Positions 1 to 40,571 of a DNA stretch of 40,571 nucleotides are shown in pieces. This DNA comes from an uncultured Bacteroidota bacterium (GTDB lineage: Bacteria > Bacteroidota > Bacteroidia > Chitinophagales > Saprospiraceae). The notes beneath the pieces are model-generated. The model did no database searches and was not told the DNA's origin. It was given only the letters and a program-made list of their open reading frames with translations. The stretch covers positions 1 through 40,571 of the forward strand of contig CAIZLM010000124.1 of assembly GCA_903933805.1 (NCBI GenBank), written 5' to 3'. The stretch's first letter is position 1. Every line of letters starts with the position of its first letter. Position numbers and translations under genes: made by a program.

Positions 1-1218
1 AACAATGCTTCAAGCGGTGACAAGACCCAGTTTGCTGATAAGTCTATAAAAGCAGTAGTCACCGACCCACCGTATTACGATGCCATTGCCTACGCCGACC
101 TCTCTGATTTTTTTTATGTCTGGCTGAAAAGAACCTTGGGCGATGTTTACCCGCTCAATTTTGCTACACCACAAACACCTAAAACGGATGAGTGTACTGC
201 CCTCAAACACCACCATAATGGCAAAGCGGACAAAGCCAAAGCGCACTTCGAGCACAAACTGACCGAGATATTTGATGCCATTGAGCATCAGACTTCCGAC
301 ATTGTCAGCATTATGTTTGCCCACCAAAGCACCGAAGCATGGACCACACTTTGCAATTCCATTCTGGATGCACGAATGAATATCACGGGCAGTTGGCCTA
401 TGGATACAGAAATGGCGAATCGCAGTATTGGATTGGCGGGTGCAGCTCTGGAATCCTCCGTCACCGTCGCCGCCCGCCCTGCCCAGCGCCAAGGTTATGG
501 CGACTACAAAGAAGTCAAAAAAGCCATCGAAGTCCGGGTAGCTGAAGAAGTAGAACTGCTCTATGCCCTCGGCTTTCGGGGTGCGGACTTGCTCACGGCC
601 TGCTTCGGACAAGCGGTCAGCGAGTTTGGTCGCTATAAAAAAGTGGAAAAAGCCGATGGCAGCGAGGTTACCGTGGCGGAATTGCTCGAACTGAGTCGCG
701 AAGCTGCTTTCAACGCCCTGCTCAAAGGCTTTGACGGGGATGATTATACCAAGTTTTACATTGGTTGGCTTCAGCTTTATGGTTTTCTGGAAAGTGACTT
801 TGACGATGCTGCCAAGTTCAGTCGCGTGGGCCTGAGTGTGAATGTGCAGGAGCTTTTCAATGCGCACCTGCTGCTCAAAAACGGCAACAAACAAACGCTG
901 GGCAATTATGCCGAGCGCCTGGCGGCCTTTCCGCGCCTCGGCGAATCGGCGGATAGTCCGCTCATTGACAAGGTACATCGCGCGCTGTCGCTTTATGGCG
1001 GTACCAAGCGGGCTGTCTTGTTGCAATACATCGCTCGGATGGCTGGAGAATCCGGCAGTTCATTTTGGCGGGTACTTTCGGCGCTTTGCGAGGTATTGCC
1101 TGCTGGCAGCGAGGATCAGAAACAAGCTTTGGGCCTGCTAACGAACAAAGAAAGTTTGATCCGGGAAAGTAAGAACGCTGTTGCTTTGCCCGGTGTGCAG
1201 CCTAGTCTTTTTGAGTAA
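1..1218 (+). CDS. DUF1156-type adenine-specific DNA methylase, C-terminal part (5' end outside window)
   Basis: The reading frame is open from base 1, so the N-terminus lies upstream; 405 residues are visible. Residues 21-26 read TDPPYY, the DPPY motif IV of amino-methyltransferases, followed by an aromatic-rich stretch (DLSDFFYVWLKR). Later come AWTTLCNSILDA and a GSWPMDTE block, which fit the C-terminal half of DUF1156 methylases as I know the family. It would transfer a methyl group from SAM to adenine in DNA. Motif I and the DUF1156 region are not in the window. The next gene starts 85 bp downstream on the same strand and encodes a DUF499 ATPase; such pairs are known from phage-defence neighbourhoods. 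Assignment to N6-adenine rather than N4-cytosine modification is by family only. Confidence 0.85.
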   Translation, partial: NNASSGDKTQFADKSIKAVVTDPPYYDAIAYADLSDFFYVWLKRTLGDVYPLNFATPQTPKTDECTALKHHHNGKADKAKAHFEHKLTEIFDAIEHQTSDIVSIMFAHQSTEAWTTLCNSILDARMNITGSWPMDTEMANRSIGLAGAALESSVTVAARPAQRQGYGDYKEVKKAIEVRVAEEVELLYALGFRGADLLTACFGQAVSEFGRYKKVEKADGSEVTVAELLELSREAAFNALLKGFDGDDYTKFYIGWLQLYGFLESDFDDAAKFSRVGLSVNVQELFNAHLLLKNGNKQTLGNYAERLAAFPRLGESADSPLIDKVHRALSLYGGTKRAVLLQYIARMAGESGSSFWRVLSALCEVLPAGSEDQKQALGLLTNKESLIRESKNAVALPGVQPSLFE

Positions 1219-1229
1219 TTGTGCTGACC

Positions 1230-1250
1230 GCGTGCCACCAAATCAGTTGC
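1230..1250 (+). repeat. Decayed right end of the dispersed palindromic element
   Basis: Twenty-one bases, GCGTGCCACC-A-AATCAGTTGC, match the right terminus of the copy at 31744-31823 at 20 of 21 positions. No left half is visible, so this is a truncated relic in the gap between the methylase and DUF499 genes. It is the only trace of the element in the first 9.8 kb. Confidence 0.65.
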
Positions 1251-1257
1251 GATCATT

Positions 1258-1275
1258 CGACGGCTAAAGCCGTCG
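1258..1275. repeat. Short perfect palindrome, REP-like hairpin
   Basis: CGACGGC-TAAA-GCCGTCG forms a perfect stem of at least 7 bp directly after the decayed element end and 28 bp before the DUF499 start codon. There is no T-run after it, so a terminator is unlikely, and the flanking genes are probably co-transcribed. It could be a REP-type palindrome or an mRNA processing/stability hairpin inside the operon. Confidence 0.5.
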
Positions 1276-1303
1276 ATACCTACTCCTAAAACACCTCAAA
1301 ATT

Positions 1304-4300
1304 ATGAGCACGAATAGCCAACAACACGACAACCTCTACAAAGCCTTTTCCCTGTTTATCGAGGCCATGCGGCCCTATGTCGTGAGCGTTCTGATGAAGG
1401 AAGCCGGGGATAAGTGGTCGGAATGGCTTGTAGAAGCCATCTCTCCAGACCAGAAAGGATTCTGGAATGAGGGCTTGCGTGCAGGCTCCTCGCCTGTCTC
1501 CTTGATTGATTATCAACATTTAATGGGGTTTTCGCTGAAATACAAAGACCTGCTGCGCAAGGATTTTGGCCCTGCCTCCAACAGTTTGCCGACCCAGTTC
1601 AAGACCATCTTGGATGTGCGGAACAAAGTGGCCCACTTCAAGCCTGTGACACCCGATGAAGTGGCCGACGCGATGATTCAAATGAAAAAGATCGCGCGGA
1701 CCCTGGGCATGGATGAGTTGGAAACCGAACTTTCGAATTTGCATGAAAACAAACCCGCAGTCCCGAAGGCTGTGGTGACCCCTCCGGTCAGTGGCACCGT
1801 ACCGCCCTGGTTTCGGGTCGTGCAGCCCCACTTTGATATCCGCCAAGGACTCCTGGATGAGTCCGTCTTTGCAGCCAACCTTGCGGAAGTGGCCCTGGGC
1901 AATGGGCGCGAGATTTATAAGGATGCGGCTACTTTTTTCTCCAAGACTTTCTTCACAGCAGGCCTGAAAACGGTTGCGAAAACCGTCATCAAAGGATTAA
2001 ATGGCAAGGAAGACGCGGAAAACCGCGTCATTTCATTGCAAACCGGCTTTGGCGGCGGCAAAACGCACACGCTGATCTCGCTGTTCCACCTGGCCAAATG
2101 GGGTCGTCAAGCCATGCAGTCGGAGTCCGCGAAAAGCCTGATCGCGCATACGGGTGCACCAGAATTTGATACAGCCAACATAGCCGTATTCACCAATACC
2201 ACCAACGATCCTGCCAACGGACGCACCACCCCCGATGGCATCCATATCCAAACACTTTGGGGCGAACTTGCGTATCAATTGGGCGGTGTAGCTGCCTACG
2301 ACATTGTCCGTAAAAACGATGAAGGCTTGATCGCGCCAGGTGGTATTTTTCGTAAAGTGCTGGAAAGCTGCCAGCCAGCGCTTATTCTGCTGGATGAATT
2401 GGCGGATTATTGTGTCAAAGCCTCTGCCCGCAAAGCAGGAAACAGCAGCTTAGCGGACCAGACCATTAGTTTCATGCAGGAACTAACGCAAGCCGTGAGT
2501 GAGGTGAATCAATGTGTAGTGGTCATCACCTTACCTGCGAGTGTGCAGGAAGTTGGCAACACCCCTGAAGCGCAATCCGTGCTCAATCAACTCCAAAAGC
2601 GGGTAAGTCGCGTCGGTGCGGATACCCAACCCGTGGCAGATGAAGAGATTTACGAGGTGATCCGTTGTCGCCTATTTGAAGGTGTAGGCGATGCTGGGGT
2701 CATAGAAGCCTGCGCGACTAGGTACATGGAATGGTATCAGAACCACAAGACCGAACTGCCTGGCAACGTTACCAAAGCGGAATACAAACAGAAGATAGTC
2801 AAGGCTTATCCATTCCACCCAGAATTGATTGACGTGTTCCGGGTACGCTGGGCCAGTCACCACGATTTTCAGCGCACCAGAGGGGCGTTGCGATTGCTGG
2901 CGGCCATCGTCAGCGATCTGTGGAAACGACAACAATCGCTCCCAGGGTCGAACCTGCTCATACACAGTGGTGAGGTCAACTTTGCCAATCTGGATGCGCT
3001 TTCCGGCCAGTTGAAACGCCTCTACGGAAACGGATACGATGCCGTCATCACGGCAGATGTGGCGGGATCTTCTTCCAATGCGTTCAAAATAGATGGCAAT
3101 AACCCGGAATACAAACAGCTTGGTTTAACGCAATCCATTGCAGCAGTTATCCTGATGAATTCATTTGGTAGCGATGGTGCGAACAAAGGCATCTCGGTGT
3201 CGGAATTGAAGCTCCAACTTTTGGAGCCAGATGGTTTCAACCACAACAGTGTGAATGGTGCCTTGGACAAATTAGAGGCGGAAGCCTATTACCTGTATTA
3301 TGCCCAAACAGGCGGCCAGGGCAAGCGTTATTGGTTTCACACCAAACCCAACATCAACATTCTCATCAATCAGGCCAAGGCAGACATCAAGCCAGTGGAC
3401 ATCGAGGCGGATATCCTGAAGCGCTTGCAGGAGCGTGCCCGCAATGTTGGTCAGTTTAATGTCTTGGTTAATCCATCGGAAGACATCCCCGAACAGCAAA
3501 AGCCGACGCTGGTTGTTCTGCATCCGCGTTATCAAGCCAATGCTGAAAAAGTAAATGGCGAAACAAGGCCTGTTATCGAGCGACTGGCGACAAAAAAAGG
3601 GAACAGCGAGCGTATTTATCGAAACACCATGTTATTTCTGGTCTGTTCAGAAATGGGCTATAACCGATTGGAATCTTTGACGCGGGAGTATCTGGCTTGC
3701 CAGAAAATCAGTCTGGAATACAGTTCGCAATTAGAACCCGAGCAAAAGCAAGAGATCAAAAAACGAATTGACGATGCTGCCAAACAGGCTGAGACGGCGT
3801 TGGCGGCGGCCTATTCCATCGTCTTGAAGCATTCAGTAAAGAACGGCATTCGCGTGTTGCCACTCCGGCAATTCAGGGATAGTCTGGATGCTCAAATCAG
3901 CACCAACATCATAGCGGCACTCAAAGAGGAGGAGTGGTTGTTGGAATCCGTAGGGCTAAACACCTTGCGCAACAACAACTTGTTGCCTACGTCCACGCAT
4001 TCACTCAGGGTAAAAGACGTGTACGAAGCCTTTCTGCGCTTTGATGACAAACCCATGATCACGCACCAGGATGCGGTATCCAATAGTCTGTTGCGCTATT
4101 GTCAGAATGGGGAATTTTGCATAGCATCGGGAAACGGAACCAGTTTTACCCGGTATTACTTGGGCGAGTCAGTTCCATTTTTTAATGTGGCGGATGAAAT
4201 ATATTGGTTGGTAGACAAAAGTTTGAAACCTGCGCCAGTACCGGTGGAGCCACCCATATCACCGGGTGGGAGATATGACCCAATCGCTACTACCGTTCCA

Positions 4301-4561
4301 ACAGGCCCGAAAGAACCTGCTACCATAGAAGGTGGTCCGCGCGCCCTTCGTTCCATTCAGGTTTCCGGGAAAGTTCCTTTGGAGCATTATACCCAGTTGT
4401 TCAGCAGTTTCATTATGCCACTGGCACAGAACAATATAGAGATCGAAATACGGATCAAAGGAAAAACGAATGCCGGAAAACCGATTACCGATAATAGTCC
4501 TGAATATAAGGTGGTGAAGGAAGCGGCAAAGCAGTTGGGTTTGGATTTTGAGGAGGAGTGA
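1304..4561 (+). CDS. DUF499 AAA+ ATPase with N-terminal Swt1/HEPN-like domain (defence-associated)
   Basis: 1085 residues starting at ATG 1304. Residues 10-140 form a helical N-terminal domain with RNKVAH at 106-111, an R-x4-H motif of HEPN type, resembling the Swt1-type HEPN domain. The P-loop is GFGGGKTH at 248-255 and Walker B is ALILLDELADY at about 359-369. A long helical middle follows, then a proline-rich linker near residue 960-1000 and a small C-terminal domain. DUF499 is the ATPase family that includes PglY/BrxC of BREX systems, so the likely role is NTP-driven control of the partner methylase and/or restriction of foreign DNA. It lies 85 bp after the methylase gene and 44 bp before the helicase gene. 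Whether the HEPN motif is catalytic is not known from sequence alone. Confidence 0.88.
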   Translation: MSTNSQQHDNLYKAFSLFIEAMRPYVVSVLMKEAGDKWSEWLVEAISPDQKGFWNEGLRAGSSPVSLIDYQHLMGFSLKYKDLLRKDFGPASNSLPTQFKTILDVRNKVAHFKPVTPDEVADAMIQMKKIARTLGMDELETELSNLHENKPAVPKAVVTPPVSGTVPPWFRVVQPHFDIRQGLLDESVFAANLAEVALGNGREIYKDAATFFSKTFFTAGLKTVAKTVIKGLNGKEDAENRVISLQTGFGGGKTHTLISLFHLAKWGRQAMQSESAKSLIAHTGAPEFDTANIAVFTNTTNDPANGRTTPDGIHIQTLWGELAYQLGGVAAYDIVRKNDEGLIAPGGIFRKVLESCQPALILLDELADYCVKASARKAGNSSLADQTISFMQELTQAVSEVNQCVVVITLPASVQEVGNTPEAQSVLNQLQKRVSRVGADTQPVADEEIYEVIRCRLFEGVGDAGVIEACATRYMEWYQNHKTELPGNVTKAEYKQKIVKAYPFHPELIDVFRVRWASHHDFQRTRGALRLLAAIVSDLWKRQQSLPGSNLLIHSGEVNFANLDALSGQLKRLYGNGYDAVITADVAGSSSNAFKIDGNNPEYKQLGLTQSIAAVILMNSFGSDGANKGISVSELKLQLLEPDGFNHNSVNGALDKLEAEAYYLYYAQTGGQGKRYWFHTKPNINILINQAKADIKPVDIEADILKRLQERARNVGQFNVLVNPSEDIPEQQKPTLVVLHPRYQANAEKVNGETRPVIERLATKKGNSERIYRNTMLFLVCSEMGYNRLESLTREYLACQKISLEYSSQLEPEQKQEIKKRIDDAAKQAETALAAAYSIVLKHSVKNGIRVLPLRQFRDSLDAQISTNIIAALKEEEWLLESVGLNTLRNNNLLPTSTHSLRVKDVYEAFLRFDDKPMITHQDAVSNSLLRYCQNGEFCIASGNGTSFTRYYLGESVPFFNVADEIYWLVDKSLKPAPVPVEPPISPGGRYDPIATTVPTGPKEPATIEGGPRALRSIQVSGKVPLEHYTQLFSSFIMPLAQNNIEIEIRIKGKTNAGKPITDNSPEYKVVKEAAKQLGLDFEEE

Positions 4562-4605
4562 GGGGAATATTTTGCAATTAGCTTCCAATAAACGCTTTGC
4601 TCAAG

Positions 4606-7600
4606 ATGAAAATAGCCTACTTCGATACCGAAATTGATCCAACAAGTCATAAAGTGCTTGACATCGGCTGCATCGTAGACGATGGTAGGAATTTCCATGG
4701 TTCTTCGATGGTTGGGTTTACTGAAATACTAAAGGGGGCGACGTTTATTTGTGGCCATAATATAATCCATCATGATTTAAAATACGTCCAAGAATCCGTA
4801 TCAACAGCAGGGATTCCACTTTCCAATGCCATTGATACCTTGTACTGGTCGCCGCTTCTATTTCCTGATCGACCATATCATGCCCTGCTGAAAGACGATA
4901 AACTCCAAACAGAAGAGATCAATAATCCGCTCAATGATGCCATCAAAGCTCGAGACCTATTCCATGACGAAGTGACGAGTTTTCACCGCCTTCAACAGGA
5001 TCTACAGCAAATATATTGGCTCCTTTTGCGCGATCAGCTGGAGTTTGCTGCCTTCTTCAGGTATCTAAACTATCAGGTTATAGAATCGAATCCTGAGTTT
5101 ATCATCCGACAATTTTTCCAAGCCAATATTTGCCAGCATGCTGATCTGCAAGGGATCATCCGGAGTCATCCGATCGAATTGGCTTACGCATTGGCTTTAA
5201 TAAATTGCCAAAACCGGCATTCCATCACGCCGCCTTGGGTATTGAAAAACTACCGTGGGGTGGAAAGGATCCTGGTTCAACTCTGCGGGAAGCCATGCCT
5301 GAAAGGCTGTTCCTATTGCAATCAATGGCTGGATGCTAGGGTAGGGTTGAAACGGTTTTTCAATTTTGACGATTATCGATTATATGCAGGGCTCCCTTTG
5401 CAAGAGCAGGCCGTCAATGCAGCCATTCAGCAGCGATCCTTATTGGCGGTATTCCCAACGGGCGGAGGGAAATCCATCACCTTCCAGGTTCCAGCCTTAA
5501 TGAGCGGAGCGCGTGTTAAAGGGTTGACCGTGGTCATTTCACCTTTGCAATCCCTGATGAAGGATCAGGTGGATAATCTGGAAAAAGCTGGCATCACCGA
5601 GTCAGTTACCATTAACGGGTTGCTAGATCCCATTGAACGCAGCAAGTCCTTTGAGCGGGTAGAAGATGGCCGGGCCTCCCTGCTCTACATCTCGCCTGAA
5701 TCCTTGCGGTCAAAGACCATAGAACGACTTCTTCTGGGCAGGAATGTTGTTCGTTTTGTGATTGACGAAGCACACTGTTTTTCCTCTTGGGGGCAGGATT
5801 TTAGGGTAGATTATCTTTATATCGCAGATTTTATAAAAAACCTGCAGGAAAAGAAGAACCTCGAAGACCCGATTCCGGTGTCCTGTTTTACGGCGACGGC
5901 GAAGCAGAAAGTGATCGCTGACATTTGCGCCTATTTTCGAGACAAATTGGGCCTTGAACTGGAAGTATTTAGTTCAAGTGCAGCCAGAACCAATCTGCAT
6001 TATAAAGTCTTTGAAAAAGGGGATGAAGAAGCGAAGTACAACACTGTCCGGGATTTGGTTGAAGAAAAAAAATGTCCGACCATCATTTATGTTTCGCGCA
6101 CCCTAAAAGCCTATAAATTGGCTGAGAGGTTAACCAAGGACGGGTTCAATGCCAAACCTTATCATGGCAAAATGGAGGCGAAAGAAAAAACGGAAAATCA
6201 AAATGCTTTTCTGGATGGCCAGGTTCAGATCATGATTGCTACTTCAGCCTTTGGGATGGGCGTCGACAAAAAAGATGTGGGAATGGTCATTCATTTTGAA
6301 ATATCTGATTCCCTGGAAAACTATGTGCAAGAAGCTGGGCGAGCGGGTCGGGACGAGAAAATAGAAGCGGAATGTTTTGTGCTTTTCAACGAAGAGGATT
6401 TGAGTAAGCACTTCATTTTACTGAATCAGACCAAATTAAACATTAAAGAGATCAATGGGGTTTGGAAAGCCATCAAATTTATAACCAAGAACCGCAATAA
6501 GGTGTCCAATTCACCCCTTGAAATTGCACGTCAAGCAGGTTGGGATGATAATATTGATGCGATCGAAACAAGGGTAACCACAGCAATTTCGGCACTGGAG
6601 GAGTCAGGCTACCTGAAACGCGGGCAGAATATGCCGCGTGTTTTAGCCAACAGCATACAGTCAAAAACCGCCATGGAAGCCATTGAGAAAATAATGGCCT
6701 CCACAAAATTTGAGAACGACCGGCAAAAAATGAACGCTGCGCGGATCATCCGAAAATTGTTTTCCAGTAAAAACATAAAAGAGGCCACAGGAGAAGAAGC
6801 CGAGACACGCATCGACTACATCAGCGACCATCTTGGCGTTGTCAAGGAGGACGTGATCCGCATTATAAATTTGCTCAGAGAGGAGAAAATTTTAGGAGAC
6901 AATAAAGACCTCACCGCATTTATCAAAAAGGGAGAATCGAAAAACAAATCCCTTACTATCCTTCAACTTTTCAGCACCCTTGAACGATTCCTGCTTCCTA
7001 AATTGGAATTAACTGAAAAACAGTTCCATTATAAAGAGCTGAACGAACTCGCTGAAAGGGAAGGTTTTCAGGACGTTTCCCCCAAACGACTTAAAACCAT
7101 CCTGAACTTTTGGGCCATCAAAAACTGGATTAAACAGCAACATCACGATTTTTCAAATAATCTAGTAACGGTAATTGCGTGCCATCCCAAACATATTTTG
7201 TCTCAAAAGTTAGATAAACGGCTTGAGTTGGCACAATTCATAGTTGAGTTTCTTTATGAAAAAAGCAAATCAGGAGCTGAAGGGGCAGAAATTGAAGAAG
7301 TATTGATCGGGTTTTCTATCCACGAATTGAAAGAGGGATTTGAAAAACAAATGAGTCTCTTTCAGGTAAAGTGCACTATAGAGGAAATTGAAGACGCGCT
7401 CTTTTACCTTTCACGCATTGCAGCTATAAAGATAGAAGGCGGGTTCATGGTGGTGTATAACCGTATTTCTATCGAACGACTGGAGCAGAACAACAAAGTG
7501 CAGTATAAAGCGGAAGATTACCAAAAACTCAATCAGTTTTACGAAAACAAGGTGCAGCAGATCCATATTGTAGGAGAATATGCGAAGAAGATGGTAGAGG

Positions 7601-9423
7601 ATTATGTGGGCGCTTTGCTATTTGTGCATGATTATTTCCAATTGAACTATAACTCCTTTTTGGGTAAGTATTTTCCTGGAAGCCGGCAATCAGAGATCAA
7701 AAGAAACTTGACGCCAGCTAAGTATAGGCAATTGTTTGACACACTTTCAGAAACTCAACGTCGCATTATTGACGACAAAACGAATCAGTTTATAGTGGTA
7801 GCCGCTGGCCCGGGCAGTGGAAAAACCAAGGTTTTAGTGCATAAATTAGCCTCTTTACTCCTGATGGAAGATGTAAAGCATGAGCAATTGCTTATGCTCA
7901 CTTTTTCGAGGGCAGCAGCCACCGAATTTAAAAAGCGGCTCATTGAACTCATTGGGAATGCGGCTCATTATCTGGACATCAAGACTTTTCATTCCTATTG
8001 CTTTGACCTATTGGGCAAAGTAGGAAGTCTCGAAAAATCAGATAAAATTTTGAAAGCGACCATTGAGAAGATCAAAAACGATGAAGTGGAAATCAGCCAA
8101 ATCACCAAAGCAGTGTTGGTCATTGACGAGGCACAGGACATGGACGCAGATGAAGCAGCTTTGATCCATGTATTACTGGAAAAAAATCCAGAAATGCGCG
8201 TGATCGCAGTGGGTGACGATGATCAAAACATTTATGGCTTTCGAGGTGCAGATTCCAGATACTTTCAAGCGTTCATCACCGACAGAAACGCGGTGAAATA
8301 TGAGCTTGTTACAAATTACCGGAGCAAAAGCAATCTTGTGGCTTTCGCCAACGACTTTGTCAGAACAATCCCCAAGCGGCTGAAGGAAACGCCCATCTTA
8401 CCCAAACAGGAAGATTTTGGGGTTATTAGGTTATTCCGATATCGAAGTAAGCATCTGATTTCTGCAGTGGTAAGTGACTTAATGGAGACTGATTTATCCG
8501 GCACAACCTGTGTTTTGACCAAAACAAATGACGAAGCAGTCCAGATTAGTGGTTTGTTACATAGGAACAATATCCCTGTACGCCTCATTCAAAGCAGTGA
8601 TGAAATCCATCTTTCCAATCTGGTGGAAATCCGTTTTTTTCTGGGGGAACTAAACCTGGTGGAAGAAGTCTCAATTATTCACGATGAGGTATGGGGCAAA
8701 GCCAAAAAGGAATTGATCTCGAAGTTTCAAACCAGCTCAATGCTCGAAATGGTGTTGGGCCTGATCAAGGAATTTGAATCCATCCATACAAAGAGAAAAT
8801 ATAAAACTGATTTCCAAGAGTTTGTCCGGGAATCAAAAATGGAAGATTTTCTTAAAGCAAGCGGTGAAACTATTTTTGTCTCTACCATCCATAAGGCCAA
8901 AGGGAAGGAGTTCGATAATGTTTTCTTACTGCTGGAGGATTTCAATTCAAATTCTGATGAAGCAAAGCGGCAACTATATGTAGCACTGACACGCGCCAAA
9001 AAGCACATCTCCATACATACCAATATGTCTTGTTTTGACAGACCTTCCGAGGTCAGGATAAATAGAATTGAGGTTGAAGCATCCCAATCACCGCCTTCTC
9101 AAATAGCAAAACTCTGTGGATACAAAGAAGTAAATTTGGGCTATTTCCCTTATGTCTACCATCGTATTGAAAACTTAAAGAGCGGAGACAAACTGATCAT
9201 TAATGGTGAAGGGTTGGCTGATATTAGAAACCAACTGATCTTGAAATTCTCAAAAAACTTCTCGCTTGAAATGGATAGGTATAAAAAACTTGGATACGTT
9301 CCTGTGGAAGCGAAGGTGCATTTTGTGGCTTTTTGGAAAAATGTTGAGACTGGGATTGAAACGAAAATTGTACTGCCAGAAATAGTTTTAGAACGGAAAA
9401 AGGATGATTCTGTTCAATTTTAA
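4606..9423 (+). CDS. Exonuclease - Cys4 - RecQ helicase - UvrD/Rep helicase fusion
   Basis: 1605 residues. ATG 4606 is preferred over TTG 4597, which would add three residues. Domains: DEDD-type 3'-5' exonuclease (YFDTE at 6-9; GHN...HHD to residue 57; NDA...RD near 110-117); a four-cysteine cluster C227-x3-C231-x3-C235-x2-C238; RecQ-like SF2 helicase (FPTGGGKS about 283-290, IDEAHCFSSWGQDFR about 386-400, TATAKQK, GMGVDKKD, QEAGRAGRDE about 575-585); a helical linker of about 450 residues; then a UvrD/Rep SF1 helicase (AAGPGSGKT about 1066-1074, VIDEAQD about 1172-1178, GDDDQNIYGFRG about 1203-1214, HKAKGKEFD and VALTRAKKH). All motifs needed for two active motors are visible. It follows the DUF499 stop by 44 bp and is probably in the same operon. 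It likely unwinds and degrades DNA; a defence role is inferred from the neighbours. Base composition is more AT-rich than the two genes before it. Confidence 0.9.
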   Translation: MKIAYFDTEIDPTSHKVLDIGCIVDDGRNFHGSSMVGFTEILKGATFICGHNIIHHDLKYVQESVSTAGIPLSNAIDTLYWSPLLFPDRPYHALLKDDKLQTEEINNPLNDAIKARDLFHDEVTSFHRLQQDLQQIYWLLLRDQLEFAAFFRYLNYQVIESNPEFIIRQFFQANICQHADLQGIIRSHPIELAYALALINCQNRHSITPPWVLKNYRGVERILVQLCGKPCLKGCSYCNQWLDARVGLKRFFNFDDYRLYAGLPLQEQAVNAAIQQRSLLAVFPTGGGKSITFQVPALMSGARVKGLTVVISPLQSLMKDQVDNLEKAGITESVTINGLLDPIERSKSFERVEDGRASLLYISPESLRSKTIERLLLGRNVVRFVIDEAHCFSSWGQDFRVDYLYIADFIKNLQEKKNLEDPIPVSCFTATAKQKVIADICAYFRDKLGLELEVFSSSAARTNLHYKVFEKGDEEAKYNTVRDLVEEKKCPTIIYVSRTLKAYKLAERLTKDGFNAKPYHGKMEAKEKTENQNAFLDGQVQIMIATSAFGMGVDKKDVGMVIHFEISDSLENYVQEAGRAGRDEKIEAECFVLFNEEDLSKHFILLNQTKLNIKEINGVWKAIKFITKNRNKVSNSPLEIARQAGWDDNIDAIETRVTTAISALEESGYLKRGQNMPRVLANSIQSKTAMEAIEKIMASTKFENDRQKMNAARIIRKLFSSKNIKEATGEEAETRIDYISDHLGVVKEDVIRIINLLREEKILGDNKDLTAFIKKGESKNKSLTILQLFSTLERFLLPKLELTEKQFHYKELNELAEREGFQDVSPKRLKTILNFWAIKNWIKQQHHDFSNNLVTVIACHPKHILSQKLDKRLELAQFIVEFLYEKSKSGAEGAEIEEVLIGFSIHELKEGFEKQMSLFQVKCTIEEIEDALFYLSRIAAIKIEGGFMVVYNRISIERLEQNNKVQYKAEDYQKLNQFYENKVQQIHIVGEYAKKMVEDYVGALLFVHDYFQLNYNSFLGKYFPGSRQSEIKRNLTPAKYRQLFDTLSETQRRIIDDKTNQFIVVAAGPGSGKTKVLVHKLASLLLMEDVKHEQLLMLTFSRAAATEFKKRLIELIGNAAHYLDIKTFHSYCFDLLGKVGSLEKSDKILKATIEKIKNDEVEISQITKAVLVIDEAQDMDADEAALIHVLLEKNPEMRVIAVGDDDQNIYGFRGADSRYFQAFITDRNAVKYELVTNYRSKSNLVAFANDFVRTIPKRLKETPILPKQEDFGVIRLFRYRSKHLISAVVSDLMETDLSGTTCVLTKTNDEAVQISGLLHRNNIPVRLIQSSDEIHLSNLVEIRFFLGELNLVEEVSIIHDEVWGKAKKELISKFQTSSMLEMVLGLIKEFESIHTKRKYKTDFQEFVRESKMEDFLKASGETIFVSTIHKAKGKEFDNVFLLLEDFNSNSDEAKRQLYVALTRAKKHISIHTNMSCFDRPSEVRINRIEVEASQSPPSQIAKLCGYKEVNLGYFPYVYHRIENLKSGDKLIINGEGLADIRNQLILKFSKNFSLEMDRYKKLGYVPVEAKVHFVAFWKNVETGIETKIVLPEIVLERKKDDSVQF

Positions 9424-9779
9424 CCTGATTTTTCAAGTAAAAACAGGGGAAAGAAAAGAAGGCGATTTTCGCCTCGCTTGGTATTCAATCCCATTGGGAT
9501 GTTGCTTGGACATTATTCCCCAAGCCAAGCCGCTTAACGCAGTCCCAAGCGCCCTGCTTGACGTTGTCGCCAAGCAGCAACGTATCGCACATTGGTGGTT
9601 AAAAGTCTGGTGTCAAAAAAAATCCAATTATTAATTTTTTAAATAAACTTACTAATGTCAAAAGTTGTTTTTTGCCCTAAAATCTTAATTTATAATCTGT
9701 ATAAATAATTTATGTTTTGTTATTTAAAAAAATACAAATTAAAATAAGTAAAACAATAAAATAGCCAGTACATTAGCGC
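9424..9779. other. AT-rich gap after the defence block; no gene supported
   Basis: Just after the helicase stop there is a small hairpin (AGGCGA-TTT-TCGCCT, 9460-9474), then a stretch at 9475-9600 crowded with CAAGC/GCTTG and TCCCATTGGGA motifs in both orientations. From 9601 the sequence becomes strongly A+T-rich up to the rhodopsin promoter. A 76-codon frame over 9404-9634 starts inside the helicase gene and has no recognisable motif. The clustered inverted motifs could be a decayed end of a mobile element or island. Confidence 0.5.
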
Positions 9780-9787
9780 TATCTTTG
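9780..9787 (+). promoter_or_regulatory. Bacteroidota -7 box for the rhodopsin gene
   Basis: TATCTTTG fits TAnnTTTG exactly and lies in very AT-rich DNA, putting the transcript start near 9794 and leaving a leader of about 34 nt before the ATG at 9828. No clear TTG -33 element is seen at the expected distance. Confidence 0.6.
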
Positions 9788-9827
9788 AGTTTAAAATCAA
9801 TTAATAACAGTTAACCAATTTTCATTT

Positions 9828-10568
9828 ATGGAATCTTTTTTCACACACCCTGTACTGCTTTTTGCAGGATTAGCTTCCAACGATTATGTTGGATTCACCT
9901 TTTTTATCGGCTACATGGCTATGTTTGCCGCATCTGTATTTTTCTTTTTTGAGCGTCAGCAAGTAGAAGGAAAATGGAAGACATCAATGCTCATTGCCGG
10001 GTTGATCACGATGATTGCCTCGGTGCATTACTTCTACATGCGTGATGTATGGTTGACGACTGGCCAGTCGCCAACACAATTTCGCTACATCGACTGGATT
10101 CTGACCGTTCCACTCATGTGCGTTGAATTTTACCTCATTTTGAAAGCATTTGGAGCCAAAATCGACTTGCTTTGGAAAATGATTGCCTACTCTATGCTGA
10201 TGTTGGTAGCAGGTTACTTGGGAGAAACGGCTTTCCGTTCGTCCAGTGTGATTTGGGGTATTATCTCTACTGTGGGTTATGCCGGCATCGTGTATGAAGT
10301 ATGGTTTGGTTCTGCTCGGAAACTTGCAGGCAACTCAAACGATGCGAAATTGCAGTCTGCCTTCAAGGCACTGTCTTGGTTTGTGCTGGTTGGTTGGGCT
10401 ATTTACCCAATAGGTTATATGGCTATTGAAACTGACGGATGGCTGCGCAATGTGATTGATGTGCGCAACATGGACCTTATTTACAACATTGGAGATGCTG
10501 TCAACAAAATTGGCTTTGGCTTGGTTATTTACAGCTTGGCCATTGGATCTTCTCGCAGTAACGCGTAA
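9828..10568 (+). CDS. Green-tuned proton-pumping proteorhodopsin
   Basis: 246 residues, seven hydrophobic helices, no signal peptide. Helix C reads RYIDWILTVPLMCVE: D89 (proton acceptor), T93 and E100 (proton donor) give the DTE motif of outward proton pumps. M97 is at the tuning position where Leu/Met means green and Gln blue absorption. H66 matches the counter-ion-linked histidine of proteorhodopsin. Helix G has D223 and the retinal lysine K227 in NIGDAVNKIGFG. It makes a light-driven proton gradient in the inner membrane. Helix E carries G150 and G153 (VGYAGIVYEVW), smaller than residues seen there in classical proteorhodopsin, so an antenna-carotenoid opening is possible but unproven. The blh gene for retinal lies 384 bp downstream on the same strand, separated by a terminator and two repeat copies. 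Confidence 0.96.
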   Translation: MESFFTHPVLLFAGLASNDYVGFTFFIGYMAMFAASVFFFFERQQVEGKWKTSMLIAGLITMIASVHYFYMRDVWLTTGQSPTQFRYIDWILTVPLMCVEFYLILKAFGAKIDLLWKMIAYSMLMLVAGYLGETAFRSSSVIWGIISTVGYAGIVYEVWFGSARKLAGNSNDAKLQSAFKALSWFVLVGWAIYPIGYMAIETDGWLRNVIDVRNMDLIYNIGDAVNKIGFGLVIYSLAIGSSRSNA

Positions 10569-10592
10569 TTTTATTGTTAAATAAACGCTTTT

Positions 10593-10630
10593 GGGCTAAC
10601 AGTTATTCTACTGTTAGCCCATTTTAATTT
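10593..10630 (+). terminator. Rho-independent-type terminator after the rhodopsin gene
   Basis: A perfect 10-bp stem GGGCTAACAG / CTGTTAGCCC (10593-10602 and 10611-10620) with an 8-nt loop is followed by ATTTTAATTT. It sits 24 bp after the rhodopsin stop codon and should separate this transcript from blh. Confidence 0.8.
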
Positions 10631-10648
10631 CTGCTGTTTTAATTTAAG

Positions 10649-10810
10649 CAACTGGTTAGCGTGGTCGCGTCTGAGACAAAAAAGAGGCCATTTTTTGCCA
10701 GACGAAGCGGATTTTTGTAGGCCGTAGCATCGCTACGGTCAAAAAAATCTGCGAAGTATGGCGGAAAATGGGCCTTTTTTGACCAGACAGCGTGCCACCT
10801 AACCAGTTAC
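10649..10810 (+). repeat. Dispersed palindromic element, full copy A
   Basis: About 162 bp. It starts with the L terminus (AACTGGTTAGCGTGGTCGCG, then TCTGAGACAAAA) and ends with the R terminus (CAGACAGCGTGCCACC, TAACCAGTTAC). The middle is a second palindrome centred on CCGTAGCATCGCTACGG flanked by GCGGATTTTT and AAAAATCTGC. The 8-mer AATTTAAG stands immediately on both sides (10641-10648 and 10811-10818), as expected for a target duplication, although the right-hand one also precedes copy B. Confidence 0.9.
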
Positions 10811-10818
10811 AATTTAAG

Positions 10819-10890
10819 CAACTGGTTAGCGTGGTCGCGTCTGAGAAAAAGAGGTCAATTTTTGTCTCAGACGCGATCCCCAGCCAGTTA
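10819..10890 (+). repeat. Dispersed palindromic element, short copy B
   Basis: About 72 bp, 8 bp after copy A. Both halves are of L type: GCGTGGTCGCGTCTGAGA on the left and TCTCAGACGCGATCC on the right, ending CAGCCAGTTA. The middle part of the full form is missing. It lies about 60 bp upstream of blh. Confidence 0.85.
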
Positions 10891-10952
10891 AAAATCAAAT
10901 ATTTGCAACCAATCAAATCATCAAACTCATTTTAATCACAGCCTACTTGAAA

Positions 10953-11894
10953 ATGTTGGATTTCCACGACAAAATAATTTACTGGAAGGTGGTTGGCATC
11001 ACCTGGTTTTTTGGTGCCATGGGGTGGTATAATGCGGATTTATTGTTCAAGATACAGTATCCACTGCTGGCAATATTGGTATTGCTTCTGGGACTACCCC
11101 ATGGTGCCACTGATTTTTTGTTGTACAGGCGGATGAGAGGTCCTGCTGTACAGCCGTTGCAGGTGATTCAGTTTTTTATGTTTTATTTGCTGACTGTGTT
11201 TGGTTACTTGGTTTGCTGGGTGTATCTCCCGTTATTTTCCCTCATACTCTTTCTGGCGGTGTCTGTGTATCATTTTGGTCAGTCAAATGGACAATATCTG
11301 CAACTGCCGCGTTGGAAGTCCTTCATCCTGTACGTTTCTTGGGGATCTTTTTTGTTGAGTGGGGCTTTGCTTTGGCACTGGGAGGAGAGCAAGGTAATTG
11401 TTGAACAACTTTTGGGTCTTACACTGGAGTGGTCGGCCAGTTATTGCTGGAAAATACCGTGGTTTTTGCTGCTGATTAACGTGTTTTTGCTGCTGGTTTT
11501 CATTGGCCGCACAGAGTCGAAAAAATTATGGCGAGAACTCACAACCCTGTTGGTGCTGTCGTTCATGCTCTATAGTACGCCGTTACTGGTCGGATTTACC
11601 TTGTATTTTACCCTTTGGCATTCCTTGGGTTCGCTACTTCATCAGGTAAGGTTTATTAGAAGCCAGTGGCCCCGGTTTACGTATGCACAGTATTATCGAC
11701 AGGCAGCACCGTACACCCTTTTGGCTGTTATAGGTTTATTTTGTTTGGTGCTCTGCCAATCCTATTTTTTTCCAAATTTATCGGTAATCAGTTTGTTTTT
11801 TGTGATGATTGCCTGCGTAACGCTGCCCCATATTTTTCTGATAGAGGCAAGTTATATGCAAGGCAATATCGGCTCAAACGATGAAGATGTGTAA
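10953..11894 (+). CDS. blh: Brp/Blh family beta-carotene 15,15'-dioxygenase
   Basis: 313 residues from ATG 10953; an in-frame TTG six bases earlier is less likely. A multi-helix membrane protein with the four conserved histidine motifs of the family: GLPHGATD (H50), SVYHFGQSN (H107), TLWHSLGSLLHQ (H223, H230) and TLPHIFLIE (H293), which bind the catalytic iron. It cleaves beta-carotene in the middle to give two retinal molecules, the chromophore for the rhodopsin encoded just upstream. No carotenoid synthesis genes (crtE/B/I/Y) are in the window, so beta-carotene must come from elsewhere. No perfect -7 box was found between copy B and the start. Confidence 0.93.
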   Translation: MLDFHDKIIYWKVVGITWFFGAMGWYNADLLFKIQYPLLAILVLLLGLPHGATDFLLYRRMRGPAVQPLQVIQFFMFYLLTVFGYLVCWVYLPLFSLILFLAVSVYHFGQSNGQYLQLPRWKSFILYVSWGSFLLSGALLWHWEESKVIVEQLLGLTLEWSASYCWKIPWFLLLINVFLLLVFIGRTESKKLWRELTTLLVLSFMLYSTPLLVGFTLYFTLWHSLGSLLHQVRFIRSQWPRFTYAQYYRQAAPYTLLAVIGLFCLVLCQSYFFPNLSVISLFFVMIACVTLPHIFLIEASYMQGNIGSNDEDV

Positions 11895-11934
11895 CCCAAG
11901 TTAGGTGGTTACGAAGATGTTTGAGTAACTGACA

Positions 11935-12111
11935 TTACGCCCCTCCCCAAAATGGAATTAAGAAACAATGTGCAGAACCCGTAACAGGGTCTTCTAAAAT
12001 TGATGCTTGTGGCGTAAAAAACCTTGAAACGAAACCACAGTTATCTCCAATTGCTGTTACAATTACTCCTCTAGGGTTAAGATTTATTTGGTCAAATAAT
12101 TGCCGGTCAAT
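11935..12111 (-). pseudogene. PhzF-family protein fragment, truncated at both ends
   Basis: Read on the minus strand, about 58 codons encode a typical C-terminal PhzF stretch: NPRGVIVTA, then FVSRFF, then EDPVTGSAHC and IPFWGG, after which a stop codon cuts the protein short of its normal end. On its 5' side the homology stops exactly where repeat copy C begins (12112). Intact PhzF proteins are about 260-300 residues, so this is about one fifth of a gene. It sits between the convergent blh and T9SS genes and is most likely non-functional. Confidence 0.75.
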
Positions 12112-12227
12112 GTAACTGGTTAGGAGGTCACGTCTGAGACAAAAAATAGCCACTTTTTCGACTCAAATACGACCTCCTAACCAGATATAACTACGTTGTC
12201 TGGCAAAAAAAGGCCACGTAACTGGTT
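12112..12227. repeat. Dispersed palindromic element, short copy C plus an extra partial end
   Basis: GTAACTGGTTAGGAGGTCACG at 12112 and TACGACCTCCTAACCAGATA to 12188 form a short L-L copy. It is followed by a partial R-like segment (GTTGTCTGGCAAAAAAAGGCC) and another ACTGGTT end up to 12227. The composite touches the PhzF fragment on one side and ends 3 bp before the stop codon of the T9SS gene on the other. Confidence 0.8.
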
Positions 12228-12230
12228 GTC

Positions 12231-15200
12231 TTACATTTTGACCACCGCGCTTGACCAAACACTTTTTCCATCGCTCACACGGACAAAATACATGCCCGAT
12301 GGGAATCCATCCAGTGAAATGGGTTGGGTAAATTGGTCTGATACATTGGCAAGGGTTGTTTCCGCGTGGATGATGCGGCCGTGTACGTCGCGGATACTAA
12401 TTTCCAGCGGTATTGCTGCAAATCCTCGAAGGTCGATCATTACCTGTTCGCTTGCCGGGTTTGGATAAACGCTGATAAACTTGGCGCCGTCTGTTTCTTC
12501 TGTAGCTGTGCCAATTTGAGCGATCACAAAATCAAACTGTACGCCACCGCCGAAGTCGGGGTTAAATGCTTTGGCAGGTACCAAGGTGCCACTGGCGAGT
12601 GGACGCATCAAGTTGACTGATCCGCTTCCATTTTCCGGGAAAAACCAAAAAGAAAGGCCATCGTTGCTGGCATCGATAAAGTCTAGGGTATAACAACCAT
12701 TGGGAAGATTCAGTAAATCTAAGTAGCTGGTGTTGGACAACATGTCGCTGCGGCTCATGACGGTGTTGCCACCGGCGTCTTTGATGGTGTAGCTGTAGTC
12801 GCTGCCGATGTTGTTGGTATTGGTTCGGATGCGGAGTGGGTTTGGGAAGCTAAACACCTGTGCCGGGGTGAAAGTCATGTTGGCTTGGTTGTTGGCCGAT
12901 TCTTCGTCTGGTTGGCCATTGACCGCTGCAATTTGGACTTGAAAAATTTTATTGGCCTGACTGGTTGTCCAGAAGGTGGTTGACAACACCGGTAGTGCCA
13001 CTTCTGTCTGAGCGTCTGGTTCGAGATTACCTGACCAAGTGTAGGTTTCTGCGGTGCCGCCTTGTACCAGGTATTCAAAGCGCATGGTATGGATGGTGGA
13101 GGAACCGTTGTTTTTTACCAAGATCAGGGGGGTACTGCATGCCGGGTTGATGCGGGCGTATTCCACTTGTTTGTTGTTGGGGCGCATGACGGTTTCAATG
13201 GAGGCGTCCAACGCGTGGTTATAGGCTCCATAGCTCACCAACTGATTGGATACCAAGTAGTTGGACTCAGATAATGCTGACCCGTTGAGACCGTAGTCAA
13301 GGGTGACGGTGCTTCCGGGGGTTGCGTCGAGGTTGAATTCATGGACATCAGTGGCCATGCCGGGGCACCAACCTGCTCTGTCGAACACCCAAGTGCCTCC
13401 TTGTGGGTAAATCGGGTTTTTCCCGCAGTATTTCCACACATCGTACTGGAATTCTTGGTCGCCGCCATTGACATTCAGGTAGTGCTGCTGGGCAATGAAT
13501 TCGCCGTTTTGCCCGTGGCCGGTCACGGCAGATCGCAGTTTGAAATGTTGTGCAATGTTACTCAAGGCCATTGTGCGTGGTTCGAACAACCGGTCGTCCA
13601 GAATGTCTTGGTACCAACCCCTGCCTTCCGGCCAAATATTTTGGATGTTCAAAACGGGTTTAGCAGGTTTTCCCGCCACGAAAATAAATTTCAGGTCCAG
13701 GTCTTCCTGCCATTCGCCGCCAAATTCCACGGACAACACTTTGTTGCCTTGCAGAATGGGCCCAAAATCGGAAACATCAAAAGTGAATACTTTGCCGGCT
13801 GCACCGAGACTGAGTCCGTTGCCATAAGGGGTGACGAGCGAAAGCAACTCGAATCGCGCGGCTCTTTTGGCGTAATAGGTGAGGTTTTGGATTAAAATGG
13901 TGTTGTCAGGGGTAACTTGCACGTGGTCAACGATTGTGTTTGTTTCTGGATCCAGTACGTTCATGGCGCCAGCAGGAAAGTAATAACTGGTGTCAAGCAC
14001 GACCAGATCGGTTCCTGAAACGCCATAATGAAGTACTTTCTGTTCAGCGTTTTGCACGGAGTCGAGCACCAAAATGGTCTGATCCGCCACGTTGAGGTCG
14101 CCTTGAAGGAAGGTCGTGTTTGGGCGCAGGGTGGAGCTGGTAAAATTTTTATAGAGGTCTTTGCCCCTTGTTGGGAGCCAATTGGGCAGGATAACGGAGG
14201 CTGTGGCTGCGGCGGGGCTGTGGTCAGTTGCCAAAAATCCAGCACCTTCATCAAAGGTGTAGTAAGCCCTCAAATGGGCAAAGTCAGGATGGTCTGAGGT
14301 TATTTTTTTTCTCATCCAAGCTGCAATGGTGGCTTCGTCAAGTTCTTTGTCCCATATTTGGAATTCATCAATTTTCCCGTAGTACGTGAGGGAATGGTCG
14401 GCAGAACCACCCAGTATTAGGTTTTTAAAATCGATAGGGATGCTTTTTCCGGTTCCGCTGTGCCACAAAACGCCGTTGAGGTAAATTTTCATGGAGCCGG
14501 TAACCGTATTTTTGGTGAAAGCCCAGTGGTTCCACCGGCCTTCAAACGCCAGGGTGTCAGCGGCTTTGTCGATGCGATCGTAACCGCCGCCAGCGCCGCC
14601 ACAATCCCAATAGACGGAACCGTTGCTCCAGGGCAGATGTACATTGATCGCGCGTGCACCGGAAGCATTGTTGCCTTCGAAAATGGTGGAATTGACCGGG
14701 AGGATGGTGGCATCACCGAAATTCCAAAGTGACACGGTGATTTCAGTGGAAATACCGGCCAATGGTACTGTTGGAACATCTACATAACTGCCACGCCCAA
14801 AATTCAGGGCGTTGTCGGGTTGGCTGTTGACCAACGCAGCCGGGTACCCGGCATCGGTTGCTTGTACGGCTGCCGTACTGCCACCGGGTGCGTTTGAACT
14901 CCACTCTACCAGCAGGTTAGAGGTGCCGTCCCAGGCGAATGGCTGGTAAAAGGGGAAGGTTATTGGACCCGCGAAGTTGACCGGTTTATTTTGAAAAAAC
15001 ACATCTGTGAAGCCCGACAAGTCAGGATTTTCTGCCGAAAGTGATGTTTTCGACGTATTTTTGACACTGATTTTGAAGAAGCCAAGTGCCGATCCTGCTT
15101 GATTCAATGCCAAAGTCAGGCCGTGGATGTTTCCCGCTTGCAGCCCTGCCGCCGTGAGTTCAGTCGCTGTGAACAAAAATTGACTTTTTTGAAGGCCGGA

Positions 15201-15635
15201 GCCTTCCGACAGCGTCAGGTCTTCGCTGCCGTTGCCAACGGTACTTTCTACGGGATTTCCGCCGGAAAATTCGGTTTGGTGTTGTAAAAATCGGTAGTAG
15301 GTGAAGGTCGGGTTGTTGGCATATTCGAAGCTATTGCCGGAAAAACCGGAAATGACGTATTCCGGGAAAGTTTGCCGGAAGGAATCTATGCGGGAGGGGT
15401 CGGTCACAAAGGTGTTGCAACTGTAATCCCATTCACCACAAGTGGCGCCATTGCGGCAACGCATGTTGTACTGAAGATAAATTTTGCGCCAACTTTGAGC
15501 TGGGTTATCCGGAAAATGGAAAGTATCGCTCCGGAAATTGTCGGTCCAGCGGATGGTTTGAACCACCGTGGTGTCTTGTCCGACCGCTATTCCGGCGAAA
15601 AAAAAAGTGATCAGGAGGAGTATTGTGTACTTCAT
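12231..15635 (-). CDS. T9SS-secreted PNGase F-like protein with LamG domain
   Basis: 1134 residues from ATG 15635, chosen because it begins a clean signal peptide (MKYTILLLITFFFAGIAVGQ); a longer frame upstream has none. Near residues 50-75 is a cysteine-bearing block (CRNGATCGEWDYSCNTF) typical of Bacteroidota peptide-N-glycosidase F-like proteins. A LamG/concanavalin A-like fold fits about 280-435 (WNHWAFTKN, KIYLNGVLWHSG, KIDEFQIWDKELDEATI). The PNGase F-like C-terminal region fits about 590-860 (SAVTGHGQNGEF, WKYCGKNPIYPQGGTW, DRAGWCPG). The last ~80 residues are a type A T9SS sorting domain (VYPNPASEQ, GFPSGMYFVRV). Predicted to be exported to the cell surface or medium; possibly removes N-glycans or binds glycoproteins. 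Activity is not certain. Confidence 0.85.
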   Translation of the reverse strand: MKYTILLLITFFFAGIAVGQDTTVVQTIRWTDNFRSDTFHFPDNPAQSWRKIYLQYNMRCRNGATCGEWDYSCNTFVTDPSRIDSFRQTFPEYVISGFSGNSFEYANNPTFTYYRFLQHQTEFSGGNPVESTVGNGSEDLTLSEGSGLQKSQFLFTATELTAAGLQAGNIHGLTLALNQAGSALGFFKISVKNTSKTSLSAENPDLSGFTDVFFQNKPVNFAGPITFPFYQPFAWDGTSNLLVEWSSNAPGGSTAAVQATDAGYPAALVNSQPDNALNFGRGSYVDVPTVPLAGISTEITVSLWNFGDATILPVNSTIFEGNNASGARAINVHLPWSNGSVYWDCGGAGGGYDRIDKAADTLAFEGRWNHWAFTKNTVTGSMKIYLNGVLWHSGTGKSIPIDFKNLILGGSADHSLTYYGKIDEFQIWDKELDEATIAAWMRKKITSDHPDFAHLRAYYTFDEGAGFLATDHSPAAATASVILPNWLPTRGKDLYKNFTSSTLRPNTTFLQGDLNVADQTILVLDSVQNAEQKVLHYGVSGTDLVVLDTSYYFPAGAMNVLDPETNTIVDHVQVTPDNTILIQNLTYYAKRAARFELLSLVTPYGNGLSLGAAGKVFTFDVSDFGPILQGNKVLSVEFGGEWQEDLDLKFIFVAGKPAKPVLNIQNIWPEGRGWYQDILDDRLFEPRTMALSNIAQHFKLRSAVTGHGQNGEFIAQQHYLNVNGGDQEFQYDVWKYCGKNPIYPQGGTWVFDRAGWCPGMATDVHEFNLDATPGSTVTLDYGLNGSALSESNYLVSNQLVSYGAYNHALDASIETVMRPNNKQVEYARINPACSTPLILVKNNGSSTIHTMRFEYLVQGGTAETYTWSGNLEPDAQTEVALPVLSTTFWTTSQANKIFQVQIAAVNGQPDEESANNQANMTFTPAQVFSFPNPLRIRTNTNNIGSDYSYTIKDAGGNTVMSRSDMLSNTSYLDLLNLPNGCYTLDFIDASNDGLSFWFFPENGSGSVNLMRPLASGTLVPAKAFNPDFGGGVQFDFVIAQIGTATEETDGAKFISVYPNPASEQVMIDLRGFAAIPLEISIRDVHGRIIHAETTLANVSDQFTQPISLDGFPSGMYFVRVSDGKSVWSSAVVKM

Positions 15636-15671
15636 GGATGAAAGTTGAAGGTGTAATGGATAGGAAGGCAG

Positions 15672-15679
15672 CAAATATA
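15672..15679 (-). promoter_or_regulatory. -7 box for the T9SS protein gene
   Basis: On the minus strand the sequence reads TATATTTG, an exact TAnnTTTG match. The predicted start near 15665 gives a leader of about 30 nt before the chosen ATG at 15635 and lies downstream of the longer alternative start at 15674, which supports the shorter protein. Confidence 0.55.
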
Positions 15680-15785
15680 GCTTATTCAGCCTATTCCCCC
15701 GTTGAATGTGGTTCTAAACCTTTAAATATTTGATTTATACACGTCGATGCCATGTTTCGTTGGCTCTGACAATGAAACATAAAAC

Positions 15786-16604
15786 ATGTACAGCATTTCA
15801 GAATTGTGGATTTATCCCATCAAGTCATTGGGAGGCATTTCCGTTTCGGAGTCCAAAGTGGAAATCAAGGGCCTTCAACATGACCGCCGCTGGATGTTGG
15901 TGGATGGAGCTGGGCGTTTTGTGACCCAACGCGAGCGACCGGCGATGGCCCTGCTTCGCACGGCCTTGGAGCCAAGCGATTTGCTGGTATTTCCTACGGG
16001 AAAGCAGTCGGAGCCGCTCCGTATTCCTTTGGCTCCTGAGGAAGATACCATGGAACGGGTGATGGTGGATGTTTGGGGTGACCGGTGTGCGTCAAAGGTG
16101 TTCCCTGATTCGATAAACGATTGGTTTTCAGGTATATTGGGGCAATCATTGCGATTGGTGATGATGCCTAACACCACGCGGCGCCGCGCAGATGGGCGCT
16201 ATGCGCCAAAGGGGCAATATGTGAGTTTCGCCGATGGATTCCCATTTTTACTGGCAGGGCAGTCGTCACTTGATGACTTAAACAGACGTCTATTACAGCC
16301 CTTGCCGATGAACCGATTTCGCCCCAACATTGTTTTTACGGGTGGTGGGCCATTTGAAGAAGATGGGTGGGAAGGATTTGACATTGGTGATCAGCCGTTT
16401 CGAGGGGTGAAGCCCTGTGCACGGTGTGTGGTGACCACCATCGACCAAGCTACCGGCGAGCGGGCTGCTGAGCCGTTGAAAACGCTTTCAGCATACCGAA
16501 AAATAGGCAATAAAATTCGGTTTGGGCAAAATGTCGTGTGGCTTGGCGAGGGTACAGCAATCCTGCGGGTGGGGGATGTGCTGCGGCCTTATGACGGGCC
16601 TTAG
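15786..16604 (+). CDS. MOSC-domain protein, YcbX/mARC-like
   Basis: 272 residues. An N-terminal MOSC beta-barrel (ISELWIYPIKSLGG, LQHDRRWMLVD) is followed by the MOSC domain with FRPNIV near 178-183 and KPCARCVVTTIDQATG at 209-224. This last motif matches the molybdenum-cofactor cysteine region of mARC proteins (RC-x-LTT-V-D), so C214 is the likely Mo ligand. PLKTLSAYR and RVGDVL further on also fit. Known relatives reduce N-hydroxylated compounds such as 6-hydroxylaminopurine using electrons from a redox partner. No ferredoxin or reductase domain is fused, unlike some YcbX proteins. It ends 8 bp before repeat copy D. Confidence 0.85.
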   Translation: MYSISELWIYPIKSLGGISVSESKVEIKGLQHDRRWMLVDGAGRFVTQRERPAMALLRTALEPSDLLVFPTGKQSEPLRIPLAPEEDTMERVMVDVWGDRCASKVFPDSINDWFSGILGQSLRLVMMPNTTRRRADGRYAPKGQYVSFADGFPFLLAGQSSLDDLNRRLLQPLPMNRFRPNIVFTGGGPFEEDGWEGFDIGDQPFRGVKPCARCVVTTIDQATGERAAEPLKTLSAYRKIGNKIRFGQNVVWLGEGTAILRVGDVLRPYDGP

Positions 16605-16612
16605 TTGGTTTA

Positions 16613-16774
16613 TAACTGGTTAGGAGGCACGCTGTCTGGCCCAAAAGTGGTCATTTTCCGCCATACTTCTCAGATTTTTTTGACCGTAGCGCTGCTACGG
16701 CCTACAAAAATCCGCTTCGTCTGGCCCAAAATGGCCGATTTTTTGTATCAGACGCGACCACGCTAACCAGTTAC
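16613..16774 (-). repeat. Dispersed palindromic element, full copy D (reverse orientation)
   Basis: About 162 bp, R end first (TAACTGGTTAGGAGGCACGC, TGTCTGGCCC), L end last (CAGACGCGACCACGCTAACC, AGTTAC), with the central CCGTAGCGCTGCTACGG palindrome. It fills almost the whole gap between two convergent genes: 8 bp after the MOSC stop and 2 bp before the TPR gene stop. GTTTAT occurs at both edges (16608-16613, 16775-16780). Confidence 0.9.
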
Positions 16775-16776
16775 GT

Positions 16777-18846
16777 TTATTTACAAAATTGTTGGAGCAT
16801 AGTTTCTGCTTGACGGTATCCGTTATCGGCTGCGAGTTGCCAATCAGCACAGGCGCCTGTTCGGTCGCCCAAACCGTGTTTGGCGAGCGCGAGGTTGAAC
16901 ATGGTATTGGCGCCTTTGGGGTTTATTTTCAGTGCGAGGTTAAAAACGGGAATTGCTTCTGCGAAACGCTGTAAGGATGCGAGGGCGTTGCCTTTGTTGT
17001 TGAATGCATCCACCATCGTGGAATCTAGGCCAATGGCCATGTCGTATGCAGCGATGGCAGCGGTCATTTGTCCCGATGCTGCGAGGGCATTTCCTTTTCT
17101 AAAATAGTAATCAGCTTCTGGTTTTTCCCGGATGGCCTCATCGAATGCGGCCACTGCGCGATCGTACTGTTTGGCTTCGGTGTAGGAAATACCGATGGCT
17201 ACCAGTATTTGATTTTTTGGATTTTTGATGCCCAATTCAAGTGCTTTGTTGTAATCTGCAACAGCCTTGTCGAATGCGCCGGCATTGTGAGCTGCCTGGC
17301 CGCGGCTAAAGTAGGCATCTGCATAATTTGGATTAACGGCCAGTGCCCGGTCGTACATTGCGATGGCTTCCGGATATTTTTTTAGGTTGATGAGGGTTAC
17401 CCCCATGTTGTACAGCGCATCAAAGTCCTGAGGATTGGCCTTGAGGGCCTGTTCATACGATTGGTACGCCTTGTCATAATCCTTGAGGTCAAGGTGGGCC
17501 AAGCCTTTGTTGTTCCAGGAAAGGGCGTCATTGGGGTGTTTAGCCGTTACATTTGCCCAGAGTGTTACACTAGAGTGCCATGTTTTGTTTTGAAAAAACG
17601 TCAGTACCGTACATAGCCCCACAAACCCAATTGCCAATAGAGGCAATGCCTTTTCCCCAGTCATTTTAATGCGACCTGCTGTCACATCACCGTACCGCTT
17701 GGCCAGTATAAAAAATAGTCCGAAGTAGGGGATATAGGTAAAACGATCAGCCATAAATGCTTTGCCGGCTCCTTTGAACTGTAGAACAAACATGATGTTG
17801 ACCAAAAAAAACAGGCATCCGAACGCAAGATCACGGTGGTGCTTTGCACTGCGCCACACCAGCCAGCCCAGTCCCGCCAATACCAGCGGTGTGGCGTAGT
17901 ATAGGATCGGAATTGCACCCAGCGTAGGGTAGGGGTAATACGCCGAAAGCCCCATGGGAACAACGAATTTCCACAGGTAGGCGCAAAGGGAAAATGTAGC
18001 AAAAAAGAAGCGGTCTGTGGGTGGATAACCGGTCTCTTTTAAGCCCTCTGCTACCCCCAAGAAGTGGATCCCAATCAAGCCAATCGCGAGTGAAAGCAAC
18101 CAAAACGGCCATTTTTCGAGCCAAACAGTCAAACTTTTTAGGTTTCGGCCTGCTAAATAATCGAGGCACAACAACGACAGCGGCAGGGATACTGCCTGGA
18201 TTTTGGAGAAGTAAGACAGCGTACCGAGCAAAATGGTCAGCAACATCCACCGTTTTCGCCCTGATTTTTCTGTGAGGTATTTCCAGTAGGTTAACAAGGC
18301 TGCGAGGTAGAACAAACCATACAGTACGTCTTTCCGCTCGGTTACCCAGGCAACGCTCTCACTGCGCATTGGGTGTACGCCAAACAATACAGTACCCAGC
18401 GCCAATGCCCAGCCGCGCAGACCCAATGCGCGAAATAGAAAAAACGCCATGGTGGTTGCACCCAAGTGTAATAATACGTTGTCGAGGTGATAGACAAAAG
18501 GATTGAAATTCTCCATCACAGATGCTCCGGGCTGTACGACAGGGTCTATCAGGTGCTCTAGACTATAGCTCAATACAACCAGTGGGGAATAGTTGCCACA
18601 GGTATGGCCGGTGAACATGGCATAGATGGAGGAACCTGAAATGGGTTGAATGAGGGTGTTGAGCCAAAGATAACCATGATCGTCCCAATTGACAAACCCT
18701 GCGCTGAGGGTATTTGCAAAGACCGCGAAGGTGAGTGCCAAACAACCCAGTAGTACCATGTTGTCTGTCACGTGGAATGTGGCGGTGTTTGATGTGTCAG
18801 GGGCTTTTGCAGCGGGTTTATGAGGTGGCTGTTTCTTCTTTGACAT
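16777..18846 (-). CDS. TMTC-like membrane protein with C-terminal TPR repeats (putative GT-C glycosyltransferase)
   Basis: 689 residues from ATG 18846; a TTG 27 bases upstream is possible but unneeded. After a lysine/proline-rich cytoplasmic tail come about ten hydrophobic segments. FVNWDDHGYL (D55, D56) is in the first extracytoplasmic loop and HPMRSESVAWVTERKDVLYG further on. Both positions match the layout of TMTC/O-mannosyltransferase-type GT-C proteins. Residues ~430-689 contain about seven to eight TPR motifs (ALSWNNKGLAHLDLKDYDKA, ALYNMGVTLINLKKYPEA and others). It may transfer a sugar from a lipid carrier to exported proteins, with the TPRs holding the acceptor. Substrate unknown. It diverges from the amidohydrolase gene. 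Confidence 0.75.
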   Translation of the reverse strand: MSKKKQPPHKPAAKAPDTSNTATFHVTDNMVLLGCLALTFAVFANTLSAGFVNWDDHGYLWLNTLIQPISGSSIYAMFTGHTCGNYSPLVVLSYSLEHLIDPVVQPGASVMENFNPFVYHLDNVLLHLGATTMAFFLFRALGLRGWALALGTVLFGVHPMRSESVAWVTERKDVLYGLFYLAALLTYWKYLTEKSGRKRWMLLTILLGTLSYFSKIQAVSLPLSLLCLDYLAGRNLKSLTVWLEKWPFWLLSLAIGLIGIHFLGVAEGLKETGYPPTDRFFFATFSLCAYLWKFVVPMGLSAYYPYPTLGAIPILYYATPLVLAGLGWLVWRSAKHHRDLAFGCLFFLVNIMFVLQFKGAGKAFMADRFTYIPYFGLFFILAKRYGDVTAGRIKMTGEKALPLLAIGFVGLCTVLTFFQNKTWHSSVTLWANVTAKHPNDALSWNNKGLAHLDLKDYDKAYQSYEQALKANPQDFDALYNMGVTLINLKKYPEAIAMYDRALAVNPNYADAYFSRGQAAHNAGAFDKAVADYNKALELGIKNPKNQILVAIGISYTEAKQYDRAVAAFDEAIREKPEADYYFRKGNALAASGQMTAAIAAYDMAIGLDSTMVDAFNNKGNALASLQRFAEAIPVFNLALKINPKGANTMFNLALAKHGLGDRTGACADWQLAADNGYRQAETMLQQFCK

Positions 18847-18865
18847 AAAGCGCAAGGTTATTTTC

Positions 18866-18897
18866 TTGTGCAAAGAAACTGATTAAACGTATTTTTA
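18866..18897 (+). promoter_or_regulatory. Candidate promoter of the amidohydrolase gene
   Basis: TTG at 18866-18868, then 21 bp, then TATTTTTA at 18890-18897, one base off TAnnTTTG. Spacing fits the Bacteroidota -33/-7 arrangement, and the leader to ATG 18918 would be about 14 nt. Confidence 0.4.
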
Positions 18898-18917
18898 CAC
18901 CATATAAAAGAATTCTC

Positions 18918-20195
18918 ATGCGCATTATTATACCTATATTTTGTTTTTTGTTGTTGTCTGTACTGGTTGGTGCTCAGACCATTGTTCTCCATTGTGGTAA
19001 AATAATTCCCATTGATGGAGAACCCATTAGCAATGCTACGCTTGTGGTCGAGGGCAATAAGATTGTGCGCATAGAGCGCGGTTTTTCGGCAGTTCCCCTG
19101 GGAGCCCAGTTTGTTGATCTGAAGCGCAACACGGTGTTGCCGGGCCTCATTGATTGTCATGTGCACTTAGAGTGGGAACAGAGTCGCAGTTCGTACACAG
19201 AAAAATACACCCTCAACGAGGCGGATATTGCTTTTCGCGCCGCTGTGTACGCCCGCCGCACCCTCGATGCCGGCTTCACCACCGTGCGTGACTTGGGTGG
19301 TACGGGCGTTAATATTGCCCTGCGCAATGCCATCAACAGCGGCTGGATCATTGGGCCGCGCATCCTCACGGCCGGTAGGGTGCTCAGTATCACAGGCGGG
19401 CATGGTGATGCCACCACAGGAAGCCGATGGGATCTTTTTGATCCGCCTATTCCCGAAATGGGTATTGCCGATGGCCCCGATGCGTGTCGTACCGCCGTTC
19501 GTACCCAAATAAAACGCGGGGCAGACTGTATTAAAGTGTGTGCCACAGGCGGTGTATTGTCTCTTGCTCGAGATGGTCGCTTGCCCCATTACAGTGAAGA
19601 TGAACTGGCCGTGATCGTCCGTACTGCGCGTGATCTTGGCATAGACGTTGCTGCCCACGCGCACGGTGATGAAGGCATACGCCGAGCCGTAGAGGCCGGT
19701 GTTGTTACCATTGAGCATGGTTCCTTTATGAGCGACGCCACCATGGATGCTATGATTCAACACGGTACTTGGTATGTGCCCACGCTGACGGCCGGACATG
19801 CGGTAAGCGATAGCGCGCAGTTCGCCAAGGGTTTTTTCCCGGAGGTTGTGCGTGTTAAAGCACTGGAAATCGGCGCCTTGATCCAAGCCACCACCGGCAG
19901 AGCCCATCGCAAGGGTGTTAAAATAGTATTTGGCACCGATGCAGGTGTCTTCCCACATGGAAAAAATAACCTCGAATTTATTTATATGGCCGACGCAGGC
20001 TTTTCTAATACTGAAATTCTGCGCGCCGCCACCATAGAAGCCGCCACTATGCTACACCTGAACGATAAAATTGGCACCTTAGAAACGGGAAAACTGGCCG
20101 ATATCGTCGCAGTGGATGGCGATCCGCTGACCGATATACGGTCCATGTTAAAGGTGGTGATGGTGATGAAAGATGGGGTAATAATCAGAAAATAA
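18918..20195 (+). CDS. Exported metal-dependent amidohydrolase (imidazolonepropionase/Xaa-Pro dipeptidase-like)
   Basis: 425 residues with a signal peptide (MRIIIPIFCFLLLSVLVGAQ). All metal-site residues of the amidohydrolase superfamily are visible: H81 and H83 in DCHVHLEW, K206 in CIKVCATGG (the carboxylated lysine), H247 in AAHAHG, H267 in IEHGS and D341 in FGTDAG. This pattern fits the group that includes bacterial Xaa-Pro dipeptidases and related periplasmic hydrolases with two metal ions. The actual substrate, a proline dipeptide or another cyclic or acyl amide, cannot be told from sequence. Its stop is 1 bp from repeat copy E. Confidence 0.88.
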   Translation: MRIIIPIFCFLLLSVLVGAQTIVLHCGKIIPIDGEPISNATLVVEGNKIVRIERGFSAVPLGAQFVDLKRNTVLPGLIDCHVHLEWEQSRSSYTEKYTLNEADIAFRAAVYARRTLDAGFTTVRDLGGTGVNIALRNAINSGWIIGPRILTAGRVLSITGGHGDATTGSRWDLFDPPIPEMGIADGPDACRTAVRTQIKRGADCIKVCATGGVLSLARDGRLPHYSEDELAVIVRTARDLGIDVAAHAHGDEGIRRAVEAGVVTIEHGSFMSDATMDAMIQHGTWYVPTLTAGHAVSDSAQFAKGFFPEVVRVKALEIGALIQATTGRAHRKGVKIVFGTDAGVFPHGKNNLEFIYMADAGFSNTEILRAATIEAATMLHLNDKIGTLETGKLADIVAVDGDPLTDIRSMLKVVMVMKDGVIIRK

Positions 20196-20196
20196 T

Positions 20197-20359
20197 GTAA
20201 CTTGTTAGCGTGGTCGCGTCTGAGACAAAAAAGTGGCCATTTTTTGTCAGGCGAAGCAGATTTTTGTAGGCCGTAGCAGCGCTACGGTCAAAAAAATCTG
20301 CGAAGTATGGCGGAAAATGGGCCTTTTTGAGCCAGACAGCGTGCCACCTAACCAGTTAC
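20197..20359 (+). repeat. Dispersed palindromic element, full copy E
   Basis: About 163 bp: GTAACTTGTTAGCGTGGTCG at the left, the central CCGTAGCAGCGCTACGG palindrome, and GCGTGCCACCTAACCAGTTAC-type right end. It starts one base after the amidohydrolase stop and ends 18 bp before the FkbM gene start. Confidence 0.9.
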
Positions 20360-20364
20360 TTTTA
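20357..20364 (+). promoter_or_regulatory. Possible -7 box at the edge of repeat copy E
   Basis: TACTTTTA is one base from TAnnTTTG. Its first three bases are the last three of repeat copy E; the rest is outside. It would start transcription about 7 nt before the FkbM start codon, so it is only a weak candidate. Confidence 0.25.
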
Positions 20365-20377
20365 TTGTTAGTTTTCT

Positions 20378-21220
20378 ATGTACACCATGCGATTGTCAAC
20401 CAAAACTAAAATTTACATTGCCCGCATTTTACACGCCTTGATCACGTTCTTTACAGGAAGTGATCAAAGGGTCATTGTAAGAGGTGGTATCAGGTACCAT
20501 GTGGATCTGACGGAGGGAATAGACTTGTCACTTTATTTGTTTGGCAACTTCCAAAAGCACATATTTTGCAACAAATACTATAAAGAAACGCCGGACGATG
20601 TGATCCTAGATGTTGGCGCCAATATCGGTAGTATGACACTTCAATTTGCTCAAAAAGTACCACAGGGAAGGGTGTATGCGTTTGAGCCGACGCAGTATGC
20701 CTTGGATAAATTGATGAAAAACTGCTCTTTGAATCCGATATTGGCAGAGCGCATAACGGTTATCAACACTTTTGTATCAGTAGAATCAGCGCATGAACCA
20801 GATATTCAAGCATATAGTAGCTGGAAGGTGGATAGCTCTCACTGTACGCCTGTCCACGACATACATTTGGGCGCCATCATGGCCACCACGGGTGTAAGCG
20901 CCATTTCTATAGATGATTTTGTTCAGGAAAATAAAATTGAAAGGATCAATTATATTAAAATTGATACCGATGGCCATGAATATAAAGTATTAAAGGGTTC
21001 AGAGAACACCATTGCCCGCTTTAAGCCAGTGATAATATTTGAAATCTCAAAGTATCTTATGGTGGAATCAAATACTTCTTTCCAACATTTTTTTGATTTA
21101 TTTCAGAAGTTCAATTATCAACTCTTCGATTCCGACACGGATCAAAGCGTTGACATGACGAATTTTGAAAAGTTGATTTCTGATGTTGGCGCTACGGATT
21201 TAATTGCCGTTCCCAAATAG
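20378..21220 (+). CDS. FkbM-family SAM-dependent methyltransferase
   Basis: 280 residues. SAM-binding motif I is ILDVGANIGSMTLQFA (about 76-91), followed by the acidic motif VYAFEP (99-104). The family signature YIKIDTDGHEYKVLKG is at 192-207. FkbM enzymes O-methylate sugars or other hydroxyl groups in polysaccharides and natural products; the acceptor here is unknown. No glycan cluster surrounds it. The start at 20378 or the ATG 9 bases later are equally good. Its stop codon is 3 bp from the stop of the convergent propeller gene. Confidence 0.88.
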   Translation: MYTMRLSTKTKIYIARILHALITFFTGSDQRVIVRGGIRYHVDLTEGIDLSLYLFGNFQKHIFCNKYYKETPDDVILDVGANIGSMTLQFAQKVPQGRVYAFEPTQYALDKLMKNCSLNPILAERITVINTFVSVESAHEPDIQAYSSWKVDSSHCTPVHDIHLGAIMATTGVSAISIDDFVQENKIERINYIKIDTDGHEYKVLKGSENTIARFKPVIIFEISKYLMVESNTSFQHFFDLFQKFNYQLFDSDTDQSVDMTNFEKLISDVGATDLIAVPK

Positions 21221-21223
21221 TCA

Positions 21224-24200
21224 TCATTTTTTCCAGATACCCCCAATCCCTACAGCATACAATTTCTTATTGAGTGCCGGAACATCTTTTTCCAGTATTT
21301 CTGTTGCAGTTGCTTTCAAGACCGACCATTCAGCATCCAGGACTTTTTTTAGCTCAAAGGAGGGGTTGTTTACCACAGGAATATCGCTTTCGGTCTGGTT
21401 GATGAGAAAAATATAGTTGGCTGAAAATTTGTTCGGGAAGTTCTCCACATCGTCGTAAGCTTTCGATTTTCGTTGCACCATGGCTTCATCCCATGTCTTC
21501 ATTTTTTTTACGAGGGCAGCCCCTTCCATTTGAATCGACTGGAAGGAAGGATCTGTAGAAATTGTACCGAGTAATTGGACCAATTGTTCCCTTTTGGCGA
21601 AAATAGTATTCACCAATTGGTGCATTTGGGTGAACTGATTTTCCATGTCCAACATCACCTGATGGTAGGCTTTGTAATTCTCTATGCCATTGGAATACAA
21701 TGGGTTGGATAATATTTCTGCCGAGGTAGAAACCTGCTGGCCACCCAATTTCAAGTTAAATGTATATTTACCAGGAGGGGCTTTGTGCCCCCCATAGCTG
21801 CATTCATAATAAACGTCTGGAATGCCAGGCAGGGTAGGGTAGCGCATATTCCAAACGAATCTATTGAGCCCGTTGTGTGTTGTAAGTGCCGGATCTTCCG
21901 AAGGACCACCGTCCCATTTTTTATACAGGCTATCTTTTTGGGAGCTGAAACGGCGAACCAAATTGCCGGCCTCGTCTTTGATTTCAAGGGAAATGGTGGT
22001 GTCCTTGGATAAGCCGGCCAAATGATAATACAAGACAATGCCATTCGCAGGATTTACACCTGCGGTAGCAGTAGAACCGGTGAAATCGTCGTCTGTTACA
22101 TCCAATTCACTTTTTCCATTGGCCAGAAAAGCATTTTCAGGTGAATAAATGGTGGGTTCCTTGCGGTCTTTTTTGTACTGGCCTATCACATTTACATCAT
22201 CCAAGATCCAAAATGATCTTCCAGATGTGGCAGCAATCAAATCACCTTGGTGTATCTTTAGATCCGTAATGGGGGCTATCGGTAAATTTAATTGGAAAGA
22301 TGACCAAGATGCCCCGCCATTCCAAGAAATATAGAGGCCCAATTCAGTTCCGGCAAACAGTAGGTCTTTTTGTTGCACATCTTCCCTGACTACCCTAGTA
22401 AATGCATTGTTGGGAATACCGGTTGTTATTTTCACCCAGCTTTTGCCATAATCGGTGGTTTTGTACAGGCCAGGGGTATGGTCGTTGAATTTGTAGCGGG
22501 TTGTAGCAATGTAGGCTGTTGCTTTGTCGTGGGGGGACACCTCAATGGCATTGATCAGGCATTCCTGCAAACCTTTAGGGGTCACATTTACCCAGTTTTT
22601 GCCGCCGTCTTTTGTGATATGCACCAATCCGTCGTCACTGCCGGTCCAGATAACGCCTTTTTCATGTGGAGATTCCACGATATAGGCCAGTGTCCCATAA
22701 TTTTCTGCTCCGACGGCTTCATTGGTGTAGGGGCCGCCGCCTTTTCCTTGTTTTTCTTTTTCGTTGCGGGTTAAATCGGGTGAAATTTCACGCCATGTTT
22801 TGCCCATATCACTGGTGCGCAACACATATTGTGCGCCATGGTAAAATGTTCCGGGCTCGTGTTTCGACCATACGATCGGAGCATTCCAGTTGAAGCGGTA
22901 CTTGATGTCTTTGGCATCGCGACCCAAATACTGAATGGGAGCTGCCATAATGTTGGTTGCGGCGAGCGCTTTCGTATCCAGCACCTCAATGGTACCTTGG
23001 TAACTGCCGCCAACCACATACCGTGGGTCGTCTGGATTAAAGGCCAAAAAAGCACTTTCACCACCCGCGGAATAGGTCCAGTTGTCGGTGGTAATGTGGC
23101 CGCTTCCAAAAGCCCGGTGGGCAATTGACACAGAGGAATTGTCTTGCTGACCTGCATAAATTCTGTATGGAAATTGGTTGTCCACGTTGATTCTATACAG
23201 TTGAGCGGTGGGCATATTATCTTGGGAACTCCAGGATTTTCCGGCGTTGAAGGTAATGGCAGCGCCCCCATCATCGGCGATAATCATGTTTTTGGAATCC
23301 TTTGGATTGATCCAGAGATTGTGGTAATCGCCATGTGTATTGGAAATGTCTTCCCAGGTTTTACCGCCATCGGTGGATCGAAGGGCGGGCGCACTCATCA
23401 CGTACAGGGTATTGTCGTTTAAGGGATCCGTAAACAATTCAATATAATACCAAGCCCGTTGAATCAATCGGTGGTCTTTGGATACCAGGGACCAGTTTTT
23501 CCCAGCATTGTTGGAAACAAACAAGCCTCCTGCTTCTTTTTCTGAATCACTTTCTATCAATGCATACAACTTTTCGGCATTGGAGCGACAGACAGCAACG
23601 GCCATTTTACCCATTTCTTTCGGCAGCCCGTCTTCCATTTTGTCCCAATGTTCGCCGGCATCCGTTGATTTGTACAACCCACTGCCGGGACCGCCACTGA
23701 TTACCTTCCAAGGCAGACGCCCATGTTCCCACATCGCGGCGTACAGGATGCGTGGATTGTTCATGTCCATAGACAATTCAGCGCAGCCGGTTTTGTCGTC
23801 TACAAAAAGCACATTTTTCCAGGTTGTACCACCATCGGTGGATTTGTAAATACCCCGTTGGGCGGATTGGCTGTAAAGTGCGCCCTGAGCGGCTACAAAA
23901 ACGGTATTGGGATCTTTAGGGTCTATAACAATACGGGCAATGTGTTGTGTCAGTTCAAGTCCGATGTGTTTCCAAGTTTTACCGGCGTCGGTTGATTTAT
24001 AGACCCCATCGCCATGGTGTGTCATCACGCCCCTAACGGCATGTTCGCCCATCCCTACGTAAATGACATTGGGATCGTTTTCAGCAACGGCCACGGCGCC
24101 CACGGATCCTGTTTTGAAAAAACCATCTGAAATATTGGACCAGTTGATGCCCATATCCTCCGTTTTCCACAGTCCGCCGCCAGTGGTGCCCATATAATAG

Positions 24201-24388
24201 GTGTGGACATCGCTTACAACCCCAGTGGCTGCTACAGAACGTCCCCCTCGGAAGGGCCCAATGTTGCGCCATTTAAGGGGTTTGAAATAAACGTTCAGGT
24301 CGGTTACCGAAGAATCCTTTTTTGTTTGGGCCTCAGCATTAAAAAATGCGGGCATTAAACCCATGATCAGCAGCAAATATTTATGCAT
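21224..24388 (-). CDS. Exported Asp-box (VPS10/BNR-like) beta-propeller protein
   Basis: 1054 residues with a signal peptide ([21 protein letters not shown]). At least eight Asp-box motifs of the S-x-D-x-G-x-x-W type are spread over residues ~90-700 ([45 protein letters not shown] and others), so two sialidase-like or sortilin-like propellers are likely. The C-terminal ~330 residues hold a beta-rich part ([26 protein letters not shown]) and a helical tail. No T9SS sorting domain is seen, so it is probably periplasmic. Such proteins are often called glycosyl hydrolases, but no catalytic residues can be assigned. Confidence 0.85.
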
Positions 24389-24421
24389 GATTCGACTTGA
24401 TATTTACGATTTTATACGGGT

Positions 24422-24429
24422 GAAAGGTA
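24422..24429 (-). promoter_or_regulatory. Possible -7 box for the propeller gene
   Basis: The minus strand reads TACCTTTC, one base from TAnnTTTG, and would give a leader of about 27 nt before ATG 24388. Upstream of it lie small inverted stretches (TACTCAA ... TTGAGTA around 24430-24460) that could be an operator. Confidence 0.3.
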
Positions 24430-24657
24430 CGTACTCAAGGCGGCTTTTTTGAGTATGTGAAAGTAGAATTGAATGACTTTCAACGCAATCAACACTATAT
24501 CGTACTTTCAGACGCTATATTAGCACAACATTTGACTGTGTTGCTGTGGCTAACATCACGAATTCTTTAAAATTGGGGTAAAAATGCCCGTACAATGAAG
24601 GGGTGGTTCATCGTGTAATACCTCGTTATTGCCTAAATTTATTCGCAGTAAAAAAAG

Positions 24658-24735
24658 CAACTGGTTAGGTGGCACGCTGTCTGGCCCAAAAAGGCCCATT
24701 TTTTTGTCTCAGACGCGACCACCCTAACCAGTTAT
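24658..24735 (-). repeat. Dispersed palindromic element, short copy F (reverse orientation)
   Basis: About 78 bp: R half first (CTGGTTAGGTGGCACGCTGT, CTGGCCC), L half last (GTCTCAGACGCGACCACC, CTAACCAGTTA). The central palindrome is absent. It lies in the 510-bp gap between the propeller gene and katG, which otherwise holds only the propeller promoter and the inverted repeat at 24744-24884. Confidence 0.88.
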
Positions 24736-24743
24736 AAAAAAAA

Positions 24744-24884
24744 TCCAGTAAACAACAGCACCATCCGTATAGCCCATTTCCCCAATTTCGTCGCTGTTCG
24801 TCGGATAAAATATCACTATTTTACACAGCGCACATCTAAGTTAAAAGAAAGTTGGTCTTGCCGATGATGGCGTTGTTTACTGGA
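24744..24884. repeat. 13-bp perfect inverted repeat bounding 141 bp downstream of katG
   Basis: TCCAGTAAACAAC (24744-24756) is exactly the reverse complement of GTTGTTTACTGGA (24872-24884). The 115 bp between contains no gene; on the minus strand a short open frame with a hydrophobic end is visible but is not recognisable. The second arm is 14 bp after the katG stop, so this could be a very long terminator hairpin or the footprint of a small element. Confidence 0.5.
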
Positions 24885-24898
24885 AATATATTGTCAAA

Positions 24899-27537
<2,639 letters not shown>

Positions 27538-29229
27538 TTAGAAAGCCGGACTTTTCCGGACAACCACGATCTCTCCACTGGCTGGATGTTCAAATTCGAT
27601 TTGATCGGCGTGTAGGTACAATCTTTCCCCTTTGTTGCCGTACAGTTCATCGCCGAGTATGGGGGTGTTCAGCCCCATTGGGTGGGCGGCATGGACGCGC
27701 AATTGGTGTGTTCGGCCGGTGATGGGGTGAAAGTGCACGCGGGTTATGCCTGGGTTGCGCGACACGACCTGCCATTCGGTACGGGCGAATTTCCCGTGTT
27801 GATAGCATACCATTTGCCGGGGCCTATCGTCTAGGTCCACGCGCAGAGGCAGGTCTATTTGGCCTATTTCGCCGGCGATATCGCCTTCCAGTAAGGCTAC
27901 ATACCGTTTTTTGATGGTACGTCTTATGAATTGACGTTGTAATTCCTTGTGTACCTCGGCGGTTTTGGCCACCAGCATTAAGCCGGAGGTACCCATGTCG
28001 AGGCGGTGCACAATGAGGGGCCCTGTGGCATCCGGATATCGTTGTTTCATGCGAAAATAGACTGAATCGATCACGTTTTTTCCTGGAACAGAGAGCAGTG
28101 ATGGAGGTTTGTTGATCACAACAAGGTATTCGTCTTCGTACAGAATTTCTATTTCTAGGTCGCCGGCCTGCGCCGAGCGCATGGGATTGTCGTCTAAATG
28201 CATACCCTCTAACATGTGTGTCAGGATTGGTTCGCATTTGCTGTGGCACGCGGGGTAAAACTGGCCGTGTTTGCGGATTTCTCCCACAGGCGATTCTCCC
28301 CACCAAAATTCTGCCAAGGCAATGGGCGTGAGGTGGTGCAAGAAGGCATACTGCAGGAGTTTGGGGGCTGCGCATTCACCTGCTCCGGAGGGCGGTAAGG
28401 CGACAGCGTTGTGCTGAAAAATAGCCGCAAGGCTTTTGCGGTTTCCAGCCTGGTTCAGGAAATAATAATGATCAAAAATATATTGCTGAAGGGTTGCAGA
28501 TTTTTTTTTGCGGGATTCTTTTAATGCCTGAATCTCTTCGGCGAGGGGTGTAATCTGTATCTGAATATCTTCCAGTCTTTGTTTCCAGTATTTTTTGAGG
28601 TCTTTTAACTGGTAGTGATCGCGCATACTTTCTTCCACCAGGGTAGCGTCTAGTGCTTGGAATGCGTCGTTGGAAAGCAATCCTTCTTGCGCCAATCGGC
28701 GCTGTTTCCGGGCGAGTTTACCGGCTTTTGCTTTTTGTTTTTCGGCGGCCAGTTGTTTTTCGGCTTCAGTTGTTTCTGCTTGAAGCAGGAGCAAGCGTTT
28801 CGCTTGGTGTGGATCTTGTTGTAGGCGTTCTATTTCGCGGTTCATGGCGCTCAGCACGGCTTCTTCTTTTCGGTAAAACCCCGCTTCATCCAGCAGGTCG
28901 AACACGGGAGGAACAAAACCGGGATGGTGTGTTTTTCCGCCCAATTTACCAGAAAATGCTGCCAAATACCCCATGTCATGTTGTTGGTTTTGTACAATCA
29001 GCACCCCGAACATTTTTCCGTACACGGTACCTTCTTGTTCGGGGTCTATCCCAAAATTATGGTCCCAGGCTGTTTGACTGGCAAGATATTCCTGGAGTTC
29101 TCTGGCCGCTTGAAGGCACAGTGGATGGGGCGTATAGTGGAAAGGAAAGGTAAACCGCTCCGGCAGTGGGCAGTCGGGAAGTCGTTCTTGAAATCTGGTA
29201 AAACAGGCCGGAGCATGGGGCATAATCAT
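27538..29229 (-). CDS. Large RluA-family RNA pseudouridine synthase
   Basis: 563 residues from ATG 29229; a TTG-started frame would add ten. The C-terminal ~210 residues are a complete RluA-type catalytic domain: INKPPSLLSVPG, the catalytic aspartate about D411 in HRLDMGTSG, and ITGRTHQLRVHAAH. It isomerises uridines to pseudouridine in rRNA or tRNA; the target site is unknown. The N-terminal ~340 residues are not an S4 domain. They hold a charged coiled coil (about 140-240) and a cysteine/histidine-bearing part (GAGECAAPKLLQYAF, HGQFYPACHSKCEPIL) seen in a long RluA subgroup. The promoter lies at the edge of repeat copy H. Confidence 0.87.
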   Translation of the reverse strand: MIMPHAPACFTRFQERLPDCPLPERFTFPFHYTPHPLCLQAARELQEYLASQTAWDHNFGIDPEQEGTVYGKMFGVLIVQNQQHDMGYLAAFSGKLGGKTHHPGFVPPVFDLLDEAGFYRKEEAVLSAMNREIERLQQDPHQAKRLLLLQAETTEAEKQLAAEKQKAKAGKLARKQRRLAQEGLLSNDAFQALDATLVEESMRDHYQLKDLKKYWKQRLEDIQIQITPLAEEIQALKESRKKKSATLQQYIFDHYYFLNQAGNRKSLAAIFQHNAVALPPSGAGECAAPKLLQYAFLHHLTPIALAEFWWGESPVGEIRKHGQFYPACHSKCEPILTHMLEGMHLDDNPMRSAQAGDLEIEILYEDEYLVVINKPPSLLSVPGKNVIDSVYFRMKQRYPDATGPLIVHRLDMGTSGLMLVAKTAEVHKELQRQFIRRTIKKRYVALLEGDIAGEIGQIDLPLRVDLDDRPRQMVCYQHGKFARTEWQVVSRNPGITRVHFHPITGRTHQLRVHAAHPMGLNTPILGDELYGNKGERLYLHADQIEFEHPASGEIVVVRKSPAF

Positions 29230-29294
29230 GGTAGCGTGATGGGCAAATAGTCGGTGCAAACTTGACTACCCCCGCGAGCATGTCAAATAACGTG

Positions 29295-29302
29295 CAAAGG
29301 TA
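29295..29302 (-). promoter_or_regulatory. -7 box of the pseudouridine synthase gene, overlapping repeat copy H
   Basis: The minus strand reads TACCTTTG, an exact TAnnTTTG match, with the transcript start expected near 29288 and a leader of about 59 nt. The first three bases of the box (TAC) are the outer terminus of repeat copy H. Confidence 0.55.
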
Positions 29303-29439
29303 ACTAACTTAGGCTGCTCCCTGTTTGGCCCATCAAGGCCCATTTTTCCAGACTAGTGCGCCCATTTTTTAGCTCTAGTCCAGATATAGTCTATAAAAAT
29401 TGCTTTTTTGATCCAGAAACGACCACCCAGCCAGTCACG
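29300..29439 (-). repeat. Dispersed palindromic element, decayed long copy H
   Basis: GTAACTAACTTAGGCTGCTCC and TGTTTGGCCC at the left, CAGAAACGACCACCCAGCC and AGTCAC at the right, about 140 bp. The overall R-to-L order and length match the full form, but the central palindrome is scrambled. Confidence 0.65.
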
Positions 29440-29551
29440 TTTTTTGCTGTTTGCAGTATCAATGGTTAATATCACGCACCCTTTAAGAACGAAACAATTA
29501 CTTTTGCTGGAGATATCCAGCTTGAAACCGGCTGTGTTTATCCCACACATA

Positions 29552-29619
29552 TTGATTGGTAATAGGTTTGCTAGCACGCTGTCCGGCCTGTTCCGGTCGC
29601 AAACACCCAACTGGTTACC
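29552..29619. repeat. Probable relic of the dispersed element
   Basis: GCTAGCACGCTGTCCGGCC followed by GTCGCAAACACCCAACTGGT recalls the R half (GGCACGCTGTCTGGCC) and a terminal AACTGGTTAC. The rest of the 29260-29795 gap (apart from copy H) shows nothing I can support as a gene. Confidence 0.4.
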
Positions 29620-29795
29620 AGTAATATTGGCAACACGTATTGCTTTCTGATCACACATATCTGGACCATGAGGACTTTTTCCTACACAGCCATTTGTAGT
29701 CAATAAATGCCAAAAAAAGTGCAGAGATACAGCGGTCTAAAGCCATCAATCTGCGCAATATACAACCTGAATCACAAACATAAACAGATCCAATC

Positions 29796-30071
29796 ATGCT
29801 CTCTGAACTCAAATCATTTCTTTTTCGCGGCGATGTGCTTTCGTTGGCCGTAGCGGTTGTCATTGCCGGCGCTTTTCAAAAAATTGTTGATTCTCTTGTA
29901 CTTGACGTCATTACACCGGCCATTGGCATGATCGTCGGTCAAACGGATTTCTCAGGTTTAATGCTGGGAGAAATTAAAATTGGCAATCTTATCACGGTTG
30001 TTGTGAATTTCTTGATTGTTGGCACGGTACTTTTTTTGGTGATTAAAGCTGCCAGTAAAAAGGTTGAGTAA
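29796..30071 (+). CDS. mscL: Short MscL-type mechanosensitive channel
   Basis: 91 residues. The N-terminal helix (MLSELKSFLFRGDVLSLAVA) and TM1 (VIAGAFQKIVDSLVLDVITP, then AIGMIVG) are typical of MscL, and TM2 (LITVVVNFLIVGTVLFLVIK) ends in a lysine-rich tail. Usual MscL is about 130 residues: here the periplasmic loop is only about 15 residues (DFSGLMLGEIKIGN) and the C-terminal cytoplasmic helix bundle is missing. It would open a large pore under membrane tension and release solutes on hypo-osmotic shock. No frameshift is seen; the stop is in place right after KKVE, 1-2 bp before a repeat relic. Confidence 0.88.
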   Translation: MLSELKSFLFRGDVLSLAVAVVIAGAFQKIVDSLVLDVITPAIGMIVGQTDFSGLMLGEIKIGNLITVVVNFLIVGTVLFLVIKAASKKVE

Positions 30072-30072
30072 T

Positions 30073-30114
30073 CGCAACCAGTCGTTTAGGTCGCGTCTAA
30101 GACAATTAAGTGGC
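30073..30114 (+). repeat. Relic of the element's left end
   Basis: GCAACCAGTCGTTTAGGTCG and CGTCTAAGACAATTAAGTGGC follow the L half (GCAACTGGTTAGCGTGGTCG, CGTCTGAGACAAAAAAGTGGC) with scattered changes. It begins right behind the mscL stop codon; the R half is missing. Confidence 0.6.
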
Positions 30115-30121
30115 TCATTGG

Positions 30122-30152
30122 GCAACTCATTGTGCAACTCATTGTACAATGA
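30122..30152. repeat. 12-bp tandem repeat and 14-bp palindrome upstream of gpmI
   Basis: GCAACTCATTGT occurs twice in direct tandem (30122-30133, 30134-30145). The second copy runs into the perfect palindrome TCATTGTACAATGA (30139-30152), and degenerate further copies flank it. It is 46 bp upstream of the gpmI ATG, in a position suited to a regulator site, but this could also be slippage. Confidence 0.45.
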
Positions 30153-30197
30153 ACGGTGCAATTCATGGTGCCACTCTACCAGTTTCAAAACTTCGTT

Positions 30198-31736
30198 ATG
30201 ACAAAAAAAGCGTTTCTACTCATACTTGACGGCTGGGGCCTGGGCCAGAAGCCGGAAGCTGATGCCATTTTTCAGGCCGACACCCCTTATTTTGATCAAC
30301 TTTGGGCAAGCTGTCCACACAGCACCCTTGTTACCTTCGGGGAAGAAGTGGGCTTGCCTGAAGGGCAAATGGGCAACTCCGAAGTGGGCCACCTCAATAT
30401 TGGCGCCGGCCGTATTGTCTGGCAAGAGTTGGCACGCATCAACAAGGCCGTCCGCGATCGGACGTTGCACAACAACGCAACGCTGCTCAAAGCCTTGGAT
30501 TACGCCAAATCAGCGGGCAAAGCGGTGCACCTCATGGGCTTGGTCAGCGATGGAGGTGTGCATTCCCATATTGATCACCTGAAAGCCCTCTGTGATATTG
30601 CCGTAGAACGCGGTTGTCCCAAGACGTATGTGCATGCTTTTACGGATGGTCGCGATTGTGATCCAAAAAGTGGCGCCGGCTTCATTGAAAGTTTGCTGCA
30701 GCACCTCCAAGACAAACCTGTTGCGCTCGCAACCGTTATCGGTCGCTACTACGCCATGGATCGGGATAAACGCTGGGAACGTGTCAAGTTGGCCTACGAT
30801 CTGCTTGTCAACGGGCTAGGGGAATCGGTCGATCATTTTCCCGAGGCTATCCGTAAAAGTTATGCGGCAGGGGTAAGTGACGAATTCCTACAACCCATGC
30901 TATCAGCCGCGCTGCCTGACAAACAAGCCGCCATCAAAGAAGGCGATGTTGTGATCAGTTTTAACTTTAGAACGGACCGCTGCCGTGAAATCACCCAAGT
31001 GCTTACGCAGGAGGACTTGCATGAGTTCAACATGCACGCCATGTCGCTTTATTATGTCACCATGACGCGTTATGATGACACCTATAGCAACGTACATGTA
31101 ATGTTTGAAAAAGACAACGTTACCATGACGTTGGGTGAAGTTTTGGAAAGGGCGGGCAAAACCCAGGTGCGCATTGCAGAAACAGAAAAATACCCCCACG
31201 TGACGTTTTTCTTTTCAGGTGGACGGGAATTGCCTTTTGTCGGAGAACGGAGAATTATGATTCCTTCGCCCAAAGTTGCCACCTATGATCTTCAACCTGA
31301 AATGAGCGCTGAGGGCATCACCCTGGCAATTATGGAAGATATACAGGCCAATACCCCCGATTTTATCTGCCTTAATTTTGCCAATACCGATATGGTTGGC
31401 CATACAGGGGTGTTCAGTGCGGCCATGAAAGCGGCCGAAACTGTTGATGCCTGCATCAGCCGAATCATACCCTTGGCACTTGAAAAAGGATACGAATGTA
31501 TCCTCATCGCTGACCACGGCAACTCAGATTATCTGATCAACGACGATGGCACCCCCAATACGGCCCACACCAAAAACCCGGTGCCCTGTATCCTTGTTTC
31601 CAGCAACCCAACGACTCAAAATTCCCTTCGCGCAGGGCGCTTGGCCGATGTCGCACCAACGTTGCTGGACTTATTGGGGGTTCAGAAACCACAAGAGATG
31701 TCTGGACAAAGCCTGTTGACACCGCTTCTTGTTTAA
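30198..31736 (+). CDS. gpmI: 2,3-bisphosphoglycerate-independent phosphoglycerate mutase
   Basis: 512 residues from ATG 30198. The frame is open further up, but the family starts with KKAFLLILDGWGLG, so the extra 14 codons are dropped. D11 (metal ligand) and the phospho-acceptor S61 in QMGNSEVGHLNIGAGR are present. So are H122 in SDGGVHSH, TDGRD (149-153), and the second metal site block NFANTDMVGHTG ... IADHGNSD ... AHTKNPVP. It interconverts 3- and 2-phosphoglycerate in glycolysis with two Mn ions. Length equals the family norm. Repeat copy I begins 7 bp after the stop. Confidence 0.97.
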   Translation: MTKKAFLLILDGWGLGQKPEADAIFQADTPYFDQLWASCPHSTLVTFGEEVGLPEGQMGNSEVGHLNIGAGRIVWQELARINKAVRDRTLHNNATLLKALDYAKSAGKAVHLMGLVSDGGVHSHIDHLKALCDIAVERGCPKTYVHAFTDGRDCDPKSGAGFIESLLQHLQDKPVALATVIGRYYAMDRDKRWERVKLAYDLLVNGLGESVDHFPEAIRKSYAAGVSDEFLQPMLSAALPDKQAAIKEGDVVISFNFRTDRCREITQVLTQEDLHEFNMHAMSLYYVTMTRYDDTYSNVHVMFEKDNVTMTLGEVLERAGKTQVRIAETEKYPHVTFFFSGGRELPFVGERRIMIPSPKVATYDLQPEMSAEGITLAIMEDIQANTPDFICLNFANTDMVGHTGVFSAAMKAAETVDACISRIIPLALEKGYECILIADHGNSDYLINDDGTPNTAHTKNPVPCILVSSNPTTQNSLRAGRLADVAPTLLDLLGVQKPQEMSGQSLLTPLLV

Positions 31737-31743
31737 AAACTTC

Positions 31744-31823
31744 GTAACTGGTTAGCGTGGTCGCGTCTGAGACAAAAAATGGCCACTTTTTTGTCTCAGA
31801 CAGCGTGCCACCTAATCAGTTGC
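31744..31823 (+). repeat. Dispersed palindromic element, short copy I
   Basis: 80 bp, L-R order. The inner stem is perfect over 15 bp: GTCTGAGACAAAAAA (31765-31779) against TTTTTTGTCTCAGAC (31787-31801) with a 7-nt loop. The termini GTAACTGGTTAG and CTAATCAGTTGC also pair. It is the clearest hairpin of the family, right behind gpmI. Confidence 0.9.
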
Positions 31824-31886
31824 GCGTAAACTTTCCTACAGGGCAATTTCTGACAAAAACCTGACGCCTGATACGCCAACTATCCA

Positions 31887-31894
31887 TAATTTTG
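31887..31894 (+). promoter_or_regulatory. -7 box of the PD40 protein gene
   Basis: TAATTTTG fits TAnnTTTG exactly; transcript start about 31901, leader about 13 nt to ATG 31914. No clear -33 element. Confidence 0.5.
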
Positions 31895-31913
31895 CGCCAA
31901 AATCAAAACACTT

Positions 31914-33002
31914 ATGCGCCAATTTATGCTTTCGCTTACTTTTCTGGCTTTGTTGCAAATGCCAATTATTGCACAAAACCATCCCGTACCTGCAGCAGCC
32001 ACCACGCCAATACCTGAAACCCACCTAAAAAACATTCGTCAGTTGACGTTCGGTGGTGACAATGCTGAAGCCTACTGGAGCCCCGACAGCAAATCCCTCA
32101 CTTTCCAAAGCAACAATGCCAAGTGGGGACTCCAATGCGATCAAATTTTTACCATGAAGGTGAAAGATGCTGCAGGAGATAGCACCTACAAGCCTCAAAC
32201 CATCAGCACCCTGAAGGGCAGGACAACCTGCTCGTTCTTCATGCCCGATGGCAAGCACATCCTCTATGCCAGTACCCACGAAGGTGGTGCTTCCTGCCCA
32301 CATACCCCCGATTTGAGGGCGGGCGGCAAATATCTTTGGCCTGTTTTTGAGACCTTTGACATTTACATCGCTGATTTGAAAGGAAACATCACCAAGCAAC
32401 TGACCAACACCCCCGGTTATGATGCGGAGGCCGTATTGAGTCCCAAAGGCGATAAAATTCTCTTCACCAGTGATCGGTCTGGCGACTTGGAGTTGTGGAC
32501 CATGAACATTGATGGTACCAACCAAAAACAAATCACCTTTGATTTGGGCTACGACGGTGGTGGTTTTTTCAGCCCGGATGGCGCCCAAATTGTGTTTCGT
32601 GCCAGCCGACCCAAAACCGCAGAGGAGATCAAAGAATACCGTGATTATCTTGCGCAACACTTGGTGGCGCCAACCAACATGGAAATATATACCTGCAACG
32701 CGGATGGTTCCAACCTGCGTCAGATCACCCACCTTGGCAAGGCCAATTGGGCGCCATTTTTTCACCCAGCCGGAAAAAAAATTATCTTTAGCAGCAACCA
32801 CTTGTCCAGTCGCGGATATGATTTTCAGTTGTATATGATCAATGCCGACGGTTCCGGTACGGTGGAGCAGATTACCAGTCAGAGCATATTCAATTCATTT
32901 CCAATGTTTTCCCCCGATGGAAAACAGTTGTCGTTCAGTTCCAACCGCAACAACGGCGCCACCCGAGATACCAACGTATTTGTGGCAGACTGGGTGGATT
33001 AG
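31914..33002 (+). CDS. Exported TolB/PD40-type beta-propeller protein
   Basis: 362 residues with a signal peptide (MRQFMLSLTFLALLQMPIIAQ). Five or more PD40/TolB-like blades are visible: AYWSPDSKSLTFQS, FFMPDGKHILYAS, AVLSPKGDKILFTSDRSGD, GFFSPDGAQIVFRAS, PFFHPAGKKIIFSSN and PMFSPDGKQLSFSSNR, with WTMNIDGTNQKQITFD and YTCNADGSNLRQIT between. The fold suits protein or peptide binding in the periplasm. No peptidase domain is attached, unlike DPP-IV-type relatives, and it is not next to tol/pal genes, so it is not assigned as TolB. Confidence 0.82.
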   Translation: MRQFMLSLTFLALLQMPIIAQNHPVPAAATTPIPETHLKNIRQLTFGGDNAEAYWSPDSKSLTFQSNNAKWGLQCDQIFTMKVKDAAGDSTYKPQTISTLKGRTTCSFFMPDGKHILYASTHEGGASCPHTPDLRAGGKYLWPVFETFDIYIADLKGNITKQLTNTPGYDAEAVLSPKGDKILFTSDRSGDLELWTMNIDGTNQKQITFDLGYDGGGFFSPDGAQIVFRASRPKTAEEIKEYRDYLAQHLVAPTNMEIYTCNADGSNLRQITHLGKANWAPFFHPAGKKIIFSSNHLSSRGYDFQLYMINADGSGTVEQITSQSIFNSFPMFSPDGKQLSFSSNRNNGATRDTNVFVADWVD

Positions 33003-33090
33003 CCCGCACAGATTTTTTTTGCCAATTAATTCCATAAAATGACAGACTTTGGTGGGCGTTTTCGAAAGAGAACGCCCATTTTGTTTATAG

Positions 33091-33251
33091 GTAACTGGTT
33101 AGGTGGCACGCTGTCTGGCCCAAAAAGGTCCATTTTCCGCCATATTTCGCCCATTTTTTTGACCGTAGCAGCGCAACGGTCAAAAAAATCCGCTTCGACT
33201 GGCAAAAAATGGCCACTTTATGTCTCAGACGCAACCACGCCAACCAGTTAC
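33091..33251 (-). repeat. Dispersed palindromic element, full copy J (reverse orientation)
   Basis: 161 bp with symmetric ends GTAACTGGTTAGG / CCAACCAGTTAC, R half first, and the central GACCGTAGCAGCGCAACGGTC palindrome. GTTTATAG (33083-33090) and GTTTTTAG (33252-33259) stand immediately outside the ends, a candidate 8-bp target duplication with one mismatch. Confidence 0.9.
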
Positions 33252-33275
33252 GTTTTTAGAACCAAACCATTAACC

Positions 33276-35072
33276 ATGTCCCGTTTTTCCTTAATTGCGT
33301 TGTTCCTTTCCGGGGCACTGTTGGTGGCCTCTTCCATTTTTTATTATCCGAAATGGCAAAAGGCCGATACCGAAGCCACCATCAGTTGGGATGTTTCTGG
33401 TTATTACCTCTATTTGCCGGCAGCGATTGTGTACCAAGACATAAAAGAGTTGAAATGGTGGGGTGCTATTGAGCAACAATACCACCCAGGCCCTGGGATG
33501 GGACAGGCTTTTAAGCATCCGTCGGGGAATTATGTGCTAAAATATCCAATGGGTCAGGCATTGCAGTTTCTGCCATGGTTTTTGACGGCGCACGTATTGG
33601 CTGAGCCACTGGGATATCCGGCAGATGGATTTTCCAGGCCATACCAAGCTGCCATCAGTTGGGGAAGCTTGGTGGTTGCCTTGCTTGGTTTGTGGTTTTT
33701 GCGTCGGGTTTTATTGCTTTATTTTTCGGATGGTATTGTTGCTTCGGTGTTGGTGCTCCTTGTATTTGGCAGCAACTACTTGGAATATGCTGGCATCACG
33801 GGTGCAATGACCCACAACTGGCTGTTTACCTTGTACAGTATCTTGCTTTTCAGCACGATACATTTCTACAGAAGGCCCACCTTTGGCTGGGCGGCGCTGA
33901 TCGGGTTGTTGGTTGGCTGGGCGGTATTGACCCGCCCCACAGAAATCATTGCAGCGATGATACCTATTTTTTGGGGTGTCCATTCGATGGCTACCCTACG
34001 CCAACGCATAACTTTTTTAAAAGCTCATTTTTTAAAAGCAATATTGGCGGCCTGTATTGCCGGATCGGTAATATTTTTACAGTTGTTGTACTGGAAATAC
34101 GCATCGGGTGAATGGTTGGTGTACAGCTATGAAGGGCAGGGGTTCACTTGGTTTCCGCCACACATTGAAGACGTTATGTGGAGTGCTCGCGCGGGGTGGC
34201 TGGTGTACTCGCCTGCCATGATTTTCGCAGTGGTGGGGTTGTTTATGCTGCGCCGGCGTTTGCCGGCTGTTTTTCCAACGGTATTGGTGTACTGTTTAAC
34301 GGCCTTGTACATCACATCGGCTTGGGATATTTGGTGGTATGGTGGCAGTTTAGGGCAGCGCGCGATGGTACAAACGTATCCGCTTTGGGCATTTGGAATC
34401 GCTGCTTTTATATCGTGGCAATCGCAGAAAATATGGCGCCGTTGGGTGTTTTTGGTCGGTGTTTTTATCGGAGTGTACCTGAATCTTTGGTGGAGTCACC
34501 AGGCGCATCGGGGAGGATTGTTTTTGGGTGAGCAAATGACGCGGCGCTATGTAATTAAAATTCTGGGCCGTTATGAGGTAGAGCGTGACTGGCTAAAATT
34601 ATTGGACACCAAGGAAGCCTTCCAGGGCGATGCTAGGCACAACGTTCAGGAGGCTTTTTCCGACAATTTTGACCTTGACAGCACCGACATGGTAACCGCT
34701 GTATCACCTATTCGTGGCGCCAAATCGCTGGTGCTCGACCAAGATCACCCGTTTTCGCCGGAATTTGAGTTGCCTGAGGGGATCCGAGCGCATCATTGGC
34801 TGCGGGCATCCATCACGTTCCGTTGTCAGCCCAAGGAATGGGAATGGTGGGCGATGACCCAGTTTGTCGTGCGGTTCAAACAAGGCGATAAAATCATCAA
34901 GGACCGGATGATACGCCTACAGCGCCACGTGGACGGCAGCGAAGAAAAGCGAATTTTTTTTGACACTAAAATTCCAACAGAATCCTTTGACCGTGCCACC
35001 ATATACTTATGGAACAGCGGGAGCAACAAAACCATCCTGCTAGATGATTTGCAGGTAGAAACCTTCGACTGA
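33276..35072 (+). CDS. Polytopic membrane protein, GT-C glycosyltransferase-like
   Basis: 598 residues from ATG 33276. The frame is open back to 33039, but those 79 codons are the translation of repeat copy J and are not part of the gene. A first hydrophobic helix is followed by ISWDVSGYYLYLPA, an acidic residue in the first outer loop as in GT-C enzymes. Then come about nine more membrane segments, with TRPTEIIAA and WYGGSLGQRAMVQTYP typical of ArnT/PMT-like proteins. The C-terminal ~170 residues are soluble and beta-rich. Donor and acceptor are unknown. The next gene downstream is an MBOAT acyltransferase, so a surface glycan role is conceivable. Confidence 0.75.
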   Translation: MSRFSLIALFLSGALLVASSIFYYPKWQKADTEATISWDVSGYYLYLPAAIVYQDIKELKWWGAIEQQYHPGPGMGQAFKHPSGNYVLKYPMGQALQFLPWFLTAHVLAEPLGYPADGFSRPYQAAISWGSLVVALLGLWFLRRVLLLYFSDGIVASVLVLLVFGSNYLEYAGITGAMTHNWLFTLYSILLFSTIHFYRRPTFGWAALIGLLVGWAVLTRPTEIIAAMIPIFWGVHSMATLRQRITFLKAHFLKAILAACIAGSVIFLQLLYWKYASGEWLVYSYEGQGFTWFPPHIEDVMWSARAGWLVYSPAMIFAVVGLFMLRRRLPAVFPTVLVYCLTALYITSAWDIWWYGGSLGQRAMVQTYPLWAFGIAAFISWQSQKIWRRWVFLVGVFIGVYLNLWWSHQAHRGGLFLGEQMTRRYVIKILGRYEVERDWLKLLDTKEAFQGDARHNVQEAFSDNFDLDSTDMVTAVSPIRGAKSLVLDQDHPFSPEFELPEGIRAHHWLRASITFRCQPKEWEWWAMTQFVVRFKQGDKIIKDRMIRLQRHVDGSEEKRIFFDTKIPTESFDRATIYLWNSGSNKTILLDDLQVETFD

Positions 35073-35167
35073 TTCGACAGGAACATAGGGTGTTTTTTCA
35101 GAGACGGGAAACCTATAATCGTGAAATTTCATGGAAGTGTACATAGCTGTGCAATCCCTTTTTACTG

Positions 35168-35328
35168 TTAACTGGTTAGGCGGCACGTTGTCTGGCCCAA
35201 AAAGGTTCGTTTTCTGCCACACTTCGCGCATTTTTTTGACCGTATCGATGCTACCGCCTGTAAAATCAGTTTCTATTGGCAAAAAATAAGCACTTATTTG
35301 TCTCAGACGCGACCACCTAACCAGTTAC
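35168..35328 (-). repeat. Dispersed palindromic element, full copy K (reverse orientation)
   Basis: 161 bp, TTAACTGGTTAGGCGGCACG at the left and GCGACCACCTAACCAGTTAC at the right, with a partly decayed central palindrome (GACCGTATCGATGCTACCG). TACTGTTA occurs at both edges (35163-35170 and 35326-35333), overlapping the element termini. Confidence 0.88.
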
Positions 35329-35331
35329 TGT

Positions 35332-35339
35332 TACTTTTG
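35332..35339 (+). promoter_or_regulatory. -7 box of the MBOAT gene
   Basis: TACTTTTG fits TAnnTTTG exactly and lies 3 bp outside repeat copy K. The transcript would start at about 35346, at the GTG start codon itself, suggesting a leaderless or nearly leaderless mRNA. Confidence 0.45.
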
Positions 35340-35346
35340 CGTTATT

Positions 35347-36813
35347 GTGTTTGAACTCGATCCAGCCAAGATACTCCATTTGTTCGTCTATGACCCAGAC
35401 GCTAAGTTGCTGTTCAACAGTGGACTCTTTATTTTTTTATTTTTTGGGTTCATGGCAGTCTACCGGTTGTTGTTGCCACACCAGCGTTTGCGCATACTTT
35501 GGGTAACCCTTTTTTCCCTCTATTTTTACTATAAGTGTGCGGGTATATATTGGCTGTTACACGTTGTCATCGTCGTAGTTGATTACCATTTGGCGCATTG
35601 GATGGAAAATGCCGCCACGCGAAGGGAAAAAACTGCCTTGTTGGCAACCAGTTTGGTGGTAAATTTGGGGATGTTGGTATTTTTCAAGTACAACATCTAT
35701 TCTGAATTGTGGAGTGAGCTTTCTGGAGCGCCCTTTGATCCTTCGAAGGTTTTCCTACCGGTCGGCATTTCATTTTTTACATTTCAATCGTTGAGTTACA
35801 CCATAGATGTGTACCGTGGGGAGCTAAAATCATTGGATAACATCCTTGATTACGCATTTTTCGTCACATTTTTTCCGCAAATGGTTGCTGGCCCGATCGT
35901 GCGTGCAGCGGATTTTATTCCACAAATACACAAGGAGCCCCTCGTAACCCGCGAAGATTTTGGTCGGGGAATATTCTTGATTGGTACCGGGTTGTTTAAG
36001 AAGGCTGTCATTTCAGATTATATCAGCGCCAACTTTGTTGACCGAGTGTTTGATTCTCCGTTACAATACACGGGCATGGAAAACTTGTTTGCAGTGTACG
36101 GATACGCGATGCAGATTTATTGCGACTTCAGCGGGTATTCCGACATGGCCATTGGCATTGCCCTACTTATAGGATTCAAATTTCCCATCAACTTTGACTC
36201 GCCCTATCAGTCAACCAGTATTACTGAATTTTGGCGCAGGTGGCACATTTCTTTGTCCACATGGTTGCGCGATTACCTGTACGTACCATTGGGTGGTAAC
36301 CGCAAAGGTCGCTGGCGAACCTACCTGAACCTGATGCTGACGATGCTGTTGGGAGGCCTTTGGCATGGAGCGGCGTTTCGTTACATCATTTGGGGCGCAC
36401 TACACGGGTTGGCCTTGGTGGTTGAGCGATTATTTAAAGAGAATGTGTCCACTGCGCCGGGTCAGTTTCGCACGTTGTTGGGTGGTTTTTTCACCTTTCA
36501 TTTTATATGTTTTTGTTGGATTTTCTTTCGTGCGCAAGGCATGGAAAATGTGCAAAACATGCTTAGTCAGATATGGTATAACTTTGAGCCACAGTTTTTA
36601 ACCTCGTTTTTGGACGGATATGCCGGGGTGGTGTTCTGGGTCTCACTCGGGTACTCGTTACACTTCATGCCATCCAATTGGGAAATATGGGCTCAAAAGA
36701 CGGTGGTTGACGCCCCCTTATTTGCCAAAGTCTTGGTCACATTGCTCATCATCATGCTGGTCATGCAAATAAAATCCGCAGAGGTACAGCCCTTTATTTA
36801 TTTTCAATTTTAG
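35347..36813 (+). CDS. MBOAT-family O-acyltransferase (AlgI/DltB-like)
   Basis: 488 residues. GTG 35347 is used because the first ATG would remove the first membrane helix. About eleven membrane segments. Family signatures: FLPVGISFFTFQSLSYTIDV, FFPQMVAGPIVRA, the conserved EFWRRWHISLSTWLRDYLYV (H300) followed by PLGGNR, and GGLWHGAAFRYIIWG with the catalytic-type histidine H340. AlgI-like MBOATs move acyl groups, usually acetyl, across the membrane to exopolysaccharides. The SGNH/AlgJ-X-type partner often encoded next door is absent, so the acceptor is unknown. The stop is 11 bp from the stop of the convergent lipoprotein gene. Confidence 0.9.
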   Translation: MFELDPAKILHLFVYDPDAKLLFNSGLFIFLFFGFMAVYRLLLPHQRLRILWVTLFSLYFYYKCAGIYWLLHVVIVVVDYHLAHWMENAATRREKTALLATSLVVNLGMLVFFKYNIYSELWSELSGAPFDPSKVFLPVGISFFTFQSLSYTIDVYRGELKSLDNILDYAFFVTFFPQMVAGPIVRAADFIPQIHKEPLVTREDFGRGIFLIGTGLFKKAVISDYISANFVDRVFDSPLQYTGMENLFAVYGYAMQIYCDFSGYSDMAIGIALLIGFKFPINFDSPYQSTSITEFWRRWHISLSTWLRDYLYVPLGGNRKGRWRTYLNLMLTMLLGGLWHGAAFRYIIWGALHGLALVVERLFKENVSTAPGQFRTLLGGFFTFHFICFCWIFFRAQGMENVQNMLSQIWYNFEPQFLTSFLDGYAGVVFWVSLGYSLHFMPSNWEIWAQKTVVDAPLFAKVLVTLLIIMLVMQIKSAEVQPFIYFQF

Positions 36814-36824
36814 TGCAAATCGCA

Positions 36825-38135
36825 TTACAATATACGTTCTTTACCCAAATACCCCGCACGGGCCTGCCACAATACATCTGCGGCATTTAGGTAATGCTGT
36901 ATAATTACTTCATAAGACAGCACTTTTTCATAGGACTCCGCCCGGGCGGTTACGCCATCATTGAAATCATAATTGCTCAAGGGATGGTACAGGTCTGCCA
37001 ATGGCGCCGGTATATCGGGGAGGCGGTAATCGAGGATGCCATTCCGCGGTTTTGTCAACACTTCCCACGAGATGTTGAGATGAATACCGTATCCATTTCG
37101 GGTGCGGGTGAACGCCAATAGATCAAAATCGCCGAGGCATTGGACAGCGAACAGGCGTTTGTCGGACAAACTTGTTGGCGCCAGGTCAAAACCAGGTTTG
37201 GGCAAAGTAGGTGGCATAGAACTGTAAAAGTGATCACTGAGGTAGGTATAACCTCCTGCGTCAGATGCTGTTCCCCGCAATTGAAGCCTGAACCCGTTGT
37301 AAGGCCGATTGGCATTGAAAAGGTCGTTGTTGACAGGCTCGAAAATTTCCACCTTATCCAGGAATGGAACAAAGGTTCCGGGCGGACGAAGGGGCTGGCT
37401 TAAAGGCAAAAACTGAAGTTTTGCCGTGTCAACGATGCCATCCACTTGATATTTCCAATCCGCAACGAATGGAAAATTGAGCGTGAGGGGAGGGGCAAAA
37501 ATGGGCAACATAAGGTTTACGTCCAGTGTATTTGCCTCTACCGTTTCGCCACCGATGTTGTTGAAACGGACAAATCGCCAAAAAGGATTGCCATCCACGA
37601 GCACCCGAATCCAGCATTGTCCGGTGTGGTAGCACCAATAGTCGCCGGTGAAGTTGTTGCTTGCTTCCGGCTTCGTAATCGCATAGGCATCCGGAACCAC
37701 GATGCTGTCCAGCGTATTCATGCCGGTGAGTGAAAACTGGACAGATGAAGCCCGCTGAAAAACAGAATTTTGGAGATGTATGGATTGCCGGCTTCCTAGG
37801 TTTGTGTACGTTGAAAGGCTCAGAAACGTATCGCGAACACCAGTTCCTGGCGCGTCCAGGGTGGTTATTTTTACGACAGTACAGTCGAAGTTATCCGCGG
37901 GGGTACTGTTGGGCACCTGTAAAAGAATGGTGTCATTTTCGGGCACCCAACGGAAGGCTTTGGTGGCTCCCGTGTTTGGGTCGCTGACGAAAACAGCAAA
38001 ACGCGCATTCAAAGCATCGAAATCATTCCGCACCAAGAGTTCAAAGACTGGCGCTGGTTCTGGAGACACTTGGTTTTTTTCGCAGGAAAAAAAAGAAAAA
38101 ATGATAAAAAACGCGATCGATCCTCGGATATTCAT
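36825..38135 (-). CDS. Lipoprotein of unknown function
   Basis: 436 residues from ATG 38135; a GTG nine bases earlier is possible. The N-terminus MNIRGSIAFFIIFSFFSC is a lipoprotein signal with the acylated cysteine at about C18, followed by EKNQVSPEPAP. The rest is beta-rich without a motif I recognise; a KPEASNNFTGDYWCYHTGQC stretch may hold a disulfide. It resembles the general style of Bacteroidota surface lipoproteins but not a named family I can defend. It stands alone on the minus strand between MBOAT and the LOG-family gene. Confidence 0.75.
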   Translation of the reverse strand: MNIRGSIAFFIIFSFFSCEKNQVSPEPAPVFELLVRNDFDALNARFAVFVSDPNTGATKAFRWVPENDTILLQVPNSTPADNFDCTVVKITTLDAPGTGVRDTFLSLSTYTNLGSRQSIHLQNSVFQRASSVQFSLTGMNTLDSIVVPDAYAITKPEASNNFTGDYWCYHTGQCWIRVLVDGNPFWRFVRFNNIGGETVEANTLDVNLMLPIFAPPLTLNFPFVADWKYQVDGIVDTAKLQFLPLSQPLRPPGTFVPFLDKVEIFEPVNNDLFNANRPYNGFRLQLRGTASDAGGYTYLSDHFYSSMPPTLPKPGFDLAPTSLSDKRLFAVQCLGDFDLLAFTRTRNGYGIHLNISWEVLTKPRNGILDYRLPDIPAPLADLYHPLSNYDFNDGVTARAESYEKVLSYEVIIQHYLNAADVLWQARAGYLGKERIL

Positions 38136-38327
38136 AGCAAACACGGTTGATGTTTCTTTTATTCAACGAAAAGAACTGCGTATTGTTTTACGGTTGTGGA
38201 ACGTGAAATAGCGCCCTAAAAACACATTCTTAAAAAAAACATCCCCTACATGTAAGGTATGACGGATATTCGCCCCTTCAAATGACCCCAATATCCACTT
38301 TTCCATCTTTTAGAACGACTAATTATC

Positions 38328-38891
38328 ATGAAATCAATTGCAGTTTTTTGTGGCGCCAACAAGGGCAACAAACCTTGTTTTGAAGAAGCCGCGACCGAAT
38401 TGGGGCAGGTACTTGCTCAACGTAGTATCCATGTAGTTTTTGGCGGCGGAAGTGTTGGGTTGATGGGTGTTTTGGCCGATTCCGTGTTGGCCAATCATGG
38501 TTCTATAACGGGTATCATCACCCATCAATTGAACGGCCTCGAACTTGGTCACACCGGCGTAAAAGACATGATCGTGGTAGAGACGATGTCAGAACGCCGG
38601 AAGTTGTTGATTGAAGGTACGGATGGTATCATCACCCTGCCGGGGGGCTACGGCTCTCTCGATGAACATTTTGAAGCGCTTACCCTCGCACAATTGCTAC
38701 AGTATCAGCGCCCGATTGGCCTGCTGAATGTGAACGGATATTACGAGCCACTGATTCAAATGCTGGATGTGATGGTGGAGAACGGGTTTCTTCGACCACA
38801 AAACAGGCACCTGTGTATCGTCTCCGATAATATTGCCGATTTATTGGACAAAATGAAACGTTATGAGCACCGCGCACTCGAAAAATGGTAG
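38328..38891 (+). CDS. LOG-family nucleotide 5'-monophosphate phosphoribohydrolase (TIGR00730)
   Basis: 187 residues. Family signature PGGYGSLDEHFE at about 105-116 (PGGxGT/S-x-x-E) with MSERRKLL at about 87-94 and a Rossmann-type start (IAVFCGANKG, VFGGGSVGLMG). In plants and bacteria such enzymes release free base from cytokinin or purine nucleoside monophosphates; in bacteria the role is often nucleotide salvage or stress. About normal length for the type I group. No neighbour hints at cytokinin synthesis. Promoter not clear. Confidence 0.9.
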   Translation: MKSIAVFCGANKGNKPCFEEAATELGQVLAQRSIHVVFGGGSVGLMGVLADSVLANHGSITGIITHQLNGLELGHTGVKDMIVVETMSERRKLLIEGTDGIITLPGGYGSLDEHFEALTLAQLLQYQRPIGLLNVNGYYEPLIQMLDVMVENGFLRPQNRHLCIVSDNIADLLDKMKRYEHRALEKW

Positions 38892-38962
38892 AAAGTGGTT
38901 AAAGTTCTTTTAAAATCCCTTTTGGGCGTCGTCAAATGGCCTGTATCCTGTTATGGTATCAC

Positions 38963-38970
38963 TACATTTG
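38963..38970 (+). promoter_or_regulatory. -7 box of the thioredoxin-like gene; decides the start codon
   Basis: TACATTTG is an exact TAnnTTTG match. The expected transcript start near 38977 lies downstream of the farthest in-frame ATG (38953), so translation should begin at 38995 or 39007. Confidence 0.5.
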
Positions 38971-38994
38971 TCCACTGAAAACCATCCGATTGAA

Positions 38995-39765
38995 ATGAAT
39001 TTGGCTATGCGTATCTTATCTTCGACTTGTATTCTTGTTCTGGTTGCCGCTTCTTGCGTTGTAGCACAAACGTCGCCAAAGTCCGTTGGAAAAGCTACGG
39101 CAGTTACGCCGTTGCCCAAGGCCGCAGCGCCCGCCCAGCCGCGTTCAGCGCCGCCAGTTGCGGCTGTCACAACAACGTCACGTGGAGGAGAACTGAGTCC
39201 CTCGCAATACTCCCTGCGCAACAGCGCGACTGCCCAACCTGCCAATAACCAGTCATTATCGCCAAGACCTGTCAAAAAGACTTCGCCAGTTAAAATGGTG
39301 CAAAAAGTTACCGTGCATTGGATGTCCTTGGAACAGGCGCTAGAAAAAAGCAAGCTCGAAAAACGCAAAATATTTGTGGACGTTTATACCGACTGGTGTG
39401 GGTGGTGCAAGCACATGGACAGTACCACATTTCTCAATCCGGCTGTCGCAAGCTATCTCAACGACCATTATTACGCCGTTAAATTCAACGCGGAGCAAAC
39501 CCAGGATATTTTTTTTAAAGACAAAGTGTACCGCTTCCAGAAAAATGGCAGCCGCGGTTACCACGAATTGGCGGCACTTTGGCTCAACAATCGCCTGTCA
39601 TTTCCAACCGTTGTGGTATTGGACGAAAATCTAACACTTATACAGCCCGTTCCGGGGTACCAAGATGCCGGAAAAATGGAAGCCATCATCAATTATTTCG
39701 GATCCGATAGCCACAGAAGAGTGCCTTGGGAGACGTATGAGAAGGCTTTTACGCCGCATCATTGA
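38995..39765 (+). CDS. Exported thioredoxin-fold protein with WCGWC site
   Basis: 256 residues from ATG 38995, with ATG 39007 as alternative; both give a signal peptide (ILSSTCILVLVAASCVVAQ). A linker of about 80 residues rich in Ala, Pro, Ser and Thr leads to a thioredoxin-like domain with TDWCGWCKHMD (C135, C138) and a cis-proline region FPTVVVLDE. This form (DUF255/thioredoxin_7-like) acts in disulfide exchange in the periplasm. The last tail (RRVPWETYEKAF) is short. The linker suggests it is set away from the membrane or a partner. Confidence 0.87.
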   Translation: MNLAMRILSSTCILVLVAASCVVAQTSPKSVGKATAVTPLPKAAAPAQPRSAPPVAAVTTTSRGGELSPSQYSLRNSATAQPANNQSLSPRPVKKTSPVKMVQKVTVHWMSLEQALEKSKLEKRKIFVDVYTDWCGWCKHMDSTTFLNPAVASYLNDHYYAVKFNAEQTQDIFFKDKVYRFQKNGSRGYHELAALWLNNRLSFPTVVVLDENLTLIQPVPGYQDAGKMEAIINYFGSDSHRRVPWETYEKAFTPHH

Positions 39766-39850
39766 GTGTCAGCCGGACGGTGTAAACAGTCAGAATAATG
39801 CGCTTGGAAATATTTAATATTGAAGCGCTACTAGTGATATACCAACAAGG

Positions 39851-39882
39851 AAAGGCCGCCAAGGATTACCCGGGCGGCCTTT
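39851..39882. terminator. Bidirectional terminator between the thioredoxin-like gene and rplS
   Basis: Perfect 10-bp stem AAAGGCCGCC (39851-39860) / GGCGGCCTTT (39873-39882), 12-nt loop, with T-rich arms on both strands, placed 18 bp beyond the rplS stop. A weaker GCGCTT/AAGCGC stem lies upstream at 39800-39838. Confidence 0.75.
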
Positions 39883-39900
39883 CAATACTCAAAACCAGCC

Positions 39901-40272
39901 TTAGCGGTTGGCAGAAGAGAATTTCAGTTCTTTAATACGCGCTTTTTTACCCACCAGACCACGGAGGTAGAATAGACGGGCGCGACGCACTTTACCGCGT
40001 TTTACGACTTCAATGGCTGCAATGTTGGGATTGGAGAACGAAAAAATACGTTCTACGCCTACACCGTGAGACATTTTGCGGACGGTAAATGATTTGGTAA
40101 GGCCATGGCCTTTAATTTGTAGAACATCACCACGGTAATCTTGCTCGCGGCTTTTATCGCCCTCCACAATATTGTAAGTCACAACGATCGTGTCTCCTGT
40201 TTTGAATGCAGGGAGTTTCGACTTCGTTAGCAGTTGGTCATGTACAAACTGGATTGCTTCCAATTCTTTCAT
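39901..40272 (-). CDS. rplS: 50S ribosomal protein L19
   Basis: 123 residues from ATG 40272; an upstream extension of 16 codons is dropped because L19 begins with the AIQFVHDQLL helix. Typical L19 core: FKTGDTIVVTYNIVEG, RDYRGDVLQIKG-type beta strands, TVRKMSHGVGVERIFSFSNP and RRARLFYLRGLVGKKARIKE. It stabilises the 30S-50S interface. It is not next to trmD/rimM/rpsP as in many bacteria. Confidence 0.97.
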   Translation of the reverse strand: MKELEAIQFVHDQLLTKSKLPAFKTGDTIVVTYNIVEGDKSREQDYRGDVLQIKGHGLTKSFTVRKMSHGVGVERIFSFSNPNIAAIEVVKRGKVRRARLFYLRGLVGKKARIKELKFSSANR

Positions 40273-40309
40273 TGTATCAAAATTTGAGTGTCTTTCTAAT
40301 AAAGAGGCG

Positions 40310-40317
40310 CAAAGGTA
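40310..40317 (-). promoter_or_regulatory. -7 box of rplS
   Basis: The minus strand reads TACCTTTG, an exact TAnnTTTG match and the commonest form for Bacteroidota housekeeping genes. Leader about 30 nt to ATG 40272. Confidence 0.6.
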
Positions 40318-40448
40318 CACCCACTATATTCAAAAAAAAAATCTAGAGATAAAAAAACGATTCAAATCTTGTCTGCTTGTTGGCAACCCCGGTTGCTTTT
40401 GCTGCGTCAACCCAATATTGGGCCATTCAGGTCGGTTTTAATAAAAGA

Positions 40449-40525
40449 TCTACCCATTCAGCTTGTCGCTTCTAAGATGCAAAAATGGCCACTCTTTGCC
40501 AGACAGCGTGCCACCTAACCAATTA
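40449..40525 (+). repeat. Dispersed palindromic element, decayed short copy L
   Basis: The R end is well kept (CCAGACAGCGTGCCACC, then TAACCAATTA). The L half is worn (GTCGCTTCTAAGATGCAAAA against GTCGCGTCTGAGACAAAA). It follows the order and length of copy I. Confidence 0.75.
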
Positions 40526-40531
40526 AAAAAA

Positions 40532-40571
40532 GTAACTGGTTAGGTGGCACGCTGTCTGGCCCAAAAAGGCC
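40532..40571 (-). repeat. Dispersed palindromic element, copy M (cut by window end)
   Basis: GTAACTGGTTAGGTGGCACG followed by CTGTCTGGCCCAAAAAGGCC is identical to the R end of copies F and J. It stands 6 bp from copy L, R end to R end. Confidence 0.88.

What the first reader, a model, noticed from the sequence alone, without database searches (positions are those of the whole stretch)
10649..40571. A dispersed palindromic intergenic element family, about 11 copies plus relics in 30 kb
Copies A to M (10649, 10819, 12112, 16613, 20197, 24658, 27431, 29300, 31744, 33091, 35168, 40449, 40532) share GTAACTGGTTA / TAACCAGTTAC ends, an L half (GTGGTCGCGTCTGAGAC) and an R half (CAGACAGCGTGCCACC) that pair over the element. 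All are intergenic. Such density suggests an abundant genome-wide repeat of MITE or BIME/ERIC type. I know of no named family with these ends.
Basis: seen in the sequence. Interest (0 to 1): 0.78.

Follow-up and report, generated by a model that had tools for sequence, protein, structure and literature searches.

The report
Hairpin transposon that swaps its ends
The repeats are tiny non-coding jumping elements, about a thousand per genome by extrapolation, whose folded core is shared by many related bacteria but carries end sequences matching quite different transposases, as if the element survives by changing the machine that moves it.

Summary
All 13 copies are real; the family continues genome-wide (164 hits in 617,813 sampled bases, about 1,100 per genome by extrapolation, 2.9% of bases) and avoids genes (4 of 164 inside, against 77% of random positions). 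It is a MITE, not a REP/BIME: two size classes (about 163 and 78 nt), ends GTAACTGGTTAG...CTAACCAGTTAC, and an 8-bp target duplication (29 of 91 exact, shuffles 0.5). IS66-type transposase genes with the same tip, none of them seen intact, occur in same-genus genomes and as remnants here.

The unexpected part: the inner ~110 nt is shared by elements in 40 of 298 genomes of the order (a floor) and a few beyond it, but inside quite different ends. IS66-type tips (GTAA..., 8-bp duplication) and IS5-type tips (GAG..., exact 3-bp TTA/TAA duplication in 23 of 24) enclose the same core at nearly constant length. An IS5-type element with a matching tip sits in one such genome. The hairpin covaries strongly (65 of 73 pairs). 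Best reading: one old non-autonomous lineage that changes tips and so changes transposase. What selects the core is unknown; a 2:1 G.T excess over A.C between families, absent among this genome's copies, hints at selection on one folded strand.

The parts
10649..10810 (+). copy A, long form; TSD AATTTAAG at 10641-10648 and 10811-10818
   Evidence: nhmmer 192.6 bits; flanks read
10819..10890 (+). copy B, short form, head-to-tail with A across the 8-nt AATTTAAG
12112..12187 (+). copy C, short form with two L-type ends (end conversion)
16613..16774 (-). copy D, long form; flanks agree in 6 of 8 positions
20197..20359 (+). copy E, long form; used as the DNA query
24658..24734 (-). copy F, short form; flanks agree in 7 of 8 positions
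27434..27495 (-). copy G, decayed short form
   Evidence: 24.7 bits, E 1.1e-5
29309..29435 (-). copy H, decayed long form
   Evidence: 40.8 bits
31744..31822 (+). copy I, short form
   Evidence: 74.6 bits
33091..33251 (-). copy J, long form; flanks GTTTATAG / GTTTTTAG, 7 of 8
   Evidence: gene start probably downstream
35169..35328 (-). copy K, long form
   Evidence: 146.6 bits
40463..40525 (+). copy L, short form, left end missing
   Evidence: 40.9 bits
40532..40571 (-). copy M, cut by the contig end
   Evidence: 36.7 bits
20223..20334 (+). conserved core in copy E (model R1 positions 1-111); likewise 10674-10785 +, 16637-16748 -, 33116-33226 -, 35193-35303 -
   Evidence: R1 bits 115.7, 114.7, 108.9, 104.4, 81.2; A, D, E and J were in the model's alignment, K was not
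   Evidence: short model E 0.00095 for 1223-1249
12191..12233 (-). relic
   Evidence: E 0.0014
29559..29618 (-). relic, weak
   Evidence: E 0.0057
30088..30138 (+). relic of an L end
   Evidence: E 7e-5

Best explanation
The repeats are non-autonomous DNA transposons (MITEs) of ~163 nt, with a ~78-nt internally deleted form, moved by a single-ORF IS66-type transposase that recognises GTAACTGGTTAG and cuts AT-rich targets with an 8-bp stagger. SHOWN by sequence: tips, the 8-bp duplication, IS66 genes with the same tip in same-genus genomes and remnants here, intergenic placement, no orientation preference. Beyond this genome, the ~110-nt core belongs to one old lineage whose members carry different tips (IS66-type with 8-bp duplications; IS5-type with 3-bp TTA/TAA duplications; others) at a nearly constant total length, so the element has changed transposase more than once. 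INFERRED: that these transposases move it (no assay); that a tip change enters at one end and is copied to the other, because the element is a palindrome whose ends can template each other (three elements with converted ends were seen). INFERRED, unproven: the folded core is kept because one strand must fold (as RNA or single-stranded DNA) at some step of the element's own propagation, not because the host uses it.
For: 8-bp duplication: 29 of 91 exact and 18 of 91 with 7 of 8; shuffled flanks mean 0.48, max 4; 0 to 7 exact at each other length from 3 to 12. Density and placement: 164 hits in 40 stretches; 4 of 164 in genes against 77% at random. Same-tip IS66 genes: G025, G009, G020, G016 and remnants in G000. 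Core in 40 of 298 genomes of the order, G000 included. Cores without IS66-type tips against a profile built from IS66-tipped cores only: 34 of 34 exceed the best of 680 pairing-preserving shuffles. IS5-type tips: exact 3-bp duplication 23 of 24; matching IS5-type element in the same genome (L236, G292; TSD TTA; PF13340 + PF01609). The AGACTT tip class needs at least 3 changes on well-supported branches of the core tree. Converted ends: L314 and 2 of 81 own elements. Covariation 65 of 73 pairs, score 0.517 against 0.172 shuffled and at most 0.151 slid. The core is absent from 16 loci around IS66 and IS5-type genes (best 18.4 bits, E 0.098).
Against: No intact IS66 gene with exactly this tip was seen anywhere: G025's is deleted, G009's is split, G020's and G016's are cut by contig ends, G000's are remnants. 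PF03050 was absent from 5 of 7 genomes checked that have GTAA-tipped elements, and G067's IS66 has another tip than its MITE. Of 30 PF01609 loci examined (40 matches), only one in G292 had the tip of its own genome's MITE exactly. Core-tree branches are mostly weak (119 columns, 28 of 83 inner branches open, several long end branches including G265), so the number of tip changes is uncertain. Part of the tip diversity inside the IS66 type could be gradual drift. Mobility was not tested. The strand-fold idea gets no support from copies within this genome (G.T 110, A.C 119).
Confidence: 0.8

Rival explanations
1. Host-selected regulatory or non-coding RNA hairpin (as proposed for ERIC or NEMIS; recalled), spread once by transposition and now kept for its effect on neighbouring transcripts.
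For: Strong covariation; forward strand folds better in 56 of 58 loci, some redundant, and 20 of 21 farther ones.
Against: Own copies decay without strand bias (G.T 110, A.C 119, 22 compensated cells in 66 copies); no preference for gene orientation (++33, --37, +-33, -+30); about half of the sampled hits fit the short, core-less model better (80 of 164).
Confidence: 0.12
2. Compensatory changes come from correction of one palindrome arm by the other (template switching), with no selection on the fold. This competes only with the strand-fold part of the best explanation.
For: End conversion is seen directly; arms of palindromes are expected to correct each other (general knowledge).
Against: Does not explain the between-family G.T excess (216 against 109 inferred gains), nor conserved unpaired positions and near-constant length.
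Confidence: 0.35
3. REP/BIME-type palindromes moved by a RAYT (Y1 transposase).
For: Short palindromic intergenic repeats in high copy; a GTAG precedes the central hairpin in own copies.
Against: 8-bp and 3-bp duplications, matching DDE transposases; GTAG is not conserved in relatives. No search for Y1 transposases was made.
Confidence: 0.02
4. Independent deletion derivatives of several IS families whose hairpin cores merely look alike because all are AT-rich palindromes.
For: All cores aligned here are hairpins with A and T runs.
Against: 34 of 34 beat 680 pairing-preserving shuffles; a near-identical CATAGCAGCGCTACGG-type stretch recurs; 16 loci around IS66 and IS5-type genes hold no core.
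Confidence: 0.04

Closest known systems
MITEs of bacteria in general, e.g. MITECca01 of Cardinium (PMC9769881, passages read)
   Same: Short, non-coding, inverted-repeat ends, very abundant (there 169 copies, 3.5% of the chromosome), thought to depend on an IS transposase.
   Different: MITECca01 derives from one IS982-family parent and is reported from one strain only; here one core spans many genomes and several tip types.
IS66 family, single-ORF kind (Pfam PF03050)
   Same: GTAA tips, 8-bp duplication, and exact tip matches.
   Different: The MITE shares only ~13-17 bp of tip with the IS; the core is not found in the IS66 loci searched.
IS5-type elements (Pfam PF13340 'IS4/5 family' + PF01609)
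   Same: Tips GAGNNTGTT..., TTA/TAA duplications and a 17-bp tip match in G292.
   Different: Again only the tip is shared.
CMITEs of corals (PMC2872659; abstract and one discussion section read)
   Same: Internal region more conserved between families than the terminal repeats; tandem arrays.
   Different: All CMITE families keep the piggyBac terminal motif, so one transposase superfamily; here duplications of 8 and 3 bp point to different transposases.
ERIC and NEMIS/Correia elements (recalled; listed as MITEs in PMC3733652, passages read)
   Same: Long intergenic hairpins of 100-160 nt; two size classes in Correia (recalled).
   Different: Ends and duplications recalled as TA-type; not compared by sequence here.

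Membership tests
MITE | short non-coding element with terminal inverted repeats | tested here: met
MITE | target site duplication | tested here: met
   8 bp, 29 of 91 exact against 0.48 in shuffles
MITE | autonomous element with the same ends | tested here: inconclusive
   IS66 genes with GTAACTGGTTAG tips in G025, G009, G020, G016 and remnants in G000, but none seen intact
MITE | mobilised in trans | not testable with these tools
   needs an assay
IS66-related non-autonomous element | tips begin GTAA and duplication is 8 bp (recalled for IS66; both observed on IS66 genes here, 5 of 7 G007 copies exact) | tested here: met
IS66-related non-autonomous element | internal sequence derived from the IS | tested here: not met
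   core model R1 finds nothing convincing in 16 loci around IS66 and IS5-type genes (one match, 18.4 bits, E 0.098)
REP/BIME (RAYT-linked) | 20-40 nt palindrome tagged GTAG or CGTC (PMC3733652), no target duplication (recalled) | tested here: not met
   163/78 nt with 8-bp duplication
Known Rfam RNA family | covariance-model match to the core | tested here: not met
   window at gathering score and 11 other loci up to E 1: no match at the core
Named IS/MITE in ISfinder | sequence match | not testable with these tools
   ISfinder not available
Phage- or plasmid-borne repeat | present in phage or plasmid records | tested here: not met
   copy E: no match at E 1e-3 in 50,697 phage and 72,556 plasmid records; no exact 17-mer L-half match in IMG/VR

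The most novel reading that the evidence does not exclude
The core is an independent selfish lineage that outlives its transposases: it moves between unrelated DDE transposase families by exchanging 15-20 bp tips, and one strand of it must fold at a step of its own propagation, as RNA or as exposed single-stranded DNA, which would be new for an element with IS66- or IS5-type ends.
Probability: 0.33. Interest if true: 0.88.

Novelty: new variant of a known kind. Interest (0 to 1): 0.72.

Why it matters
MITEs are usually thought of as derivatives of one parent IS (general knowledge). A single structured core found under IS66-type and IS5-type ends, at near-constant length and across genera, would mean that a non-autonomous element can persist longer than any of its transposases by switching partner. 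That makes two open questions testable: how both ends of a transposon change together, and what the core contributes. In practice the family also makes up ~3% of the sampled part of this genome, and several contigs, including this one, end at or inside copies.

Tried and rejected
REP/RAYT was rejected because of target duplications and DDE partners. The idea that the two full-length IS66 genes of this genome move the MITE was rejected: their tips are GTAAGCCTCCCACGAACC and GTAACTATCCAGCC. A test for strand bias after insertion gave nothing (G.T 110, A.C 119 in 66 copies). Gene-orientation preference: none. Preference for sites next to hairpins: none (joined empty sites mean -19.7 kcal/mol, n 47; random intergenic -20.9, n 300; p 0.20). 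Orthologous empty sites in the genus: not obtained; matches to the two flanks of the one locus tried were 64-76% identical and, in the genomes I compared where both flanks were listed, lay on different contigs. The 19-sequence core alignment misplaced the outer arms of the G022 group, so model R1 has only 12 pairs; a better model was not built. In one search I read L203 and L215 at the wrong place (their loci are cut short); later calls placed the core by profile. The Pfam family tried for non-GTAA genomes (PF01609) gave an exact tip match in G292 only; no partner was found for the AGACTT, AAGTAC or GAACTC tips. Pfam scans of six window genes served only to identify neighbours.
Full report
OBSERVATION. 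The 13 copies exist at the stated places. A profile built from paired-end copies finds all of them, and the tip motif is strongly over-represented in the window (17 against 0.30 expected). The window is a whole contig, C124, of a 4.21-Mb, 336-contig genome, G000. In the whole genome the exact tip 12-mer occurs 597 times against 2 for the reversed control. I sampled 39 stretches plus the window (40 stretches, 617,813 bases; one further stretch, C216, was fetched for an IS and used besides): 164 non-overlapping hits, 84 to the long and 80 to the short model, 2.9% of bases; by extrapolation about 1,100 copies, relics included. Twenty stretches were chosen by contig number, nineteen from contigs that earlier hits had named, so the density is approximate.

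WHAT IT IS. Most paired ends are 77-80 nt (31 of 93) or 161-164 nt (48 of 93) apart. Flanks match over exactly 8 bp: 29 of 91 identical and 18 of 91 with 7 of 8, against a mean of 0.48 (maximum 4) in 1,000 shuffles; at each other length from 3 to 12 there were 0 to 7 exact matches (a few nested pairs share an end). Targets are AT-rich (80% A+T in 47 duplications against 56% in element-free intergenic DNA by my rough gene calls). Four of 164 lie mostly in predicted genes against 77% of random positions. Of 133 copies between two called genes, orientation relative to neighbours is even: 33, 37, 33, 30. Nine neighbouring pairs lie within 30 nt; four have exactly 8 nt between them, among them A and B of the window, where the spacer equals A's target duplication. 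One copy (L082:13735-13813) sits beside a terminator-like hairpin with CCCATTTT on both sides. These are the marks of a MITE.

ITS TRANSPOSASE. GTAA ends with 8-bp duplications recalled IS66. G000 has three IS66 (PF03050) matches; the two full-length genes have other tips. In same-genus genome G025, which has the same MITE, a 1,050-bp IS66 remnant has GTAACTGGTTAGCC at both ends around a 333-aa frame that lacks the first ~120 positions of the Pfam domain. Searching with it found relatives in 9 of 42 genus genomes, G000 and G025 included. Of these, G009 (gene split by an insert, one internal stop), G020 (six fragments, each within 2 nt of a contig end), G016 (one fragment, likewise) and G025 carry GTAACTGGTTAG tips, and decayed pieces with such tips, some with one mismatch, lie in G000 itself. 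No intact gene with exactly this tip was seen. Single-ORF IS66 elements elsewhere have tips GTAAAAACTTAG, GTAACTATTCAG, GTAACTACTCAG; five of seven G007 copies examined have an exact 8-bp duplication. G025 is very probably CANJPT01, a Lewinellaceae MAG (order Saprospirales): contig length 11,676 and the motif position agree.

THE CORE IS SHARED, THE ENDS ARE NOT. A DNA search of 120 relatives found matches in 14 including G000, but many covered only an inner part, e.g. positions 26-132. Reading those loci showed a different tip outside the same core. A model of 19 cores (R1) matched 40 of 298 genomes of the order, G000 included, in 26 of 140 genera; at most 12 candidates per genome were scored, so counts and misses are floors. 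In 395 genomes across the phylum it matched 7 including G000 at E <= 1e-4 with at most 9 candidates scored: five in one family of another order (one of these, G538, is doubtful: weakest score and the only one of 21 loci folding better on the other strand) and one in another class. In this genome all 73 core places (127 matches on both strands) in 41 stretches coincide with the GTAACTGG-type family.

The tips point to different transposases. GTAA tips: 18 elements of four other genomes have 76% identity over 8 bp, 5 of 18 exact, all other lengths from 2 to 10 lower. GAG tips (GAGCATGTTGGGG, GAGTATGTTTAAA, GAGCTTGTTTGG, GAGGCTGTCTTGA): 23 of 24 have an exact 3-bp duplication, TTA or TAA. AGACTTGTTG tips: 6 of 9 exact at 3 bp in G247 (9 of 10 loci scored), 1 of 5 in G008/G023. 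GAACTCATCTTGAC tips in the other order: 5 of 7 at 3 bp. In G292 an 865-bp element with an open frame of 258 codons of IS5 type (PF13340, PF01609) has tips GAGCTTGTTTGGATTTT and GAGCTTGTTTGGGAATT and a TTA duplication; the MITE of that genome begins with the same 17 bases. Three further IS5-type copies with GAGTATGTT tips also have TTA or TAA (L230, L254, L255). G012's MITE tip GTAAAAACTTAGCCAGC equals 17 bases of the IS66 tip in G007, and G059's GTAACTATCCAGCCG equals 15 bases of an IS66 tip in G000. G059 and G012 each hold the core under more than one IS66-type tip. Against this, IS66 was found in only 2 of 7 genomes with GTAA-tipped elements, and one of the two has another tip; PF01609 was found in 7 of 10 other genomes, but of 30 loci examined out of 40 matches only G292's L236 had exactly its own MITE's tip, while L253 of G265 merely holds the MITE itself.

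IS THE CORE REALLY HOMOLOGOUS? A profile built only from IS66-tipped cores (26 rows, 22 nt removed from each end) scored 34 other elements (one per genome, five of them from the phylum search) at 16.8-63 bits; 680 shuffles that keep pairing and composition reached 5.8 at most, so 34 of 34 exceed all. The elements had been found by similarity to R1 or to copy E, and R1 includes some of them, but their tips and duplications, not used in those core searches, lie at the expected distance: of 91 elements from 36 genomes, 74 measure 158-166 nt by automatic end calls; several of the other 17 are ends set a few bases off, and two (L299, L300) measure 185-186 also when checked again. A tree of 87 cores clusters tip classes (13 changes, shuffled 45.1) but needs at least 3 changes for the AGACTT class on well-supported branches; columns are few and some branches, among them G265's, are long. 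Sixteen loci around IS66 and IS5-type genes hold no core.

HOW ENDS MIGHT CHANGE. Both tips must change together. L314 in G012 carries its left end on both sides and 2 of 81 own elements with classifiable ends, one of them copy C of the window, are L-L (79 L-R, 0 R-R). So one end can overwrite the other, as expected of a palindrome. I infer that a new tip enters at one end and is copied across; the first step was not seen.

WHAT THE FOLD MEANS. On 38 diverse elements 65 of 73 pairs change on both sides; covariation 0.517 against 0.172 in shuffles and at most 0.151 when slid. The structure was derived from these sequences, which flatters the paired percentage, less so the covariation. Arm-to-arm correction could produce this without selection. 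The strand asymmetry is harder to explain so: 56 of 58 loci (some redundant) fold better on the forward strand; among 40 representatives G.T exceeds A.C 183 to 87, in 31 of 40 and the reverse in 7 (in the outer 27 nt 60 to 9); parsimony on 79 elements gives 216 against 109 gains (tips there are not strictly homologous). In 66 copies of this genome there is no asymmetry (110 against 119), nor among the 27 that differ least from the consensus (21 against 20). If real, selection acts on the lineages that spread, not on copies after insertion. Rows are related, so this stays a hint.

NOVELTY. Rfam had nothing at the core. Paper searches (PMC open-licence library only, listings read) showed no such family; the nearest precedent is the coral CMITE (abstract and one section read), where all families keep the piggyBac motif. 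As an element the window's repeat is a new IS66-dependent MITE; as a lineage with exchangeable ends it is a new variant of the MITE kind.

Noticed in passing
window 40532-40571 and other contigs (C2, C49, C48, C74, C282): Contigs begin or end at or inside copies of the element, so the family probably broke this assembly; gene order across these gaps is unknown.
   Followed up: partly
window 22428-23996 inside the reading frame 21224-24388 (-): Five ~33-nt degenerate repeats within a 1,054-codon reading frame, probably a repeated protein motif.
   Followed up: no
L031/L101 (G000:C216): An IS66 element with three reading frames, tips GTAAGCCTCCCACGAACCCC and duplication CACCGGGA; not the partner of the MITE.
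   Followed up: yes
L322/L337 (G009:C1): The IS66 element with GTAACTGGTTAG tips is split by a ~769-bp element with ends GTAGTGTCATTTT.
   Followed up: no
L209:2619-2708 (G185): Flavo-1 RNA (RF01705) just above its gathering score (43.7 against 42), about 1 kb from the core element; no overlap.
   Followed up: no
L082:13670-13840: A short copy inserted at the T-run of a terminator-like hairpin; the duplication leaves the hairpin intact. No such preference in general.
   Followed up: yes
L299, L300 (G012): Two core elements with tips 185-186 nt apart instead of ~163; the core may carry an insert.
   Followed up: no
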